The notes below the pieces were generated by a model. It did no database searches. It was given only the letters and a program-made list of their open reading frames with translations, and was not told the DNA's origin. From an uncultured beta proteobacterium (GTDB lineage: Bacteria; Pseudomonadota; Gammaproteobacteria; Burkholderiales; Burkholderiaceae_C): DNA of 64,000 bases. Positions 1-64,000 of this stretch are shown here, piece by piece. The position numbers were made by a program, and so were the translations under genes. Every line of letters begins with the position of its first letter. Position 1 is the stretch's first letter. The stretch covers positions 62,001 through 126,000 of the forward strand of contig CAIRAW010000016.1 in the NCBI GenBank assembly GCA_903876735.1, in the 5' to 3' direction.

Positions 1-303
1 CTGCGGCTGTCCAATCACGTAGATCATGCCGTTGATCAGATTGGAGCCGCCCAGGCCCTTGCCGCGCGGAACCGAAATTGCGCGATCGTTCAAATAGGCC
101 TCAGGTTCGGTCTGAAAGCGCCAGTTGTAGAGCGGGTCGTTCAGCAGCTTGGTAAAGCCCGCCGGGATGTTGATCCACATGCTCCTGGGTTCACCGCCGG
201 CCTCCAGCATCAGCACGGTGTAACGGCCGTCTGCCGTCAAGCGGTTGGCAAGAATGCAGGCGGCTGTGCCGCCGCCAACGATCACATAGTCGAAGTGTTC
301 CAT
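1..303 (-). CDS. GMC oxidoreductase (choline dehydrogenase-like), N-terminal part only
   Basis: The visible 101 residues are the amino terminus of an FAD-dependent GMC-family alcohol dehydrogenase; the rest lies beyond the left edge. The protein opens with MEHFDYVIVGGGTAACILAN, the Rossmann FAD-binding loop (GGGTAA), followed by an Arg/Leu-rich helix and LEAGG. The GMC signature region RGKGLGGSNLINGMIYV follows at about residues 80-97. The start is either of two consecutive ATGs (306 or 303); the first overlaps the aroE stop by ATGA. The gene is therefore translationally coupled behind the aroE-like gene and read from the operator-bearing promoter near 1160. GMC enzymes oxidise primary alcohols; the substrate here is unknown. 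Confidence 0.9.
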   Translation of the reverse strand, partial: MEHFDYVIVGGGTAACILANRLTADGRYTVLMLEAGGEPRSMWINIPAGFTKLLNDPLYNWRFQTEPEAYLNDRAISVPRGKGLGGSNLINGMIYVIGQPQ

Positions 304-1100
304 CATTTTCCAATGCCCATGAAAGCGGCCATCAGCTCGATCTGGCATTCGAGCATAGGTGCGCCGTAGTGAATGCGACATCCTCTGGCTTGCGCCGCTG
401 CCAGCAGCGGGGTCAGCGCAGGGCTCATGATGATCTCGGCAACAATCTGGTCTGGGCTCAGCCCCTCAACGTTCAGGGGCAGGGCATCCGTCGCGGCCAT
501 GCCAAGCGAGGTCGCGTTGACGACCAGGTGGTTGCCGGCCGGATTCGCGCTGCCGAGCTTGAAGGCGACGTTCGGGAAGATGCCCGCCAGTCGGGAAATC
601 ATGGCCTGCGCCTTGGCCGGGGTCCGGTTGTAAATCGTCAGCTGTTGAACGCCTGCTTGCGCCAGCGCGAAGGCGATGGCGTTTGCCGCACCACCGGCGC
701 CTGAGAGAAAAACGTTCTTGCCGGCGAGCGTAATACCGTGTTTGTCCAGACCCGACACAAATCCCTTGCCGTCCAGGATGTCGCCGATCATGCGGCCGTC
801 GGGCTCGCGCCGGATCACGTTGACGGCACCGACCAGCGCAGCCGCTTCGGTCAGCTCGTCGCAAAGCGGAACGATGGCCATCTTGTGCGGCACCGTGACC
901 ACCAGGCCTCCGAAATTGAGCATGCCACGCAGTGCTGCCACGCACCCGGCCAGCGCGCTTGCCGGCACATGCATGGGAACCAGCACACCATCAAAGCCGC
1001 GCTGCGTCATCAGCCGGTTGATCGCCTGCGGTGTCTTGACCTGCTGGATCGGATCGGCAATCAGGGCGAACAGCTTGGTCTTACCGGTGATTTCATTCAT
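303..1100 (-). CDS. aroE: Shikimate/quinate dehydrogenase-like protein (AroE family), atypical substrate site
   Basis: A 265-aa NAD(P)-dependent dehydrogenase of the AroE fold. VTVPHK (residues 68-73) holds the catalytic Lys73. GAVNVI, the LDGKGF loop with Asp111, the nucleotide loop GAGGAA (135-140), NRTP for cofactor selection and a C-terminal GAPMLECQ complete the family pattern. The Ser-x-Ser of biosynthetic AroE that grips the shikimate carboxylate is replaced (PIQQVKTP), and the usual Asn-Thr before the catalytic Asp is Ile-Leu. It sits in a catabolic setting: divergent from an FCD regulator, upstream of a GMC oxidoreductase and sharing an operator type with a Liv importer. I infer a catabolic enzyme for a quinate/shikimate-like alicyclic compound rather than the housekeeping AroE. 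Confidence 0.85.
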   Translation of the reverse strand: MNEITGKTKLFALIADPIQQVKTPQAINRLMTQRGFDGVLVPMHVPASALAGCVAALRGMLNFGGLVVTVPHKMAIVPLCDELTEAAALVGAVNVIRREPDGRMIGDILDGKGFVSGLDKHGITLAGKNVFLSGAGGAANAIAFALAQAGVQQLTIYNRTPAKAQAMISRLAGIFPNVAFKLGSANPAGNHLVVNATSLGMAATDALPLNVEGLSPDQIVAEIIMSPALTPLLAAAQARGCRIHYGAPMLECQIELMAAFMGIGK

Positions 1101-1152
1101 GATTTTTAGTTGGGGCAGAAAATTCCGATTGCTTGGCTTGGGCCGGCCATTG

Positions 1153-1205
1153 TGGTAATACCAGTATATTGGGTGGACTTACCATTTCGATGGGGAATTA
1201 CCCTT
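1153..1205. promoter_or_regulatory. Composite operator array between aroE-like gene and FCD regulator
   Basis: Three elements lie in tandem. TGGTAATACCA (1153-1163) is a perfect TGGT-N3-ACCA box of the FadR/PdhR type. TGGACTTACCA (1174-1184) is a one-mismatch copy exactly 21 bp downstream. The quasi-palindrome GGGAATTACCCTT occupies 1193-1205. A leftward -10-like TATACT (minus strand 1168-1163) abuts the first box, so a bound repressor would block aroE transcription; a rightward TATATT (1165-1170) could serve the regulator. The same architecture recurs at 7482-7535 before livK. Confidence 0.7.
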
Positions 1206-1272
1206 AAGTCGGGAAAAGCCGCAATTTGTTGCTTATCATTGCTCCTACGTTCCCCGCACAGAATTGATTGCC

Positions 1273-1983
1273 ATGATTACCAGTTCACCCCTGTCTATTC
1301 AACTGCCCGAAGAGACTGCCAATCGGATCAGGCAACTGATTCAGGAGTGCAAGCTTGTTCCGGGTGACCGACTGCCCAGCGAGCGTGATCTGTGTGCCAG
1401 GTTCTCGGTCAGCCGTCCAGTGGTCCGCGAGGCCTTGTCCCGTCTGAATTCCGAGGGTCTCGTTTTGATCAAGCGTGGCGTCGGTGTCTACGTCAGTGAA
1501 CGTGATCCGCGCGGCGCATTCAGGATTGAGGATTTCGCCATCGAGGAAAAAATTTCGATCACGCAAGTGATGGAACTGATTTCAACGGTCGAGGTCGCCG
1601 CGACACGACTGGCTGCCACGCGCCGCAGCAGCGAGGACCTCAAGCAGATGCGCAAATGCCTGCTCGGAATGGAATATGCCATTGCCAGCGATCGCCTGGG
1701 CGACGAAGAAGACTATGAATTTCACCAGGCGATTGTCCTGGCAACGCAGAACCCTTATTTCGAGTCCCTGAGCCAGCATCTCGAACACACGGCGCGCCGC
1801 ATGATCCGTGCCCTGCGCAGCAACACCAAGACCCGCCACAAGAATCAGATCGATGCGGTGCAGGCCGAGCACCAGGCCATCTTCAACGCCATCAACAAGG
1901 GCGATCCGGTGGCCGCAGAAGAAGCGGCGCGCAAGCACCTCGACAACGCCGAGAAGCGCCTGACGAAATACCGCAGGACCTGA
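1273..1983 (+). CDS. GntR-family transcriptional regulator, FadR/FCD subfamily
   Basis: A 236-aa ligand-responsive regulator. Residues about 10-76 form the winged helix-turn-helix (GDRLPSERDLCARFSVSRPV, then VREALSRLNSEGLV and a wing ending GVGVYVSE). Residues about 85-230 form the all-helical FCD effector domain with the metal-ligand pattern D-x3-H (EDYEFHQA), AEHQAI and a final KHLDNAEKR. The ATG at 1273 is preferred over a TTG nine bases upstream. It is divergent from the aroE-like gene. The TGGT-N3-ACCA boxes in its own promoter are the motif expected for this subfamily, so autoregulation and control of aroE and of the livK operon are likely. The effector is unknown, perhaps the carboxylic acid imported by the Liv system. 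Confidence 0.93.
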   Translation: MITSSPLSIQLPEETANRIRQLIQECKLVPGDRLPSERDLCARFSVSRPVVREALSRLNSEGLVLIKRGVGVYVSERDPRGAFRIEDFAIEEKISITQVMELISTVEVAATRLAATRRSSEDLKQMRKCLLGMEYAIASDRLGDEEDYEFHQAIVLATQNPYFESLSQHLEHTARRMIRALRSNTKTRHKNQIDAVQAEHQAIFNAINKGDPVAAEEAARKHLDNAEKRLTKYRRT

Positions 1984-1989
1984 GCCGCT

Positions 1990-2763
1990 TCAGGTCATCA
2001 TCCAGCCGCCGGCCACATCAACCACCTGGCCGGTTACAAAGCGACTTTCCGGCGATGTCAGAAAGCAGGACATCTCGGCTACTTCCTGCGGCTCGCCCAG
2101 GCGCCGCAGCGCCGTTTCCTGAATCACGGCCAGATTGGTTTCGGGGGAGGCCGTGCGCATCAAGGGCGTATTGATCCGGCCCGGCGCGATCGCATTGACG
2201 GTAATGCCATGCGGGCCCAACTCACCCGCCAGATCCCGCGTCAGGCCGATCAATGCGGCCTTGGTGGTGCCGTAATGCGCGGCCGTAAAAGTCAGATGGG
2301 CCTTGCCCGCAACCGATGACATGTTCACGATGCTGCCGAAGCGGTTTCGCACCATGGCCGGCGTCAGCAGCCGTGCCCAGTTGAACGCGCCATGCAGATT
2401 GACACCAACGACGCGTTGCCATTCGTCGGGGTCCATTTCCCAGAAGTTGGCCGGCTTGCCATTGGTCTTGGGCGAGATGCCGGCGTTGTTGATCAGGATG
2501 TCGATGTCGCCGTCCAGTTTGGCGCGCACCTGGGCAAGTGCTGCTTCACAGGCGCGATAGTCCGCCACGTTGGCGACGGCCCAGACAACTTGACCCCCGA
2601 TCTCGGCCAGACTCTCGGCATGGGCGGCCAGCGCCTGCGCGTTGACGTCGATCAGGACAAGGGCTGCACCTTCCTGCAGGTACTGCCGCGAAATGGCAGC
2701 GCCAATGCCACTGGCTGCGCCCGTGACCAGCACGCGCCGTCCGGCTTGTCGTTGCGGCATCAT
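1990..2763 (-). CDS. SDR-family oxidoreductase (3-oxoacyl-ACP reductase/FabG-like)
   Basis: A 257-aa classical short-chain dehydrogenase. It has the cofactor loop VTGAASGIGAA near residue 15, NNAGIS near 95, the active-site Ser in NMSSVAG and YGTTK as the catalytic Tyr-x3-Lys, followed by IAPGRINTPL. Asp at the end of beta-2 (LIDVN) suggests NAD(H). The start is ATG 2763 or the adjacent ATG at 2760. It lies 4 bp behind livF and is the last gene of the livKHMGF operon, so it probably oxidises a hydroxyl on the imported substrate or a CoA derivative of it. The regulator gene at 1273-1983 ends 6 bp away in convergent orientation. Confidence 0.92.
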   Translation of the reverse strand: MMPQRQAGRRVLVTGAASGIGAAISRQYLQEGAALVLIDVNAQALAAHAESLAEIGGQVVWAVANVADYRACEAALAQVRAKLDGDIDILINNAGISPKTNGKPANFWEMDPDEWQRVVGVNLHGAFNWARLLTPAMVRNRFGSIVNMSSVAGKAHLTFTAAHYGTTKAALIGLTRDLAGELGPHGITVNAIAPGRINTPLMRTASPETNLAVIQETALRRLGEPQEVAEMSCFLTSPESRFVTGQVVDVAGGWMMT

Positions 2764-2767
2764 CGTT

Positions 2768-3472
2768 TCATATTCCCAGGTAGGCTTTTCGGATGTGGGG
2801 ATTTTCGAGCAACTCCTGGCCGGTTCCGGACAGGGTGATTTCACCGTTTTCCAGCACGTAGCCGCGGTTGGCGATCTTGAGCGTGTGAACAATGTTCTGC
2901 TCGACGATCAGCACGGTGCGCCCTTGTTCGACAATCTGGTCAATCACCTCAAACACCTGGCCCATCAGCAGCGGGGACAAACCCAGCGAGGGCTCATCGA
3001 ACATGAGCAGCGCCGGGTTGGCCATCAGGCCGCGTGCAATCGCGACCATCTGCTGCTCCCCGCCCGACAGGCTGCCGGCCATCTGGTTCACACGGTCCTT
3101 GAGGCGCGGGAAGATCTTGAGCACTTCGTCCATGCGCAGATCGGCGATGCCGCGAGCACTGCGCTTGTACGCGCCCATCAGCAAGTTGTCCTTTACCGAA
3201 ATGTGCGGGAACAATTGCCGACCTTCAGGCACCATCGTGATTCCGGCTGCGACAATTTCATCCGAGCGCAGTTTTTCCAGGCGTTGTCCCTGGAATTCGA
3301 TTGAGCCGGCTTTGGGTTTGATGATGCCGCAAATCGTTCGCAGGCAGGTCGTCTTGCCCGCACCGTTGGCGCCGACGATGGTGACGACTTCGCCCTTGCG
3401 CACCTCGAGCGAAACATCGCGGACGATTTCGGTGCCGCCATAGCCCGCGGAAATTCCTGTCAACTTAAGCAT
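2768..3472 (-). CDS. livF: Branched-chain/organic acid ABC importer, ATPase LivF
   Basis: A 234-aa ABC ATPase of the LivF type, one of two nucleotide-binding subunits of a HAAT-family importer. It shows Walker A GANGAGKTT (near residue 37), Q-loop MVPEGRQLF, signature SLSGGEQQMVAIARGL and Walker B LLMFDEPSLGL, and it ends IRKAYLGI as LivF proteins do. The ATG at 3472 overlaps the end of the fused livM-livG gene by 8 bp, indicating translational coupling. It would act at the cytoplasmic face with the ATPase half of the fused partner. Confidence 0.95.
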   Translation of the reverse strand: MLKLTGISAGYGGTEIVRDVSLEVRKGEVVTIVGANGAGKTTCLRTICGIIKPKAGSIEFQGQRLEKLRSDEIVAAGITMVPEGRQLFPHISVKDNLLMGAYKRSARGIADLRMDEVLKIFPRLKDRVNQMAGSLSGGEQQMVAIARGLMANPALLMFDEPSLGLSPLLMGQVFEVIDQIVEQGRTVLIVEQNIVHTLKIANRGYVLENGEITLSGTGQELLENPHIRKAYLGI

Positions 3473-5249
3473 GCTTGTAATCCTTGCCCAGGTATGCCTC
3501 GATGACGCTGGGGTTTGCCATGACCTCGGCCGGCACCCCTTCGCACAGCATACGGCCGGAGTTGAGCACCACAATGCGGTCCGACAACTGCATCACCGCT
3601 TGCATGATGTGTTCGATCATGAGGACGGATACACCGGAGTCGCGCACCCGCCGGATGATCTCGACCGCCTTGGCAACGTCGGTCGGATTCAGACCGGCCA
3701 GCACTTCATCGAGCAGCAGGACCCGGGGCCGGGTTGCCAGCGCGCGCGCCATCTCAAGGCGTTTCATGCCGCCGGTGGTCAGGTTCCTGGCGCGCGTCTC
3801 CAGCAGCCCCGACAAGTCCGTCAACTGTGCCACCTTGCGCGCCATCACCGCCGCTTCGCGCGGTGAACTGGTGTGCATGAACGAGCCCAGCATGATGTTC
3901 TCGAGAACACTCAGGTCGGCAAAGGGTTGGGCGATCTGGAACGTGCGGCCAATGCCGGCGCGGGCAAATTCTTCCGGCGTTTTCGGCGTCAACCATTGGC
4001 CATTGGGCTGGCGCACCTTGATCTCGCCACTGCTGGGCTGCAGAAAGCCCGAGAGTTGATTGAAGACCGTGGTCTTGCCGGCGCCGTTGGGGCCGATCAC
4101 GCCCAGGATCTCGCCTTCGTTCAAGGTGATTGAAACATCGTTCGTGGCGTGCAGCCCGCCAAAGAAAAGATTCAGATGGCTTGAAACCAGAATCGGCTCA
4201 CGCGCGCTGCTGGCCGTGCGAACAACCGGTACGAACAGATCCTGCGCAAGGTCTTGGTTCGCGCTGGCGCGCGAGCCACCCGGAAGGCGGTCCACCCATT
4301 TTGAAAACGAAGTGCCAAAACGCCCCACCAGGCCCTTCGGGATGGTCAGCACAACGATGACCAGCACGATGCCATAGACAAGCCCGTGAAAGCCGTTTCC
4401 AACCTCGCTGAGCCAGCCACGCGCCAGTTCGGCAATCGGCAGCACCAGTACCGTGCCGACCAGGGGGCCGAAGACGGTGCCAAGTCCACCGATGAGCGCA
4501 AACATGGCAACCTGAATCGACAACTCCAGCGAAAAGGCGGAACCAGGATCCAGAAAGGTCAGGTACATGGCCTGAAAGCTGCCCACCAGGCTGGTCAGAA
4601 AAGCCGAGATCGCCACCGCAATCAGCTTGACCTTGACCGAATTGACGCCAACGGCCATTGCCGCATCTTCGCGCTCGCGCACAGCGACCAGGTAGTAGCC
4701 AAGACGCGAATTCTTGATCCACCAGGAAGCCCGCAAAGTCACCAGCAGGAAGCCAAACGCGATGATGAGATAAATCCACTTCTCGCGGACCATCATCCAC
4801 TTGAGGCCGATGTTCAGCGGCGCTGCGAGACCACTGGAGCCACCGGTCAACCCGGTCTGATGGATCGCCAGCAGACGCACCACTTCGAGCACCGCGATGG
4901 TCGCCAGTGCAAAGAACGGGCCTCGCAGGCGAAAGCATGGGTAGCTCACGAGGAGTGAAACCACACTTGACAGAAATGCACCGAAGATCATGCCGATCCA
5001 GGGCGAAATCTGGAACTTCATCATCAGCAGGACGGCGCTGTAGGCGCCAATGCCGTAGAACACCGCATGGCCCAGTGAGAGCTGCCCGGCAAAACCGCCC
5101 ACGATGTTCCAGGCCGTCGCCAGGGCGGCGAAGGTGCACAGCAGAACAAAGATGTGGTACAGAAATGGCGAGTCGACCGCCAGCGGTATCAGCACCAGCA
5201 GCGACAGGGCGAACACCGTGACGTAAACCCGTGGATTGAGAATATTCAC
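3465..5249 (-). CDS. livM-livG: Fused LivM permease-LivG ATPase of the first Liv importer
   Basis: One 594-aa polypeptide joins two subunits. Residues about 1-325 are a LivM permease with many hydrophobic helices and the conserved GGFAGQLSLGHAVFYGIGAY. After a linker, residues about 345-594 are a LivG ATPase with GPNGAGKTT, a degenerate signature LTTGGMKRLEMARALA and Walker B LLLDEVLAGLNP, ending VIEAYLGKDYKHA. I place the start at GTG 5249 because AAGGA lies seven bases ahead; a GTG at 5273 would overlap livH. Such fusions occur in other Burkholderiales importers (general knowledge). There is no internal stop or frameshift, so the fusion is real in this sequence. Confidence 0.92.
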   Translation of the reverse strand: MNILNPRVYVTVFALSLLVLIPLAVDSPFLYHIFVLLCTFAALATAWNIVGGFAGQLSLGHAVFYGIGAYSAVLLMMKFQISPWIGMIFGAFLSSVVSLLVSYPCFRLRGPFFALATIAVLEVVRLLAIHQTGLTGGSSGLAAPLNIGLKWMMVREKWIYLIIAFGFLLVTLRASWWIKNSRLGYYLVAVREREDAAMAVGVNSVKVKLIAVAISAFLTSLVGSFQAMYLTFLDPGSAFSLELSIQVAMFALIGGLGTVFGPLVGTVLVLPIAELARGWLSEVGNGFHGLVYGIVLVIVVLTIPKGLVGRFGTSFSKWVDRLPGGSRASANQDLAQDLFVPVVRTASSAREPILVSSHLNLFFGGLHATNDVSITLNEGEILGVIGPNGAGKTTVFNQLSGFLQPSSGEIKVRQPNGQWLTPKTPEEFARAGIGRTFQIAQPFADLSVLENIMLGSFMHTSSPREAAVMARKVAQLTDLSGLLETRARNLTTGGMKRLEMARALATRPRVLLLDEVLAGLNPTDVAKAVEIIRRVRDSGVSVLMIEHIMQAVMQLSDRIVVLNSGRMLCEGVPAEVMANPSVIEAYLGKDYKHA

Positions 5250-5259
5250 AGAATCATCC

Positions 5260-6135
5260 TTACTCGGAACCACGACCCAAGCCCAACAGCCCGGTTGGAC
5301 GCAAAACCAGAATCCCGATGAAGATCAGGAAATAGACCACTTCTTTCAGATCCGGTGCGATGTAGTAACCCGACAGGCTGTCGATCAAACCGATGATGAT
5401 GGAGCCCAGAAAGGCGCCGGTGAGACTGCCCAGGCCGCCCAGCACAACAATCACGAATGTGGTCAGAACAAAGAAGGTGCCGACGGTCGGGAACACCGGG
5501 TATTGCGGCAGCAGCAAGCCCGATGCCAGGCCCAGGCATGCACAACCCAGACCAAAGGTGAAGATGTAGATGCGCTCAACGTTGACGCCCATCAGCTGCG
5601 CGGCGTAGCGGTGCTGCGCCGTCGCCCGCACCGCGCGACCGAGAAAGGTCGCTTTCAAAAACCAGTGCAATCCCGCCATCAGGGCGATCGACACCAGGAA
5701 GGTGATCAGCTGCCCCGTCACGACGGTGATGGAGCCAAGCTTGATGGTCGAAGCCGTCACGTCGTTCAACTTTACGGAGAACACATCGGCGCCAAAGACC
5801 AGCAGTGCCAGGTTCAGCAGCGCGGTCGAAACACCAACGGTCGCGAAAATTTGAATATGGGGATCGGCGTCAAGCAGCGGCTGGATGACAAAGCGCTGCA
5901 TCAGGGCGCCACAAACAAACAGGACAACGACCGCAACAAAAGCGCCGGCGTAGGGATGCATACCAAAATGGTGGTGCATCAAGTAGACGATGTACATGCC
6001 AACCATCAGGAATTCTCCGTGCGCAAAGTTAACGACGCGCACGATCCCGAAAATAAGCGTCAAGCCGATGCTGATGATGGCCAAAGTGCCACCCAGCAGC
6101 AGTCCATTGACCACCAACTGTATTAGTATTTCCAT
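5260..6135 (-). CDS. livH: ABC importer permease LivH
   Basis: A 291-aa inner-membrane permease of the LivH family with about eight hydrophobic segments. The opening LLLGGTLAIISIGLTLIFGI and VNFAHGEFLMVGMY (near residue 36) form the characteristic LivH amino-terminal signature, and GGLGSLTGAFLGSIIIGL near the end is the coupling-helix region contacting the ATPases. It follows livK after 62 bp that contain a strong stem-loop, and precedes the fused livM-livG gene by about 10 bp. It should pair with the LivM half to form the channel. Confidence 0.95.
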   Translation of the reverse strand: MEILIQLVVNGLLLGGTLAIISIGLTLIFGIVRVVNFAHGEFLMVGMYIVYLMHHHFGMHPYAGAFVAVVVLFVCGALMQRFVIQPLLDADPHIQIFATVGVSTALLNLALLVFGADVFSVKLNDVTASTIKLGSITVVTGQLITFLVSIALMAGLHWFLKATFLGRAVRATAQHRYAAQLMGVNVERIYIFTFGLGCACLGLASGLLLPQYPVFPTVGTFFVLTTFVIVVLGGLGSLTGAFLGSIIIGLIDSLSGYYIAPDLKEVVYFLIFIGILVLRPTGLLGLGRGSE

Positions 6136-6159
6136 AACACTCCGTGGCCGAGACTGGAA

Positions 6160-6186
6160 AGCAGAGAGGAACTGATCCTCTCTGCT
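6160..6186. terminator. Intercistronic stem-loop after livK
   Basis: AGCAGAGAGGA (6160-6170) and TCCTCTCTGCT (6176-6186) form a perfect 11-bp stem with a 5-nt loop. It begins 11 bases beyond the livK stop in transcription direction. No T-run follows, so partial termination or protection of livK mRNA from 3' decay is more likely than full termination. Both raise binding-protein levels over permease levels. Confidence 0.6.
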
Positions 6187-6197
6187 GCTGCGCGCAT

Positions 6198-7412
6198 TTA
6201 TTTGCCGATTTTTCCAACCACCGGGGCCGCCAGAGCAGCGTCGGGCGGATAGACCGTGACCAGTTTGCCGTCAAGCCATTGCATCACCGATGGCAAGCCA
6301 CGGTTGTTCTGGCCGGCTTGATCGAACTTGGCGCCCCAGCCCGTTGGCGTTGTGCCGACTGCCACATCGGTGGCCAGCACCGCAGTACGGATCTTGTCCT
6401 TGTCCATCGAGCCAGCACGCTGGATCGCATCAAAGAAAATTTTGGCGCCGGCAAAGTTTGCCAGACTGTGGCCAGAGCGGGGTGCTGCGCCATAGCGCTT
6501 GGTGTAGGCGTCAACAAAGGCCTGCAGCCCGGGCGCGCCGGCCTCCTTGGTCAGGTACTGCGTAAAGTCGATGTCAAACACGCCATGCATGTTTTCGGGG
6601 CCGACGGCCCGCATGGTGTCCTGCAGCGAGTAGCCGCCGCCGGTGCCAATCACGGCCTTGGGCGCATAGCTCGCCTCCTTGATCTGGCGGAAGAACAGCA
6701 CTGTGTCATTTTGGTAGGCGGTGTGCAGCACCAGGTCAACCTTGGCGCCTTTCAAGCGAAGAATCAGCGATGACAGGTCGACCGCCTTGGCCGAGTAGGG
6801 CAGGGTTTCGACAATATTCAGGCCGGCCTTCTTGGCCGCCTCGGCCTGGTACTTTGCCACCGTGGTGCCGTACAGCGCATCTTCGTGAACGATGGCGATA
6901 CGCAGGTCGGCCGGCTTGACTTTCATGCCGGGCGCGATGATGTCATTGATGACGTCGATCGTGCGGTCAGCAAAGTTTTTCGATGTCGGGTTGGTCCGGA
7001 ACACATACTTGTAGCCGCGTTCGGTAATCGGGTCCGAGATTGCGCCCAATTCAAAATAAGGCACACCAGCGAGTTCGCTGACCTGGGTGGCGGCAAATGA
7101 AATGGGCGATGCGTAGCTGCCGAAGATCGCCTGGACATTCTCCACCGAAGTCAGCTTGCGCGCGGTGCCGACAGCCTGGGCTGCGTCGACCGCATCGCCC
7201 TTGACGATCTGGATTTTCTTGCCCAACAGGCCGCCTTCGGCATTGCGCTTTTCAACGGCAAGCTCGAAACCCCGGTAGCTTTCGTCGCCCAGAAGAGCCA
7301 AGCCGCCGCTGAGTGGATAGAGCGCTCCAAGCTTGAGGTCCTGTGCCTGTGCAACACCGACTGCACCGACCAGCGCAAGCAATAGCGCGCCGAGTTCTTT
7401 CTTGAATTTCAT
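6198..7412 (-). CDS. livK: Periplasmic substrate-binding protein of Liv importer 1
   Basis: A 404-aa periplasmic binding protein of the Leu/Ile/Val-binding type (Peripla_BP_6). MKFKKELGALLLALVGAVGV and AQAQ form a signal peptide with likely cleavage after AQA. The mature protein begins DLKLGALYPLSGGLALLGDE, the usual ligand-site opening, and contains NAEGGLLGKKIQIVKGDA and an AIFGSYASP loop. It is the first gene of the livK-livH-livMG-livF-SDR operon and has its own promoter region with the FCD-type operator array at 7482-7535. The ligand cannot be read from sequence; aromatic or alicyclic acids are plausible given the aroE-like neighbour. Confidence 0.94.
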   Translation of the reverse strand: MKFKKELGALLLALVGAVGVAQAQDLKLGALYPLSGGLALLGDESYRGFELAVEKRNAEGGLLGKKIQIVKGDAVDAAQAVGTARKLTSVENVQAIFGSYASPISFAATQVSELAGVPYFELGAISDPITERGYKYVFRTNPTSKNFADRTIDVINDIIAPGMKVKPADLRIAIVHEDALYGTTVAKYQAEAAKKAGLNIVETLPYSAKAVDLSSLILRLKGAKVDLVLHTAYQNDTVLFFRQIKEASYAPKAVIGTGGGYSLQDTMRAVGPENMHGVFDIDFTQYLTKEAGAPGLQAFVDAYTKRYGAAPRSGHSLANFAGAKIFFDAIQRAGSMDKDKIRTAVLATDVAVGTTPTGWGAKFDQAGQNNRGLPSVMQWLDGKLVTVYPPDAALAAPVVGKIGK

Positions 7413-7481
7413 ATCGACTCCAGTGAATTGACTGATGGGAATACCACACGCACAGACCGTTCTTTTCGATCCGTTTTAACG

Positions 7482-7535
7482 TGGTCTTACCAGTCTAGAT
7501 AGAAGTCTGACCAAAAAATATAGGGAATTACCCTT
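7482..7535. promoter_or_regulatory. Composite operator array upstream of livK
   Basis: TGGTCTTACCA (7482-7492) is a perfect TGGT-N3-ACCA box. A half-conserved copy ending TCTGACCA lies 21 bp on (7503-7513), and GGGAATTACCCTT sits at 7523-7535. Spacing matches the array at 1153-1205 to within 1 bp, and GGGAATTACCCTT is identical in both. A minus-strand -10-like TAGACT (7497-7492) abuts the first box. The array touches the stop codon of the upstream HDAC-like gene, separating the two operons. Confidence 0.7.
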
Positions 7536-8446
7536 TAGGCGTGGCGCCCGTTTGGCGGGAGGTCAGCCCTTGCGGCGGCCGACAGCGTCAACCGGTGAAG
7601 ATCGACCAGACCCTGCTGGTCAAGCTTCTCTCCGATGTAGCCACCGGCCAGGGAAAAGGCCACTGGCAGACTTTGCTGACGACACCAATCAAAGACGATT
7701 CGCTCGCGCGTCGCCAGCATTTCGCGCGTAATGCCCGCCAGCGCCCCGTCGGCGCAGCCTTCAAACGGATCCATGCCGGCGTTGTACAGGCAGAGATCGA
7801 AGCGCGGCCAATGCAATGCAATTTCCCCAAGTTGTTGTTTGATTTTGTCCAGGTAGTCATCGCTGCTGCGCACCATGTGCAAGCGCACTTGATCGCTGCT
7901 TTCATAGCTGTCGTAGTCATCGACCGACACGTCCAGTTGCCAGATGCGGGGCTCATAACCGATCATCGATGCGGTTCCTCCGCCACAATGCGCATCAAGG
8001 TCCAGAATCAGCACCGACCCAGCACCTGCGGCGAGCGCTTCGCGCGCGGCAATCACCAGACCGTTGAAAGTGCAATAGCCCAATCCTGCGCCGCGCCGTG
8101 CGTGGTGCAGGCCACTGGAAAGTGACCCGGCCAAACCGCAACGCAGCGCATCGAGCGCAGCCGCAACAGCGCCACCGTTGGAGGCCAGCACCATGGGCCA
8201 CAGCCCCGGGTCCCAGGAAAACCCCTGCGATTGCGCGAGCTCAAGCGGAGCGCCAGTCTGGATGGCGCTGACATACGCCGGATCATGTGCCAGGCAAACT
8301 TGTTCCAGCGACAGCGCTTGCGGCGCACACAGCGTGATGTTGTGGATGGGGGCCTCGCGCAGCGAGTCGGCCACCCATTTCGACTTGCGCGTGGTCTCGA
8401 ACGCGTAAGCCGAGCCAGCGTAGGCGGGGCTGTAGTAAACATTCAT
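7535..8446 (-). CDS. Histone-deacetylase superfamily hydrolase, acetylpolyamine amidohydrolase-like
   Basis: A 303-aa zinc hydrolase of the arginase/HDAC fold. Motifs are GLHHARRG with the His114-His115 dyad, GYCTFNG, LILDLDAHCGGGT with zinc ligands Asp151 and His153, and AGMDPFEG carrying the third zinc Asp. The second Gly-rich strand LAGGYIG is near the end. Bacterial members deacetylate acetylated polyamines or other acetamides in the cytoplasm. The ATG at 8446 overlaps the permease stop by ATGA, so it is the terminal gene of a polyamine-type ABC operon. That context strongly favours an acetylpolyamine-like substrate, with the transporter bringing it in. An acetoin-utilisation AcuC-type role is less likely. 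Confidence 0.85.
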   Translation of the reverse strand: MNVYYSPAYAGSAYAFETTRKSKWVADSLREAPIHNITLCAPQALSLEQVCLAHDPAYVSAIQTGAPLELAQSQGFSWDPGLWPMVLASNGGAVAAALDALRCGLAGSLSSGLHHARRGAGLGYCTFNGLVIAAREALAAGAGSVLILDLDAHCGGGTASMIGYEPRIWQLDVSVDDYDSYESSDQVRLHMVRSSDDYLDKIKQQLGEIALHWPRFDLCLYNAGMDPFEGCADGALAGITREMLATRERIVFDWCRQQSLPVAFSLAGGYIGEKLDQQGLVDLHRLTLSAAARADLPPNGRHA

Positions 8447-9258
8447 GGCGTTGGTCGCGTCCGGGCCGCATCGGCGACGCGCTTGGTGACGAGGAAGGCT
8501 ATTGTGATCAAGGCAACCGAGGCCAGCAGGAAGATCGCCGACAGCGCGTTGACCTCGGGTGTGACCCCGGTGCGGATCATGCCGAAGATATAGACGGGCA
8601 AAGTCGTGGCGCCAGGCCCGGAGACAAAATAGGTGATGACGAAGTCGCCCAGCGAACTGATGAAGGACAGCAGCGCGCCGGCAAAAATGCCAGGACTCAG
8701 CAGCGGCAACTCGATACGGACAAACCGTTGCCATGGGGGCGCGTAGAGGTCGGCGGCGGCCTCGATCAAGGCCGGATCGAGTCCTGCCAGGCGTGAGCGA
8801 ATCGGGTAGTACGCAAACGGAATGCAAAAGACCGTGTGCGCCAGCGTCACAGACAGCAGGCCCAGACGCATTCCTGACAGCACAAACAGCACCAGCAAGG
8901 CCACTGCGCTGACGATCTCCGGTACCAGCAAGGGCAGGCTGAGCAGACCTTCGACGGCGCCCCGGTGCGTTGAACTCGAACGCGCTACACCGAGCGCGGC
9001 CGCGGTTGCCGCCGCCGTTGCCAGCACGGTGGCAATAGCGGCCACGATCAGGGAGTTCTTGGTGGCGCGCAGGATGTCACCGTTGTCGATGACGGTGGCG
9101 TACCACTTCCAGCTGAAACCACTCCAGATCGTGGTCAATTCATTCTCGTTGAACGAGAGCGCGACCAGCGTCACGATGGGAATGTAAAGAAAGACCAGTG
9201 CGAGTAACGCAATGAAGGCATTGCCGCGCCCACTCAAAAGATTTCTTTCGCGATTCAT
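8443..9258 (-). CDS. potC: Polyamine-type ABC permease, PotC-like
   Basis: A 271-aa inner-membrane permease with six hydrophobic segments, beginning MNRERNLLSGRGNAFIALLA. LSFNENELTTIWSGFSWKWY is the typical PotC/YdcV periplasmic opening. The EAA loop is at ALIEAAADLYAPPWQRFVRI, followed by LPLLSPGIFAGALLSFISSL. The ATG at 9258 is chosen because it overlaps the potB-like stop by ATGA; an upstream in-frame codon at 9297 would bury it deep in potB. It pairs with the PotB-like subunit. Confidence 0.93.
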   Translation of the reverse strand: MNRERNLLSGRGNAFIALLALVFLYIPIVTLVALSFNENELTTIWSGFSWKWYATVIDNGDILRATKNSLIVAAIATVLATAAATAAALGVARSSSTHRGAVEGLLSLPLLVPEIVSAVALLVLFVLSGMRLGLLSVTLAHTVFCIPFAYYPIRSRLAGLDPALIEAAADLYAPPWQRFVRIELPLLSPGIFAGALLSFISSLGDFVITYFVSGPGATTLPVYIFGMIRTGVTPEVNALSAIFLLASVALITIAFLVTKRVADAARTRPTP

Positions 9259-10142
9259 GGCAGGCGTCGCTCCATGCGGCGCTGCACCATGCGCCACACT
9301 AGCAAAGTGAGTAACAAGACGGCCACCAACAGCAGCGCCAGCGCAGCGCCGAAGGGCCAGTTGCGCGAAGCGCCAAATTGAGACTGCACCAGGTTGCCGA
9401 TCATCATTGACTTGCCGCCGCCGAGTAATTCGGGGCTGACGTAAGCGCCCAGGCAGGGAACAAAGACCAAAATCGCGCCCGCCAGAATTCCGGGCATCGC
9501 CAGCGGCAAGACCACGCGCGACAAGACGCGCCGGCGTGTCGCACCCAGGTCAAATGCCGCTTCGATCAGGCGTTTGTCGATGCGCTCGAGCGCCACATAG
9601 GTTGGCAAAATCATGAAAGGCAGAAACGAGTAGGTCAGGCCGATACCGGTCGCCAACGGCGTGTACAGGATGTCCAGCGATTCCGTGGTCAGGCCTAGCC
9701 ACTGCAGAACCTGGTCCAGCGCGCCGCCATTGCGCAGTATCAGGATCCAGGCGAAATTTCGCACCAGCAGGTTGGTCCAGAAAGGGACCGTCACGAGGAA
9801 CAGAATGAAGGCGGCACGGCGCCTTGATACCGTTGTCATGTACAGCGCAGTGGGCACGCTGATGGCCAGGGTCAAAAGCGTCGTGATGGCTGCCAGGCGG
9901 AACGAGCGCGCAAAGATGCTGAGGTAGTCGCCGTTGAATGACAGATTGCCCGCAAAGTCGCGCTCGAATAAGAGTTTCTCGTAGGCCACACCGGTGTGGC
10001 GGTCCCAAAGTACGCCGCCAAAAGGCGCGCGCTCCAGCGTCGAGACGTAGAGCATCAGCAGCAGCGGAACAATCATGAAGAGCGCCAGGTACAGCACCGC
10101 TGGCGCCGTCAGCGCGAGATCGCGAGTGCGCACCGATTTCAT
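9255..10142 (-). CDS. potB: Polyamine-type ABC permease, PotB-like
   Basis: A 295-aa permease of the PotB family. A first transmembrane segment (LTAPAVLYLALFMIVPLLLM) and a periplasmic loop precede the BPD transmembrane domain. That domain contains FWTNLLVRNFAWILILRNGG, characteristic of PotB, and the EAA loop LIEAAFDLGATRRRVLSRVV. Start and stop overlap the potA-like and potC-like genes by ATGA on both sides, so the three are translationally coupled. Substrate class polyamine/putrescine is from family resemblance. Confidence 0.93.
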   Translation of the reverse strand: MKSVRTRDLALTAPAVLYLALFMIVPLLLMLYVSTLERAPFGGVLWDRHTGVAYEKLLFERDFAGNLSFNGDYLSIFARSFRLAAITTLLTLAISVPTALYMTTVSRRRAAFILFLVTVPFWTNLLVRNFAWILILRNGGALDQVLQWLGLTTESLDILYTPLATGIGLTYSFLPFMILPTYVALERIDKRLIEAAFDLGATRRRVLSRVVLPLAMPGILAGAILVFVPCLGAYVSPELLGGGKSMMIGNLVQSQFGASRNWPFGAALALLLVAVLLLTLLVWRMVQRRMERRLP

Positions 10143-11224
10143 GTGGCAAAGGCCCGCACAGCGTCGCCTGGAATGGCAAAACCGCAGCGGCCTGCGAGCA
10201 GTTCCTGCACATCGGCGGCGCCGCTCAGACGTACGCGTAGCTGTGTTCCGTCGGCTAGCCGGGCATGTGCCATCAGATCGCTGCCGCTGTAGATGGTCTC
10301 GGGAACATCACCGCGAATCAGTGCTGATGCGTGTGGCACCAGTGCGATGCGCTCCGGGCGTACCACCAGAATGGCTTTGGCACCGGTTTGAATGGTGTTG
10401 GCATCGATCACTTCAAGCTCGACCACGTCTTCGCCACAACAACTCAAGCGAAAACGTCCACCGGCTCCGCTTCGTTCCACACATAGCGCAGGAAGAAAGT
10501 TGGCGTCGCCTATGAATTCCGCGACGAAGAGGTTCGCAGGGCGTTCGTAAATGTCCGCGGGTCGTCCGACTTGCATCAGCCTGCCATCCCGCATCACGGC
10601 GATCCGGTCGGACATGCGCAGTGCCTCTTCCTGATCGTGTGTCACGAACACAAAGGTGATGCCGGTGGCCGTTTGCAGGCGCTTGAGTTCGATCTGCATT
10701 TCCTTGCGCAACTTGAGGTCGAGCGCCGACAGGGGTTCGTCGAGTAACAGAACCTTGGGCTCCGATGCCAAGGCCCGGCCCAGCGCCACCCTTTGTTGTT
10801 GGCCGCCGGACAACTGCGCCGGTCGCCGGTCGCCCAGACCCTCCAAACGCAGCAGCGTCATCATCTCGGCCACGCGCGCGCGAATTCCATCGCGCGGGCG
10901 GTTCAGCATTTCCAGGGCGAAGGCGATGTTTTGCGCCACACTCATGTGCGGGAACAAGGCGTAGCTCTGAAACACCGTATTGACAGGCCTCAGATTCGGT
11001 GGCGTTCGCCCCATGGGGACGCCATCGAGCTCAATGCTGCCCTGGTCAAGATCTTCAAAGCCGGCGATGGTGCGCAAGAGCGTCGTCTTGCCGCACCCGG
11101 ACGGGCCCAGCAGGGTGAAGAACTCGTTCTTGAGGATGTCCAGCGAGACCCCGTCCAAGGCCGCCTGGCTGGCGCCGGGAAAGGTCTTGTGCACGCCACA
11201 AATGGCGATGGCGGTTTCGGTCAT
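10139..11224 (-). CDS. potA: Polyamine-type ABC ATPase, PotA-like
   Basis: A 361-aa ATPase with Walker A GPSGCGKTT (near residue 41), Q-loop VFQSYALFPHMSV, signature LSGGQQQRVALGRAL, Walker B VLLLDEPLSALD and the switch His in VFVTHDQEEAL. Residues about 240-361 form the TOBE regulatory domain seen in PotA/PotG. It is second in the operon after the binding-protein gene, separated by 78 bp that hold a GC-rich hairpin (11249-11269). It energises import of the ligand delivered by the PotD-like protein. Confidence 0.94.
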   Translation of the reverse strand: MTETAIAICGVHKTFPGASQAALDGVSLDILKNEFFTLLGPSGCGKTTLLRTIAGFEDLDQGSIELDGVPMGRTPPNLRPVNTVFQSYALFPHMSVAQNIAFALEMLNRPRDGIRARVAEMMTLLRLEGLGDRRPAQLSGGQQQRVALGRALASEPKVLLLDEPLSALDLKLRKEMQIELKRLQTATGITFVFVTHDQEEALRMSDRIAVMRDGRLMQVGRPADIYERPANLFVAEFIGDANFLPALCVERSGAGGRFRLSCCGEDVVELEVIDANTIQTGAKAILVVRPERIALVPHASALIRGDVPETIYSGSDLMAHARLADGTQLRVRLSGAADVQELLAGRCGFAIPGDAVRAFAT

Positions 11225-11248
11225 GGCGAGCCTTTGGTTGATGCCGGC

Positions 11249-11269
11249 AGGGCGCGCTTGACACGCCCT
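11249..11269. terminator. Stem-loop between potD-like and potA-like genes
   Basis: AGGGCGCG (11249-11256) and CACGCCCT (11262-11269) pair over 8 bp on the minus-strand transcript, with one G-U pair and a 5-nt loop. It lies 33 bases past the binding-protein stop. No T-run follows. It is the counterpart of the stem-loops behind the binding-protein genes at 6160 and 51359. Confidence 0.45.
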
Positions 11270-11302
11270 TGTGAGATTCAGGAGGCCGCGGCCGCAGGAC
11301 TG

Positions 11303-12394
11303 TCAGCGGTTGAGCCGTGTCCAGACGCCATCGCGCAATTCACGCGCCTTGACCGAGCAGTCTTTCACCGGGCGAAAACGGCTCTTGAGCGCTTCAGGCG
11401 GGTTGATCGCCGGGCTGGCGGCCAATGCCGGGTCCATGAATGCGGCGGATCCCTTGATGGCATTGTTGTAGCCGTTGAAATTCGAAGCTTCGGCCGCGTT
11501 TTTCGGGTCCATCATCCAGTTCATGAAGGTCTTGGCGCTCTCGACATTGGGCGCGCCTTTGGGAACGACAAAGTAGTCACTCCACAAGTTCATCCCCTCC
11601 TTGGGATAGACGAACACCGCGGTCGCCAGCTTCAGGCCCGACTTGTAGGAGGCGCCGTTCCACTGATGGTGCATGGTCACTTCACTGGCCGCCATGCGAC
11701 CAATCGTTCCGGTGGAAGAATAGATCTTCACGCCGGGCTTTTGTTTGACCAGAAGATCCAGAATGCGCTGCGCGTCGGCCGGGTTCTCGGTGCAGGTGTC
11801 GATGCCGAGGTAGTGCGCGGCAGCGGTGAACATCTCGCCCTGGTTGGCCATGGCGGCAATCTTGCCGGCGACCTCGGGTCGGGGCTCAAAGAACTCCTTC
11901 CAGCTGTCGGTCAGTTTGCCACCAGGAACCTTGGCCGAATCGTAAGTGAAGCCGGTCGAACCCCAGGTGTAGGGAACGGAATAGTCCGCCGTGGGGTCCG
12001 CCGGTGGCCGGTCATGCGGTGCCGCGACGTTCTTGAAATTCGCCATCTTGGACGCTTCCACCTTGAGCAGCAGGCCCGACTTAATCATGGTGCTCAGCAC
12101 CGAATCACTCGGGATCACGATGTCGTAGCCGCCGCCGCCGGCCTGGAGTTTGGCGAGCATGGTCTCGTTGCTGTCGTAGACATCGAGCGTCACCTTGATG
12201 GCGGTCTCAGCCTCGAAGCGTTTGAGCATGTTCGGCGGCACATAGTTGGCCCAGCTATACAGGAAGAGCTGTTTTGTCTGGGCCACGGCCATCATGGGCA
12301 AGCAGGCGCACGCCAGGCCCAGCACTGTCAGTCTGCGAAGCTTGTTCTTCATGTCGCGCACGACGCTTGCCTTGGTGTCAATCTTCAAATGCAT
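11303..12394 (-). CDS. potD: Polyamine-type periplasmic binding protein, PotD/PotF-like
   Basis: A 363-aa spermidine/putrescine-type binding protein. I use ATG 12394, with GGAGA five bases upstream; the classical signal peptide MKNKLRRLTVLGLACACLPM then starts at residue 15, and an alternative ATG exists at 12352. The mature part begins LFLYSWANYVPPNMLKRFEA, the PotD signature opening, and includes GGGGYDIVIPSDS, the typical ligand-loop pattern. It is the first gene of the potDABC-HDAC operon, divergent from the MocR regulator. The Trp and Asp residues expected to hold amines appear present by motif, but the exact polyamine cannot be stated. Confidence 0.92.
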   Translation of the reverse strand: MHLKIDTKASVVRDMKNKLRRLTVLGLACACLPMMAVAQTKQLFLYSWANYVPPNMLKRFEAETAIKVTLDVYDSNETMLAKLQAGGGGYDIVIPSDSVLSTMIKSGLLLKVEASKMANFKNVAAPHDRPPADPTADYSVPYTWGSTGFTYDSAKVPGGKLTDSWKEFFEPRPEVAGKIAAMANQGEMFTAAAHYLGIDTCTENPADAQRILDLLVKQKPGVKIYSSTGTIGRMAASEVTMHHQWNGASYKSGLKLATAVFVYPKEGMNLWSDYFVVPKGAPNVESAKTFMNWMMDPKNAAEASNFNGYNNAIKGSAAFMDPALAASPAINPPEALKSRFRPVKDCSVKARELRDGVWTRLNR

Positions 12395-12494
12395 CTCGGT
12401 CTCCACGTTGTTATCGCGCCAATTGTTTATTGCCCGATCACTGTACATTAGTTCCAATCCATGAAAATCGTTGGGGCCAATATTCCTGCCGCAC
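12395..12494. promoter_or_regulatory. Divergent promoter region of potD-like operon and mocR
   Basis: One hundred bases separate the two divergent starts and must hold both promoters. The stretch is AT-rich relative to its surroundings and has TACATT as a possible -10. CCAAT occurs three times in direct orientation (12419, 12454, 12477), which might be MocR half-sites, but spacing is irregular and I do not assign an operator. Confidence 0.35.
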
Positions 12495-13964
12495 ATGCTC
12501 ACTGAATACCTGTCCGGTCAAATTGAGAAACTCGCCCAGCGCGACGACTTGCCATTGCATCGCAAACTGTATGAAGCTTTGCGACGTGCCATTCTGGACG
12601 GCAAACTGGCTTCGGGTCACCGGCTGCCCGCCAGCCGGGAACTGGCGCATGACCTGCAGTTGTCGCGCAACACCGTCGTTGCCGCACTGAATCAGCTCAA
12701 CGTTGAAGGGCTGTTGACCAGCCATGTCGGCCGCGGAACTTATGTCAGTGACAGACCCGCGCAAAAAGCGGCGCGGCGGCAGCCGCCACCGGTCAGCCAG
12801 GATACGAAGTTGTCGAAGCGTGGACAAAGAATTCTGACCAACTTCAGTGCTGAGCAACTGGAAATCTACCCGTTTACGTCTGGCATTGTCGACTTCAGCG
12901 CATTCCCGATTGCCTTGTGGCGGCGCCTGCAACACAAGCACTGGCGCATGGCTTATCCCGACATGCTGGACTACAGCTACTCCGGGGGTCATGCGCCTTT
13001 GCGCAATGCCGTTGCGAGTTACCTGCGCGTTTTCCGCAACATGTCGATTGACAAAGAACAGGTCATCATTACCAGTGGCACCCAGCAATCGCTTGAACTC
13101 TGCGCGCAAATCCTGGCGGATCTTGATGACACGGTCTGGATCGAAGACCCGGCCTACTGGGGAGCGGTCAAGGCATTCATGGCGACCGGATTGCGTCTGC
13201 ATCCGGTGGCGGTTGACGGGCAAGGGCTTGCGCCCCAGAGTTTGAGCGGTGCACCTTCACCCCGCTTGATCTACGTGACACCCTCGCACCAATACCCTAC
13301 CGGCGTTGTGATGTCCCTGGCGCGCCGGCAGGAAATTCTTGCGATCGCCAGAAAACACAAGGCATGGGTTCTGGAGGACGACTACGACAGCGAATTCCGT
13401 TTCAGTGGCCCCTCCATCGAAGCGATGGCAGCCCTGGACACCGACCAGCGTGTGCTTTACATGGGATCATTCTCAAAAGTGCTTTACCCTGGTCTAAAAC
13501 TGGGCTATCTCGTGGTTCCGCGCGGGCTTGCTGCGCCCCTGAAGCAAGCGCACTACGACCTCAACCGGCCTGGCCAGATACCGCTGCAGGCGGCTTTGGC
13601 CGAGTTCATCGAAATGGGGCATTTCAGCACTGCGTTGCGCGATGCACGTCACAGCTACGCGGAACGCCGCCGCTGTCTGCTTGAAGCGCTCAAGCCTTGT
13701 CTTGGTGCGCTCGCCCATATCAGCGGCGCGGACCAGGGCCTGCACCTGTGCGTCAATTTGCCCGTCGCCGTTGATGATAAAGGGCTGGCCCAGCGCATCG
13801 GCGCCATGGGCCTGACCGTGCGCGCCTTGTCTGCCTATTGCGTCGAACGCAAGGACCTTCGAGGCATCGTGATCGGTTACGGTTACGCGCCACTCGCTGA
13901 AATTCAACGCTACGGACCGATTCTTGCCAAAGCCATCAGTGCGGCGCTTGCACGGCTGGCATGA
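12495..13964 (+). CDS. MocR/PdxR-type regulator (GntR wHTH fused to PLP aminotransferase fold)
   Basis: A 489-aa two-domain regulator. Residues 1-75 are the GntR winged helix (LHRKLYEALRRAILDGKLAS, then LPASRELAHDLQLSRNTV and a GRGTYVSD wing). Residues about 110-489 are a fold-type I aminotransferase domain with WVLEDDYDSEFRF for the cofactor Asp and GSFSKVLYPGLKLGYLV carrying the pyridoxal-phosphate Lys. The ATG at 12495 is preferred over the TTG at 12471. MocR proteins activate or repress adjacent amine, GABA or PLP genes in response to an aldimine with PLP. Divergence from the potDABC-HDAC operon suggests control of polyamine import and deacetylation. Confidence 0.93.
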   Translation: MLTEYLSGQIEKLAQRDDLPLHRKLYEALRRAILDGKLASGHRLPASRELAHDLQLSRNTVVAALNQLNVEGLLTSHVGRGTYVSDRPAQKAARRQPPPVSQDTKLSKRGQRILTNFSAEQLEIYPFTSGIVDFSAFPIALWRRLQHKHWRMAYPDMLDYSYSGGHAPLRNAVASYLRVFRNMSIDKEQVIITSGTQQSLELCAQILADLDDTVWIEDPAYWGAVKAFMATGLRLHPVAVDGQGLAPQSLSGAPSPRLIYVTPSHQYPTGVVMSLARRQEILAIARKHKAWVLEDDYDSEFRFSGPSIEAMAALDTDQRVLYMGSFSKVLYPGLKLGYLVVPRGLAAPLKQAHYDLNRPGQIPLQAALAEFIEMGHFSTALRDARHSYAERRRCLLEALKPCLGALAHISGADQGLHLCVNLPVAVDDKGLAQRIGAMGLTVRALSAYCVERKDLRGIVIGYGYAPLAEIQRYGPILAKAISAALARLA

Positions 13965-14007
13965 ATCGCGATGTTTCTGCAAACACAAACTATCCAAGGC
14001 CTTTGCA

Positions 14008-14757
14008 ATGAATTTACCAAAGCTATCTCTGACGGTCGCACTGGCGGCGGCTGGATTTGCGGCCCAAGCCCAAGGGCATGCTGCGCACTGGAACTATGCC
14101 CATGGCCACGAAGGCCCGGCCCATTGGGCCGAACTTGATCACGCGTTCGAGAGCTGCGCCAAAGGCGCGAACCAAAGTCCGATCGACATCCGCAAGGCCG
14201 TGAAAGCGGATTTGCCGACCCTTCAGTTTGGCTACGCTGAAGCGGTGCCCACCATCGTCAACAACGGGCACACGATTCAAGTCAATTTACCTGCGGGCCT
14301 AACCTTGAGGGTTGGTGACACCACCTATGAACTCCTTCAATTCCACTTTCACAGCCCCAGTGAAGAAGCGCTGAGCGGAAAGCGCGCCGCGATGGACGCG
14401 CACTTCGTCCACAAGAGCACGGGGGGAGAGTTGGGTGTGGTCGCCATCCTGATTCAGTCCGGCAAAAACAATGCCGCGTACGCGCCGGTGTTTGCGCACC
14501 TGCCGCGCCAAGGTGAATCCATCCAGGTGGAGGGCTTGAAACTGAACCCGGCAGCGATGCTGCCAACCGACAAGGGCTACTACGCGTTCGAAGGCTCGTT
14601 GACGACGCCGCCTTGCTCAGAAGGGGTGAACTGGATGGTCATGAAGCAGCCCATTACACTGGGCGCCGCTCAGATCAAGGCCTTCCGCAGACTTTTCAAT
14701 GCCAACGCGCGTCCGATTCAGCCGCAAAACGGGCGCGTCATCCGGGAATCCAACTAA
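14008..14757 (+). CDS. Alpha-type carbonic anhydrase, periplasmic
   Basis: A 249-aa secreted enzyme that interconverts CO2 and bicarbonate. MNLPKLSLTVALAAAGFAAQ is a signal peptide with cleavage near AQA. HWNYAHGHEGPAHW and the ANQSPIDI motif follow. Zinc ligands are the two His of LQFHFHSPSEE and the His in MDAHFVHKS. LTTPPCSEGVNW holds the Thr gatekeeper region. The length is typical of bacterial alpha enzymes. It begins 43 bases after mocR and converges on the Crp/Fnr gene. Its presence beside the regulator and sulfatases gives no clear pathway link. Confidence 0.95.
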   Translation: MNLPKLSLTVALAAAGFAAQAQGHAAHWNYAHGHEGPAHWAELDHAFESCAKGANQSPIDIRKAVKADLPTLQFGYAEAVPTIVNNGHTIQVNLPAGLTLRVGDTTYELLQFHFHSPSEEALSGKRAAMDAHFVHKSTGGELGVVAILIQSGKNNAAYAPVFAHLPRQGESIQVEGLKLNPAAMLPTDKGYYAFEGSLTTPPCSEGVNWMVMKQPITLGAAQIKAFRRLFNANARPIQPQNGRVIRESN

Positions 14758-14776
14758 GCCGCCGGACTTGCAGGTT

Positions 14777-14798
14777 GTGACGGCTGCGCTGGCGTCAC
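14777..14798. terminator. Short hairpin between convergent genes
   Basis: GTGACG (14777-14782) and CGTCAC (14793-14798) form a 6-bp stem with a 10-nt loop, overlapping the stop codon of the Crp/Fnr gene and lying 19 bases after the carbonic anhydrase stop. No T-run on either strand, so terminator activity is uncertain. Confidence 0.3.
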
Positions 14799-15511
14799 GG
14801 GGCTTCGGCGTCTGCTTCTTCGGCATCGGCAAATGCGGCCAACCCGGCCAGGTCGGGAATATCGCATTTGCCATACAGCAGCCGAATCAGCCCCTTCTGT
14901 TCCAGGTTGCTCAGCAAGACATTCGCCGACTGGCGTGAGCAGCGCGCCAGGTTGGCGAGACGACTTTGCGTGATGACAATGGAACTCGGACTGCCCACGG
15001 CCTTTTGTTCCTGCGCCAGGAGCACGATCAGTTTGGCCATGCGCTGCTCCGGCTCAAGCAGGATCGACTGGCTGGCCCATTCCATCAGCAGTCGAAAGCG
15101 CAAGCCGATCTCGCCAATGATCAAGGGATACAAGACCGGGTATTGCAGGCAAAGGCTTTGCACGGCATTGACCGGAACGGCAATAAAGCAGCTCTTGGGG
15201 CCACTGTAAAAATCGTGATTCGGTGGTGCGGCGACAAAACAGGGCAGCCAGGCGGCCCAACCACGTGGCCCCACTTCCGAGATCACCACTTCTTTGCCCG
15301 AGGGCTTGCGGGCATAGATCGCGATGCTGCCCTCTACCACCAGGCGCAGGCGCTCTAGCGGCGTGCCAGCGGCGTTGAGCAGAGTCGGCACTTCAAAGCG
15401 TTCGATGACCGCACAACGGGTCACTTCGTTCAGCACCTCGGGGCCAAGCTGCCCGAAAACGGTGGGCTTGAGAAACGCGCGGACATCCAGGGGTGTTCTA
15501 GGGTTAACCAT
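14795..15511 (-). CDS. Crp/Fnr-family transcriptional regulator
   Basis: A 238-aa regulator with an N-terminal cyclic-nucleotide-binding-type beta barrel (about residues 20-130, including GTPLERLRLVVEGSIAIYAR and GKEVVISEVGPRGW). A long dimer helix follows, then a C-terminal winged helix (ITQSRLANLARCSRQSANVL as recognition region). No N-terminal Cys cluster is visible, so it is not an oxygen-sensing Fnr. The acidic tail AFADAEEADAEAP is unusual. The start is ATG 15511. It is divergent from the first sulfatase, so sulfatase control is the natural guess, but no clear TGTGA-type palindrome is evident between them. Confidence 0.9.
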   Translation of the reverse strand: MVNPRTPLDVRAFLKPTVFGQLGPEVLNEVTRCAVIERFEVPTLLNAAGTPLERLRLVVEGSIAIYARKPSGKEVVISEVGPRGWAAWLPCFVAAPPNHDFYSGPKSCFIAVPVNAVQSLCLQYPVLYPLIIGEIGLRFRLLMEWASQSILLEPEQRMAKLIVLLAQEQKAVGSPSSIVITQSRLANLARCSRQSANVLLSNLEQKGLIRLLYGKCDIPDLAGLAAFADAEEADAEAP

Positions 15512-15697
15512 GAGGCTCAATCAATCAACATTGTCAGAATTTTGGCAATTCGCTTCACGCCGTTTCCCTACCATGCGTAGACCAACGTGGCGTGCATCGC
15601 AATATGCCACAAACCTCTGGAATGCCATCATGAAACTTCTACCGTCCGCGTCAACCGCACAGCTCTCGCACGCATTCCTGCCAAGCGCGAGAATCCT

Positions 15698-17251
15698 ATG
15701 AAACGCCGCGGCTTGTTGAAAAAGCTCGCTGTGGGCGGATGCGTTGCGGGCGGCGTCGCTGCCATCGGTACCGAAGCCTATCTTTTGCTCAATCGCCGGC
15801 CGATGGAGGATCTCTACGGCCCGTATCCGCAGCGCTCGGCACTGCGCTTGCCCAAGCTGCTCAATGCCAAGGCCGAGAAGCCCAATGTGATCGTCATCTA
15901 CTGTGACGACCTGGGCTATGGCGACCTGGGCTGCTATGGCAGCACCTCCATCCGCACGCCAAACATCGACCGCCTGGCCAAGGCCGGTCTGCGCCTGAGC
16001 GACTACTACGCCTGCAGCGGCGTCTGCTCACCATCGCGCGCCGGCCTGCTCACCGGCCGCTATCCGTTTCGCTCCGGTATGACGGGCAACCCCTACCCGG
16101 CCAATGAGGCCACCTCACAGCGCATGTTGCGCAACTGGGCCGGGCAACTCGCCGTCCTTGGCAGCACCGACCTGCACGAGGCCTACGCCACCGAAGGCCT
16201 GTCCGACAAGGAACTGACGGTTGCCGCCGCGCTCAAGGTGGCGGGCTACCGAACGGCCATGATTGGCAAGTGGCATCTGGGGGACTTCAGTCAGCAAAGC
16301 GAGTTTCATCCACACAAGTTTGGCTTTGACCGCTACCTCGGCGTGCCCCACAGCAACGACATGCGGCCCTGCCCGCTGTACCGGAATACGCAACAAATCG
16401 AAGCCGACATTCTGAACATTCTGCCCGAGGTCACGGGGCGCTACACCACCGAAGCCATTCAGGTGATTGAGGAGGCCAAAGGCCAGCCATTCTTCCTGTA
16501 CCTGGCGCATACCTTTCCGCACCAGCCGCTGGCGGCGTCAAGCAACTTTGCCGGCAAATCGCAGGCCGGGAAATATGGCGACGCGGTCGAAGAAATCGAC
16601 TGGAGCGTGGGTCAGATCGTTGCCGCGCTCGATCGTGCCGGCGTCAGCGACAACACCTTGCTCATCTTCACCAGCGACAACGGTCCGTGGTTTGAAGGCA
16701 GCGCCGGCGTTTTGCGCGGCGGCAAAGGCCAGTCCATGGACGGCGGCTTCAAAGTGCCGTTCATCGCCAAGTGGCCCAAGCGCATCCAGGCCGGCTCAGA
16801 GTCGTCCGAGCTGATGAGCAATCTGGACCTCTTCCCGACCCTGCTCGATTTGGCTGGTCTGGAGCAGCCCACTGATCGCGTGATTGACGGCGTCAACGTG
16901 CTTGGGCTGTTGACCGGCACCGCGCCCAAATCGCCGCGTGAGGCCTTCTTCTACTACCACTACGACGAGCTGCAAGCGGTGCGCATGGGCACCTGGAAGT
17001 ACATCCGCAGAACCAATCGCTATGTCTGGCCGATACCGCTCGATGCCGAGGCCATCTCGCGCAAGTTCGGCAGCAAGCAACTCGGCAGCGAACGCGCGCC
17101 CCTGCTCTACGACTTGCGCCGCGACCCGGGCGAGCGCTACAACCTGATCGCCACCCATCCCGAAATTGCTGCCAGATTGGAAAAAGCCATGGCAGACTGG
17201 GAGGCGACGTACCAGAAGAATCCGCGCGGCTTTTCCGCTCTGGCGACCTGA
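15698..17251 (+). CDS. Tat-exported type I sulfatase (first of a tandem pair)
   Basis: A 517-aa arylsulfatase-family hydrolase. MKRRGLLKKLAVGG is a twin-arginine type leader with a hydrophobic stretch ending near residue 28. NVIVIYCDDLGYGDLGCYGS supplies the paired Asp metal ligands. GVCSPSRAGLLTGRYPFRSG is the sulfatase signature C-x-P-S-R-x3-L-T-G, with Cys110 expected to become formylglycine. FTSDNGPW gives the second metal Asp/Asn pair, and GKWHLGDF holds the Lys and His of the active site. It is a close tandem paralogue of the next gene, 32 bp downstream, so both probably come from local duplication. Sulfate would be released in the periplasm; the organic substrate is unknown. Confidence 0.93.
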   Translation: MKRRGLLKKLAVGGCVAGGVAAIGTEAYLLLNRRPMEDLYGPYPQRSALRLPKLLNAKAEKPNVIVIYCDDLGYGDLGCYGSTSIRTPNIDRLAKAGLRLSDYYACSGVCSPSRAGLLTGRYPFRSGMTGNPYPANEATSQRMLRNWAGQLAVLGSTDLHEAYATEGLSDKELTVAAALKVAGYRTAMIGKWHLGDFSQQSEFHPHKFGFDRYLGVPHSNDMRPCPLYRNTQQIEADILNILPEVTGRYTTEAIQVIEEAKGQPFFLYLAHTFPHQPLAASSNFAGKSQAGKYGDAVEEIDWSVGQIVAALDRAGVSDNTLLIFTSDNGPWFEGSAGVLRGGKGQSMDGGFKVPFIAKWPKRIQAGSESSELMSNLDLFPTLLDLAGLEQPTDRVIDGVNVLGLLTGTAPKSPREAFFYYHYDELQAVRMGTWKYIRRTNRYVWPIPLDAEAISRKFGSKQLGSERAPLLYDLRRDPGERYNLIATHPEIAARLEKAMADWEATYQKNPRGFSALAT

Positions 17252-17283
17252 CTCTGCGCCACCCACCCCGTTACGGGATTTGC

Positions 17284-18852
17284 ATGACCAATGACACTGT
17301 CAACCGCCGTGGTTTATTGAAAAAAGTTGCCTTGGCAGCAGCGGCAGCAGCTGGCACCGGGGCTTTGGGTACGGAGGCATTTCTGTTGCTCAAGCGCCGC
17401 GCCATGGACGATCTCTATGGCCCGTATCCGCAGCGCTCGGTCTTGAAGCCGCTGCGCGTCATCGACGCCAAAGCAGACAAACCCAATGTCATCGTCATCT
17501 ACACCGATGACCTGGGCTACGGCGACCTCGGCTGCTACGGCAGCAAAGCAATTCGCACGCCGCATATTGACCGCCTGGCCAAGGCAGGGATGCGCTTTAG
17601 CGACTACTACGCCTGCAGCGGGGTCTGTTCGCCTTCGCGCGCCGGACTGCTGACCGGGCGCTACCCGTTTCGCTCCGGCATGACCGGCAACCCCTATCCG
17701 GCCGACGAGGCCCTGGGCCGGGTGCTGGCGCGCAACCTGGGCGGTCAAATGGCGGCCCTGGGCACCATGGACTTGCACGAGGGCTATGCGACCAGCGGCC
17801 TGTCGGACAAAGAGCTCTCCATTGCTTCGGGCCTGAAGGTGGCGGGCTACCGCACGGCCATGGTCGGCAAATGGCATTTGGGCGACTTTGGCAAGCAGCC
17901 CGAATTTCATCCGCGGCGTTTTGGCTTTGACAGCTATTACGGCGTGCCGCACGCCAGCGGCATGCGACCCTGCCCGCTCTACCGCAACGAGACCAAGATC
18001 AAGGACGACATCCTGGACGTTCTGGGTGACCTGACCGGTCTCTACACCACCGAGGCGCTCAAGTTCATCGAGAGCGCCAAAGACCAACCCTTCTTTCTCT
18101 ACCTGGCGCATACCTTTCCGCACCAGCCGCTGGCGGCGTCCGCAAACTTTGCCGGCAAGTCCAAGGGCGGCAAGTACGGCGACACGGTGGAGGAGATTGA
18201 CTGGAGCGTGGGCCAGATCGTTGACGCGCTCGACCGCGCCGGTGTCAGCGACACCACGCTCATCATTTTTACCAGCGACAACGGCCCCTGGTTTGAAGGC
18301 AGCGCAGGCAATCTGCGTGGCGGCAAGGGCCAGTCCATGGACGGCGGCTTCAAGGTGCCGTGCATTGCCAAATGGCCCAAGCGCATCAAGGCGGGCTCGG
18401 AGTCATCCGAACTGGTCACCAACCTCGACCTGTTTCCAACCCTCTTGCATCTGGCCGGCGTGGAATCACCCAGTGACCGCATCATTGACGGCAAAGACAT
18501 TTCGGGCGTTCTGACGGGCAGTGCGCCGAAGTCGCCAACGGACGCTTTCTTTTTCTACCACTACGACGAGTTGCAGGCGGTGCGGGTGGGAACCTGGAAG
18601 TACATCCGCAAAACCAATTTGTACATCTGGCCGATACCGCTGGACGCCGAAGTCTTCACCGCAAAATTTGGCGCCGAGCAACTCGGCAGCGAGCGCCTGC
18701 CCCTGCTCTACGATTTGACGTTGGACCCGGGCGAAAAATACAACGTGCTGGCCGCTTACCCGGACATCGCGGCCAAGATGGACCGCTTGATGAGCACCTG
18801 GGAAAGCCAGAACCAGAAAAATCCGCGCGGCTTTGCGGCACTGGCTGTGTGA
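17284..18852 (+). CDS. Tat-exported type I sulfatase (second of the pair)
   Basis: A 522-aa paralogue of the preceding sulfatase, colinear over its whole length. NRRGLLKKVALAAAAAAGTG is the twin-arginine leader. Cys115 in VCSPSRAGLLTG is the predicted formylglycine, and NVIVIYTDDLGYGDLGCYGS, GKWHLGDF and FTSDNGPW are conserved. Differences cluster in the lid regions (for example AKDQPFF versus AKGQPFF and the ILDVLGDLTG stretch), which could alter substrate preference. Both share MDDLYGPYPQRS or a near-identical linker after the leader. Formylglycine maturation of Cys-type sulfatases needs FGE or anSME; neither is in this window. Tat export of a folded sulfatase is consistent with cytoplasmic maturation. 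Confidence 0.93.
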   Translation: MTNDTVNRRGLLKKVALAAAAAAGTGALGTEAFLLLKRRAMDDLYGPYPQRSVLKPLRVIDAKADKPNVIVIYTDDLGYGDLGCYGSKAIRTPHIDRLAKAGMRFSDYYACSGVCSPSRAGLLTGRYPFRSGMTGNPYPADEALGRVLARNLGGQMAALGTMDLHEGYATSGLSDKELSIASGLKVAGYRTAMVGKWHLGDFGKQPEFHPRRFGFDSYYGVPHASGMRPCPLYRNETKIKDDILDVLGDLTGLYTTEALKFIESAKDQPFFLYLAHTFPHQPLAASANFAGKSKGGKYGDTVEEIDWSVGQIVDALDRAGVSDTTLIIFTSDNGPWFEGSAGNLRGGKGQSMDGGFKVPCIAKWPKRIKAGSESSELVTNLDLFPTLLHLAGVESPSDRIIDGKDISGVLTGSAPKSPTDAFFFYHYDELQAVRVGTWKYIRKTNLYIWPIPLDAEVFTAKFGAEQLGSERLPLLYDLTLDPGEKYNVLAAYPDIAAKMDRLMSTWESQNQKNPRGFAALAV

Positions 18853-18855
18853 TTG

Positions 18856-18933
18856 CGCCACGCGCAGCGACGCAGCAATCCAGGGAGTCCAAGGGCACGG
18901 ATCGCCGCGGCCTGCGGCCTCGCGATGACGAAA
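18856..18933. repeat. Probable dispersed palindromic repeat remnant
   Basis: Between the second sulfatase and the FAD-oxidase gene lies GCAGCGACGCAGCAATCC, then a nested hairpin: ATCGC (18901-18905) with GCGAT (18922-18926) outside and GCCGC (18904-18908) with GCGGC (18914-18918) inside. The end reads CGCGATGACGA. This resembles the dispersed CGTCATYGCGAG...GCAATCC family I know from many proteobacterial genomes; membership is from memory and only one copy is in this window. Confidence 0.45.
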
Positions 18934-18957
18934 GTAAGTGTCCTGAATTGCGGAACG

Positions 18958-18978
18958 ATCAATAGATTGATAATTTGA
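18958..18978. promoter_or_regulatory. Palindrome and shared 12-mer upstream of ADPS/GlpD/FGGY operon
   Basis: ATCAAT-AG-ATTGAT (18958-18971) is a perfect 14-bp palindrome 56 bases before the first start. Overlapping it, TTGATAATTTGA (18967-18978) recurs exactly at 23790-23801, ahead of the Tat protein and GMC oxidase genes. The AT-rich site in GC-rich DNA is a plausible operator or promoter element common to both units. Confidence 0.45.
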
Positions 18979-19026
18979 AGAGCACGCTTGAGAGTGGGCT
19001 TCCGACAAAGTAAACCGGAGCAAGAC

Positions 19027-20646
19027 ATGCGCAGATGGAATGGTTGGGGCGATGACGCCACTTCAATGGAATTGAGCGAAGGCGCGCGCGCCATGATGGC
19101 CGCGCTATTGGGAGCGGGCCGTCCCGGCCAGGATGCGCAGCGCGCCGAGATGCTGGCAAAGATGCCGCCTTCCCGCCTGAGCGGCCAACACGCGCTGATT
19201 CAAACCGACGCCGACACGCGTTTTGCCATGGCATTCGGCGAGAGCTTTGCCGACTGGATTCGCAAACGATTTGGCGCCCTACCGCCCGCACCCGATGGCG
19301 TGGCGTTTCCCGAGTCGACCGAGCAGGTGCGTGAATTGCTCGCGCTGGCACAGGCCAACAACTGGATGGTGATCCCCTTTGCCGGCGGCACCAGTGTCGC
19401 AGGCCATCTCGATTGCCCGATCAGCGAGCGGCCCATCCTGTCGATCAACCTGAGCCGCATGAACCGCTTGCTGCACCTGGACAAACAAAGCCAGCTCGCC
19501 ACCTTTGGCGCCGGCACAGCCGGGCCGCAGTTGGAGGCGCAATTGCGCGCCCAGGGCTACACGCTGGGGCACTTCCCGCAGTCGTTTGAATACTCCACGG
19601 TCGGGGGCTGGGTGGTGACGCGCTCCAGCGGCCAGCAGTCGCTGCGCTACGGGCGCATTGAGCAATTGTTTGCCGGCGGCCACATGGAAACCCCGGTCGG
19701 TGCACTCAGCATCCCGACGCTGCCGGCCGCCAGCGCCGGGCCGGACTTGCGCGAACTGGTGATGGGCTCGGAAGGGCGCTTTGGCATTCTGACCGAGGTC
19801 ACGGTGCGCGTCAGCCCGCTGCCAGAGCACGAGAGTTTCCACGCCATTTTTCTGCCGAACTGGGACGCCGCTGAGGCTGCTGTGCGCACGCTGATCCAGC
19901 GCCGGCTGCCGCTGAGCATGACCCGGCTCAGCAATGGCATCGAGACCCAGACCAGCCTCACGCTGGCCGGCCACGCCACGCTGATCGGCTGGCTCGAACG
20001 CTACCTGGCGCTGCGTGGTTGCGGCGAAGGCAAATGCCTGCTGATGCTGGGCGTCACGGGCGAGCGGCGCAACACGCGCCACGCCCTGCGCGAAGCCCGG
20101 CGCACCTTGTCGGCGCATGGCGCTGTCTATATCGGGACCGCGATGGGTGCCAAGTGGGCAAGCAACCGTTTCAAGGGCCCTTATCTGCGCAACACGCTGT
20201 GGGACCAGGGCTATAGCGCCGACACGATCGAGACCGCAGTGGACTGGCCCAATGTGAAGAAGCTGATGCTGGCCATGGAGCAGACCGCGCGTGACGTTTT
20301 TGCGCAATACGGCGAGCGCGTGCACGCCTTCACGCACCTGTCGCATCTCTACCCGCAGGGCAGCAGCGTCTATTCGCAGTTCGTCTGGGCCACTGCGCCC
20401 GGTGGCTTTGCACCCAACTTTGAACGCTGGCAAAAGCTCAAGGCTGCGGTGGCTGCCACCATCGCCGCGCACGGCGGCACGGTCAGCCACCAGCATGGCG
20501 TCGGGCGCGACCACGCCGCGCATTTGAAGGATGAAAAAGGGCCGCTGGGCATGGCCACACTGGCGCAGCTGTGCCGCCACTTTGACCCCAGGAAAATCAT
20601 GAATCCGGGCAAGCTGCTGCAGGACGAAGGCCCATGGGCGACTTGA
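19027..20646 (+). CDS. FAD-binding oxidase, alkyldihydroxyacetonephosphate synthase-like
   Basis: A 539-aa flavoprotein of the PCMH/VAO fold. The start is ATG 19027 with GGAG five bases upstream. RRWNGWGDDA is the ADPS-type amino-terminal motif. FAD-binding segments are PFAGGTSVAGHL (near residue 120), YSTVGGWVVTRSSGQQSLRY and GSEGRFGILTEVTVRV. The C-terminal cap has LYPQGSSVYSQFVW, where Tyr corresponds to the ADPS active-site Tyr, and SHQHGVGRDHA, the counterpart of the His cluster of eukaryotic ADPS. ADPS exchanges the acyl chain of acyl-DHAP for a fatty alcohol, giving an ether lipid. Here it overlaps a GlpD-like gene by 13 bp, so its substrate is probably a DHAP derivative. True ADPS activity is unproven for bacterial members. 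Confidence 0.88.
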   Translation: MRRWNGWGDDATSMELSEGARAMMAALLGAGRPGQDAQRAEMLAKMPPSRLSGQHALIQTDADTRFAMAFGESFADWIRKRFGALPPAPDGVAFPESTEQVRELLALAQANNWMVIPFAGGTSVAGHLDCPISERPILSINLSRMNRLLHLDKQSQLATFGAGTAGPQLEAQLRAQGYTLGHFPQSFEYSTVGGWVVTRSSGQQSLRYGRIEQLFAGGHMETPVGALSIPTLPAASAGPDLRELVMGSEGRFGILTEVTVRVSPLPEHESFHAIFLPNWDAAEAAVRTLIQRRLPLSMTRLSNGIETQTSLTLAGHATLIGWLERYLALRGCGEGKCLLMLGVTGERRNTRHALREARRTLSAHGAVYIGTAMGAKWASNRFKGPYLRNTLWDQGYSADTIETAVDWPNVKKLMLAMEQTARDVFAQYGERVHAFTHLSHLYPQGSSVYSQFVWATAPGGFAPNFERWQKLKAAVAATIAAHGGTVSHQHGVGRDHAAHLKDEKGPLGMATLAQLCRHFDPRKIMNPGKLLQDEGPWAT

Positions 20647-22232
20647 ACACCCGCACGGCGCGTGCCAGCGACCTGGCGCGCCTGCCGACGCAGACATGGG
20701 ATCTGGTCGTCATCGGCGGCGGCATCACCGGCGCTGGCGTGGCGCAGCAGGCGGCACGGCGCGGCTGGCGCGTGCTATTGATCGAGCAGCGCGACTTTGC
20801 CTGGGGCACGTCGAGCCGCTCCTCCAAACTGGTGCATGGTGGCTTGCGTTACCTGAAGGAAGGCGACATCAAGACCACGCTGCACTCGGTGCGCGAGCGC
20901 GAGCGTCTGATGCGCGAGGCGCCGGAGCTGGTGGAGACGCAAAGCTTCTTGTTTGCGGACTGCGCTGGTCGCAAGCCGGGCCGCTGGCTGTTCCAGTTGG
21001 GCCTGATGGTGTATGAGCGGATGGCCGGCAAGCGCAGCCACTTCTATGCCAAACTGAACGCAGCACAAGCGCTGGCACCGGGTCTGGCGCCGCCGCTGAT
21101 GCGCGGCGCCATGGTTTATGTCGACGCCAAAACCGACGATGCCAGGCTGGTCTGGCGCGTGCTGATGGAAGCGCGGCGCGATGGCGCTGTCGTGCTCAAC
21201 TACGCCCAGGCGCAAGACCTTGTGCGCAGCAGCACGGGGATCACTGAGCTGATTGTGCGCGATGCCATCTCGGGCCAGAACCACCCGGTGCGCGCCAGGG
21301 CTGTCGTCAACGCCACCGGCGTCTGGGCCGACCGCCTGCGCTCGGCCGTGGGCGGCAAGCCGATGCTGCGCCCCTTGCGCGGCAGCCACTTGGTGCTGCC
21401 GTTCTGGCGTTTGCCAGTCGCGCAAAGCATCAGCCTGATGCACCCGCGCGACGGCAGGCCGGTGTTCTTCTACCCGTGGGAAGGGGCGACGCTGATCGGC
21501 ACCACCGATCTGGACCACCCCGGCGACCTCGATGTCGAGGCCAGCATCACGCAAGCCGAAGTGGACTACCTGCTCGAAGCCGTCAACGACCAGTTTCCCG
21601 GCGCCGCCATCACGCCAGCGGACGTGAGCGCCTGCTATGCCGGTGTGCGGCCGGTGGTGGCGGATGCACAAGGCGAGGCATCCAAAGCGGCGCGCGACCA
21701 CGCGGTGCTCGACGAGTCGGGTCTGGTGACGGTGGCCGGTGGCAAGCTCACAACCTTCAGGCTGATGGCGCAGGACGCCCTGGCGCTGGCAGCATCGCAC
21801 GCCGGCAAGCTGTTTGCGCGCGATGACGCCGCGCTGTTCACACCTGCCAGCGAACTGAACCCGCACTGGCGCGCTTCGGTTCGGCACCGCCTGGCGGCGC
21901 GCTATGGCTACCTTGCACAGACACTGGCCGGCGCCGCCGACGATGCCGATTTGCAGACGATCCCGGGCACCGATACCTTGTGGCTGGAACTGCCGATTGC
22001 GGCCAAGTACGAGGCCGTGCAGCATCTGGATGATCTGTTGCTGCGCCGCACACGCTTGGGCGTCTTGCTGCCGCGCGGCGGCCTTGATCATCTGGCGCGG
22101 ATTCGCGAGCTGTGCGAGCCCCATCTGCAGTGGGGCGAGGCCGGCTGGCGCAGCGAGACTGCACGCTACCAGGCCCTGATTGCCGCGCACTACCAATTGC
22201 CGAGCGCCAAACCCGAGGAACCCGCACCATGA
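20634..22232 (+). CDS. Glycerol-3-phosphate dehydrogenase/oxidase family (GlpD-like) flavoprotein
   Basis: A 532-aa FAD-dependent dehydrogenase. DLVVIGGGITGAGVAQQAAR (near residue 23), the SRSSKLVHGGLRYL glycerol-3-phosphate oxidase signature, GAMVYVDAKTDDARLVW, YPWEGATLIGTTDLDHPGDL and GLVTVAGGKLTTFRLMAQD follow the GlpD order, with a C-terminal helical domain from about residue 390. It oxidises sn-glycerol-3-phosphate or a substituted analogue to the DHAP level and feeds electrons to quinone. It overlaps the ADPS-like gene by 13 bp and the kinase by ATGA. That packing argues for a dedicated pathway rather than housekeeping glycerol use, which normally has GlpF/GlpK/GlpR neighbours; none is present. 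Confidence 0.92.
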   Translation: MGDLNTRTARASDLARLPTQTWDLVVIGGGITGAGVAQQAARRGWRVLLIEQRDFAWGTSSRSSKLVHGGLRYLKEGDIKTTLHSVRERERLMREAPELVETQSFLFADCAGRKPGRWLFQLGLMVYERMAGKRSHFYAKLNAAQALAPGLAPPLMRGAMVYVDAKTDDARLVWRVLMEARRDGAVVLNYAQAQDLVRSSTGITELIVRDAISGQNHPVRARAVVNATGVWADRLRSAVGGKPMLRPLRGSHLVLPFWRLPVAQSISLMHPRDGRPVFFYPWEGATLIGTTDLDHPGDLDVEASITQAEVDYLLEAVNDQFPGAAITPADVSACYAGVRPVVADAQGEASKAARDHAVLDESGLVTVAGGKLTTFRLMAQDALALAASHAGKLFARDDAALFTPASELNPHWRASVRHRLAARYGYLAQTLAGAADDADLQTIPGTDTLWLELPIAAKYEAVQHLDDLLLRRTRLGVLLPRGGLDHLARIRELCEPHLQWGEAGWRSETARYQALIAAHYQLPSAKPEEPAP

Positions 22233-23788
22233 GCAAGAGCTATCTGCTGGCCATTGACAACGGCACCCAGAGCGTGCGCGCCCTGCTGTTCGATGCGCAT
22301 GGCAACCTGGTCGACAAATCGCAGGTGGCCATCGACACCTACCAGTCGCCCCAGCCGGGCTGGGTGGAAAACGACCCCGAAGCCTTTTGGCAGGCCATGT
22401 GCCAGGCCTGCCAGCATCTGTGGGCCAACACCAGTGTGCCCAAGAGCGCGGTGGCCGGTGTCGTCATCACGACGCAACGCGCCACCACGATTGCGCTCGA
22501 CAAGGAGGGCAAACCGCTGCGCCCGGCCATGATCTGGCTCGACCAGCGCCGGGCCGATGCCACGCCCAAGCTCAAGTGGTGGTGGGAAGCGGCGTTTCGC
22601 GCCATTGGCATGCGCGACACCGTGCGCTTTTTCCAGCGCGAAGCCGAGGCTAACTGGATCGCACAGCACCAGCCCGAAATCTGGGCCAAGACCGACAAAT
22701 ACCTCTTGCTCTCGGGCTACCTCAACTACCGCTTTACCGGCCGCTTTGTGGACTCGGTGGCATCCCAGGTTGGCTACATCCCGTTCGATTACAAAAAGGG
22801 TTGCTGGGCTGCCAAGTCCGACTGGAAATGGCAGGTGCTGCCGATCCGGCCCTCCATGCTGCCCGAACTGGTGAGCGCTGGCACCATCATCGGCACCGTC
22901 AGCGCGCAAGCGGCGCTGGATACCGGAATCCCTGAGGGCATGCCGGTGATTGCCGGCGCTGCCGACAAAGCCTGCGAGGTGATCGGCGCGGGTTGCCTCA
23001 CGCCCGACATCGCCTGTTTGTCCTACGGCACGACGGCCACCGTCAACACCACCACCGCACGCTACCTCGAAGCCACGCCTTTTATTCCACCCTACCAGGC
23101 CGGCGTGCCGAAGCACTACAACACGGAGATCCAGATCACCCGGGGCTTCTGGATGGTGAGCTGGTTCAAGGAGCAGTTTGGCCTGCATGAAAAACAGATT
23201 GCCGCGCAGCGCGGCGTCGCGCCGGAAACCCTGTTTGACGAGCTGATCAATGCCGTGCCGCCAGGCGCGCAGGGTTTGATGCTGCAGCCGTTCTGGAACC
23301 CCGGCATCAAGATCCCCGGGCCCGAGGCCAAGGGCGCCATCATCGGTTTTGGCGATGTGCACACACGCGCCCATCTGTACCGCGCCATCCTCGAAGGCCT
23401 GGCCTTCGCACTGCGCGAGGCCAAGGAGCGCATCGAAAAACGCGGCGGCACACGCATCACCAAAGTACGCGTCTCCGGTGGTGGCTCGCAAAGCGATGCG
23501 GCCATGCAAATCACGGCCAATATCTTCAACCTGCCGTGTGAGCGTCCGCACCTGTACGAGACCAGTGGCCTGGGTGCGGCCGTGCTGGCGGCTGTCAGCC
23601 TGAAGATCCACCCGGACTTCGAAACCGCCATCGCCCAAATGACCCGCATCGGCCAGGTGTTCCTGCCCGAGCCCGTGCACGCCGAAACCTACGAGCAGCT
23701 CTACCGCCGTGTTTACTGCCGCATGTACCAGCGCCTGCAACCCCTGTATCTGGAGATCCAGAAAATCACGGGCTATCCGGATCGCTGA
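22229..23788 (+). CDS. FGGY-family carbohydrate kinase, divergent from GlpK
   Basis: A 519-aa kinase of the sugar-kinase/actin fold. LLAIDNGTQSVRALLFDAHG opens the first ATP-binding domain, GAADKACEVIGAG carries the catalytic Asp, YGTTATVNTT is the phosphate-2 region and VSGGGSQSDAAMQITANIF the adenosine motif. Where GlpK has QRET, contacting glycerol through Arg and Glu, this protein has TTQRATT (residues 81-87), so the Glu is lost. An insert rich in Trp (KLKWWWEAAFRAIGMRD) follows. Both suggest a bulkier or less polar substrate than glycerol. It is the third gene of the ADPS-like/GlpD-like operon, starting by ATGA overlap at 22229. A substituted glycerol or related polyol is the likeliest substrate. 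Confidence 0.9.
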   Translation: MSKSYLLAIDNGTQSVRALLFDAHGNLVDKSQVAIDTYQSPQPGWVENDPEAFWQAMCQACQHLWANTSVPKSAVAGVVITTQRATTIALDKEGKPLRPAMIWLDQRRADATPKLKWWWEAAFRAIGMRDTVRFFQREAEANWIAQHQPEIWAKTDKYLLLSGYLNYRFTGRFVDSVASQVGYIPFDYKKGCWAAKSDWKWQVLPIRPSMLPELVSAGTIIGTVSAQAALDTGIPEGMPVIAGAADKACEVIGAGCLTPDIACLSYGTTATVNTTTARYLEATPFIPPYQAGVPKHYNTEIQITRGFWMVSWFKEQFGLHEKQIAAQRGVAPETLFDELINAVPPGAQGLMLQPFWNPGIKIPGPEAKGAIIGFGDVHTRAHLYRAILEGLAFALREAKERIEKRGGTRITKVRVSGGGSQSDAAMQITANIFNLPCERPHLYETSGLGAAVLAAVSLKIHPDFETAIAQMTRIGQVFLPEPVHAETYEQLYRRVYCRMYQRLQPLYLEIQKITGYPDR

Positions 23789-23817
23789 GTTGATAATTTG
23801 ATGATGGAGCTACCCCA

Positions 23818-24429
23818 ATGACCCAAGAACACATCATTCACCGCAGCAGCGCCACTGCGGTGCAAGCCGCAGGCGTGACAGGCCTGTCACGCCGGGAACT
23901 TCTGAAGGTGGGCTTCGGTTTCGCCACTGCCACCACCTGCGCTGCCGTCCTGCCTGGCATGGCCGGCTGCAGCAGCAGCGACAAGCTCGCCGTGACCGGA
24001 TTGAAATTTCTGAACGCCGGCGATGTTGCGCTGTTCATCGCATTGATTCCAGTGGTGGTCAGTGATGTGGCGGCCCTCGACGCCGCGCAAAAAAAGCAGA
24101 CCCTTACCACGGTGCTCAACAACATTGACGCAGCCTGTTCGGCTCTGGTCGCGCACCAGCAAAGCGAGTTGCGAAAGCTGCTGGACCTGCTTGCGGTGGG
24201 TCTGCTGCGTCGCTTGCTGACTGGTGTCGGGGACTGGCATGAAGCCAGCCAGCAGGACATCGAGGGCTTTCTCGCGCGCTGGCGCTCCAGCCGCTTTGCC
24301 ACGCTCACCGCGGGCGTCAACGTGCTGATGAAACTCAGCGCTGTGGCCTATTACGTGTTGCCCCAGGCGTGGCCGGCGGTCGGCTACCCGGGCCCGATCA
24401 AGTACGTCTTTGAGGCTGCCAATTCCTGA
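23818..24429 (+). CDS. Small Tat-signal protein, partner of the GMC oxidase (gluconate dehydrogenase subunit 3-like)
   Basis: A 203-aa exported protein. SRRELLKVGFGFATATTCAA (residues about 24-43) is a clear twin-arginine signal, and LPGMAGCSSSDKL could be a lipobox, with a non-ideal Met at -3. The mature part is helical, with a FLNAGDVALFIALIPVV segment resembling subunit 3 of membrane-bound gluconate-type dehydrogenases. Such proteins travel with GMC subunits lacking their own leader, and the next gene is exactly that, 46 bp downstream. GGAG lies eight bases before ATG 23818. Role inferred: export and anchoring of the GMC partner. Confidence 0.75.
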   Translation: MTQEHIIHRSSATAVQAAGVTGLSRRELLKVGFGFATATTCAAVLPGMAGCSSSDKLAVTGLKFLNAGDVALFIALIPVVVSDVAALDAAQKKQTLTTVLNNIDAACSALVAHQQSELRKLLDLLAVGLLRRLLTGVGDWHEASQQDIEGFLARWRSSRFATLTAGVNVLMKLSAVAYYVLPQAWPAVGYPGPIKYVFEAANS

Positions 24430-24475
24430 TGCGGGCCCCCTGATTGCTATCCCCTAAATTATTCGAGAGAGAGTC

Positions 24476-26080
24476 ATGGCATTCAACAACATTTACAGCG
24501 CAGGCATCGCGGCAGGCTGGAAGCTCATTGACGCGTCGACCCTGAAACAGGCTTTGACGCTTGAGGCGGACGTCGCCATCATCGGTACCGGTGCCGGGGG
24601 CGGTGTGGCGGCCGAGATCCTGAGCCTGGCCGGTTTGAAGGTGATCATGATCGAGGAAGGTCCGCTCAAGACCTCTGACAGTTTCAAGGACATGGATGAA
24701 GCGCGTTCGTACCGCGATCTGTACCAGGAAGGTGCCGGTCGCGCGACATCGGACGGCGCCATTTCGATCCTGCAAGGTCGCTGTGTGGGCGGCAGCACCA
24801 CCGTGAACTGGACCTCGAGTTTTCGCACGCCGGGCCAGACCCTGGCCCACTGGGCCGCGCAGCATGAAGTGGTGGGACACAGCGAAAAGGAGATGGCGCC
24901 CTGGTTTGCCAAAATGGAGGAGCGCCTCGCCATCGCCCCTTGCGACCTGACGCCGAACGAGAACAACAGCATCCTGCAGCGTGGCTGCAAGGCGCTGGGA
25001 TGGGAGTCGCACATCATCCCGCGCAACGTCAAGGGCTGTCTTGATTCCGGCTACTGTGGCTATGGCTGCCCCGCCAATGCCAAGCAGTCGATGCTGGTGA
25101 CGACGATTCCGACGGCGCTGGCAAACGGTGCGACGCTGCTGCACCGCTTGCGCGTGCGTCAGATTCAACATGGCGCGAACCAGGTTCAGGCACTGGCCTG
25201 TGACGCACTCGGTGCCGACGGCCTCACGCCAACGGGTACCACGGTCAGCATCAAGGCGCGTCACTACATCGTGGCCGGCGGTGCCATCAATTCGCCGGCG
25301 CTGCTGCTGCGCTCGCAGGCGCCGGACCCGCACGGACTGCTCGGCAAACGCACCTTTATCCACCCGGTCAATCTGTCGGTGGCGACCATGCCCAAAGCCG
25401 TCAATGCCTTTTACGGCACACCGCAGTCGATTGCCTCGGACCAGTTCCAGTGGAAGGATGGCGCGACCGGAGCGATGGGCTACAAGCTCGAAGTACCGCC
25501 GCTGGCGGTTGGCATTACCGCCGGCATCTCGAATCTTTTCGGCCTGGAGCTGAAGAAGAGCATGGAACAATTCCCGAACTACAACGCCGTGCTCGCCTTG
25601 TTGCGCGATGGCTTTGTGCCCGAGAGTGAAGGCGGTCAGGTGCGTGTCGGCAGTGATGGCAGCGCGGTGCTGGACTACAACTTCAGCCCCTATATGTGGG
25701 ATGGCATTCGCCGCTCCTTTCTCAGCATGGCCGAGCTTCAGTTCGCCGCCGGCGCCACGCATGTGCGTCCAGCACACCTCGACAGCGCCAACTACAAGAG
25801 CTGGAAGGAAGCGAAGGATGGGATTCAAACCCTGCCACTCCAAAAATTCCGCACCACCTTGTTCACCGCGCACCTGATGGGCGGCTGCGGCATGAGCGAG
25901 AACCCGCGCGCCGGTGTCGTGAACAGCCGTGGCCGTCACCATCAGCTCGCCAACCTCTCGGTCATGGACGGCTCAACGTTTCCAACCAGCCTGGGCGTCA
26001 ACCCGCAACTCAGCGTCTATGGCCTCGTGGCACAGAACGTCTCGGCACTCGCGGTCGAGTTAGGCGCCAAGCTGTCCTAG
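24476..26080 (+). CDS. GMC-family alcohol oxidase/dehydrogenase, FAD-dependent
   Basis: A 534-aa flavoenzyme. DVAIIGTGAGGGVAAEILSL binds FAD, GRCVGGSTTVNWTSSFRTPG is the GMC family loop, and CLDSGYCGYGCPANAKQSML is the Cys-rich segment typical of long-chain alcohol oxidases and periplasmic gluconate-type enzymes. FTAHLMGGCGMSENPRAG and SVMDGSTFPTSLGVNPQLSV form the C-terminal active-site region with the catalytic His/Asn pair. It has no leader of its own, consistent with piggy-back Tat export with the preceding protein. Substrate unknown; a long-chain or hydrophobic alcohol fits the Cys-rich subfamily. Confidence 0.9.
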   Translation: MAFNNIYSAGIAAGWKLIDASTLKQALTLEADVAIIGTGAGGGVAAEILSLAGLKVIMIEEGPLKTSDSFKDMDEARSYRDLYQEGAGRATSDGAISILQGRCVGGSTTVNWTSSFRTPGQTLAHWAAQHEVVGHSEKEMAPWFAKMEERLAIAPCDLTPNENNSILQRGCKALGWESHIIPRNVKGCLDSGYCGYGCPANAKQSMLVTTIPTALANGATLLHRLRVRQIQHGANQVQALACDALGADGLTPTGTTVSIKARHYIVAGGAINSPALLLRSQAPDPHGLLGKRTFIHPVNLSVATMPKAVNAFYGTPQSIASDQFQWKDGATGAMGYKLEVPPLAVGITAGISNLFGLELKKSMEQFPNYNAVLALLRDGFVPESEGGQVRVGSDGSAVLDYNFSPYMWDGIRRSFLSMAELQFAAGATHVRPAHLDSANYKSWKEAKDGIQTLPLQKFRTTLFTAHLMGGCGMSENPRAGVVNSRGRHHQLANLSVMDGSTFPTSLGVNPQLSVYGLVAQNVSALAVELGAKLS

Positions 26081-26226
26081 GGTAAGCCACTAGGCCTATC
26101 CCCGCGCTTTGTCGGATTCACGACATTGTTGTGTTTGGGTTTTCAATATTCTTGAATTTCGCGGAGCTGCCCCCTGGCGGCTCAAGCCGATTCATCCCAA
26201 CACAAGCAAAAGCAGGAGACCCGACA

Positions 26227-28245
26227 ATGAACAAAACACACAACAGTTTCAAGAGAAACGCTTTGGCTGCTGCCGTTGCGCTGACCTGCGTGCAGCAAGC
26301 CAGCGCCATGGATTTCGAGGCCGACGGCGGCTGGAAGGGGAACTGGAACACAAGCATTTCTGCCGCCACTGCGTGGCGCGCCAAAGCGCCAGACAGCAGT
26401 CTCATCGGACCCAATGACGCCGCTGTCGTGCTCGGCTATGCGGCCACAGCCGGAACCAATGCGGCCGGCACAGTAGCAGCCCGCAACGCCGGTTTTGTCG
26501 GTGCATCCAACTCCGACGCCGGCAATCTGAACTACGCCCAGGGCGACCGTTATTCGACCCTGTTCAAGCTCATCACCGATCTCTCGATGTCCCAGGGCAG
26601 CATGGGTTTCAAGTTGGGCGCCAAGATCTGGAGCGACCAGACCTTGAAGCGTGCCAGCGTTCCCTTTGGCAACCAGGCAAACGGCTTTAACGGCGCCACT
26701 TCATCTCCTTCACCCATGCCCGCCAATGCCGCAGCGACACTGACGACGCTGGGCGCACCAGCGCCGCTGTCGGACCAGGGCTTTGCTGCGCTGAACAAGT
26801 TCAGCGGCGTGGAACTGCGCGAGGCTTATGCCTTCAATACCTTTGACGTCGGCAGTCCTTTGTATGTCAAGGCCGGCAACCAGATCATGAAGTGGGGCAA
26901 TTCGCTGTTCATGCAGGGCCTGAACCAGGTCGCACCGCTGGATGTAACGGCCCTGCGCAAGCCCGGCACCGAGATCGAAGAGGGCTACCTTCCGATCTGG
27001 GCTGTGTCCGCCAAGCTTGGCAGCGACGAGGGCATGTCGCTCGAAGGCTTTTACCAGTTCAAGGCGAGGTCAAGCAACCTCGAGTCCTGCGGCACCTACT
27101 TTGGTGTGGCTGACTTTGGCTATGCTTCCAACGGCGATTTTTGCCCGATCACGCAGGTGGCCGGCTCACCCACAGGCGGTTGGGCCGGTGGTGCTACCGA
27201 TGGCCGACCGGATGTGATGTTCATTCAGGGCAAGGCCGCCAAGGACGAGCAGGGCGGCCTGTTCTTCAAGCTGCCGGTCAAGGACGTGGGGGTGTTCGGC
27301 GTGTATGCGATGAACCTGAGCTCGCGCACGCCTTACATCGGCGGCCAGGTGCAGGCACCCGCCACACCCGGCGCGGCAGCCGGTGCCACCCAGGGCGCAC
27401 GGATGCAGGCCCAGTGGGATTACGTCAGCGACATCCACGTGTTTGGCCTGACCGCCTTGACCAAGCTCGACAGTTGGCGCCTGGGTGCTGAGTGGAGCCA
27501 GACGCCGAACCAGCCGGTGCAGATCAACGGCGTGTCCCTGATCCAGGGTGGCCTGACCTTTGCCACGCTGGGGCCGGTTGCCGGCGCCGCAGCCCTCAAC
27601 AATCTGGGGCCGATCGGGCAGCGCCTGATCAGCGCGGGGTCCACGCCGGGTGTCTGGAATTACGTTCAGGGGTATGACAGCTTTTCAAAGATGCAGTTGC
27701 TGCTCAACGCCGCGACGCCGCTATCGAAGTCGATCACCGACGCCGTCGGCGCGGGTGGCGGCATGTTCGCGGCCGAAGCCGCTTACCAGCGTTCCGGCGT
27801 GCCCGAGGCCAGCGTTTCGGCCACCGGCGTGCCCAGCACGATGCTTTACGGTCGCGCCTTCATCTTCGGGTTGCCGGTTGCCCCCGCCAATTGCGTTGCG
27901 ACCGGCGCTGCCGGCACCAATTCACAGCCGCAAGGTTGTCAGGCCGATGGCTTCTTCACACCCACAGCCTGGGGCATCCGGCTTCGGGCATCACTCGACT
28001 ACCTGAACGTCTTCGGGTCCGGCTGGAAAGTAACGCCAAGCCTCTACTACGCCAATGACCTGCACGGCTATTCGGTCGATGGGCAATTGAACCAGGGACG
28101 CCAGACCCTCAACGCTTCGGTCGCGCTGAACCTGAACCAGCGCCATGAGGTGGTCCTGGCCTACACCGCGTACAGCGGCAGCGCATCCTATGATGTCTTT
28201 CGCGACCGCGACAACTACGCCGCCACCTACCGCTACAAGTTCTGA
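26227..28245 (+). CDS. DUF1302 family outer-membrane protein
   Basis: A 672-aa predicted beta-barrel. MNKTHNSFKRNALAAAVALT plus CVQQASA is a signal peptide, and the mature protein starts MDFEADGGWKGNWNTSISAA, the DUF1302 hallmark. Alternating hydrophobic strands run to the end, which finishes YAATYRYKF, a BAM-recognised terminal Phe. AGGAG precedes ATG 26227. DUF1302 proteins often accompany genes for hydrophobic-substrate catabolism, and I infer an outer-membrane channel for the substrate of the GMC oxidase or of the sulfatase/ADPS block. It ends 15 bp from the convergent RIO kinase gene. Confidence 0.88.
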   Translation: MNKTHNSFKRNALAAAVALTCVQQASAMDFEADGGWKGNWNTSISAATAWRAKAPDSSLIGPNDAAVVLGYAATAGTNAAGTVAARNAGFVGASNSDAGNLNYAQGDRYSTLFKLITDLSMSQGSMGFKLGAKIWSDQTLKRASVPFGNQANGFNGATSSPSPMPANAAATLTTLGAPAPLSDQGFAALNKFSGVELREAYAFNTFDVGSPLYVKAGNQIMKWGNSLFMQGLNQVAPLDVTALRKPGTEIEEGYLPIWAVSAKLGSDEGMSLEGFYQFKARSSNLESCGTYFGVADFGYASNGDFCPITQVAGSPTGGWAGGATDGRPDVMFIQGKAAKDEQGGLFFKLPVKDVGVFGVYAMNLSSRTPYIGGQVQAPATPGAAAGATQGARMQAQWDYVSDIHVFGLTALTKLDSWRLGAEWSQTPNQPVQINGVSLIQGGLTFATLGPVAGAAALNNLGPIGQRLISAGSTPGVWNYVQGYDSFSKMQLLLNAATPLSKSITDAVGAGGGMFAAEAAYQRSGVPEASVSATGVPSTMLYGRAFIFGLPVAPANCVATGAAGTNSQPQGCQADGFFTPTAWGIRLRASLDYLNVFGSGWKVTPSLYYANDLHGYSVDGQLNQGRQTLNASVALNLNQRHEVVLAYTAYSGSASYDVFRDRDNYAATYRYKF

Positions 28246-28260
28246 TGGTGAAGGAATTCG

Positions 28261-29112
28261 CTAGGGCGAGAGAGTGGCCATGCGCAGGCGGCGCGCTGCT
28301 TCTTCGGCACGGGCGTCGTCAATCTCGCGCATGAGGCTGCCCACATCCACCTGCGTGGACTTGCGTTCAAAGTGTCCGCTCAGGACCAGATCGGTGGCCA
28401 GCACGCCGGCCTGGTACAGGCTCCAGATTTCGGCGCCATAGTCGGTGGCCAGCAGTTCCGGCGCGAACTTTCCAAAGAAGTCGCGCAGGTTGGCCACATC
28501 ACGCAGGAGCATGCGCTGGGCGTGGTTGTTGCCGGCCGCGTCCACCGCCTGCGGCAGGTCGATGATCACCGGTCCGTCGGCCGCCAGCAGGATGTTGAAC
28601 TCCGACAGGTCGCCGTGGATCACCCCGGCGCACAGCATGCGCACCACCTCCGAAATCAGCGTGGCGTGGCAGGCGCGCGCCTGTTGGGGCGTGAAGCCGA
28701 CATCGTTCAGGCGCGGCGCTGCGTCGCCGTGTTCATCCACCACCAGTTCCATCAGCAGCACGCCCTCATGGAAGTTGAACGGCTGCGGCACGCGCACGCC
28801 GGCGGCGGCGAGACGGTAGAGGGCGTCGACCTCGGCGCTTTGCCAGGCCGCTTCCTGCGCCTGGCGGCCAAACTTTGTGCCCTTGGCCATGGCGCGAGCC
28901 TGGCGCGAATTCTTGACCTTGCGATTTTCCGTGTAGTCCACCGCCTGGCGAAAGCTGCGCTGCGTCGCCTCCTTGTAGATCTTGGCGCAGCGCGTCTCGT
29001 CGCCACAGCGCACCACAAAGACCATGGCCTCCTTGCCGCTCATCAACTGCCGGACAACGCTGTCGATCAGGCCTTCTTCAACCAGGGTCTGCAGTCGGTG
29101 GGGTGCTTTCAT
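28261..29112 (-). CDS. RIO-type atypical serine/threonine kinase
   Basis: A 283-aa RIO1-family kinase. SGKEAMVFVVRCG covers the ATP loop, CAKIYKEATQ the ATP-binding Lys, VIHGDLSEFNILL the catalytic loop (Asp, Asn) and VIIDLPQAVD the metal-binding Asp. A conserved N-terminal RLQTLVEEGLIDSVVRQLMS precedes them. The bacterial members are widespread in Gammaproteobacteria and Betaproteobacteria; their substrates are poorly known. The ATG is directly adjacent to the yghU stop (TGA then ATG), so the two genes are co-transcribed. Confidence 0.92.
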   Translation of the reverse strand: MKAPHRLQTLVEEGLIDSVVRQLMSGKEAMVFVVRCGDETRCAKIYKEATQRSFRQAVDYTENRKVKNSRQARAMAKGTKFGRQAQEAAWQSAEVDALYRLAAAGVRVPQPFNFHEGVLLMELVVDEHGDAAPRLNDVGFTPQQARACHATLISEVVRMLCAGVIHGDLSEFNILLAADGPVIIDLPQAVDAAGNNHAQRMLLRDVANLRDFFGKFAPELLATDYGAEIWSLYQAGVLATDLVLSGHFERKSTQVDVGSLMREIDDARAEEAARRLRMATLSP

Positions 29113-29994
29113 TCAGGCCTGGGGTGTTGCGGGCAACTTGTCCTGTGTCTTGGTGTCGAAGTCGCTGGCTTCATGGCGCTCGCGCAACTGGCTGCTCGGT
29201 TCGCCGACGACGCGGTTGACCATGCGACCGCGCCGGGCGCCCGGACGCTGGGCAATCTCGTTGGTCCAGCGCAGCACGTGGCTGTAGGCCTGCACTTGCA
29301 GGAATTCGCCGGCGTCGTACAACTGGCCCTTGACCAGCGTGCCGTACCAGGGCCAGACCGCGATGTCGGCAATGGTGTAGTCGTCCCCGGCCAGGTAGCG
29401 GCTCTGCGACAGGCGTTGGTCCAGCACATCAAGCTGGCGCTTGACCTCCATCGCATAGCGGTCGATCGCGTATTCGATTTTGAACGGTGCGTAAGCGTAA
29501 AAATGGCCGAAGCCGCCGCCGAGAAAGGGCGCGCTGCCCATCTGCCAGAACAGCCAGGACATGCATTCGGCGCGCTTGGCGCCTTCGGTGGGCAGGAAGG
29601 CGCCGAACTTCTCGGCCAGGTAGATCAGGATCGCGCCGGACTCAAAGACCCGGATCGGCGTCGGGCCGCTGTGGTCCACCAGGGCGGGAATCTTCGAGTT
29701 GGGGTTGGCTGCAACGAAGCCGCTGCCGAACTGCTCGCCTTCATGGATGCGGATCAGCCAGGCGTCGTACTCGGCGCCGGTGTGGCCGGCGGCCAGCAGT
29801 TCTTCCAGCATCACCGTGACCTTGACGCCGTTGGGTGTTCCCATCGAATAGAGCTGCAGCGGGTGGCGACCCACCGGCAGTTCCTTTTCATGGGTCGCAC
29901 CGGCAGTCGGACGGTTGATGTTGGCGAAGCGGCCGCCACTTTCCTTGTTGGCGGACCAGATTTTGGGCGGTGTGTAAGGTGATGCGTTGTTCAT
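29113..29994 (-). CDS. yghU: Glutathione S-transferase, YghU type
   Basis: A 293-aa nu-class glutathione transferase/disulfide-bond oxidoreductase. The long N-terminal extension YTPPKIWSANKESGGRFANI with RPTAGATHEKELPVG is diagnostic of YghU. LYSMGTPNGVKVTVMLEELL starts the thioredoxin-like domain, and VFESGAILIYLAEKFGAFLP is the GSH gamma-Glu site (ESGA). The helical domain contains GDDYTIADIAVWPW. It acts in the cytoplasm in GSH-dependent peroxide or disulfide reduction. It is first of a two-gene operon with the RIO kinase. Confidence 0.94.
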   Translation of the reverse strand: MNNASPYTPPKIWSANKESGGRFANINRPTAGATHEKELPVGRHPLQLYSMGTPNGVKVTVMLEELLAAGHTGAEYDAWLIRIHEGEQFGSGFVAANPNSKIPALVDHSGPTPIRVFESGAILIYLAEKFGAFLPTEGAKRAECMSWLFWQMGSAPFLGGGFGHFYAYAPFKIEYAIDRYAMEVKRQLDVLDQRLSQSRYLAGDDYTIADIAVWPWYGTLVKGQLYDAGEFLQVQAYSHVLRWTNEIAQRPGARRGRMVNRVVGEPSSQLRERHEASDFDTKTQDKLPATPQA

Positions 29995-30018
29995 GGCGGT
30001 TGCGGTTTCAAGGTGGAT

Positions 30019-30040
30019 GCATGCCCATGGTACGGCATGC
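30019..30040. promoter_or_regulatory. 22-bp palindrome between yghU and ssb-like gene
   Basis: GCATGCC (30019-30025) and GGCATGC (30034-30040) form a perfect 7-bp inverted repeat with an 8-bp centre in the 108-bp divergent gap. Placement suggests an operator for one or both genes. Nothing else in the gap is recognised. Confidence 0.35.
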
Positions 30041-30102
30041 GATCAATGTCCGCGTCTTAGCGTCGACAATGGCAAGCTGAAACCACCCCGCAGAAAGATT
30101 CC

Positions 30103-30453
30103 ATGATTGAAGCGCTTATCGCCGGAACGCTGGTCGGCCTTGCCGAGACGCGCCAAGGCAAGAATGAAACAGCTTACGCCCTGGCGAAAATCAAGGCGCA
30201 CGCCGCTGACGGCGACAGCTTCATCGTCAACGTCATTGCCTTTTCGAGCGAGGCCAGCGCCGCGCTCATGGCGCTCGATGACGGCAATGCCGTTTGCGTG
30301 AGCGGATCGCTCACGCCCAAGGTCTGGACCGACAAGCAGGGCAATACGCGGCCGGCGCTGGACCTGATTGCATCGAACGTGCTGACGGTGTACCACGCCA
30401 ATCAAAAACGCATTGAAGTGAGCGCAAGCAGTGATTGCGGAAATTCAGCATGA
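30103..30453 (+). CDS. SSB-like OB-fold protein
   Basis: A 116-aa protein with a single OB domain resembling single-stranded DNA-binding proteins: LIAGTLVGLAETRQGKN, FIVNVIAFSSEASAALMALD, DGNAVCVSGSLTPKVWTDKQ and RPALDLIASNVLTVY follow the order of SSB strands. It lacks the acidic C-terminal tip (DDDIPF-like) used by housekeeping SSB to recruit partners and is shorter, so it is an accessory form. Phage or plasmid SSBs look like this, but no mobile genes surround it. It is coupled by ATGA overlap to the next gene of unknown function, suggesting a shared role. Confidence 0.75.
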   Translation: MIEALIAGTLVGLAETRQGKNETAYALAKIKAHAADGDSFIVNVIAFSSEASAALMALDDGNAVCVSGSLTPKVWTDKQGNTRPALDLIASNVLTVYHANQKRIEVSASSDCGNSA

Positions 30454-30926
30454 CCGCAGAGAGCCCTGAACCTGTCCAGCAAGCCCGCATCTGGAGCGAT
30501 GCGCAGTGGAGCGCACGCGTCATCAAGAACGAGGACGATGACGGCTGGGCCGTTGCCATGTACCTGGCAGGCCAGTCCGAGCCGGCGTTGGTGGGCCCGT
30601 GGACCATGGGGCGCGACAAGAAGAACCCCAAGCCACTCGACGGCGCGGCCTTCAACACGCTGGTCAAGACGGCCAAAGAGTTCATCCGCCGCTCCGAGCA
30701 GCAGCTTTTTGCGGAGCTCAACAAGAACCTCAGCCTGACGCTGGGGGGCAAGCGGATTCGGGTCGAACTGGCTATCGTGCCCGATGATGAGGGCGCTACC
30801 GCCAGCTTGCGTGCACTGGACGAATTCGCTGAGGAACTGGCGCGCGTCAGTGTGTCACCCGCTTTCAAGCTCGATGTGGCCAGCGCGCAAGCCTGGATCG
30901 AGTCGGGCTACGCGCGGCCACGTTGA
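30450..30926 (+). CDS. Unrecognised 158-aa protein coupled to SSB-like gene
   Basis: I do not recognise this family. The ATG at 30450 overlaps the ssb-like stop by ATGA. The protein is soluble, without leader or membrane segment. The first half is beta-rich with a charged stretch (RVIKNEDDDGWAVAMYLAGQ), and the centre reads LVGPWTMGRDKKNPKPLD. The second half begins with a helix (AFNTLVKTAKEFIRRSEQQL) followed by KRIRVELAIVPDDE and another acidic helix. The conserved-looking mix of basic and acidic segments would suit nucleic-acid or partner binding, but that is only a guess from the coupling with an OB-fold protein. Confidence 0.8.
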   Translation: MTAESPEPVQQARIWSDAQWSARVIKNEDDDGWAVAMYLAGQSEPALVGPWTMGRDKKNPKPLDGAAFNTLVKTAKEFIRRSEQQLFAELNKNLSLTLGGKRIRVELAIVPDDEGATASLRALDEFAEELARVSVSPAFKLDVASAQAWIESGYARPR

Positions 30927-30929
30927 GGC

Positions 30930-30948
30930 CTGGGGACGCCAGTTTTTT
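30930..30948 (+). terminator. Weak hairpin with T-run after the ssb-like operon
   Basis: CTGG (30930-30933), a 5-nt loop, CCAG (30939-30942) and six T (30943-30948) follow the stop at 30926. The stem is only 4 bp, so termination is possible but not assured. Confidence 0.35.
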
Positions 30949-30982
30949 CGGTACAGTTACGACACTATTGCGGAGACATTCA

Positions 30983-31957
30983 ATGAAACACCCGATTTCC
31001 CGACGCCAATCGCTGGCTTTGCTGGTCAGCGCAGCGGTTCTGAGCCCGGTCTGGGCGCAAAGCGACAAGCCGGTTCACATCATCCTGCCCGTCAGCGCCG
31101 GCTCCGGCGTTGACGCCATTACCCGCGCTGCCGTGCCGCAACTGATCAAGGCGCTGGGCGGTCAATCGGTGGTGATCGAGAACATGCCCGGTGCGGGCGG
31201 CATCACCGGCGCGACCGCCCTGGCCCGGGCCCAGCCCGATGGCTTGACGATCGGCATGGTGTCCAACAACCACGTCATCAATCCGGCTGTCTACAAAAAA
31301 ATTCCCTATGACACGCTGGGGGACTTCACGCCGATTTCGGTCATGGGCTTCACGCCCTTTGTGCTGGTGGTCAATCCGGCCAAGGTGAGCGCCAAAAACG
31401 TACGGGAGTTGATTGCCCTGCTCAAGGCCCGGCCCGATAGCTACAACTATGGCTCGCCCGGCAACGGCACCATCACGCACCTGGCCGCGGAAATGTTCCT
31501 CAACGAGGCCCAGGTCACAGCACGCCACATCCCCTACAAGGGAACCGGTGCGCAGGTGACCGACCTGATCGGGGGCCAGATTGATCTGGGCTTTGTGGCT
31601 TTGCCCGCCGTTCAAGCCCACCTCAAGAGCGGCAGCCTGCGGGCGCTGGGCCTGGGCAGCAAGGCCCGCTCGCCGGCCGCGCCGGAGATTGCGACCATTG
31701 CCGAGCAGGGCTTGCCTGATTATGAGGTCGATGGCTGGTTTGCGGTGCTGGCGCCGGCCCGCTTGCCGGCCGAGCAGATCAAACGCTTTCACACAGCGTT
31801 CGTCACGGCCTTCAACAGCGCGGAGGTCAAGGAGGCGATGGCCAAGCAGGGCAACATCATCAGCCCGACCACACCCGAGGCGGCCGCCCTGTATTTCCGC
31901 AAGGAAATGAAGCGTTATGCCGCGCTGGCCGAGAAGGCCGGCATCACCCTGGATTGA
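30983..31957 (+). CDS. Bug/TctC-family periplasmic solute-binding protein
   Basis: A 324-aa tripartite-tricarboxylate-type binding protein. MKHPISRRQSLALLVSAAVL with LSPVWA is a leader with a twin-Arg pair. PVHIILPVSAGSGVDAITRA, IENMPGAGGITGATALARAQ and YNYGSPGNGTITHLAAEMF are the conserved ligand-wrapping loops of the family. DVI-type membrane genes (TctA/TctB) are absent nearby, as is common for orphan Bug proteins, which are greatly expanded in Betaproteobacteria. ATG 30983 is used; the gene ends 9 bp before the convergent nitronate monooxygenase gene. Ligand unknown, probably a carboxylate. Confidence 0.92.
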   Translation: MKHPISRRQSLALLVSAAVLSPVWAQSDKPVHIILPVSAGSGVDAITRAAVPQLIKALGGQSVVIENMPGAGGITGATALARAQPDGLTIGMVSNNHVINPAVYKKIPYDTLGDFTPISVMGFTPFVLVVNPAKVSAKNVRELIALLKARPDSYNYGSPGNGTITHLAAEMFLNEAQVTARHIPYKGTGAQVTDLIGGQIDLGFVALPAVQAHLKSGSLRALGLGSKARSPAAPEIATIAEQGLPDYEVDGWFAVLAPARLPAEQIKRFHTAFVTAFNSAEVKEAMAKQGNIISPTTPEAAALYFRKEMKRYAALAEKAGITLD

Positions 31958-31966
31958 CGGGCCGCT

Positions 31967-32944
31967 TCAGGACTTGGCCATGCCGGCGAGTCGCTGAAGG
32001 ATGATGGTGTCGGCTTCGCGCATGATGCGGTCAATCAGTTCCTTGACGCTTGGCACGTCATGGATCAGACCGGCCACCATGCCGCAGGACCAGACGCCGG
32101 CTTCCATCTCGCCCTTTTGCATGATGCGCGGGTAGACCCCGGCCACCTCGTCGATGATGTCCTCGAACTTGAGGTTGGCGCCTAGAGCCGCCTCTTTGGC
32201 CAGCAGGCGATCGGTGGCGGCGTTGCGCAGCACGCGCTCGGTGTTGCGCAGCGGGCGCATAACCAGGCGCGTATCAAGTTCAGTGGCAGCGACGATGGCG
32301 AGCTTGACGTTCTCGTGCACCGGCGCTTCCTTGGTGGCAATGAAGCGCGTGCCCATGTTCATGCCTTCGGCGCCCAGCGCCAGTGCTGCCACCAGCGAGC
32401 GGCCGTCGGCCATGCCGCCGGAGGCGACAAAGGGAATCTTCAAGGATTCGGCCGCACGCGGCAGCAGGATGAAGTTGGGCACATCGTCTTCACCCGGGTG
32501 GCCGCCGCACTCGAAACCGTCGACGCTGACGGCGTCGCAGCCGATGGACTCGGCCTTGAGCGCGTGGCGCACCGAGGTGCACTTGTGAATCACCTTGATG
32601 CCGGCCTCGTGCAGCATGGGCATCCATTTCTGCGGGTTGTTGCCGGCTGTCTCCACGGCCTTGACGCCGCCGTCGATGATGGCGCGGATGTAGCCGGGGT
32701 AATCGGGTGAACTCACCGTCGGCAAAAAGGTCAGGTTCACACCAAATGGTTTGTCGGTCATGGCGCGGCAGCGCGCAATCTCGTTGGCCAGCAACTCCGG
32801 CGTGCGTTGCGTCAAGCCCGTGATCAGGCCCAGTCCGCCGGCGTTTGACACCGCGGCGGCCAACTCGGCGAAGCCGACAAAATGCATGCCGCCCTGGATG
32901 ATGGGGTGCTCGATGCCGAACATTTCGGTGATCTTGGTTTTCAT
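31967..32944 (-). CDS. Nitronate monooxygenase / 2-nitropropane dioxygenase-like FMN protein
   Basis: A 325-aa FMN-dependent TIM-barrel protein. IEHPIIQGGMHFVGFAELAA starts the family, SNAGGLGLITGL binds FMN, VSVDGFECGGHPGEDDVPNF is the active-site loop and VASGGMADGRSLVAALALGA plus GMNMGTRFIATKEAPVHENV the phosphate region. Members oxidise alkyl nitronates, or act as enoyl reductases in FabK relatives; the GHPGEDD form is common in CoA-rich catabolic loci. ATG 32944 is used; a longer in-frame extension over the neighbouring alcohol dehydrogenase is not coding. It is divergent from that gene with 174 bp between. Confidence 0.9.
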   Translation of the reverse strand: MKTKITEMFGIEHPIIQGGMHFVGFAELAAAVSNAGGLGLITGLTQRTPELLANEIARCRAMTDKPFGVNLTFLPTVSSPDYPGYIRAIIDGGVKAVETAGNNPQKWMPMLHEAGIKVIHKCTSVRHALKAESIGCDAVSVDGFECGGHPGEDDVPNFILLPRAAESLKIPFVASGGMADGRSLVAALALGAEGMNMGTRFIATKEAPVHENVKLAIVAATELDTRLVMRPLRNTERVLRNAATDRLLAKEAALGANLKFEDIIDEVAGVYPRIMQKGEMEAGVWSCGMVAGLIHDVPSVKELIDRIMREADTIILQRLAGMAKS

Positions 32945-33118
32945 AACGAATGCGTCCTTTGGGTGAGATTGAGGAGTGGGTGATGGGGGGTGACTGTGCC
33001 GCCGTGCCGCCAACAACTTTACAGTATCAGGCGCAGCCAGTCGGCGCAAGACCGTGCGCGACAGGCTTGCTAAGCTGGCCACTGCTGCCCCATGTGCCAG
33101 AACCATCAGGATCAGAAA

Positions 33119-34150
33119 ATGAAAGCTGCTGTATTTCGCGGAGTCGGTCGACCGCTGTCCATTGAAGATGTTGCCTTGCCGCAGGCCGGTGCGGGCGAAC
33201 TGGTGCTGCGGGTCCATTACTGCGGCGTCTGCGGCTCTGATCTTCACGCCACCCATCCGGGCCTGTTCGTTGTGCCCGAGGGCACCGTGCTCGGGCATGA
33301 ATTCTCCGGGGAGATTGTTGAAAGCGGCGCGAGCGACTGGAAGGTCGGCCAACTCATCACGGCCCTGCCCAACAACGCCTGCGGCGAGTGCCGGGAGCAG
33401 GGTTTTGGCGAATGCAGGAACGGGCTTGGCATGATCTGCCCGCAAAACCGCCTGACCGGTTTCAGCCCCAAACGGCCCGGCGCGCTGGCGCAATACGTGA
33501 AGGTTCCCGCCGGGCAGGCCATTGCCCTGCCCGCTGCCGTCGGCGCGCGCGATGGCGCCATGATCGAGCCGCTGGCCGTTGGTTTGCATGCGGTGGACGC
33601 CGCTCAGATCGGGATCGGCGCGCGCGTGCTGGTGATTGGCGCGGGCCCGATCGGACTGGCGGTGACCGCCTTCGCGCGCCAGGCCGGCGCCGCCCATGTG
33701 GTGGTCAGCGAGATGGCCAGTGGCCGTCTCGCCATTGCCGCAGACTTTGGCGCGACGGCGCTGATCGACCCGGCGCAGCAAGAGGTCGGCCCGGCTTTTG
33801 CCAGGGCCGCCGGGGCGCCGCCGGATGTGATCTTCGAATGCGTCGGCGTGGCCGGTCTGATACAGCAGTGTGTCGATTTGTCCAAACCGCGCGGGCGAAT
33901 TGTTGTGGTTGGCGTTTGTGCCACCCCGGACCAGATCACACCGCAGCGCGCCATGGCCAAGGAACTCAGCGTGCAGTTCATCATGGGCTACGCCAAGACC
34001 GATTGGCGCCGCGTGCTGGACCTGCTGGATGCGGGGCGCATTGATCCCGGCGCGATGGTCACCGATACCGTCAGCCTGGACGAGTTGCCGGCCGCCTTCG
34101 AGGCCTTGCGTCACCCGAGTGGCCAGATCAAGCTGCTGGTCAAGCCTTGA
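33119..34150 (+). CDS. Zinc-dependent medium-chain alcohol/polyol dehydrogenase
   Basis: A 343-aa MDR enzyme of the threonine/sorbitol dehydrogenase branch. CGVCGSDLHATHPGL gives the first catalytic-zinc Cys, GTVLGHEFSGEIVE the His-Glu pair, and NNACGECREQGFGECRNGLG a modified structural-zinc lobe. VLVIGAGPIGLAVTAFARQA is the NAD loop. The structural-zinc Cys set appears incomplete (three Cys visible), so that site may be weak. The end overlaps the convergent BtuF-like gene by 11 bp. Substrate not determinable. Confidence 0.9.
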   Translation: MKAAVFRGVGRPLSIEDVALPQAGAGELVLRVHYCGVCGSDLHATHPGLFVVPEGTVLGHEFSGEIVESGASDWKVGQLITALPNNACGECREQGFGECRNGLGMICPQNRLTGFSPKRPGALAQYVKVPAGQAIALPAAVGARDGAMIEPLAVGLHAVDAAQIGIGARVLVIGAGPIGLAVTAFARQAGAAHVVVSEMASGRLAIAADFGATALIDPAQQEVGPAFARAAGAPPDVIFECVGVAGLIQQCVDLSKPRGRIVVVGVCATPDQITPQRAMAKELSVQFIMGYAKTDWRRVLDLLDAGRIDPGAMVTDTVSLDELPAAFEALRHPSGQIKLLVKP

Positions 34151-34982
34151 GGGCAAGGCCCGAGCGGTTCCAGTCGGTGATGATGCGGTGCAAGCGGGTC
34201 ACGCCGTCGGTCAAGGCGGCAGGGCCGGGTTGCAGAATGTCGCAGGACTTGATTTCAAACAACTGCTTGTTCTTGACGGCGTTGACGTTTTCCCAGCCGG
34301 CTCGCGCCGCCACCTTCTCGGGCCGGAATTTCTTGCCGCACCAGGAGCCGATGATGATGTCAGGGTTGCGCTGCACGATCTGCGCCCCATCGGCAATGAT
34401 CCGGTTCTTGCCGAGCGACTGCGCTGCCAGTTCGGGAAAACAGTCATCGCCGCCGGCAACGCCGATCAGTTCGGAGACCCAGCGGATGGCGCTGATGTGC
34501 GGCTCGTCCCATTCTTCAAAGTAAATCCGGGGTCGGCGGGGCAGGCTGCTGGCGGCTTTGACGATTGACTCAAGCTGCGCTTGCATGGCTTGGATTTTTT
34601 CCAACCCCAGGCTGAGCTGCCCGACCATGGCCGCCACCTGGTACAGCATCGAAAAAATCTCGGCTACGCTGCGCTGGTTGAACACCGTCACCTGAACGCC
34701 CTGGCGAATCAGCGCAGCAGCAATGTCGGCCTGCATATCGGAAAAGCCGAACACGCAGTCCGGTCGCAAGGCCAGGATCTTGTCAATCTTGGCGCTGATA
34801 AAGGCGCTGACCCGCGGCTTTTCGTCGCGCGCCCGGCGCGGCCGCACGGTGTAGCCTGAAATCCCGACGATGCGATGTTCCTGCCCGAGCAGGTAGAGCC
34901 ACTCGGTGGTCTCCTCGGTCATGCAGACGATGCGCTGCGGGCCCTGGGGATAAGAGAAGTCGTGCGTCATCGAATCCATCAT
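34140..34982 (-). CDS. BtuF/FepB-type binding protein without signal peptide
   Basis: A 280-aa protein with the periplasmic-binding fold of vitamin B12 and siderophore receptors: QRIVCMTEETTEWLYLLGQE, FGFSDMQADIAAALIRQGVQ, FEEWDEPHISAIRWVSELIG and IQRNPDIIIGSW-like segments. The N-terminus MMDSMTHDFSYPQG has no hydrophobic leader, and no upstream in-frame leader is evident, so it is predicted cytoplasmic. Such leaderless forms are annotated as cobalamin-binding proteins in many proteobacteria. It stands alone without BtuC/BtuD. It is divergent from the racemase operon and overlaps the alcohol dehydrogenase gene tail-to-tail. Confidence 0.82.
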   Translation of the reverse strand: MMDSMTHDFSYPQGPQRIVCMTEETTEWLYLLGQEHRIVGISGYTVRPRRARDEKPRVSAFISAKIDKILALRPDCVFGFSDMQADIAAALIRQGVQVTVFNQRSVAEIFSMLYQVAAMVGQLSLGLEKIQAMQAQLESIVKAASSLPRRPRIYFEEWDEPHISAIRWVSELIGVAGGDDCFPELAAQSLGKNRIIADGAQIVQRNPDIIIGSWCGKKFRPEKVAARAGWENVNAVKNKQLFEIKSCDILQPGPAALTDGVTRLHRIITDWNRSGLALKA

Positions 34983-35014
34983 AGCGGCAGCGCTGGCTCA
35001 GGCTCTTGTGCAAT

Positions 35015-35058
35015 TCGTCGATTCGGACGATGTGCGCCAGTTGGCAAGCTGGCATCAT
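35015..35058 (+). promoter_or_regulatory. Regulon site A and -10, racemase operon promoter
   Basis: TCGTC-GATTCG-GACGA (35015-35030) is followed after exactly 22 bp by the -10-like CATCAT (35053-35058). The palindrome centre falls near -42.5 relative to a start seven bases past the hexamer. It drives the racemase/ACAD/ECH operon; the racemase ATG is at 35104. Confidence 0.75.
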
Positions 35059-35103
35059 GGACCCTGAAAATCGCGCATACCGCGTTGAACCAGGAGCATG
35101 CAC

Positions 35104-36192
35104 ATGGCGGGACCGTTGTCAGGATTTCGGATTGTCGAGTTTGCCGGCATCGGGCCGGGACCGTTTTGTGCCATGGTGCTGGCCGATCTGGGCGCCGAGG
35201 TGGTGCGCATTGCGCGCCCGGGCGCCAGGTTGGACCCGAACGACGTGCTGGCGCGCAGCCGCACCGTGCTCCAACTCGACCTGCGGGAACCGCAGGCGCT
35301 GGAGCAGGCCCTGTGCCTGATCGCGCACGCCGATGCGCTGATCGAGGGCTACCGCCCCGGCGTCATGGAGCGCCTGGGACTGGGCCCGGCGGTCTGCAAA
35401 GCACGCAATCCGCGTCTGGTCTACGGCCGAATGACCGGCTGGGGCCAGAGTGGCCCGCTGGCACAGGCGGCCGGGCACGACATCAACTACATCGCCATCA
35501 GCGGCGCCCTGCACGCCATCGGCCGCTCGGGTGAGTCACCGGTGCCGCCGCTCAACTACGTCGGCGACTTCGGTGGGGGTGCCATGCTGCTGGCCGTGGG
35601 CCTGCTCAGCGCTCTGCTGGAGGCTGGTCGCTCGGGACAAGGCCAGGCGGTGGATGCCGCCATGACCGATGGCGCTGCCCTGATGTCGGCCATGATGTAC
35701 GGCATGAAGGCCGCTGGCCGCTGGAGCAACCAGCGCGGCGAGAACCTGCTCGACGGCGGTGCCTACTTCTACGACACCTACGCCTGCGCCGACGGTCGCT
35801 TTGTGGCGATTGGCGCGATCGAACCGCAGTTCTATGCGCTGCTGCGCCAGCACTGCGGCATCGCCGACGACCCGGCTTTTGATGCGCAGATGGACAGTGC
35901 CGCCTGGCCGCTGCTCAAGCTGCGCCTGACCCAGATCTTTCGCAGCCGCACGCGTGACGAGTGGTGCGCGCTGCTCGAAGGCAGCGACGCCTGTTTTGCA
36001 CCCGTTCTGGATTGGGACGAGGCGCCGCGCCATCGTCACAACGCGGCGCGCGCCACCTTCGTCGAACTCGACGGCGTGGTGCAACCGGCGCCAGCACCGC
36101 GCTTTGACCGCACGCCAAACGCCATGCCGGTGCGCAGCTGTGCCGGCACGCCCGAGGCGGTGCTGGCGCGCTGGCGACCTGCTGGCGACTGA
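35104..36192 (+). CDS. Alpha-methylacyl-CoA racemase (family III CoA-transferase fold)
   Basis: A 362-aa enzyme that interconverts (2R)- and (2S)-2-methylacyl-CoA, allowing both isomers into beta-oxidation. [20 protein letters not shown] and [11 protein letters not shown] open the fold. Catalytic residues match the mycobacterial racemase set almost position for position: His125 ([11 protein letters not shown]), Asp155 ([11 protein letters not shown]) and Glu240 ([11 protein letters not shown]). The family Asp nucleophile of formyl-CoA-type transferases is not at its usual site, supporting racemase over transferase. ATG 35104 lies seven bases after AGGAG; ATG 35098 is too close to it. It leads an operon with ACAD and ECH genes behind regulon site A. 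Confidence 0.9.
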
Positions 36193-36229
36193 GTCCTGCT
36201 TCCTTCCCATTTTCCTTTGGACGATTTCC

Positions 36230-37378
36230 ATGCCCATCACCTTTGACCGCTCCTGGAGCGACCCCGACCTGGACCAATACCGCGACACCGTTGTGCGCTT
36301 CATCGAGGAGCACATGCTGCCCGACGACGAGGCTTCGCGCAAACGCGGCCATGTCGGCCACGCGATCTGGCGCAAGGCCGGTGAAACCGGTCTGCTGTGC
36401 ACCGACATCGCGTCCGAGTACGGTGGCGCCGACGGCGACTTCCGCCATGAGGCGGTGTTCTACGAGGAGATGGCAAGGCGCAGCCTGACCGGCATGAACG
36501 CCTCGGTACACTCGATCGTGGCGCACTACCTGTTCAACCACGGCACGCCCGAGCAGAAACGGCGCTACCTGCCGCGCATGGCAGCGGGCGAACTGGTTGG
36601 CGCCATCGCCATGACCGAGCCCGGCACCGGCTCCGATCTGCAGGGCATTCGCACCCGCGCCGATCGCAGCGGCGACGGCTACCTGATCAACGGCTCCAAG
36701 ACTTTTATCTCGAACGGTTTTCTCGCCGGTCTGGTGCTGGTGGTGGCCAAGACCGATGTCAGCCAGGGCGCGCGCGGCACCTCGATTCTGATTGTTGAAA
36801 CGCAGGAATGCCCGGGTTACCGCGTCGGGCGCGTGCTCGACAAGATGGGCATGAAGGCGCAGGACACCTCGGAACTTTTCTTTGACGATGTCCGGGTCAG
36901 CGCCGATCAGTTGCTCGGTGGCAAGGAAGGCGCGGGCTTTTACCAGCTGATGGGTGACCTGCCCTACGAGCGTCTGATCATCGGCGTCACCGCGCTGGCC
37001 GCCATGGAGGGCGCCTACCAGGCCACGCTCGACTATGTGCGCGAGCGCAAGGCCTTTGGCCAGAGCATTGCGGATTTTCAGAACACCAAGTTCCGGCTGG
37101 CCGAGATCGTCACCGAGATCAAGGTCGGGCGCGCCTTTATGGACCGCTGCGTGGAAGACCTGGTGGCGCGCCGGCTTGACACCGCCACCGCGTCCATGGC
37201 CAAGCTCTGGGGCTCCGAGGCGCAGGGCCGCGTGGTTGACAGCTGCGTGCAACTGTTTGGCGGCTATGGCTACATGAACGAGTACCTGATCTCCCGCATG
37301 TACACCGATGCGCGCGTGCAGCGCATTTATGGCGGCACCAGCGAGATCATGAAGGAAGTGATCTCGCGCGCGCTCTGA
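36230..37378 (+). CDS. Acyl-CoA dehydrogenase (first of three)
   Basis: A 382-aa FAD flavoprotein introducing the 2,3-double bond into acyl-CoA. AMTEPGTGSDLQGIRTRADR is the FAD/substrate motif, NGSKTFISNGFLAGLVLVVA follows, and the C-terminal VQLFGGYGYMNEYLISRMY with DARVQRIYGGTSEIMKEVIS holds the catalytic base (Glu of YGGTSE). N-terminal TLVRF-like helix VVRFIEEHMLPDDEASRKRG is typical of the family. It lies 37 bp after the racemase gene and 32 bp before the hydratase. Chain-length preference is not readable, but racemase company suggests 2-methyl-branched acyl-CoA. Confidence 0.93.
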   Translation: MPITFDRSWSDPDLDQYRDTVVRFIEEHMLPDDEASRKRGHVGHAIWRKAGETGLLCTDIASEYGGADGDFRHEAVFYEEMARRSLTGMNASVHSIVAHYLFNHGTPEQKRRYLPRMAAGELVGAIAMTEPGTGSDLQGIRTRADRSGDGYLINGSKTFISNGFLAGLVLVVAKTDVSQGARGTSILIVETQECPGYRVGRVLDKMGMKAQDTSELFFDDVRVSADQLLGGKEGAGFYQLMGDLPYERLIIGVTALAAMEGAYQATLDYVRERKAFGQSIADFQNTKFRLAEIVTEIKVGRAFMDRCVEDLVARRLDTATASMAKLWGSEAQGRVVDSCVQLFGGYGYMNEYLISRMYTDARVQRIYGGTSEIMKEVISRAL

Positions 37379-37410
37379 GCGTTTTGCCGCCATCAGCCAA
37401 AGGACCGCTT

Positions 37411-38202
37411 ATGCAAGACATCCTCGACATCCAGGAAAGTGGCGGCATTGCCCGCCTGACCCTGAACAGGCCGCAGCGCCTCAATGCGCTCAACCCCGCG
37501 CTGGCCACTGCGTTGCGAAATTATTTTCAGGATCTTTACCGCCGCCACGAGCTGCGTGTCGTCATCCTGCAGGGCGCGGGCGCGAGCTTTTGCGCCGGGC
37601 TTGACCTGAAGGAACAACAGCCCGGCAGCGAACTCGGCGCGGTTGGCATGATGGCGGTGCAGCACAGCATCCGCGACATCATGCTGGCCATGCGACGCTG
37701 CCCGCAGCCCATCATCAGCGTGATCCAGGGTGCCGCCAGTGGCGGTGGTTTTGCATTGGCACTGGCCAGCGACATTCGCCTGGCCACACCCGATGCGCGC
37801 ATGAACGCGTCCTTTATCCGCATCGGCCTGACCGGCTGCGACATGGGTGTGAGTTACTTTTTGCCGCGCATGGTTGGCAGTTCGGTCGCCGCCGAATACC
37901 TGTTGACTGGCCGCTTCATGGACGCGCAGCGCGCCTATGCGCTGGGTCTGTACAGCCGCGTCGCGCCGCTGGCCGAACTGCAAGTCGAGGCGCAGGCGCT
38001 GGCCGACGACATGCTGCGCACGACACCGCTGGGGCTGCGACTGACCAAGGAAGCGCTCGGCCATTCGGTTGATGCCGCCAGCCTGGACGCCGTCATTGCG
38101 ATGGAAGACCGCCAGCAGGTGCTGTGCACCCAGAGCGATGACTTCCGCGAAGGCCTGCAGGCCTTTCTGGAAAAGCGTCCGCCGCGTTACAGCGAACGCT
38201 GA
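37411..38202 (+). CDS. Enoyl-CoA hydratase/isomerase (first of three)
   Basis: A 263-aa crotonase-fold enzyme. RLTLNRPQRLNALNPALATA, GAGASFCAGLDLKEQQ (first oxyanion-hole region) and QGAASGGGFALALASDIRLA (second) are present. The next segment reads FIRIGLTGCDMGVSYFLPRM; the Asp-Met there occupies the position of one of the catalytic acids, whereas the usual GAxGE Glu is not obvious at its normal place, so hydratase versus isomerase or other crotonase chemistry is open. ATG 37411 is used rather than TTG 37384. It ends 15 bp before the convergent regulator gene. Confidence 0.88.
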   Translation: MQDILDIQESGGIARLTLNRPQRLNALNPALATALRNYFQDLYRRHELRVVILQGAGASFCAGLDLKEQQPGSELGAVGMMAVQHSIRDIMLAMRRCPQPIISVIQGAASGGGFALALASDIRLATPDARMNASFIRIGLTGCDMGVSYFLPRMVGSSVAAEYLLTGRFMDAQRAYALGLYSRVAPLAELQVEAQALADDMLRTTPLGLRLTKEALGHSVDAASLDAVIAMEDRQQVLCTQSDDFREGLQAFLEKRPPRYSER

Positions 38203-38217
38203 CAGCGCTGTCAGCGC

Positions 38218-40935
38218 TCAGGCGATCAGGCCGAGCCGGCGCGCGATCGCCACCGCCTGCGTGCGGCTGTGGGCACCGAACTTCATGTTGATGTTGCGCA
38301 GGTGCGTGCGCACCGTGCTGTCGGAGACGAACAGCTTCTCCGCCATGGCGCTGTTCGAGTAGCCTTCGACCAGCAGTTGCAGCACGCGGATTTCCTTGCG
38401 CGTGAGCGGCTCCAGCACGGCGCCTAGCAAGTCCGGCGTGGCTTCGATCTCGGTTGGCAGCGGACCAAAGGCCTGCAGCAGGCGCTGCAGGTAGTCGCCC
38501 AGCAGGGGGTCGCGTGTGCGGCCGCTGTCGTGCAGGGCCTGGTAGCGCTGCACCAAGGCACCGACCTCAGGGCCTTCGTCGAGGATCAGGCGCATGAAGC
38601 CTTCCTGGCAGGCAAACTGCAGCGCGCTGCCGATCTCGGTCACGGCGGCTGGCATGTCGCCACTGCGCTGCAAGGCCAGGGCATGCAGCAGGCGCAGCAC
38701 CAGCAGCCGGCGTTGGCGGCCCGCGCCGCTGGCGCGTTTGATTTCAGCGTCGAGCCGGCCCATGCAGGCAGCGGCATCGCCGAACCGGATCTCCCAGCGC
38801 AGCCGTGCCAGCGCCATGTACTGGACCTCATGGGCCAGCAGCCGCTCGCTTTGTTCGCGGCTCCAGAGGGTTGGATCGTCGGCCCGCATCAACTCGTCGT
38901 GGGCTGCCGCTGCGTTGCCTTGCAACTGCAGCATGCGCGCGCGCTCGAGTTTGGCCGCGGCAACAACGCGCGGCAGCTTGCGCTGGCTGCCCAGGTATTC
39001 GAGTTCCGTGATGGCCAGCGATGCCGCGTCCACGTCGCCATTGATGAAGGCGATGCGCGAACGCATGGCGTGGCTGACGATCACGTGGTCTGGCAGACCG
39101 ACATCGCGCGCGATCGGCAGGTAGACGTTGAGCAGGTGCTCGGCCTGGTCGAGCTGGTTGGCTTCAAAGACCACGCAGGCGTAGTAAACGCCGGCCAGGG
39201 CATTGCCGTGGGTGTGCGTCTGGCTCACCGCATGGGTGGCGTCCACCGCCAGCCGAAAGCGCGCCGTGGCCTGGCGCAGTCGGCCCTGCTGCAGATCGAG
39301 CAGGCCTTCGGTGGACTCGGTGTACATGCGGTTGAAGGTGCTGCTGCCGCCTTGCTCGCGCCGCGCCGCGTCCAGCAGTTGCTGGGCTTCGCGCGGGTCG
39401 CCCATCACCGCCAGGTTGTGCGCCATGGCGTTGAGCAGCGTGGTGTCTGCAAACTGGTGACCGGTTGGCAACCGGCGCAGCGCCGCGCGGCCTGTCACCA
39501 GCGCTTCGGCATTGCGGTCCTGCATTGCCAGCAGCATGGGCCGGATGCCATTGGCGTTTGCGCGCAGATAAGGGTCGGCGCTCTCACTGGCGCCGCAGCG
39601 CTCGAGCATCTCCATCGCTTCCCAGGGACCGCGGGTGAAACAGGCGGCCCAGATTGCGATCATCTCGAGTCGCGGGTGCGCCTGGCGCTGAGTCGGCGGC
39701 ATGCTGGCGAACCAGCGCGACAGCAAGCGCATGCGGCCCTGTTCCAGAAAAGCGTCGGCATGGCTGGCGAGCAGACTCATGGCGTGCGGAAAATCGCCGC
39801 CCTCGATCGCATGGTCAATGGCAGGGACCGGCCGACCCTGCGATTCATACCAGCCTGAGGCCGCCAGATGCAGGCGTGCCACATCGTCCGGGTATTCGCG
39901 CTCAAGTTGCGTGCGCAGGTAGTCTGCGAACAGGCTGTGGTAACGCCAGGTGCGTTTCTCACCTGTGACCGGACTCAGGAACAGGTGGTCCGCGTCCAGC
40001 TGTTCGAGCAGTGCCAGGCAGTCGGCGCGTGGATTGAGCGCGGCGCAGACCGAGGGGTCGAGCTGGCGCAGCAGACTGGTGCGCAGCAGAAAGCGCCGCA
40101 CATGGGTCGGCTGGCGCGCCAGCACATCTTCGGCCAGGTAATCGGCCACGGCCCGGCTTGAGCCCGAGAAGCGGTCAACAAAGTCGCTCTGGTCGACCGT
40201 GCGGTCGAGTGCGATGGACGCCAGCCACAAGGCGGTGGCCCAGCCCTCGGTTTTCTGGTGCAGGCGGAACAGCTGCTCGCTGCTCAGGGCGTTGGGCTGG
40301 CGGCGCTGCTCAAAGAGGGTCAGGGAATCCTGCAGGCTGAAGCGCAAGCGGTCGGCGTCGATCTCGGTCAGCAGGCCGCGCACCCGCAGGCGCGCCAGGC
40401 CCAACTGCGGCAGACTGCGCGAGCCGATGATCAGGTGACCATCGCGTGGCAGGTGGTCGGCAATCTCGCGCACCAAGCCGAGCACGGCGGCTTCGTGCAC
40501 GGTTTCGAATTCGTCGAGAAAGAGCGCAAACGGAATCTGGCTGCGCGTCAGCGCCTGCACCGCGTCGACACCGGCGGCGGCGTCGGGACCACCGAGACCG
40601 AGCCTTGTCACGGCTTCGCCCAGGCAGATCATGAAGCGCGAGACATCGTTGTCGGCGCGGTCCAGCGTGAGCCAGACCGTGCTGACGCCAGTTTGCTCCA
40701 GCCGCGCACGCGCCTGCACCATGGCCGTGGTCTTGCCAAAACCTGCTGGCGCGCTGACCAGCACCAACTGCCCGGCGCAACGGCAGATCGCCTCGCACAG
40801 GCCTTGGCGCTGCACCTGTGCCGCCACGGGCGCGGGCGGGTTGAACTTGCTGTCAAGTCCCGCAGAACCGGTTGCAGGTCCGGCTGGTGTGCTGGTGCGC
40901 GCTGGAGCGGGAGGGGGGCGGGAGGAAGCGGGCAT
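38218..40935 (-). CDS. MalT/LAL-type LuxR-family transcriptional activator
   Basis: A 905-aa regulator. GLDSKFNPPAPVAAQVQRQG and the Walker A of SAPAGFGKTTAM (near residue 65) start an NTPase domain, with FALFLDEFETV as Walker B. LRTSLLRQLDPSVCAALNPR begins the winged-helix/ARM part, and a long helical TPR-like repeat region follows (about 400-830). The end holds a LuxR helix-turn-helix: LTRKEIRVLQLLVEGYSNSA, then EKLFVSDSTVRTHLRNINMK. LAL regulators are ATP-dependent activators triggered by a small inducer. ATG 40935 is preferred since the ATG at 41010 lies inside regulon palindrome B; the upstream open frame is not coding. I propose it as the activator of sites A to E. Confidence 0.92.
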   Translation of the reverse strand: MPASSRPPPAPARTSTPAGPATGSAGLDSKFNPPAPVAAQVQRQGLCEAICRCAGQLVLVSAPAGFGKTTAMVQARARLEQTGVSTVWLTLDRADNDVSRFMICLGEAVTRLGLGGPDAAAGVDAVQALTRSQIPFALFLDEFETVHEAAVLGLVREIADHLPRDGHLIIGSRSLPQLGLARLRVRGLLTEIDADRLRFSLQDSLTLFEQRRQPNALSSEQLFRLHQKTEGWATALWLASIALDRTVDQSDFVDRFSGSSRAVADYLAEDVLARQPTHVRRFLLRTSLLRQLDPSVCAALNPRADCLALLEQLDADHLFLSPVTGEKRTWRYHSLFADYLRTQLEREYPDDVARLHLAASGWYESQGRPVPAIDHAIEGGDFPHAMSLLASHADAFLEQGRMRLLSRWFASMPPTQRQAHPRLEMIAIWAACFTRGPWEAMEMLERCGASESADPYLRANANGIRPMLLAMQDRNAEALVTGRAALRRLPTGHQFADTTLLNAMAHNLAVMGDPREAQQLLDAARREQGGSSTFNRMYTESTEGLLDLQQGRLRQATARFRLAVDATHAVSQTHTHGNALAGVYYACVVFEANQLDQAEHLLNVYLPIARDVGLPDHVIVSHAMRSRIAFINGDVDAASLAITELEYLGSQRKLPRVVAAAKLERARMLQLQGNAAAAHDELMRADDPTLWSREQSERLLAHEVQYMALARLRWEIRFGDAAACMGRLDAEIKRASGAGRQRRLLVLRLLHALALQRSGDMPAAVTEIGSALQFACQEGFMRLILDEGPEVGALVQRYQALHDSGRTRDPLLGDYLQRLLQAFGPLPTEIEATPDLLGAVLEPLTRKEIRVLQLLVEGYSNSAMAEKLFVSDSTVRTHLRNINMKFGAHSRTQAVAIARRLGLIA

Positions 40936-41002
40936 GGATCGCAGCAAAGGGTCGAAGGCCGCGCTGGGCGGCTTCAGGGCCAGAGCGTTTGCGCGGGAAA
41001 AG

Positions 41003-41046
41003 CCGTCCATTCGGACGATTTGTTCGCGGATTATGCAGCATACACT
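41003..41046 (+). promoter_or_regulatory. Regulon site B and -10, tesB promoter
   Basis: CCGTC-CATTCG-GACGA (41003-41018) is followed after 22 bp by TACACT (41041-41046). It lies in the gap between the regulator gene and tesB. No -10-like hexamer is found at the same distance on the other strand, so it most likely drives tesB; autoregulation of the regulator is possible but not shown. Confidence 0.72.
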
Positions 41047-41100
41047 GGGGGTGATTGGCGCCCTGCCTGTCACCCTGTTCATTGTCCGAGCCCACCCACC

Positions 41101-41982
41101 ATGACTGCCACCCAAGACCCGCGCCGACTGGCCGCGCTGCACGATCTGATTCAGCAACTCCGCCTGGAGCAACTCGACGAACACCGCTTTCGCGGCGGCA
41201 ACATCGACATTGGCAGCCCGGCCGTGTTTGGCGGTCAGGTTCTGGGGCAGGGCCTGATGGCGGCCGCGCGCACCGTCTCCGGTCAGGGCGTGCATTCGCT
41301 GCACGGCTATTTTTTGCGCGCCGGCGACAAGGCGACCCCGATTGACTATGAGGTGGACGCCGTGCGCGATGGCACCAGCTTCAGCATGCGCCGGGTTGTG
41401 GCGATGCAGCACGGGCGCCCGATCTTTTATATGTCGGCCTCGTTTCACCGCAGCGAGCCTGGCGTCGACCATCAGCGCGAGATGCCCAGCACGCCGCCGC
41501 CTGAAGGCCTGCAGGACGAGCACGAAACCCGCCTGGCGCTGCGCGACCGCCTGCCGGAGGCCGCGCGCGCCGTAGTTGATCAGGCGCGCGCCATCGACAT
41601 CCGCCCCGTTGATCCGCTCGACATGCTGGCACCCGAGCCGCGCCCGCCTTACAACCGGACCTGGATGCGAGCGCACGGCGCCTTGCCGGACGACCCGTTG
41701 ATTCACCAGGCGCTGCTGGCCTACGCTTCCGACTTCAGCCTGCTGCTGGTCGCCATGCGCCCGCACGGCATGACCTTCATGCAGCCCGAGGTGCAGTGCG
41801 TGAGCCTGGACCACGCCATGTGGTTCCACCGCGACTTCCGCTTTGACGACTGGCTGCTGTACGAGACCGATTCGCCCTCGGCCACCGGCGCGCGCGGTTT
41901 TTGCCGTGGCAACCTGTTCAGCCGCGATGGCCGCCTGGTCGCGTCGGTCGCGCAGGAAGGCCTGATACGCCGACGGCGGTAG
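41101..41982 (+). CDS. tesB: Acyl-CoA thioesterase II (TesB)
   Basis: A 293-aa double-hotdog thioesterase that hydrolyses acyl-CoA to free acid and CoA. FRGGNIDIGSPAVFGGQVLG begins the first hotdog, and HSLHGYFLRAGDKATPIDYE follows. In the second hotdog, AYASDFSLLLVAMRPHG carries the catalytic Asp, SLDHAMWFHRDFRFDDWLLY the substrate motif and RLVASVAQEGLIR the Gln. The start is ATG 41101. It is divergent from the activator gene and ahead of the SDR gene, which has its own site C. It may recycle CoA from dead-end branched acyl-CoAs. Confidence 0.94.
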   Translation: MTATQDPRRLAALHDLIQQLRLEQLDEHRFRGGNIDIGSPAVFGGQVLGQGLMAAARTVSGQGVHSLHGYFLRAGDKATPIDYEVDAVRDGTSFSMRRVVAMQHGRPIFYMSASFHRSEPGVDHQREMPSTPPPEGLQDEHETRLALRDRLPEAARAVVDQARAIDIRPVDPLDMLAPEPRPPYNRTWMRAHGALPDDPLIHQALLAYASDFSLLLVAMRPHGMTFMQPEVQCVSLDHAMWFHRDFRFDDWLLYETDSPSATGARGFCRGNLFSRDGRLVASVAQEGLIRRRR

Positions 41983-41991
41983 GTTCGTTTT

Positions 41992-42035
41992 TCGTCGCTT
42001 CGGACGATGCCCTGTTTGTGCGTTCTTCCTAGACT
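41992..42035 (+). promoter_or_regulatory. Regulon site C and -10, SDR promoter
   Basis: TCGTC-GCTTCG-GACGA (41992-42007) is followed after 22 bp by TAGACT (42030-42035). It sits between tesB (stop at 41982) and the HSD10-like SDR gene (ATG 42063). Confidence 0.75.
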
Positions 42036-42062
42036 GGAGGCACAATTTTCAAAGGGTGTCTT

Positions 42063-42845
42063 ATGCAACTCAATTCCAGCATTGCGGCCGTCGTTACCGG
42101 TGGCGCCTCGGGTCTGGGCGCGGCGACGGCGCGCCGCCTGGCTTCTCATGGTGTCAAAGTGGCGTTGTTCGACCTGAACGAAGCCCAGGGCGAGGACCTG
42201 GCGCAGGAGATTGGCGGCGTTTTTTGCAAGGTCGACGTCACCTCCGAGGAACAGGTCGACGCGGCTTTCGCGAAGGCGCGCGCGGCCATCGGCCAGGAGC
42301 GCATCCTGGTCAACTGCGCCGGTACCGGCAACGCCGTCAAGACCGCCAGCCGCGACAAGGCAACGGGCGACATCAAGCATTACCCGCTGGCCAATTTCGA
42401 CCGCATCATCCAGATCAATCTGGTGGGCACTTTCCGCTGCATCGCCAAGTCGGCGGCCGGCATGCTGACGCTCGAGCCGCTGGCCGATGGCGAGCGTGGC
42501 ACCATCGTCAACACCGCATCGGTGGCGGCGCAGGACGGGCAAATGGGGCAGGCCAGCTACGCGGCGAGCAAGGCTGGCATTGTCGGCATGACGCTGCCGA
42601 TTGCGCGCGACCTGATGGGCGAGGGCATTCGCGTCAACACCATTTTGCCGGGCATCTTCAACACGCCGCTGCTGCAGGCGGCGCCCGACAACGTCAAGGC
42701 GGCACTGGCGGCGTCGGTGCCGTTCCCGAAGCGCCTGGGCGCGCCCGACGAATACGCCCACTTGGCCGAGACCATGATCGTCAACGGCTACTTCAATGGC
42801 GAGAGCGTGCGCCTGGACGGCGCCATCCGCATGGCGCCGCGCTAA
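42063..42845 (+). CDS. 3-hydroxyacyl-CoA dehydrogenase type II (HSD10-like SDR)
   Basis: A 260-aa SDR. AAVVTGGASGLGAATARRLA binds NAD, with LFDLNEAQGE giving the Asp for NAD selectivity. The type II hallmark is ILVNCAGTGNAVKTASRDKA, and the insertion in FRCIAKSAAGMLTLEPLADG is characteristic of HSD10-like enzymes. Catalytic residues are Ser in NTASVAAQDGQMGQ and the YAASKAG Tyr/Lys. NTILPGIFNTPLL follows. These enzymes oxidise 3-hydroxyacyl-CoA, including 2-methyl-3-hydroxyacyl-CoA from branched substrates, which suits the racemase in the same regulon. A dedicated promoter (site C) lies 56 bp upstream. Confidence 0.92.
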   Translation: MQLNSSIAAVVTGGASGLGAATARRLASHGVKVALFDLNEAQGEDLAQEIGGVFCKVDVTSEEQVDAAFAKARAAIGQERILVNCAGTGNAVKTASRDKATGDIKHYPLANFDRIIQINLVGTFRCIAKSAAGMLTLEPLADGERGTIVNTASVAAQDGQMGQASYAASKAGIVGMTLPIARDLMGEGIRVNTILPGIFNTPLLQAAPDNVKAALAASVPFPKRLGAPDEYAHLAETMIVNGYFNGESVRLDGAIRMAPR

Positions 42846-42952
42846 GCCCTAAAACCTATCCGACAGGCAGCGGGTGCGGCATTACGTCTACGACTCTTGA
42901 AAAGTGATTGGCCGCAGACACTTTGCTGTCCTTCCCTGTTGTGGTGCTGCGG

Positions 42953-43048
42953 GACGCAGGGCGACATGGCACTCAACTCCGTTCGTGTCCCCCGGCCTTC
43001 GGCCTCCTCCTTTACCTCACTGCGCTGAGCGCCACGCCGCCCTGCGTC
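42953..43048. repeat. 96-bp inverted-repeat (REP/MITE-like) element
   Basis: Left arm GACGCAGGGCGACATGGC (42953-42970) pairs with right arm GCCACGCCGCCCTGCGTC (43031-43048) at 16 of 18 positions. The interior carries a second hairpin in CCCCCGGCCTTCGGCCTCC. No ORF or target-site duplication is evident. The look is that of a non-autonomous or REP-type intergenic element; only one copy is seen in this window. Confidence 0.6.
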
Positions 43049-43158
43049 AACAGGCGGTACAGGTATGCGCTGGGCATTTAACGGACTTCATTCGGTGCAT
43101 ACCAGCACGGCCTGTCGTCGGCACACCCAACCGGGCCAACATCAAGGACGCTGCAAGA

Positions 43159-43181
43159 CAGCACTGGCGGCGTCAGTGCTG
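43159..43181. terminator. Hairpin after the ACAD gene
   Basis: CAGCACTG (43159-43166) and CAGTGCTG (43174-43181) form a perfect 8-bp stem with a 7-nt loop, 11 bases past the ACAD stop on the minus strand. No T-run, so a weak terminator or mRNA-end stabiliser. Confidence 0.45.
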
Positions 43182-43192
43182 GCCGCTAACCC

Positions 43193-44359
43193 CTATCTGC
43201 CAAGCAGCGAGCGCGCCACCAGTTCCTTCATGATCTCGGAGGTGCCGCCGTAGATGCGCAGCACGCGGGCGTCGGTCCAGAAGCGCGAGACCGGGTACTC
43301 GGCCATGTAGCCGTACCCGCCGAACAGTTGCAGGCACTCGTCGGCAACGCGGCAGGCCAGTTCGCTGGCGTGCAGTTTCAGGGCGGATGCGGCCTCGGGC
43401 GTCAGTTCGCCGCGGCGGTAGGCGTCGATGCAGGCATTGCAGAAGGCCTCGGCGGCGGCGATCTGGGTGGCAACCTCGGCAAGCTTGAAGCGTGTGTTCT
43501 GGAACTGCGCGATCGGATGACCAAAGGCCTGACGTTCCTGCACGTAGCGCAGGGTCACGTCGAGCGCACCCTTGGCGCCGTGCAGTCCCTGCACCGCGAT
43601 GATCAGACGTTCGCGCGGCAACTCGCGCATCATCTGCACAAAGCCCTGGCTCTCAGAGCCGCCCAGCAGCGCATCGGCGGGCACCCGCATGTCGTCGAAG
43701 AACAGTTCCGAGGTGTCGCCTGCATGCTGGCCGATCTTTTCGAGGCGGGCGCCGCGGCGCAGGCCCGGCGTGTTGCCGTCGACCAGAAACAGGCTCACGC
43801 CCCGGGCGCCGGCGGCCGGATCGGTCTTGGCTGCCAGCACAAACAGGTCGGCGTTCTGGCCGTTGGAGATGAAGATCTTCGAGCCGTTGATGACGTAGCT
43901 GTCGCCGTCCACGCGCGCATGGGTGCGGATCGCCTTGAGGTCGCTGCCGGCGCCGGGCTCGGTCATGGCAATGGCTGCCACCGCCGTGCCCTGGACCATG
44001 CGCGGCAGCCAGTACTGGCGCTGCGCCTCTGTGCCGAAGTGCAGCAGGTAGGGCGGGATGATGTCGGTGTGCACCTGCATGCCGCCAACAAAGCCGGCGT
44101 AGCCGCGCCGGGAGAGAACCTCGATCACCGCGAACGAAAAATTCACGCTGGCGCCGGCACCGCCATAGGCCTCGGGCACGTCGGCACAGAGAAAGCCCTG
44201 CGCGCCCATCTTGTTGAACAGTTCGCGCGGCACCTGGCCGGCTTTCTCCCAGTCGCGGTAGTGGGGTTCGATCTCGGCGGTGCAGAAACGCTCGAGGGTC
44301 TCAGTAAAGGCGGCCAGTTCGGCGCGTTCATCGGCGGTCAGGAAATGGTTGGTCAGCAT
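43193..44359 (-). CDS. Acyl-CoA dehydrogenase (second of three)
   Basis: A 388-aa FAD enzyme. AMTEPGAGSDLKAIRTHARV, NGSKIFISNGQNADLFVLAA, the FAD-contact VQGLHGAKGALDVTLRY region and LQLFGGYGYMAEYPVSRFW with RIYGGTSEIMKELVARSL, including the catalytic Glu, are all intact. Its C-terminus closely resembles that of the enzyme at 36230, so the two are related paralogues. It is the second gene of a minus-strand operon, 52 bp behind an enoyl-CoA hydratase, expressed from the regulon site at 45244-45259. Confidence 0.93.
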   Translation of the reverse strand: MLTNHFLTADERAELAAFTETLERFCTAEIEPHYRDWEKAGQVPRELFNKMGAQGFLCADVPEAYGGAGASVNFSFAVIEVLSRRGYAGFVGGMQVHTDIIPPYLLHFGTEAQRQYWLPRMVQGTAVAAIAMTEPGAGSDLKAIRTHARVDGDSYVINGSKIFISNGQNADLFVLAAKTDPAAGARGVSLFLVDGNTPGLRRGARLEKIGQHAGDTSELFFDDMRVPADALLGGSESQGFVQMMRELPRERLIIAVQGLHGAKGALDVTLRYVQERQAFGHPIAQFQNTRFKLAEVATQIAAAEAFCNACIDAYRRGELTPEAASALKLHASELACRVADECLQLFGGYGYMAEYPVSRFWTDARVLRIYGGTSEIMKELVARSLLGR

Positions 44360-44411
44360 GGATTCACTCGCAAGGTTTGGGGGTGTTGAACAAATTATCG
44401 GTTGTCGGGGC

Positions 44412-45185
44412 TCAGTCCTGCTGCGCGCGTCCGCGCTGCTGCAGGCCGTCGCGCCGTGCTTCCAGGGCCTCGGGGGTGAGCGTTGCCGCCCATTTGCGCG
44501 AGCGCTGCGCTTCGAGCGCCAGCGCCTCACCCAGCGGCAGGCGCTGGCCGTCGTCAATCAAGCGCTTGTAGGCGCTGACCATGTCGGGCAGCGCGCTGGC
44601 CATGTCCGCTGCCAGCGCCAGCGCTGCCGGTAGCAGGGCCTCGGGCGCCAGCACCCGATTCACCAGACCCCAGCGCTCGGCCGTCGGGGCGTCGATGAAG
44701 TTGCCACTGAAGGCCATCTCCTTGGCGCGCGAGACACCGATCAGTCGCCCGAGCTTTTGCGATAGCCCCCAGCCCGGCATCACGCCGATGCGGGCGTGGG
44801 TGTCGGCAAAACGCGCCGTGCTTGAGGCCAGCAGCACGTCGCAGGCCAGCGCCAGCTCAAAGCCGCCGGTCACGGCCGCGCCGTTGATGGCGCCAATGAT
44901 GGGGTGTGGAAAACGCGTCAGCGCGGCCACCGGATCGCGCTCCGGGCTGCGCGCGGCCAGCCCCTGCTGGCCTAACTCCTTCAAGTCGAGCCCGGCGCAG
45001 AAGGCACGACCGGCGCCCGTCAACACCAGCACGCGCACGCTGGGGTCGCTTGCCAGCGTGTCGAGCGCCTGTACCAGGGCCTGGCGCAGCGCGCCGGTCA
45101 GGGCGTTTAAGGCCTGGGGGCGGTTGAGCGTGAGGCAGACGCAACCGGCTTGCGGACGTTCGATCAGCAATAAGTTCTCATCCAT
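44412..45185 (-). CDS. Enoyl-CoA hydratase (second of three)
   Basis: A 257-aa crotonase. MDENLLLIERPQAGCVCLTL then NRPQALNALTGALRQALVQA, GAGRAFCAGLDLKELGQQGL (oxyanion hole 1) and NGAAVTGGFELALACDVLLA (oxyanion hole 2). The following ARIGVMPGWGLSQKLGRLIG has Gly-Trp-Gly where hydratases usually carry a catalytic Glu, hinting at altered chemistry. The start is ATG 45185. It is first gene of the ECH-ACAD operon, divergent from thiolase with 192 bp between that contain two regulon palindromes. Confidence 0.9.
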   Translation of the reverse strand: MDENLLLIERPQAGCVCLTLNRPQALNALTGALRQALVQALDTLASDPSVRVLVLTGAGRAFCAGLDLKELGQQGLAARSPERDPVAALTRFPHPIIGAINGAAVTGGFELALACDVLLASSTARFADTHARIGVMPGWGLSQKLGRLIGVSRAKEMAFSGNFIDAPTAERWGLVNRVLAPEALLPAALALAADMASALPDMVSAYKRLIDDGQRLPLGEALALEAQRSRKWAATLTPEALEARRDGLQQRGRAQQD

Positions 45186-45214
45186 GGCAATTCCCGGTGG
45201 CAGAACAAACGGGT

Positions 45215-45259
45215 AGTGTGGCCCAGGGCCGGGTCGGGCGTCGTCGTCGAAAGCGACGG
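45215..45259 (-). promoter_or_regulatory. Regulon site D2 and -10, ECH-ACAD promoter
   Basis: Read on the minus strand, CCGTC-GCTTTC-GACGA (45259-45244) matches the consensus with the first-base variant of site B. A weaker -10-like CACACT (45220-45215) follows after 23 bp. It would drive the leftward hydratase/dehydrogenase operon starting at 45185. Confidence 0.55.
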
Positions 45260-45294
45260 ATTCGGTGTCGCACGCGCGCCAGGGCGTTTCAAAT

Positions 45295-45338
45295 TCGTCC
45301 GTTCCGACGACGCTGCCCAGGCTCCGGACGGACAGAAT
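45295..45338 (+). promoter_or_regulatory. Regulon site D and -10, thiolase-liv operon promoter
   Basis: TCGTC-CGTTCC-GACGA (45295-45310) is followed after 22 bp by CAGAAT (45333-45338). The thiolase ATG is at 45378. Confidence 0.75.
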
Positions 45339-45377
45339 CCAGCCACAAACCAATTTACCCATTCACGGAGCCCCATC

Positions 45378-46556
45378 ATGTCTGAAGCCTTTATCGTTGC
45401 CGCCACCCGTACCGCTGGCGGTCGTCGCGGTGGCCGCCTGGCCGGTTGGCACCCAGTTGACCTGTCGGCCCAGGTGCTCAACGCGCTGCTGGACCGCTCC
45501 GGTGTCGACCCCGCTTTGGTCGAAGATGTCTTCATGGGTTGCGTCAGCCAGGCTGGCGAGCAGTCGAACAACGTGGCGCGCAATGCCATCATGGCCTCGC
45601 GCCTGCCCGACTCCGTGCCCGGCACCTCGATCGACCGCCAGTGCGGCTCGTCCCAGCAGGCCGTGCACTTTGCCGCGCAGGCTGTCATGTCGGGCTGCAT
45701 GGACATCGTGATCGCGGCCGGCGTCGAGTCCATGACGCGCGTGCCGATGTTCAGCCCGAGCTACCTGGCGCAGAAGGCCGGTCTGGGTTACTACCAGAGC
45801 GCTGGTATCAACCAGCGCTACAACGACGTCGTGTTCAGTCAGTTCGCCGGCGCCGAGATGATGGCGAAGAAATATGGACTGAGCAAGGACGATCTCGACC
45901 GCTTCGCGCTGCTGAGCCATCAGCGCGCCATCGCGGCAACCCAGGGCGGTGCCTTCAAGGCCGAAATCCTGCCGGTCGCCGTGCGCTCCCCTGAAGGCGT
46001 GGACACGGCTGACATGCACACGGTGGACGAGGGCATCCGCTTCGAAGCCACCTTGCCGGGCATCCAGAACGTCAAACTGCTGCAGGAAGGCGGCGTGATC
46101 AGCGCCGCCAATGCCAGCCAGGTTTGCGACGGCGCAACCGGTGTCATGGTGGTGAGCGAGCGCGGCCTGAAGCTCCTCGGCGTCAAACCGCTGGCGCGCA
46201 TCCATCACATGTCGGTGATCGGCCACGATCCGGTGATCATGCTGGAAGCACCGATCCCGGCCACCGAGCGCGCGCTCAAGAAAGCCGGCCTGAAGATCGA
46301 CGACATCGACCTTTACGAAGTGAACGAGGCTTTCGCCTCGGTTCCGTTGGCCTGGCTCAAGGCGCTGGGCGCGGATCCGGCGCGACTCAATGTGAACGGC
46401 GGCGCCATTGCCTTGGGCCATCCGCTGGGTGCTTCGGGCACCAAGCTCATGACCACGCTGATCAATGCCCTGGCGCAGCGCGGCAAGCGCTATGGTCTGC
46501 AGACCATGTGCGAAGGCGGCGGCATGGCCAACGTCACCATCATCGAACGCCTTTAA
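45378..46556 (+). CDS. Acyl-CoA thiolase (acetyl-CoA acetyltransferase family)
   Basis: A 392-aa thiolase cleaving 3-oxoacyl-CoA. Cys89 in SIDRQCGSSQQAVHFA is the acyl-carrying nucleophile, NEAFASVPLAW holds the Asn of the oxyanion site, GGAIALGHPLGASG the catalytic His and CEGGGMANVTIIERL the proton-shuttling Cys. Its N-terminus FIVAATRTAGGRRGGRLAGW is typical of FadA/PcaF-like degradative thiolases. It is the first gene of a five-gene operon with livG, livF, livH and livM, an unusual coupling of the last beta-oxidation step to uptake. Confidence 0.94.
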   Translation: MSEAFIVAATRTAGGRRGGRLAGWHPVDLSAQVLNALLDRSGVDPALVEDVFMGCVSQAGEQSNNVARNAIMASRLPDSVPGTSIDRQCGSSQQAVHFAAQAVMSGCMDIVIAAGVESMTRVPMFSPSYLAQKAGLGYYQSAGINQRYNDVVFSQFAGAEMMAKKYGLSKDDLDRFALLSHQRAIAATQGGAFKAEILPVAVRSPEGVDTADMHTVDEGIRFEATLPGIQNVKLLQEGGVISAANASQVCDGATGVMVVSERGLKLLGVKPLARIHHMSVIGHDPVIMLEAPIPATERALKKAGLKIDDIDLYEVNEAFASVPLAWLKALGADPARLNVNGGAIALGHPLGASGTKLMTTLINALAQRGKRYGLQTMCEGGGMANVTIIERL

Positions 46557-46577
46557 TCCTTTTCGGAAAACTCGCTC

Positions 46578-47384
46578 ATGGCCAATGCACAGAGTGACAG
46601 CAGCGCGGGCGCGTTGCTCCAGGTGGACGAAGTTACCGTTCGGTTTGGTGGCATTCTGGCGCTCAACAAGGTCAGCTTTGACGTGCAGGCCGGCGAGATC
46701 TGCGCGCTGATCGGGCCCAATGGCGCCGGCAAAAGTACGCTGTTCAACTGCCTGTCGCGCCTCTACGAGTGCGACAGCGGCAGCATCGCCTTCAATGGCT
46801 ACAAGCTGCGCTCGCTGCGGCGCCATCGCATCGCCGAAATCGGGATCGGCCGCACCTTCCAGAATCTGGCGCTGTTTCGCACGATGACCGTGCGCGAAAA
46901 CGTGCTGCTGGGCAGCCACAGCCGGCACCATGCGGGCTTTGTACGCAATGCGTTTCGCCTGCCCGGTGTCGCGCGCATCGAGGCGGCGGCGCAGGGGCGG
47001 GCCGATGACCTGATGGACTTTTTGCAGTTGGGGGAGCACGCCGAGCGTGTTGTCGCCGATCTGCCCTTCGGCACGCAAAAACGGGTTGAGCTGGCGCGTG
47101 CGCTGGCCTCGGAGCCGCAGTTGCTGCTGCTCGATGAGCCGGCTTGCGGCCTGAACCACGAGGAACTGGAAAGCCTGGGCCTGTTGATTCGCGACATCCG
47201 TGACCGCCTGAATGTCACGGTGCTGCTGGTGGAGCACCACATGGGTCTGGTCATGGGTATTTCGGACCGCGTGGTCGCGCTCAATTTCGGCAAGAAGATT
47301 GCCGAAGGAACGCCGGCCGAGGTGCGTCAGCACCCGGAGGTGATCCGCGCCTACCTTGGTGAAGCAGAGGAGAAAGCACAATGA
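46578..47384 (+). CDS. livG: ABC importer ATPase LivG (second Liv system)
   Basis: A 268-aa ATPase. Walker A GPNGAGKSTLFNCLSR, the LivG-specific IGRTFQNLALFRTMTVREN, a signature with PFGTQKRVELARALA in place of LSGGQ, and Walker B LLLLDEPACGLNHEE. It ends VIRAYLGEAEEKAQ. The degenerate signature is common in LivG. It follows thiolase by 21 bp and overlaps livF by ATGA. The membrane-bound ATPase pair would drive uptake of the acid handled by the surrounding acyl-CoA genes. Confidence 0.94.
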   Translation: MANAQSDSSAGALLQVDEVTVRFGGILALNKVSFDVQAGEICALIGPNGAGKSTLFNCLSRLYECDSGSIAFNGYKLRSLRRHRIAEIGIGRTFQNLALFRTMTVRENVLLGSHSRHHAGFVRNAFRLPGVARIEAAAQGRADDLMDFLQLGEHAERVVADLPFGTQKRVELARALASEPQLLLLDEPACGLNHEELESLGLLIRDIRDRLNVTVLLVEHHMGLVMGISDRVVALNFGKKIAEGTPAEVRQHPEVIRAYLGEAEEKAQ

Positions 47385-48097
47385 GCCGTCTGCTTGAAGC
47401 CAGAGGATTGCACGCCCGCTACGGCAACACGCGCGTGCTGCACGGCATCGACCTCAATGTCGACGAGGGCAAGGTGACAACGCTGCTCGGGGCCAACGGC
47501 GCCGGCAAGACCACGACCTTGCGGGCGCTGTGCCGCCTGATGGTTCAGGCCAGTGGCAGCGTGAGCTTGGGTGGAACCCGGATTGACAATCTGTCAACCG
47601 AGCAGATCGCCCGCCTGGGCGTTGGCCATGTGCCCGACGGGCGTGGCACTTTCCTGGGCCTCACGACAGAAGAGAACCTGCGCCTGGGCGTCTATTCGCG
47701 CAGCAGACGCAGTGGCGCCGAGCAGGACCTGGCGCGCGTCTATGACTACTTTCCTCGCCTGGCCGAGCGCAACCGCCAGCAGGCCGGAACCCTGTCGGGT
47801 GGCGAGCAGCAAATGCTGGCCATCGGTCGCGCACTGATGGGCCGGCCGCGCCTGCTTTTGCTTGACGAGCCCTCGTTTGGACTGGCGCCGCTGGTGGTCA
47901 AGGACATCTTTGCCATCATGCGCCGCATCAACCAGGAGGAGGGCGTCTCCATCCTGCTGGTCGAGCAGAACGCGAGTCTGGCACTGGGCCTGGCCGACAC
48001 GGCTTACCTGCTGGAGACTGGCCGTATCGTGCTGTCGGGCTCGGCTGCTGACATGCGCAACAACGATGCCGTGCGTCGTGCCTATCTTGGCGAATAG
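47381..48097 (+). CDS. livF: ABC importer ATPase LivF (second Liv system)
   Basis: A 238-aa ATPase with GANGAGKTTTLRAL, the Q-loop VGHVPDGRGTFLGLTTEENL, signature TLSGGEQQMLAIGRAL, Walker B LLLLDEPSFGLAP and end DAVRRAYLGE. The ATG overlaps the livG stop by ATGA. It partners with LivG on the LivH/LivM channel encoded next. Confidence 0.95.
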   Translation: MSRLLEARGLHARYGNTRVLHGIDLNVDEGKVTTLLGANGAGKTTTLRALCRLMVQASGSVSLGGTRIDNLSTEQIARLGVGHVPDGRGTFLGLTTEENLRLGVYSRSRRSGAEQDLARVYDYFPRLAERNRQQAGTLSGGEQQMLAIGRALMGRPRLLLLDEPSFGLAPLVVKDIFAIMRRINQEEGVSILLVEQNASLALGLADTAYLLETGRIVLSGSAADMRNNDAVRRAYLGE

Positions 48098-48109
48098 GAG
48101 TCCACTGCA

Positions 48110-48982
48110 ATGAACGAATTCCTGCATCAACTGGTGGCTGGCCTGGCCACCGGTGGCATTTACGCCAGCGTGGCGCTGGCCCTGGTGATGATTTACCAGG
48201 CCACGCACCACATCAATTTCGCGCAGGGCGAAATGGCCATGTTTTCCACCTTTGTCGCCTGGGCACTGATCGAAGCCGGTCTGCCCTACTGGGGCGCATT
48301 TGCGCTCACCGTGTTGATCTCGTTTGTGATCGCTATGGTGATTGAATTTGCCGTGATACGGCCGATGCACAACGCGCCAGAGTTGTCGGTGGTGGTGGTC
48401 TTCATTGGCCTGCTGGTGATCTTCCACAGCCTGGCTGGCTGGCTGTTTGGTTACACCATCAAGTCGTTCCCGAGTCCGTTTCCGGCCAATGCCTGGTATG
48501 GCTCGGAGCTGATGTCGGCGCACCAGGTCGGCGCCATCGTCGTCGCCCTGGTCATGGTCGCTTTGCTGTTTTCGTTTTTTGCTTTTACGCCGATCGGCCT
48601 CGCGCTCAGGGCTGCGGCGCAGAACGCGCCGTCCTCGCGCCTGGTGGGCATCAACGTCGGGCACATGCTGATGCTGGGCTGGGGCCTGGCCGGTGCGATC
48701 GGCGCGGTCGCCGGCATGATGGTGGCACCAGTGGTATTTCTGGACCCAAACATGATGACCGGTGTCCTGATCTACGCCTTTGCCGGCGCGCTGATTGGCG
48801 GCATCGACAACCCGGTGGGCGCCGTGCTCGGCGGCTTCATTGTGGGTGTTCTGGAAAACCTGATCGGCACCTATGTCGTTGGCACCGAACTCAAGCTGTC
48901 GGTGGCCCTGGTGCTGATTGTTGGCGTGCTGATCGTGCGTCCGTCCGGTCTGCTGGGCCGAAAAATTGTGACCCGGGTTTGA
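48110..48982 (+). CDS. livH: ABC importer permease LivH (second Liv system)
   Basis: A 290-aa permease with about eight membrane segments. GGIYASVALALVMIYQATHH with INFAQGEMAMFSTFVAW is the LivH start (Gln replaces the usual His of NFAHG). AAAQNAPSSRLVGINVGHML and AGALIGGIDNPVGAVLGGFI are the coupling-helix region. It is 12 bp after livF and 3 bp before livM. Confidence 0.94.
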   Translation: MNEFLHQLVAGLATGGIYASVALALVMIYQATHHINFAQGEMAMFSTFVAWALIEAGLPYWGAFALTVLISFVIAMVIEFAVIRPMHNAPELSVVVVFIGLLVIFHSLAGWLFGYTIKSFPSPFPANAWYGSELMSAHQVGAIVVALVMVALLFSFFAFTPIGLALRAAAQNAPSSRLVGINVGHMLMLGWGLAGAIGAVAGMMVAPVVFLDPNMMTGVLIYAFAGALIGGIDNPVGAVLGGFIVGVLENLIGTYVVGTELKLSVALVLIVGVLIVRPSGLLGRKIVTRV

Positions 48983-48985
48983 ACC

Positions 48986-49978
48986 ATGAATCAGCCAATC
49001 AAAACCCATCTTTCCCCACGCAGCGCCGCCGGCCTGTCCTTGCGCTGGGTTCTAGTGCTGTTGGCCTTGGCCGTGGGACTGGCCTTTGTCGCCAAGGGCT
49101 ACCACCTGTTTCAGGCGACCATGGTGCTGGCCTATGCGATTGCCCTGCTGGGACTGAACATCCTGACCGGTTACAACGGACAGATTTCGCTCGGCCACGG
49201 CGCCTTCTTTGCTCTGGGTGCCTACGTCGCTGCCATTCTCATGGAGCACGCGGGCGCGCCCTATTGGGCCACTGTTCCGGCGGCCGGCGTGTTCTGCCTG
49301 ATCGTCGGTTACCTGTTTGGCCGGCCGGCCTTGAAGCTCGAAGGCTTGTACCTGGCGTTGGCCACCTTTGCGCTGGGTGTGGCCATGCCGCAACTGCTGA
49401 AATACAAGCACCTCGAAGCCTGGACCGGTGGTGTACAAGGCATTGTGCTGATGAAGCCTGACGCACCCTTTGGTCTTCCCTTGACGCAGGATCAGTGGCT
49501 TTACCTGTTTGCGCTCCTGGTTGCGGTTGTGATGTTTGTCATCGCGCACAACCTGCTGCAAAGCGGCAGCGGTCGCGCCATGCGCGCGATCCGCGACCAC
49601 GCCATGGCGGCTGAAGCCATGGGCATCGACAACCGCCACTACAAATCGATGAGTTTTGGCGTTTCGGCCGCCTATACCGGCGTTGGTGGCGCCCTGTCGG
49701 CGATTGCCGTGCAGTTTGTTTCGCCCGATTCGTTCACGCTGTTCCTGTCGATCTCACTGCTGGTCGGGATTGTGGTTGGCGGCGTTGGCACGCTGTGGGG
49801 TGCCTTCTTCGGCGCGCTTTTCATCATGTTCGTCCCGAACATGGCGGAAAAGGTTTCCAAAGCCGCTCCTTGGGCGGTTTACGGCGTGGTGCTGATCGCC
49901 ATCATGTTTGCCATGCCCGGCGGTGTCATGGGGCTGCTGCGCAAGATCCGACAGCGCCGCAACGAGCGTAGCGGCTGA
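48986..49978 (+). CDS. livM: ABC importer permease LivM (second Liv system)
   Basis: A 330-aa permease. After a polar N-terminus come alternating helices with ILTGYNGQISLGHGAFFALG, the LivM hallmark, then GRPALKLEGLYLALATFALG and YKSMSFGVSAAYTGVGGALS. VGGVGTLWGAFFGALFIMFV is near the end, followed by a basic tail RKIRQRRNERSG. It is the last gene of the thiolase-livGFHM operon. The cognate binding-protein gene begins after a separate regulated promoter at 50002. Confidence 0.94.
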   Translation: MNQPIKTHLSPRSAAGLSLRWVLVLLALAVGLAFVAKGYHLFQATMVLAYAIALLGLNILTGYNGQISLGHGAFFALGAYVAAILMEHAGAPYWATVPAAGVFCLIVGYLFGRPALKLEGLYLALATFALGVAMPQLLKYKHLEAWTGGVQGIVLMKPDAPFGLPLTQDQWLYLFALLVAVVMFVIAHNLLQSGSGRAMRAIRDHAMAAEAMGIDNRHYKSMSFGVSAAYTGVGGALSAIAVQFVSPDSFTLFLSISLLVGIVVGGVGTLWGAFFGALFIMFVPNMAEKVSKAAPWAVYGVVLIAIMFAMPGGVMGLLRKIRQRRNERSG

Positions 49979-50001
49979 GGCGCGACACCAGCGCGCCAAA
50001 T

Positions 50002-50045
50002 TCGTCAGTTCCGACGATGCTGTAAGGGCCTGGCCTGCCTACCAT
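50002..50045 (+). promoter_or_regulatory. Regulon site E and -10, binding-protein operon promoter
   Basis: TCGTC-AGTTCC-GACGA (50002-50017) is followed after 22 bp by TACCAT (50040-50045). The binding-protein ATG is at 50118. This starts the operon that includes ligase, APH kinase, ACAD and ECH genes. Confidence 0.75.
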
Positions 50046-50117
50046 TGCCATGGTCTTGCCCAATGGTGCAGGTAGCCTTGGTGATTCATCCGATTCATAA
50101 TTCAATGGAGATAGTTC

Positions 50118-51341
50118 ATGGTCAAAACTTTCGATGCCGGATTGCGGCATTCTTTCAAGCTCGGCGCCGGTCTGCTGTTGGCCGCCACCCTGTCGTTCTC
50201 CGTGCAGGCGCAAAAAAAATATGACACCGGCGCCAGCGACACCGAAATCAAATTGGGTAACCTGACGCCCTATTCCGGCCCGGCTTCGGCCTATGGTTCC
50301 TGTGGCAAGGCCATGGCCGCCTACTTTGCCAAGCTCAACGCCAGTGGCGGCATCAACGGCCGCAAGATCAATTTCATGACGGCCGACGATGCCTATAACC
50401 CGGCGATTTCGGTCGAGCAGACGCGCAAGCTGGTCGAGCAGGACGAGGTGCTGCTGATGTTCGCTTCGCTCGGCACCTCGCACAACATGGCGGTGCAGCG
50501 TTACCTCAACAGCAAGAAGATTCCGCAACTGTTCGTCAACACCGGCGCCACGCGCTTTGGCGACCCCAAGGCCTTCCCCTGGACCATGGGCTGGCAGCCG
50601 ACCTACCAGGCTGAAGGCCAGCTCTATGCACGCCACATCATGGCCACCAAGCCCAACGCCAAGATCGCGGTGCTGATGCAGAACGACGACTTCGGCAAGG
50701 ACTACATGAAGGGCCTGACCGACGGACTCGGCGAAAAAGGCAAGCGTCTGATCGTGCAGCACCTGACCCACGAGGTGACCGACCCCACCATCGACAGCCA
50801 GATGGTGTCCTTCAAGTCCTCGGGCGCTGATGTGTTCGTGATCATGACGACGCCGAAGTTCGCGGCCCAGGCGCTGCGCAAATCAGCCGAGATCGGCTGG
50901 AAGCCGACCCAGTACCTGGTCAGCGTTTCGCAGTCGGCCAGTGCCGTGCTCAAGCCCGCGGGTTTTGAGAACGCCGTTGGCGTGATTTCCTCCACCTACC
51001 TGCTCACACCATCGGATCCGGCGGCGGCTGGCAACAAGGAAGTCGCCGAGTACCTGGCGACGATGAAGCAGTACTACCCAGGTGGTGATCCGGAGGATTC
51101 GCTCAATTCCATCGGCTATTCCGTGGCTGCCACCATGGCCCAGGTATTGCGCCAGGCCGGCGACAACCTGACGCGCGAGAACATCATGAAGCAGGCTGCC
51201 AACCTGCACTTCACGCCGCCCATGCTCTACCCCGGCATCGACATCAGCACTTCGGCCGACGACTTCTTCCCGATCGAGAAAAAGGTGTTGCAGCGCTTCA
51301 ACGGCAAGGCCTACGAAGTCATCAATTCCACCGGCAGCTGA
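50118..51341 (+). CDS. livK: Periplasmic substrate-binding protein (second Liv system)
   Basis: A 407-aa binding protein of the Leu/Ile/Val type. MVKTFDAGLRHSFKLGAGLL followed by LAATLSFSVQAQ forms the leader. IKLGNLTPYSGPASAYGSCG opens the ligand cleft, NASGGINGRKINFMTADDAY and MFASLGTSHNMAVQRYLNSK are the family loops, and GWQPTYQAEGQLYARHIMAT lines the site. It opens its own operon behind regulon site E; a 12-bp stem-loop follows its stop. With ligase, ACADs, racemase and thiolase in the regulon, the ligand is probably a branched or aliphatic carboxylate rather than an amino acid. Confidence 0.94.
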   Translation: MVKTFDAGLRHSFKLGAGLLLAATLSFSVQAQKKYDTGASDTEIKLGNLTPYSGPASAYGSCGKAMAAYFAKLNASGGINGRKINFMTADDAYNPAISVEQTRKLVEQDEVLLMFASLGTSHNMAVQRYLNSKKIPQLFVNTGATRFGDPKAFPWTMGWQPTYQAEGQLYARHIMATKPNAKIAVLMQNDDFGKDYMKGLTDGLGEKGKRLIVQHLTHEVTDPTIDSQMVSFKSSGADVFVIMTTPKFAAQALRKSAEIGWKPTQYLVSVSQSASAVLKPAGFENAVGVISSTYLLTPSDPAAAGNKEVAEYLATMKQYYPGGDPEDSLNSIGYSVAATMAQVLRQAGDNLTRENIMKQAANLHFTPPMLYPGIDISTSADDFFPIEKKVLQRFNGKAYEVINSTGS

Positions 51342-51358
51342 AACTCGGGCGATTGCCC

Positions 51359-51388
51359 TGATGGCGCAGGGGCTTGCCTGCGCCATCA
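51359..51388. terminator. Intercistronic stem-loop after the second livK
   Basis: TGATGGCGCAGG (51359-51370) and CCTGCGCCATCA (51377-51388) form a perfect 12-bp stem with a 6-nt loop, 17 bases after the binding-protein stop and 35 bases before the ligase ATG. No T-run follows immediately. It likely limits downstream expression or protects the binding-protein mRNA end. Confidence 0.65.
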
Positions 51389-51423
51389 ACCACCGTCACA
51401 ACGCCTTTTCAAGGAGAGAAAAC

Positions 51424-53064
51424 ATGCATGGCTTAATGCAGGACCGTCCGTTGTTGATCTCGTCGCTGATCGAGCACGCGGCAACCTTTCATCCCAGCAC
51501 CGAAATTGTTTCGCGCCTGCCTGAAGGCCCTTTGCACCGTACCAACTGGGGCGCTCTGCGGGACCGTAGCAAGCAGGTGGCCAACGCCTTGACCGCTTTG
51601 GGCATACAGCCGAGCGAACGCGTCGGCACGCTGGCCTGGAATTCGCACCGCCATCTGGCCCTGTACTACGGCGTGGCAGGCAGCGGGGCGGTATTGCACA
51701 CGGTCAATCCGCGTTTGTTCCCGGAGCAGATCGACTACATCATCAACCACGCCGAAGACCAGGTCCTGTTCTTCGACATCACGTTTGCCGCGCTGGTCGA
51801 ACAGCTGGCGCCAGTGCTCAAGACGGTCAAGGCTTTCATTGCCATGACCGATAGAGCCCACATGCCCGCGATCAAGGTGCCCAATCTGCTGTGCTACGAA
51901 GAGCTGCTTGATGCGCAGAGCACCGACTACAGTTGGCCCGAATTCGACGAGCGTTCGGCTTCGTCGCTGTGCTACACCTCGGGCACCACCGGCAACCCAA
52001 AGGGTGTGCTGTACTCGCACCGTTCCACCGTGCTGCACACGCTGATGGAACTGGCGCCCGACACCTTTGGCATCAGCTCGAACGAAACCTTGCTGCTGAT
52101 CGTTCCCATGTTCCACGCCAACGCCTGGGGTATGCCCTATGCTGCGGCCATGGTCGGCGCCAAGCTGGTCTTCCCCGGGCCTCATCTCGATGGCAAGAGC
52201 GTTTATGAGTTGATGCGCGACGAACGCGTCACTTTCTCGCAAGGTGTGCCAACGGTCTGGATGATCCTGTTCCAGTACCTGGACAGCAATCGCCAGCTGG
52301 ACCCGCGCGAGCTCGGCGTCAAGCGCGTCGGCATTGGCGGCGCGGCGGTGTCGCGTGCCATGCTGGAGCGCTTCGAGAATGACTTCGGCGCTGAGGTCGT
52401 GCAGGGCTGGGGCATGACCGAGACCAGCCCGATTGGTGTCATCAGCAAGCTGCTGGCCAAGCACGCCAACATCCCGCATGAAGACCTGGTCAAAGTCAAG
52501 CTCAAGCAGGGGCGTGGCGTCTGGGGTGTCGACCTGAAGATTGTGGATGCTCAGGGCAACGCCCTGCCATGGGATGGCGTGGCTTTCGGCAACCTGCTGG
52601 TGCGCGGCCCCTGGATTGCCAGCGGTTACTTCCGTGACGAGGGCGGCGCCGTCCGCGATGCCGAGGGTTTCTTCCCGACCGGCGACGTCGCCACCATCGA
52701 CCCGGACGGCTACCTGCAACTGGTGGACCGGGCCAAGGACGTGATCAAGTCCGGCGGCGAGTGGATTTCATCGATCGATGTCGAGAACGCCGCGACGTCC
52801 CATCCGGCTGTGGCCGAGGCCGCCGTCATCGGTGTGGCGCACCCCAAGTGGCAGGAGCGGCCGCTGCTGGTGGTTATCAAACGTCCGGGTGTTCAGGTCG
52901 ACGGAAAGGACATTCTGGAACACCTGAGTCAGCGCATCGCCAAGTGGTGGCTGCCTGATGATGTGGTGTTTGTCGACAGTCTGCCGCACACGGCCACCGG
53001 CAAGTTGCTCAAGACGGCCTTGCGCCAGCAGTTCCGCGATTACAAACTGCCTGGTACCAGTTGA
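51424..53064 (+). CDS. Acyl-CoA ligase (AMP-forming), medium/long-chain type
   Basis: A 546-aa adenylate-forming ligase activating a carboxylic acid to its CoA ester. [20 protein letters not shown] is the AMP-binding P-loop, [18 protein letters not shown] motif A5, [20 protein letters not shown] with [20 protein letters not shown] the hinge region, and [14 protein letters not shown] carries the catalytic Lys. The overall layout follows the AlkK-type fatty acid ligases. ATG 51424 is preceded by AAGGAGAG. It directly follows the binding-protein gene and so activates the imported acid. Confidence 0.94.
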
Positions 53065-53075
53065 TCGGAACCCAG

Positions 53076-54113
53076 ATGAGCGCAGCACCGACGCCGGCCG
53101 TTTTCGACACCCAGCGGCTTGAGGGTTTCCTGCGCCAAAATTTGCCGGATCTTGCGGGTGCCATGCGCCTGCAGCGCATTGGCGGCGGCCAGTCGAATCC
53201 GACCTTCTTTGTCGATTTCGACAACCGCCGCATGGTCTTGCGCAAGAAGCCAGATGGCGAGGTCTTGCCCTCGGCGCATGCGGTTGATCGCGAATACCGT
53301 GTCATGCAGGCGCTGGCCAAAAGCGAGCTGCCGGTGCCGCCAACCGTGCTGTACCACGCCGAATCGGATGTGATCGGCACACCGTTTTATCTGATGGACC
53401 GGGTCGAAGGGCGGGTCTTTGCCGACAACGCCTTGCCGGACCTGGCGCCGGCCGAGCGCCGCGCCATCTACCTGGCCATGGCCGAAACCATGGCGCTGTT
53501 GCATCGGGTCGACTGGCGCAGTGTGGGCCTGGCTGACTTCGGCAAGCCCGGGCAGTTCTTTGCGCGGCAGTTGCGGCGCTGGCAGCAGCAATGGGCCTTG
53601 TCCAAGACGCAGGAGAACCCGGCCATCGATGAATTGATTGCCTGGCTGGGCGCGCACATGCCCGATGACGATGAGACGACGCTGGCGCATGGCGACTTCA
53701 AGCTCAACAACCTGATGTTTCATCCTAGCGAGCCGCGCGTGGTGGCGGTGCTGGACTGGGAACTCTCGACGCTTGGCCACCCGCTGGCCGATGTTGCCTT
53801 CAACACCGTTCCCTGGCGCACCCTGCCGGCCGAGTTTGGCGGCATTCGCGGCCTGGACCTGCAGGCGTTGGGCATTCCGAGCGAGCACGAGTACCTGGCG
53901 CATTACTACCGCTGTGCCGCGCGCAGCACGCAGGCCACGCCGTTTCACTGGGCCTTTGCGCTGATGCGCTGGGCCGTGATCTTTGAGGGCATCGCGTCGC
54001 GGGCCCGGCGCGGCAACGCCGCGGCCGCCAACGCGGCGGAAGTCGGCGCGCTGAGCGTCGCCATGGCGCGGCGCGGTCTTGAGGCGATAGCGACCCCGAT
54101 TCCCATTCTTTAG
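53076..54113 (+). CDS. APH-family phosphotransferase, ACAD10/11 N-domain-like
   Basis: A 345-aa kinase-fold protein. [20 protein letters not shown] is the nucleotide loop, [10 protein letters not shown] the ATP-binding Lys region, [16 protein letters not shown] the catalytic loop (Asp, Asn) and [20 protein letters not shown] the metal-binding Asp. Such kinases are found fused to, or next to, acyl-CoA dehydrogenases (ACAD10/11; LvaA-LvaC in Pseudomonas putida). There they phosphorylate the hydroxyl of 4-hydroxyacyl-CoA for its removal. Here the ACAD gene is 10 bp downstream, so the pair likely handles 4-hydroxy (or similar) acyl-CoA. No LvaB-like small gene is evident. Confidence 0.9.
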
Positions 54114-54123
54114 GAGCTTTCCC

Positions 54124-55371
54124 ATGGACTTTCAATATTCCGAAGACAACCTGCAGATGCAGCGTACGCTGCGCCAGTTCATGGACCGCCACGTGCTGCC
54201 GCAAAACCAGGCCTGGCTGCGTCTGGCCGACAGCGGCGTCTACCCGACGACGGTGATCGAGCCGCTCAAGCTGCTGGCCAAGGAGGCCGGCCTGTGGAAC
54301 CTGTTTCTGCCGGGTCTGCGCGAGGACGAACCTGGCACGCGACTGAGCAACATGGAGTACGCGCCGCTGGCCGAGATCATGGGTCGCCTGCCCTGGGCTG
54401 CCGAGGTCTTCAACTGCAATGCGCCCGATACCGGCAACATGGAATTGCTGCACCTGTTTGCAACGCCCGAGCAGCACGCGCGCTGGCTAAGACCCTTGCT
54501 GGCCGGGGACATCCGTTCCTGCTTCAGCATGACCGAGCCCGACGTCGCCTCGTCGGACGCCACCAACATCCAGACCACCATCAAGCGCGAGGGCGACGAA
54601 TACGTCATCAACGGCCGCAAATGGTTCACGTCCGGCGCCCTCCATCCCAACTGCAAGTTTGCCATCGTCATGGGTGTGTCGGACGAGAGCGCGGACGCGC
54701 CGCGCCACAGCCGGCATTCGATGGTCATCGTGCCAATGGACACGCCCGGCTTCAAGATCGTGCGCAACGTGCCCATCATGCACCACCATGCACCCGACGG
54801 GCATTGCGAGGTGACCTTCAGCAATGTGCGGGTGCCCGTCAGCGACCTGCTCGGCCAGGAGGGCGCCGGCTTTGCGCTGGCGCAGGCGCGCCTGGGGCCA
54901 GGGCGCGTGCACCACTGCATGCGCTCCATTGGGCAGTGCGAACTGGCGGTGGAATTGATGTGCGAGCGCGCGCTGACGCGCCGCGCTTTTGGCAAACACC
55001 TCAGTGAGAACGCCAATATCCAGGACTGGATTGGCTACTCGCGTGTCGAGATCGACCAGGCCCGGCTGCTGGTGCTGCGTGCCGCCTGGATCATGGACAC
55101 TTTTGGCAACAAGGCCGCGCACATCGACGTCTCGGCCATCAAACTGGTGGCAGCGCAATTGCAGACGCGTGTTGTCGACCGTGCGATGCAGGTCTTCGGC
55201 GCCATGGGCGTGACACCGGATACGCCGCTGTCCTTCCTCTGGTCCTGGGGCCGCGCCATGCGCTACTTCGACGGCCCTGATGAGGTTCACCTGCGCACGC
55301 TGGCGCGGGTCGAACTGGCCAAAGCGCGCGAGAATCTGGGTTCGACCGCTGCCTATTACAGCGCCAACTGA
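54124..55371 (+). CDS. Acyl-CoA dehydrogenase, ACAD10/11-like (third of three)
   Basis: A 415-aa dehydrogenase from the branch that accompanies APH kinases. SMTEPDVASSDATNIQTTIK and the NGRKWFTSGALHPNCKFAIV motif are distinctive of this branch (Asp-Val-Ala-Ser-Ser-Asp). Further features are MHHHAPDGHCEVTFSNVRVP, GPGRVHHCMRSIGQCELAVE and AMQVFGAMGVTPDTPLSFLW. The C-terminal region DGPDEVHLRTLARVELAK replaces the usual GTSE motif. In mammals and P. putida such enzymes dispose of the 4-phospho group to yield enoyl-CoA. It follows the kinase by 10 bp and precedes the hydratase by 14 bp. Confidence 0.92.
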   Translation: MDFQYSEDNLQMQRTLRQFMDRHVLPQNQAWLRLADSGVYPTTVIEPLKLLAKEAGLWNLFLPGLREDEPGTRLSNMEYAPLAEIMGRLPWAAEVFNCNAPDTGNMELLHLFATPEQHARWLRPLLAGDIRSCFSMTEPDVASSDATNIQTTIKREGDEYVINGRKWFTSGALHPNCKFAIVMGVSDESADAPRHSRHSMVIVPMDTPGFKIVRNVPIMHHHAPDGHCEVTFSNVRVPVSDLLGQEGAGFALAQARLGPGRVHHCMRSIGQCELAVELMCERALTRRAFGKHLSENANIQDWIGYSRVEIDQARLLVLRAAWIMDTFGNKAAHIDVSAIKLVAAQLQTRVVDRAMQVFGAMGVTPDTPLSFLWSWGRAMRYFDGPDEVHLRTLARVELAKARENLGSTAAYYSAN

Positions 55372-55385
55372 AATCTGGAGTCACC

Positions 55386-56264
55386 ATGAACTACGAAACC
55401 ATCAGCTGCGCCATCGCCGACCACATCCTGACACTGACGCTTAATCGGCCCACTCACCTGAACGCCTTCACCGTGCAAATGGCGAACGAGCTGGTCCACG
55501 CTTTCGAGAGCGCCAGCGATAACGACGCCGTGCGGGCCATCGTGGTGACCGGCTCCGGTCGCGCCTTTTGTGCCGGCATGGACCTGGCTGCCAATGCTGA
55601 CAACGTGTTTGGCCTGAACGAGGCGCTGACGCCGACGATGCAGGACATGAATGAGCGTCTGGACGATCCCGAGATCGTCGACGGTGTGCGCGACACGGGC
55701 GGGCGCGTGACCCTGGCGATCTTTGACTGCGCCAAACCGGTGATCGCTGCCGTCAATGGCGCCGCCGTTGGCGTCGGCGCCACGATGACCCTGGCGATGG
55801 ACATCCGGCTTGCGTCCGAGCACGCGCGCTTCGGCTTTGTCTTCGGCAAGATCGGGATCGTGCCGGATGCCTGCTCCAGCTGGTTTCTGCCCAAAATTGT
55901 CGGCCTGGCCAAGGCCTTGAAGTGGACTTACTCGGGCGAGATTCTCGATGCGAAAGCGGCGCTCGCCGGTGGCCTGGTCGAAGAGGTCCTGCCGGCCGAC
56001 CGTTTGCTGGCGCGCGCCTATGAGATCGCGCGCGTCTTGGTGACGGAGCGCTCGCCGGCGTCGACCGCGCTGATCCGCCAGATGATGTACCGCAACTCCG
56101 GCATGCCCCATCCCATGCACGCGCACAAGGTCGAATCGCTGGCCATGTTTCACGTCAGCCAGCGCGACGGCAAGGAGGGCGTGGCTTCGTTCATTGCCAA
56201 GCGCGCACCGCAGTTCAGCGAACCGGCATCGGCCGTGAAGAAGTTCAGCGCCTGGTGGGACTGA
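55386..56264 (+). CDS. Enoyl-CoA hydratase (third of three)
   Basis: A 292-aa crotonase, longer than the other two because of an insert around residues 75-105. LTLTLNRPTHLNAFTVQMAN, GSGRAFCAGMDLAANADNVF and NGAAVGVGATMTLAMDIRLA are conserved. FGFVFGKIGIVPDACSSWFL has Ala-Cys where typical hydratases place the second Glu. The insert holds DGVRDTGGRVTLAIFDCAKP. This form often appears with APH/ACAD pairs. It closes the binding-protein/ligase/kinase/ACAD operon. Confidence 0.9.
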   Translation: MNYETISCAIADHILTLTLNRPTHLNAFTVQMANELVHAFESASDNDAVRAIVVTGSGRAFCAGMDLAANADNVFGLNEALTPTMQDMNERLDDPEIVDGVRDTGGRVTLAIFDCAKPVIAAVNGAAVGVGATMTLAMDIRLASEHARFGFVFGKIGIVPDACSSWFLPKIVGLAKALKWTYSGEILDAKAALAGGLVEEVLPADRLLARAYEIARVLVTERSPASTALIRQMMYRNSGMPHPMHAHKVESLAMFHVSQRDGKEGVASFIAKRAPQFSEPASAVKKFSAWWD

Positions 56265-56401
56265 TCAAGCGAACGCGATTGACCGGAGCGCTCACCACCG
56301 CGCGCCGATGTCGCGAACGTGTCAGACACTAGGGGTAAGCACTGAATCGCCAGCGCTGATTGGCGTCTACGATGACTGCACAAACCTCAAACAGTCGAAA
56401 G

Positions 56402-56417
56402 GTTACTTAACGGTAAC
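56402..56417. promoter_or_regulatory. Candidate operator upstream of the TetR-ligase gene
   Basis: GTTAC-TTAACG-GTAAC (56402-56417) is a perfect 5-bp inverted repeat with a 6-bp AT-rich centre, 48 bases before the proposed start. TetR proteins commonly bind such palindromes and repress their own gene. The other 150 bases of the 201-bp gap hold nothing I recognise. Confidence 0.45.
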
Positions 56418-56465
56418 ACCTTTGCTGACAGAGGCAGTTCTCAAGCCTTTCATGGAAACCAATGC

Positions 56466-58751
56466 GTGCAGGATTTTGTCGGTAAGGTGATTACTGAGGT
56501 CGCTGTTTCCCCCTGGAAATCAAAGCAGGACCGGCGTCAGGGCCGCAGCATCAAGAAGGATGCGGTGCTGCTCGCGGCCGCGCGCCTGTTCAATGAACGC
56601 GGCTTCGCGGGCACCTCGCTCGACGATATCGCACAAAGCCTGAACGTCACCAAGCCGACCCTTTACTACTACATTGAAAACAAGGAGCAGGTGCTCTTTG
56701 AGTGCGTCAAGCGGGGGCTGGAAGTTCTGCGCGAGGGCATTCATGCCGCAAGCCAGCAGGGTTTGCAAGCACGTGAGTGCCTGCGCATGGCCATGGAGAA
56801 CTATGCCGGGGTCGTCACCAGCGACTTCGGTCTTTGTGTCATCCGGGTCGGAGAAGATCCGCTGTCGGAAGCGAAACGACAGGAGATGCGCGCGCTCAAG
56901 CGCGAAATTGACGCCGAGTTTCATCATCTCATTGAACAAGGCATGGACGAAGGCTGGATTGCCCAGGGCGACTCAAAGATTGCTTCGTTCACCGTGGTCG
57001 GCGCCCTGAGCGGCATCGGCCGCTGGTACCGACCCGGCGTGCATGGCGCACGCAGTCTGCAGGAGGCGGTGCAGCACTGCATCGACATGCTGATGCACGG
57101 CGCCTTGAACATGCCAACCCATGGTGCCAGTGCCATGCTGGACGATGCAGCCACCACGCCGGCCATCCGACGCGAACTGCACGCCGGCAACTGCATGCTG
57201 GCCTGCTTTGCGCAGCGGCCTACGAGCATTGCGCAGATGCTGCTGGCCGCGTTGGAGCAGAACCCGGATGGGGAGGCGCTGGTCGTTGATGGTCTGCACC
57301 TGACCTGGCGTGAGCTTTACACGGCCGCCACGCGCTGTGCCGCCGGCTTGCGCAAGCGCGGCATCGCTTCGGGGGAGCGGGTCGCGCTGTTCATGGGCAA
57401 TTGCGGCGAGTTTGTGATCGCCACCTATGCCTGCGCCTGGATCGGCGCAGTGCTCGTTCCCATCAATGCCCGGGCTCGCACCGCTGAAGTTCAGTACATT
57501 CTGCAAGACTCGGGCGCCAGTGTTTTGTTGTGCTCCTCAGACCTGGCGCAAGGGGTTCCGGTTGCTGGTGCTGTGCCAGGCTTGCGCCATCGTTTTGTTG
57601 CAGGCCCGGCGCCGGGTGCGCCTTTTGAATCCTTCTCCGTGCTGATGCAGGAGTCGCCACTCGCCACCGCCGCGACGCGACTGGAGGAAGATCTGGCCGC
57701 CTTGCTCTACACCTCGGGTACGACCGGCCAACCCAAGGGCGCGATGCTGAGCCATCTCAATATCGTGCACTCGGCCATGCACTTCGCCTCGACGATGCAA
57801 CTCACACCCCAGGACCGCAGTCTGCTCGCGGTACCCATGAACCATGTCACCGGACTGGTGGGCCAGCTCTACACCATGCTGTACTGCCAGGGCTGCGTCG
57901 TGGTCATGCCGCAGTTCAAGGCGCTTGAGTTTGCGCGCCTGGCCGCGCGTGAAAAAATCACGCATACGGTGATGGTGCCGGCCATGTACAACCTGTGTTT
58001 GCTGCTGCCCGATCTGGCCGAGCACGATCTGGCTTGTTGGCGCATTGGGGCTTTTGGTGGCTCGCCGATGCCGCCGGCCAGCATCGAGGCGCTGGCGCGC
58101 AAGTTGCCGACCCTGTCCCTGATGAATGTGTACGGCGCGACCGAGACCGCGTCGCCGGCCGCCATCATGCCCGCTGCCCTGACCAGCAGCCGCTCCGACA
58201 GTGTCGGTGTCACGGTGGCTTGCGGTGAGATCTGCGTCGTCGACGAGAGTGGCTGTGAAGTGCCGCGCGGAGAAATCGGCGAGCTCTGGATCAAGGGCCC
58301 GATGGTGGTGCGCGGCTACTGGAACAACCCGCAAGCCAGTGCAACGGAGTTTTGCGATGGCTATTGGCGCTCGGGTGATATCGGAACCATGGATGCACAG
58401 GGCTTTGTGCGCATCCTGGACCGCAAGAAGGATGTCATCAACCGCGGCGGCTACAAGGTGTTTTGCGCCGAAGTCGAGAACCTGCTGGCGCAGCACGCGG
58501 CGGTCGTCGAGTCGGCTGTGGTGGGTGTGCCTTGTTCGGTTCTGGGCGAGCGCGTGCACGCCTTTGTCTGTGTGCGGGCGCTGGACGAGTCGACGCAGGC
58601 GCAGGCGTTCAAGGCCTTGTGCGGTGCCGAACTGAGCGACTACAAGGTGCCGGAAACCTGGACCATTGGCACCGACCCGCTGCCGCGCAATCCGAATGGC
58701 AAGGTGATGAAACGTGAATTGCGTCGCTCCATGCACGCGGCACTGACCTGA
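56466..58751 (+). CDS. TetR-family repressor fused to AMP-forming acyl-CoA ligase
   Basis: One continuous 761-residue frame. Residues about 25-80 are a TetR helix-turn-helix (AARLFNERGFAGTSLDDIAQ, then SLNVTKPTLYYYIENKEQVL). Residues about 85-215 are a TetR ligand domain with a C-terminal helix EAVQHCIDMLMHGAL. After a linker of about 20 residues the ligase begins (FAQRPTSIAQMLLAALEQNP). Its motifs are complete: LLYTSGTTGQPKGAMLSH (about 412), MNVYGATETASPAA (about 552), YWRSGDIGTMDAQGFV, DRKKDVINRGGYKVF and PNGKVMKREL with the catalytic Lys (about 742). The ligase half is a paralogue of the ligase at 63535. The start is a GTG at 56466 or 56487; no ATG exists near the N-terminus. Inference: an acyl-CoA-responsive repressor carrying its own acyl-CoA synthetase. 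Confidence 0.85.
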   Translation: MQDFVGKVITEVAVSPWKSKQDRRQGRSIKKDAVLLAAARLFNERGFAGTSLDDIAQSLNVTKPTLYYYIENKEQVLFECVKRGLEVLREGIHAASQQGLQARECLRMAMENYAGVVTSDFGLCVIRVGEDPLSEAKRQEMRALKREIDAEFHHLIEQGMDEGWIAQGDSKIASFTVVGALSGIGRWYRPGVHGARSLQEAVQHCIDMLMHGALNMPTHGASAMLDDAATTPAIRRELHAGNCMLACFAQRPTSIAQMLLAALEQNPDGEALVVDGLHLTWRELYTAATRCAAGLRKRGIASGERVALFMGNCGEFVIATYACAWIGAVLVPINARARTAEVQYILQDSGASVLLCSSDLAQGVPVAGAVPGLRHRFVAGPAPGAPFESFSVLMQESPLATAATRLEEDLAALLYTSGTTGQPKGAMLSHLNIVHSAMHFASTMQLTPQDRSLLAVPMNHVTGLVGQLYTMLYCQGCVVVMPQFKALEFARLAAREKITHTVMVPAMYNLCLLLPDLAEHDLACWRIGAFGGSPMPPASIEALARKLPTLSLMNVYGATETASPAAIMPAALTSSRSDSVGVTVACGEICVVDESGCEVPRGEIGELWIKGPMVVRGYWNNPQASATEFCDGYWRSGDIGTMDAQGFVRILDRKKDVINRGGYKVFCAEVENLLAQHAAVVESAVVGVPCSVLGERVHAFVCVRALDESTQAQAFKALCGAELSDYKVPETWTIGTDPLPRNPNGKVMKRELRRSMHAALT

Positions 58752-58821
58752 ATAAAAGCAATATGAAAAGGCTCAGCTTGTGTGGCGCAGATTGGGGCGA
58801 CGAAATGAGGAGCAGGTGTGC

Positions 58822-58843
58822 ACCCGCAAATTGAGTTGCGGGT
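58822..58843. promoter_or_regulatory. 22-bp palindrome before the third binding-protein gene
   Basis: ACCCGCAA (58822-58829), a 6-bp centre ATTGAG, and TTGCGGGT (58836-58843) form a perfect 8-bp inverted repeat. It lies 71 bases after the fusion gene and 52 before ATG 58896. It may be an operator or an RNA hairpin; no T-run follows, so a strong terminator is unlikely. Confidence 0.5.
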
Positions 58844-58895
58844 CATGAGTGGTGGCGCACGAGCGCTTTTGAATATCAACTGAAGGAGACAAGAC

Positions 58896-60212
58896 ATGAT
58901 TTCACGTAAATTGACGGGCAAGACCCGAGCTGGCCTGGCCAGCATGCTGGCGGCTGCAAGCCTGCTGACACTGGGCGGCGCAGCGCAGGCCGAGGAGACA
59001 TTCAAGATCGGCGTGGTGACCTTTCTGTCAGGTCCGGCGGCCGAGAGTTTCGGCATGCCGGCGGCCAACGCCGCCAAGCTCATGGTCGAGCAGTTCAACA
59101 AGGCCGCGGCACCGGCGCCCTATAACAAGGCCGGCTTTGGTGGCATGAAGATTGAAATGGTTCTCGTCGACGAGAACGGCGGAGGTGCGAAGCAGGTGCA
59201 GGAACTGCGCAATCTGTACCAGCGCGAAAACGTGGACGCGGTTGTCGGCTACGTTGGCTCGGGCGATTGCCTGGCCGTCGCACCGGTGGCCGATGAGCTG
59301 AAGAAATTCCTCGTCCTGTTTGACTGCGGCTCACCGCGGATTTTCGAGGACGCAAGCCCGAAATATGTGTTCCGGACCGCCTCGCATGCGGCCATGGACA
59401 ACGTGTCGCTGATTCGCTACCTCAAATCGCACAACGTCAAAGTCAACACCATGAACCTGATCAACCAGGATTACGCGTGGGGACAGGATTCACGCGGCGA
59501 CTTCCTGGCCGGTATGGCCAACGTCTATCCCCAGGCAAAAATGGGTGCCGATCTGCTGCCCAAGTTTGGCGCGGGTCAATACGGCACCGAGGTCTCGGTA
59601 TTGGGCGGCAAGCAGGCTGACATTACCTACTCCAGCCTGTGGGGCGGTGACCTGCAGGGCTTCTTGCTGCAGGGCGCAGCGCGTGGCCTGTTCAAGGACA
59701 CGACTTTGGTTCTGAGCGCGGCCGATCACGTTCTGCCGGGCTTGCTCGACAAGATGCCCGACGGCTCCATCATCGGTGCGCGCGGCGCATACGGCATCCT
59801 GTCGGTCAAGACGCCGCTCAACGACTGGTTCCAGTCCAGCTACCAGGCCATGCACAAGGTGCTGCCGGTGCAGGCCGGCTACCGCATGACGCAGGCCTTC
59901 ATGGGCGTGAAGATGGCGGTCGAGACCGCGATGGCGAAAAACGGCGGCAAGAAACCGACGCCAGAACAACTCTCGGACGCCCTGCGCAACTCGACCTTCG
60001 AGTCCCCCGGCGGTCAGATTCGCATGGCGCTGGGTGATGGCCATCAGGCGATTCAGGGCACGGCCATCGGCAAGACGAAATACGACGCGGCCACCAAGCG
60101 CGTGCTGGCAGTTGACGTGCAGACCTTTGGCGCGGAATGTGTCAATCCGCCGGCCAACATGAAGAGCCTGGACTGGATCAAGGCGGGCTTCCCTGGCGCC
60201 AAGTGCAATTGA
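58896..60212 (+). CDS. livK: Periplasmic substrate-binding protein (third Liv system)
   Basis: A 438-aa binding protein. MISRKLTGKTRAGLASMLAA followed by ASLLTLGGAAQA is the leader, with EETFKIGVVTFLSGPAAESF opening the mature protein. VEQFNKAAAPAPYNKAGFGG is a longer inter-domain loop than in classical LivK, and VVGYVGSGDCLAVAPVADEL and LFDCGSPRIFED line the cleft. This branch is commonly found with aromatic or aryl-alkyl acid uptake genes, but the ligand cannot be fixed. It leads the third importer operon; ligase genes flank it on both sides (the fusion upstream, a paralogue downstream), which suggests an acid substrate. Confidence 0.92.
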   Translation: MISRKLTGKTRAGLASMLAAASLLTLGGAAQAEETFKIGVVTFLSGPAAESFGMPAANAAKLMVEQFNKAAAPAPYNKAGFGGMKIEMVLVDENGGGAKQVQELRNLYQRENVDAVVGYVGSGDCLAVAPVADELKKFLVLFDCGSPRIFEDASPKYVFRTASHAAMDNVSLIRYLKSHNVKVNTMNLINQDYAWGQDSRGDFLAGMANVYPQAKMGADLLPKFGAGQYGTEVSVLGGKQADITYSSLWGGDLQGFLLQGAARGLFKDTTLVLSAADHVLPGLLDKMPDGSIIGARGAYGILSVKTPLNDWFQSSYQAMHKVLPVQAGYRMTQAFMGVKMAVETAMAKNGGKKPTPEQLSDALRNSTFESPGGQIRMALGDGHQAIQGTAIGKTKYDAATKRVLAVDVQTFGAECVNPPANMKSLDWIKAGFPGAKCN

Positions 60213-60253
60213 GCATCCGGTCTTTTCTCCACCTGTATTGAAGGGTTGCTGCC

Positions 60254-61150
60254 GTGCAAACTGTCTTTCCCATTGTCATTGATGCGGTTGCCTACGCATC
60301 GTGGCTTTTCATCGTGTCATTGGGCATGACACTGGTGTTCGGGGTCCTCAAGATCCTGAACATGGCGCACGGCAGCGTTTATGCCATCGGTGCCTACGCG
60401 GCGGCCACGGCCGTGGCCCTGGCCGCAGCGCTGGGCATGCCGCCGGCCTTTTCGCTGGTGGCCATGCTGCTCTCGGCGGTGGCCGTGGCGGTGGTCGTGG
60501 GGCCACTGCTGGAGCGCGGTCTGCTGGCGCGCTATTACGGTCGCGACGAAGTGGTTTTGCTGCTCGTGACCTACGCCTTGTTCCTCATGCTGGAGGACAT
60601 CACCAAACTGGTCTGGGGTGTCAATCCCTACTACGTTTCGGAGCCGGCGCAGTTGTTTGGCAACGTCCTGTTTGCCGGCATGCGCATCGGTGGCTACGAC
60701 CTGTTTCTCATCATGCTCGCCGCCGTATGCGGCCTGATCACCTGGTACGTGCTGAACCGCACGACCAATGGAAAAATTGTTCTGGCGGTCATTCACAACC
60801 CGGAAATGAGCGCCAGCATGGGCGTCAACATCCAGCGTGTTTATGTGGTCGCTTTCACGGTCGGGGTTTTTCTGGCCGCGCTCGGCGGTGCCTTTACGGC
60901 GCCCATGATCTCGGTCCAGCCGGGTCTCTCGGTCAGCGTCATCATCATCAGCTTTGCGGTCGTCATCATCGGCGGTCTGGGCAGCATCCAGGGTGCAGCC
61001 GTGGGTGCGCTGGTGGTCGGCGTGGCGCGTTCGCTGGCGGTGCACCTGATGCCGGAGATCGAGCTTTTCAGTATTTATCTGGTGATGGCAGCCGTGCTGA
61101 TCTTTCGCCCTGAGGGCTTGTTCCAGAGTGTCAAGGCGAGGTTGATCTGA
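60254..61150 (+). CDS. livH: ABC importer permease LivH (third Liv system)
   Basis: A 298-aa permease starting at GTG 60254. YASWLFIVSLGMTLVFGVLK with ILNMAHGSVYAIGAYAAATA is the LivH N-terminus. The membrane segments continue through VLLLVTYALFLMLEDITKLV, and GGLGSIQGAAVGALVVGVAR is the coupling region. Its stop overlaps the livM start by one base (TGATG). It follows the binding-protein gene by 41 bp without a strong stem-loop, unlike the other two Liv systems. Confidence 0.94.
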   Translation: MQTVFPIVIDAVAYASWLFIVSLGMTLVFGVLKILNMAHGSVYAIGAYAAATAVALAAALGMPPAFSLVAMLLSAVAVAVVVGPLLERGLLARYYGRDEVVLLLVTYALFLMLEDITKLVWGVNPYYVSEPAQLFGNVLFAGMRIGGYDLFLIMLAAVCGLITWYVLNRTTNGKIVLAVIHNPEMSASMGVNIQRVYVVAFTVGVFLAALGGAFTAPMISVQPGLSVSVIIISFAVVIIGGLGSIQGAAVGALVVGVARSLAVHLMPEIELFSIYLVMAAVLIFRPEGLFQSVKARLI

Positions 61151-62121
61151 TGAGTGCCACCCAATCATTTCGGATGGCGCTTGTTGCCGCCGTCGTCCTG
61201 CTGCTGGCGGGCCTTATGGCCCCGACCTGGCTGCAGTTTCTGGTCACCATGTCGGCCGCCAATGGTCTGGCCGTGTTGGGCATTGTTGTCCTGATGCGAG
61301 GCGGCGGTGCCACCTTCGGACAGGGCATGTTTTTTGCACTCGGCGCCTATGCCGCAGCGCTGGCCCCGACGCTCCTGGGCGTGCAGGATGCCGTCGTTCG
61401 GATTGTGCTTGGCACGCTGGTGGCGGGCCTGATCGGCGCCGTCTGTGCGCCGCTGCTGGTGCGCTACCGCGGCATCTTTTTTGCCATGCTGACCCTGGCG
61501 TTGTCCATGGTCCTGTTCGGCCTGCTCTCCAAATCGAATGCGCTGGGCGGCTCCGACGGCATCAACATTGCCAAGCCGACCGTGCTGGGCATGGCGCTGC
61601 ACAGCGGCAACGCGGAATATGTGCTGTATTGCCTGACCATCATCATCTCGGTGCTGGCCGGTTGGCTGGTTTCGGTCTACTGGAACTCCGCGGCGGGCCT
61701 GATGGCCCTGGCGGTGCGCGGCAATGCCTTGCGCGTTGAATACCTGGGTGCCTCAGCGCGGCGTTCCCTGGGAACCAGCTTCGTCATCTGCGCGCTGCTC
61801 GGTGGCGCCAGTGGTGCGATCACAGTGCAGGCGCTGGGACACGTTGAGCCCAATTTCGCCAACTGGACGACCTCGGGCGAGCTGGTGTTCGTGGCGGTGC
61901 TCGCGGGCTACCGGCGGGTTCCGGCGGTGTTTGCCGCTTCGCTCCTGCTAGAGATCGTGCGCTCGTTTTCCAACCTCTACTTTCCCAATACCTGGCAACT
62001 GGCGCTTGGCACTTTCATGCTGCTGGTCATCATGTTCCGCCCTGAAGGCCTGGGTTCCCTGTGGCCCGCCCTGGGTCAGCGCAAAGCGCAAGCCGCAGCC
62101 GCAGCCGGGGAGGCGTCATGA
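61150..62121 (+). CDS. livM: ABC importer permease LivM (third Liv system)
   Basis: A 323-aa permease. VLMRGGGATFGQGMFFALGA is a variant of the LivM SxGHG motif, with Gln replacing His. RYRGIFFAMLTLALSMVLFG, YWNSAAGLMALAVRGNALRV and EYLGASARRSLGTSFVICAL are family segments, and the end is Ala-rich (AQAAAAAGEAS). The stop overlaps the livG start by ATGA. It partners LivH in the channel. Confidence 0.93.
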   Translation: MSATQSFRMALVAAVVLLLAGLMAPTWLQFLVTMSAANGLAVLGIVVLMRGGGATFGQGMFFALGAYAAALAPTLLGVQDAVVRIVLGTLVAGLIGAVCAPLLVRYRGIFFAMLTLALSMVLFGLLSKSNALGGSDGINIAKPTVLGMALHSGNAEYVLYCLTIIISVLAGWLVSVYWNSAAGLMALAVRGNALRVEYLGASARRSLGTSFVICALLGGASGAITVQALGHVEPNFANWTTSGELVFVAVLAGYRRVPAVFAASLLLEIVRSFSNLYFPNTWQLALGTFMLLVIMFRPEGLGSLWPALGQRKAQAAAAAGEAS

Positions 62122-62867
62122 ACAAGCCCCTGCTTTGCGCGCGTGGACTGATGAAGAGATTCGGGGCGGTGATCGCGGCCGAAGACATCTGCATCGATAT
62201 TCCGGCCGGCCAGCGTCTGAGTGTGATCGGCAGCAATGGCGCCGGCAAGACGACCTTTGTGAACATGGTCACCGGTTACCTGAAACCCGATGCCGGCACG
62301 ATTGTGCTCAATGACCAGGACATCACGCGGTTGTCGCACCAGGCGATTGCCGGCATGGGCATTTGCCGCTCGTTCCAGATTCCCATGCTGTGCCTGGAGC
62401 TGACGGCGCTGGAGAATCTGCTGGTGGCCGTTGCGGCAGCGGAGAATCGGCAATCGCTTTGGCAACCGGCTGATAACGCAGTGGCGCGGGGTCGCGCCGA
62501 GGCCCTGCTGGAGAAGTTCCAGCTTCAGTCCTACGCCAACCGGCCGGTGCTGCAACTCGCGGGCGGCGTGCGCAAGTTGCTCGACATCGCGATGGCGCTG
62601 GCGCGCCGGCCCAAGCTGCTGCTGCTGGACGAGCCGACCTCCGGTGTCAGTGCCGACGAAAAGTTTCCAACCATGGAGCGGGTCATGGGCGCCATGCAGG
62701 ACGAGGCGGTGACGATTCTTTTTGTCGAGCACGACATGGAGATCGTTGCCAATTTCTCCGAGCGGGTTATCGCTTTTTACAGCGGCCGTGTCATAGCGGA
62801 CGGCTCGCCGGCCGAAGTGATGGCCAATCAGGACGTGCGCAATTACGTCACCGGAGGCGCCAAATGA
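62118..62867 (+). CDS. livG: ABC importer ATPase LivG (third Liv system)
   Basis: A 249-aa ATPase. Walker A GSNGAGKTTFVNMVTG, ICRSFQIPMLCLELTALENL, a degenerate signature LAGGVRKLLDIAMALARR and Walker B LLLLDEPTSGVSADE with the His switch in LFVEHDMEIVANFSERVI. ATG 62118 overlaps livM; an earlier in-frame position lies within livM and is not used. It overlaps livF by ATGA. Confidence 0.94.
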   Translation: MNKPLLCARGLMKRFGAVIAAEDICIDIPAGQRLSVIGSNGAGKTTFVNMVTGYLKPDAGTIVLNDQDITRLSHQAIAGMGICRSFQIPMLCLELTALENLLVAVAAAENRQSLWQPADNAVARGRAEALLEKFQLQSYANRPVLQLAGGVRKLLDIAMALARRPKLLLLDEPTSGVSADEKFPTMERVMGAMQDEAVTILFVEHDMEIVANFSERVIAFYSGRVIADGSPAEVMANQDVRNYVTGGAK

Positions 62868-63538
62868 GCGAGTTACTGTTATCGGCGTCCCACCTGGCCG
62901 TGAACATCCAGTTGATGCCGGCGCTGCGTGATCTCAATGTGCAGATTCACGAAGGCGAAATGGTCGGCTTGATGGGGCGCAATGGCGCCGGCAAGACAAC
63001 GTTCATGCGCACCGTGATGGGCCACCTGGCGCCGGCTTCGGGACGCATTGAATTTCTGGGCGTCAACCTGGACCAGCACGCGCGCCATGAGCGCGCTGCC
63101 CTGGGTATTGGCTACATGCCGGAAGACCGCGGTCTGGTGCCGCAACTGACGGTGGAAGAAAACATCCTGCTGCCGATCTGGGTCAGCAAGACGCTGGACC
63201 GCCAGGAGCGGCTGGCCTTTGTCTACAGCCTGATGCCCGAGGTGGCTGACATGCGCAGTCGGCGCGCGCTGCAACTCTCGGGCGGGCAGCAAAAGTTGGT
63301 GGCCCTGTGCCGCGCAATGGCTGTGGGGACGCGCCTGCTGCTGCTTGACGAGCCCTTCGAGGGGGTGGCGCCCGCGCTGTCCATGCGGCTGGCAGATGTC
63401 ATCCACCAACTCAAGGGTTCCAGATTGGCCGTCCTGATTTCACAGTCGGATGTGAACCATTCGGGCAGCCTTTTCGATCAGAGTTTTGTCATTGAACGCG
63501 GTGCCAATTCGGTCGTGGCGGGGCAGGAGGCCGCATGA
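62864..63538 (+). CDS. livF: ABC importer ATPase LivF (third Liv system)
   Basis: A 224-aa ATPase. GRNGAGKTTFMRTVMG, the GYMPEDRGLVPQLTVEENIL Q-loop, LQLSGGQQKLVALCRAMA and LLLLDEPFEGVAPALS are intact. Where most LivF have a switch His after Walker B, this protein reads AVLISQSDVNHSG, with Gln-Ser at the position, so ATP hydrolysis kinetics may differ. It is coupled by ATGA to livG and to the ligase gene behind it. Confidence 0.92.
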   Translation: MSELLLSASHLAVNIQLMPALRDLNVQIHEGEMVGLMGRNGAGKTTFMRTVMGHLAPASGRIEFLGVNLDQHARHERAALGIGYMPEDRGLVPQLTVEENILLPIWVSKTLDRQERLAFVYSLMPEVADMRSRRALQLSGGQQKLVALCRAMAVGTRLLLLDEPFEGVAPALSMRLADVIHQLKGSRLAVLISQSDVNHSGSLFDQSFVIERGANSVVAGQEAA

Positions 63539-64000
63539 CCGCGTCGATCTGGTTTTCTGCTGTTCCGGCGATTCAGGAAGAGCTGCATTTTGATGGTCGG
63601 CGGATCCGCTGCTTTGCCGAGCGGCCGGCAAGCGTCTACGCGCTGCTGTCGGATGCGGCCGCGCGCTGCCCCGATGGCGAAGCCCTGATCGATGGCGACC
63701 TGCGTCTGCGCTGGCACGAGGTGCAGGCGCAGGTGGAAGAACTGGCCAACGGCCTGGCGGCGGCCGGGCTCAGACCCGGCGAACGGGTTGCGCTGGTGCT
63801 TGGCAACAGCGCATCTTTTGTCATCATCACGTTTGCGCTGGCCCGTCTGGGCGTGATTGCCGTGCCCATCGGCACCCGATCGAGCGCGCCAGAGATCGCC
63901 TACATGCTGCAGGATTCGGGCAGCTGCGCCCTGTTCTGCGATCTTGAGACGGTGGAGCGGCTGCCCGATCCGGCGTTGGTACCCGATGTGCGCCTGCGGG
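63535..64000 (+). CDS. Acyl-CoA ligase (AMP-forming), N-terminal part only
   Basis: The visible 155 residues are the N-terminal domain of an adenylate-forming ligase; the gene runs off the right edge. CFAERPASVYALLSDAAARC, DGEALIDGDLRLRWHEVQAQ, RPGERVALVLGNSASFVIIT and AYMLQDSGSCALFCDLETVE align closely with the start of the ligase half of the TetR fusion at 56466, showing common ancestry. The ATG overlaps livF by ATGA, so it is the fifth gene or beyond of the third importer operon and should activate the imported acid. Confidence 0.92.
   Translation, partial: MTASIWFSAVPAIQEELHFDGRRIRCFAERPASVYALLSDAAARCPDGEALIDGDLRLRWHEVQAQVEELANGLAAAGLRPGERVALVLGNSASFVIITFALARLGVIAVPIGTRSSAPEIAYMLQDSGSCALFCDLETVERLPDPALVPDVRLR

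Follow-up and report, generated by a model that had tools for sequence, protein, structure and literature searches.

Palindromic sites in an acyl-CoA gene cluster of a beta proteobacterium as probable operators of a LAL-type activator

Genes and palindromes of the cluster

The window, that is, the whole analysed stretch of 64 kb, carries six units of acyl-CoA-related genes, each preceded by a 16-bp palindrome, and a gene for a LAL/MalT-type regulator located among them (Table 1). The operator-fronted genes form a pathway for the breakdown of an organic acid. The six palindromes had been proposed in the initial annotation, and pattern matching across the window located all of them at exactly the coordinates and strands given there. 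The distances from the palindromes to the start codons are 67, 82, 55, 58, 67 and 100 bp in the order of the table.

Table 1. Putative operators, -10-like hexamers and genes in the window
Feature	Position	Strand	Remarks
Operator TCGTCGATTCGGACGA	35015..35030	+	upstream of CoA-transferase-III (racemase-type) gene; in relatives also upstream of orthologous AMACR genes
-10-like CATCAT	35053..35058	+	22 bp after operator 35015..35030
CoA-transferase family III (racemase-like)	35098..36192	+	first gene of unit 1; then ACAD1, ECH1 up to 38202
LAL/MalT-type putative activator, 905 aa	38218..40935	-	P-loop motif, MalT-like TPR, LuxR HTH
Operator CCGTCCATTCGGACGA	41003..41018	+	upstream of tesB, within divergent tesB/LAL gap
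-10-like TACACT	41041..41046	+	22 bp after operator 41003..41018
Acyl-CoA thioesterase II (tesB)	41101..41982	+
Operator TCGTCGCTTCGGACGA	41992..42007	+	upstream of SDR gene
-10-like TAGACT	42030..42035	+	22 bp after operator 41992..42007; recurs frequently in relatives
Short-chain dehydrogenase (SDR)	42063..42845	+	LAL present in 26/26 genomes with orthologue of at least 81% identity
Enoyl-CoA hydratase (44412-45185) and acyl-CoA dehydrogenase (43193-44374)	43193..45185	-
-10-like CACACT	45215..45220	-	23 bp after operator 45244..45259
Operator CCGTCGCTTTCGACGA	45244..45259	-	upstream of ECH2-ACAD2; in relatives L076, L081 also upstream of ECH2
Operator TCGTCCGTTCCGACGA	45295..45310	+	upstream of thiolase-livGFHM
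-10-like CAGAAT	45333..45338	+	22 bp after operator 45295..45310
Thiolase, livG, livF, livH, livM	45378..49978	+	livF named by place and sequence, absent from family scans
Operator TCGTCAGTTCCGACGA	50002..50017	+	upstream of livK-ligase-kinase-ACAD3
-10-like TACCAT	50040..50045	+	22 bp after operator 50002..50017
livK, acyl-CoA ligase, ACAD11-type kinase, acyl-CoA dehydrogenase, enoyl-CoA hydratase	50118..56264	+

The regulator has the architecture of LAL/MalT-type STAND proteins, with about 900 aa, an N-terminal P-loop region, a TPR sensor (PF17874 at 464-799) and a C-terminal LuxR HTH (PF00196 at 843-898). The P-loop motif GFGKTT is visible, and the matches to AAA/STAND NTPase families are weak and below their cut-offs. 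The order of nucleotide-binding region, MalT-like TPR and LuxR HTH is the same as in MalT of Escherichia coli. The protein scores 326 bits with the MalT equivalog of NCBIfam (NF003420), which is below the cut-off of 537 bits, and it has a solved homologue in 8bob (E 4.5e-37). The domain-family scan revealed neither a response-regulator domain nor an autoinducer domain.

Among 21,504 combinations of arms and spacing, none is more over-represented than the core of the palindrome, TCGTC-N6-GACGA, either in the whole window (4 copies, expected 0.11) or in its part from 30 to 56 kb (expected 0.08). When up to two mismatches were allowed, the window contained 12 matches, compared with 2.6 expected from 100 dinucleotide shuffles, the largest of which gave 7. 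Eight exact matches to the operator pattern are present in the source genome (97.8% complete) versus three to a reversed control pattern. Apart from the six operators, both matches lie within long reading frames, judged from their translations to be fadB-like and molybdopterin-oxidoreductase-like, and an extension of the regulon beyond the cluster, as judged by exact matches in this genome, was therefore rejected.

The same combination is also at rank 1 of 21,504 in 20 pooled loci chosen by us from the 36 of clade A of the LAL (54 copies versus 1.2 expected), in three clade-B loci and in four clade-C loci. Perfect copies were found in 42 of 43 loci with a LAL of at least 43% identity, counting whole retrieved stretches including coding sequence, and counting once each of the pairs L037/L077 and L038/L075, which come from the same genomes. 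Five permuted arms gave a single occurrence in all compared loci together.

Promoter geometry

A fixed spacing of 22 bp between palindrome and -10 hexamer, with the minus-strand site as the exception, was part of the original proposal. The distance is indeed 22 bp at the five plus-strand sites and 23 bp at the remaining one, but among relatives neither spacing prevails (22 bp at 30 and 23 bp at 31 of 73 sites), and CACACT at 23 bp is there an ordinary member of a 22/23 class. These 73 sites are what remained of 88 TT-oriented intergenic sites after similarity reduction, flipped sites being left out. Of the 73, 65 have a hexamer with at least three matches to TATAAT at one of these two distances, while other pairs of adjacent offsets reach this in 0-14 sites, and the best mean TATAAT score was 3.47 compared with a maximum of 1.93 across 2,000 shuffles. 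None of 12 inspected sites has a hexamer resembling TTGACA at 17 bp ahead of the -10. No further half-site recurs at a fixed place between -120 and +100 (at most 3 of 73 sites). As for the oriented central TT, it stands as a preference and not as a requirement, given the flipped sites and the differing centres of clades B and C. Flipped sites are located upstream of the thiolase gene in G196 and G246 and upstream of the SDR gene in G411.

In class II activation the palindrome is positioned near -42. The sites described here have the geometry of class II promoters of LuxR-type activators, with the palindrome predicted near -42, a near-fixed distance to the -10 and, in the 12 inspected sites, no good -35. 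The HTH of the regulator also belongs to the same Pfam family (GerE) as that of LuxR/NarL/GerE regulators with palindromic operators at this place. One could alternatively imagine that the LAL binds the sites as a repressor and is displaced by the inducer, and for one LAL, SCO6993, repression through binding to palindromes has been described (PMC9628970). However, the near-constant spacing of 22/23 bp to YANNNT together with the missing TTGACA-like hexamer in the 12 sites suggests a promoter that depends on an activator, and we regard repression as quite improbable.

Co-occurrence of sites and regulator

Within the genus, an orthologue of the LAL (at least 88% identity) is encoded by 3 of 60 genomes, and it is in these same three that the sites are clustered. 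Across the remaining 57 genomes, 24 sites are scattered, with no more than two in any one of them. In the family, at least five sites were counted by eye from the tables in 18 of 36 genomes with the LAL versus 2 of 363 without it (no LAL match at E 1e-100); the genomes compared are related and hence not independent. One of the two exceptions contains a repeat array of 70 copies and the other has five sites on five contigs.

According to the initial annotation the sites should go with the activator gene and be conserved ahead of orthologous promoters, and neither expectation was refuted. A site upstream of the thiolase gene is present at 22 of 29 places in 28 genomes with the LAL (G175 has two places) and at 0 of 16 in LAL-free genomes, with upstream stretches of 300 bp or about 450 bp. 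Among the seven places without a site, four have the thiolase gene after the SDR gene, at one the contig extends no further than 348 bp upstream, and the lack at the other two (G138 and G141) has no apparent explanation. Of the 26 SDR orthologues that share at least 81% identity, 15 have a site within 300 bp upstream. The conservation extends to rearranged gene orders and to another family of the order.

With a GC content of 62.7% in the window and isolated sites in LAL-free genomes, CG-rich palindromes might be thought to arise by chance or composition. Against this speak the first rank among 21,504 combinations, the clustering, the conservation and the co-occurrence with the LAL, as well as the LAL-free genomes of the genus, whose 24 sites are in sum fewer than their 38 matches to the reversed control. 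We consider the chance explanation practically negligible.

More diverged clades of the LAL keep the arms and favour other centres, and the recognition helix shifts alongside the centre (the helix comparison leaves out L086 and L099, both truncated ahead of the HTH, and L041, where the HTH region is translated out of register). The helix SDSTVRTHLRNI, or a close form of it, pairs with a mostly TT/AA centre, while AETT[VI]RTHLRNI pairs with the centre GGATRC. The centre is not strictly bound to the clade, as TCGTCGGATCGGACGA is also present in eight clade-A genomes. In L097, whose LAL is 44% identical, SDSTVRTHLR is kept and the sites are of clade-A type; its two copies of TCGTC-N6-GACGA leave the combination outside the top eight at that locus. 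L110 (51% identity) also keeps the SDSTVRTHLR helix, yet there is no site in its 20 kb. An operator general to all LALs was rejected, as relatives of 28-39% identity show no enrichment: no copy of TCGTC-N6-GACGA was found at L113, L114, L248-L251, L253 and L255, and L252 with one copy and L254 with two are both far from the first rank.

Another regulator travelling with the cluster might bind the sites while the LAL acts elsewhere. TetR control is common among acyl-CoA clusters, and the frame at 56466-58751, some 6.4 kb downstream of the livK operator, starts with a TetR domain. However, matches to this TetR-ligase frame in other loci have only 28-35% identity and began in the ligase part in the five loci with a given query start, and no match above 100 bits was found in the adjoining sequence of G028, G007 and G173. 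The near-fixed -10 spacing is in keeping with an activator, and the joint shift of operator centre and LAL helix also argues against another regulator; with the TetR-ligase frame as the candidate compared, this explanation appears unlikely to us. The assignment of the LAL as the putative activator of the six sites, made in the initial annotation, is thus supported at the level of sequence by conservation, co-occurrence and the linked shifts of helix and centre.

Proposed mechanism and known systems

We are confident, if short of certain, that the six palindromes act as operators in a single pathway regulon, which is activated in class II style by the LAL encoded inside it, and they are very probably the sites where the LAL turns the pathway on. 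Two LuxR-type HTH domains of the oligomerised LAL would bind both arms of TCGTC-N6-GACGA, with the operator centre about 42.5-43.5 bp ahead of the predicted transcription start. The bound protein would occupy the -35 place and aid the polymerase at a -10 that follows the pattern YANNNT. By analogy with MalT, oligomerisation may be driven by an inducer and ATP, and one of the acids or acyl-CoAs of the pathway is probably the inducer.

A wider reading is possible, though we lean somewhat against it: Burkholderiales may have a clade of STAND activators with its own operator logic, where one symmetric TCGTC-N6-GACGA replaces the direct-repeat boxes of MalT, the arms are fixed, favoured centre and helix are clade-specific (allowing two such regulators to coexist in one genome, G180 being an example), a single operator can act on a divergent pair of promoters in some cases, and an acyl-CoA of the pathway is the effector, perhaps 4-hydroxy- or 2-methyl-acyl-CoA.

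To our knowledge, few operators have been defined for LAL regulators. One LAL clade now gains a clean putative operator, a promoter geometry and a regulon predicted for over 30 genomes, and diverged protein/operator pairs are at hand for testing recognition. No description of this regulon or operator was found in a literature search that covered mostly papers accessible without subscription, and PMC3282765 refers to LAL regulators as a poorly studied family.

A precedent is AlkS, described in PMC8784404 as the LuxR/MalT-family activator of alkane genes in Pseudomonas putida GPo1 and Alcanivorax. As at PalkB, a MalT-type LuxR activator, a catabolic pathway and an inverted repeat upstream of the promoter come together (PMC8784404). 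Compared by description, the AlkS operator is an inverted repeat of 20 bp, present at both PalkB and PalkS2 (PMC8784404), whereas here it has 16 bp and serves six acyl-CoA units. The AlkS system has the PalkS2 operator, while self-control of the LAL was not seen here: inspection by eye showed no -10 between 41003-41018 and the LAL gene, and autoregulation from this site, being unsupported, was rejected.

The sites reported for MalT are direct repeats (PMC6099782), with four sites at malPp800 (PMC10427625), in contrast to the single inverted repeat per promoter found here. Array versus single-palindrome binding by STAND activators thereby becomes directly testable. The MalT box given in PMC9628970, GGA[TG]GA, resembles the operator arm GACGA.

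Predicted operators and the LAL protein

The six palindromes of the window were recovered at exactly the positions reported in the initial annotation, each with a start codon 55-100 bp downstream. The annotated pattern, [T/C]CGTC-N2-TT[C/T][C/G]-GACGA, has eight exact matches in the whole source genome G000 (82 contigs, 3.9 Mb), namely these six and two within long reading frames; the reversed pattern, used as a control, has three. The window corresponds to C16:62001-126000 of this genome. We ranked 1024 five-base arms at spacings 0-20 (21,504 combinations) against the expectation from 5-mer counts, and TCGTC at spacing 6 came first in the window. The palindromes are very probably operators of a regulon under LAL, a 905-aa putative activator whose domains include a TPR region of the MalT type and a LuxR HTH. 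This assignment of the regulator, already made in the initial annotation, is supported by several comparative tests (co-occurrence, conservation, and the shift of helix and operator). The closest solved structure to LAL is MalT (8bob), and in the MalT equivalog test LAL scored 326 bits, under the 537-bit cut-off. AlkS is a similar case of a LAL-type activator paired with an inverted-repeat operator (PMC8784404). We did not find the present operator and its widely conserved regulon described in the literature searched.

Features and their positions (window coordinates unless a contig is named)
Feature	Position	Strand	Remark
Six palindromes	35015-35030, 41003-41018, 41992-42007, 45295-45310, 50002-50017	+
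	45259-45244	-
LAL gene	38218-40935	-
Stand-alone kinase resembling the kinase part of ACAD11	53079-54113	+	8v3v, E 4.5e-70
TetR-ligase frame	56466-58751	+	761 aa; TetR_N, TetR_C_24, AMP-dependent acyl-CoA ligase
Second livK-livH-livM set	58896-62121	+	reading of translations
LAL paralogue	G000:C55:76875-79475		31% identity to window LAL
Repeat array	G434:C2:2976495-2981362		CCGTCATTTCTGACGA x70, every 69-73 bp

Within the genus, a LAL of at least 88% identity occurs in three of 60 genomes, which hold 8, 3 and 4 sites; the 57 others share 24 sites spread over 19 genomes, with a maximum of two per genome. Family-wide, LAL was found at E <= 1e-100 in 36 of 399 genomes, and at least five sites (counted by eye) were present in 18 of these 36 versus two of the other 363. 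One of these two carries a 70-copy repeat array, the other five sites across five contigs. The array resembles a long CRISPR array, with a repeat that fits the pattern by chance. The initial annotation had regarded palindromes persisting without LAL as evidence against its reading; before the thiolase orthologue, genomes with LAL have a site (one mismatch allowed) at 22 of 29 places, and LAL-free genomes at none of 16 (Fisher's one-sided p ~4e-7, hand calculation, uncorrected for kinship). An SDR (short-chain dehydrogenase) orthologue of at least 81% identity is found in 26 genomes, all with LAL, and in 15 of them a site lies in the 300 bp upstream of this gene. This count, together with the non-strict operator centres described below, slightly reduces our confidence in the LAL regulon, and also in the bolder, less likely reading that a Burkholderiales clade of MalT-type activators follows operator rules of its own.

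In the conservation check proposed initially, sites were found before orthologous genes in relatives, in gene orders that vary across the family. All eight named orthologous loci have them (two uncultured beta proteobacteria, apparently the genus members G028 and G007, three Hydrogenophaga MAGs, Variovorax KBW07, Ramlibacter WS9 and Paraburkholderia elongata), and family-wide they lie upstream of the racemase-like gene, tesB, SDR, thiolase, livG, livK, ECH2 (enoyl-CoA hydratase) or ACAD1 (acyl-CoA dehydrogenase). Among 100 genomes searched, the sole LAL genome beyond G000 and G173 was G492, from another family of the same order; its LAL has 54% identity, and seven perfect-arm matches lie in a single 20-kb stretch and two in the adjoining one.

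Promoter geometry

A -10-like hexamer, YANNNT, follows the window palindromes at 22 bp, or at 23 bp for the minus-strand site. The initially claimed fixed 22-bp spacing proved near-fixed, as among 73 non-redundant sites the best hexamer lies at 22 bp in 30 and at 23 bp in 31. In 65 of the 73, the hexamer at 22 or 23 bp agrees with TATAAT at three or more positions (other adjacent offset pairs: 0-14), and the mean best -10 score is 3.47, compared with a maximum of 1.93 among 2,000 shuffles. A TTGACA-like hexamer 17 bp upstream of the -10 was absent in the 12 sites inspected. Transcription generally starts 6-7 bp past the -10 hexamer, and with such a start the operator centre would lie at about -42.5 or -43.5. 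No additional half-site was found to recur near the palindromes; this single-palindrome layout differs from published MalT arrays, which have multiple sites (PMC6099782, PMC10427625). Three single palindromes in relatives (L236:1920, L238:1858 and L242:7037) are flanked on either side, at 22-24 bp, by a -10-like hexamer and could each serve two divergent promoters.

Recognition helix and operator centre

The LALs fall into clades with differing recognition helices: clade A carries SDSTVRTHLRNI or a near variant, clade B (47-51% identity) ADTTVRTHLRHI and clade C (43-45%) AETT[VI]RTHLRNI. In the phylogeny, B and C each form a fully supported monophyletic group, and B is nested within A. The top-ranking combination is again TCGTC at spacing 6 when 20 clade-A loci are pooled (54 copies seen, 1.2 expected), and likewise in three clade-B loci (10, 0.15) and four clade-C loci (9, 0.31), figures that are descriptive because orthologous loci are not independent. 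Clades B and C retain the arms, but the centre takes forms like GGATRC or SGGAGC instead of NNTTYN; the predicted operator and the recognition helix shift jointly between clades. TCGTCGGATNNGACGA occurs in all seven clade-B or clade-C genomes, and in 16 of 36 LAL genomes versus two of 36 LAL-free genomes tested. Among these matches, the GGATRC centre is found in 4/4 clade-C and 2/3 clade-B genomes; elsewhere it was seen in one LAL genome (G433) and in no LAL-free genome of the 36. Since the GGATCG form also turns up in eight genomes of clade A, the centre is a preference, not a strict code. G180 has both a clade-A and a clade-C LAL, each near an operator of its own type. SDSTVRTHLR is also retained at L097 and L110: L097 (LAL of 44% identity) has clade-A-type sites, but L110 has no site. 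Single loci do not all stand out, with two TCGTC-N6-GACGA copies at L097 and none at L110. The arms are not enriched in loci of LALs at 28-39% identity, and the operator is absent from the 17.6 kb examined around the paralogue in G000. At L249 and L255 (LALs of 28-29% identity), GCGGA-N5-TCCGC is over-represented, with 4 and 5 copies, and is perhaps the operator of that distant group.

Pathway genes

The predicted regulon encodes a CoA-ligase, acyl-CoA dehydrogenases, hydratases, an SDR, a thiolase, a thioesterase, a racemase-like enzyme and a Liv-type importer. The kinase gene adjoins an acyl-CoA dehydrogenase gene, and the pair resembles ACAD10/11 split over two bacterial genes. Phosphorylation of 4-hydroxyacyl-CoAs is reported for ACAD10 and ACAD11 (PMC11342911), and entry of 4-hydroxy acids into the pathway may therefore be taken as a lead, not a result. 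The second livK-livH-livM set, downstream of the regulon, is without a matching operator. The single frame joining a TetR repressor to a ligase is possibly a natural regulator-enzyme fusion; nothing in the adjoining stretches of G028, G007 and G173 matched it at more than 100 bits.
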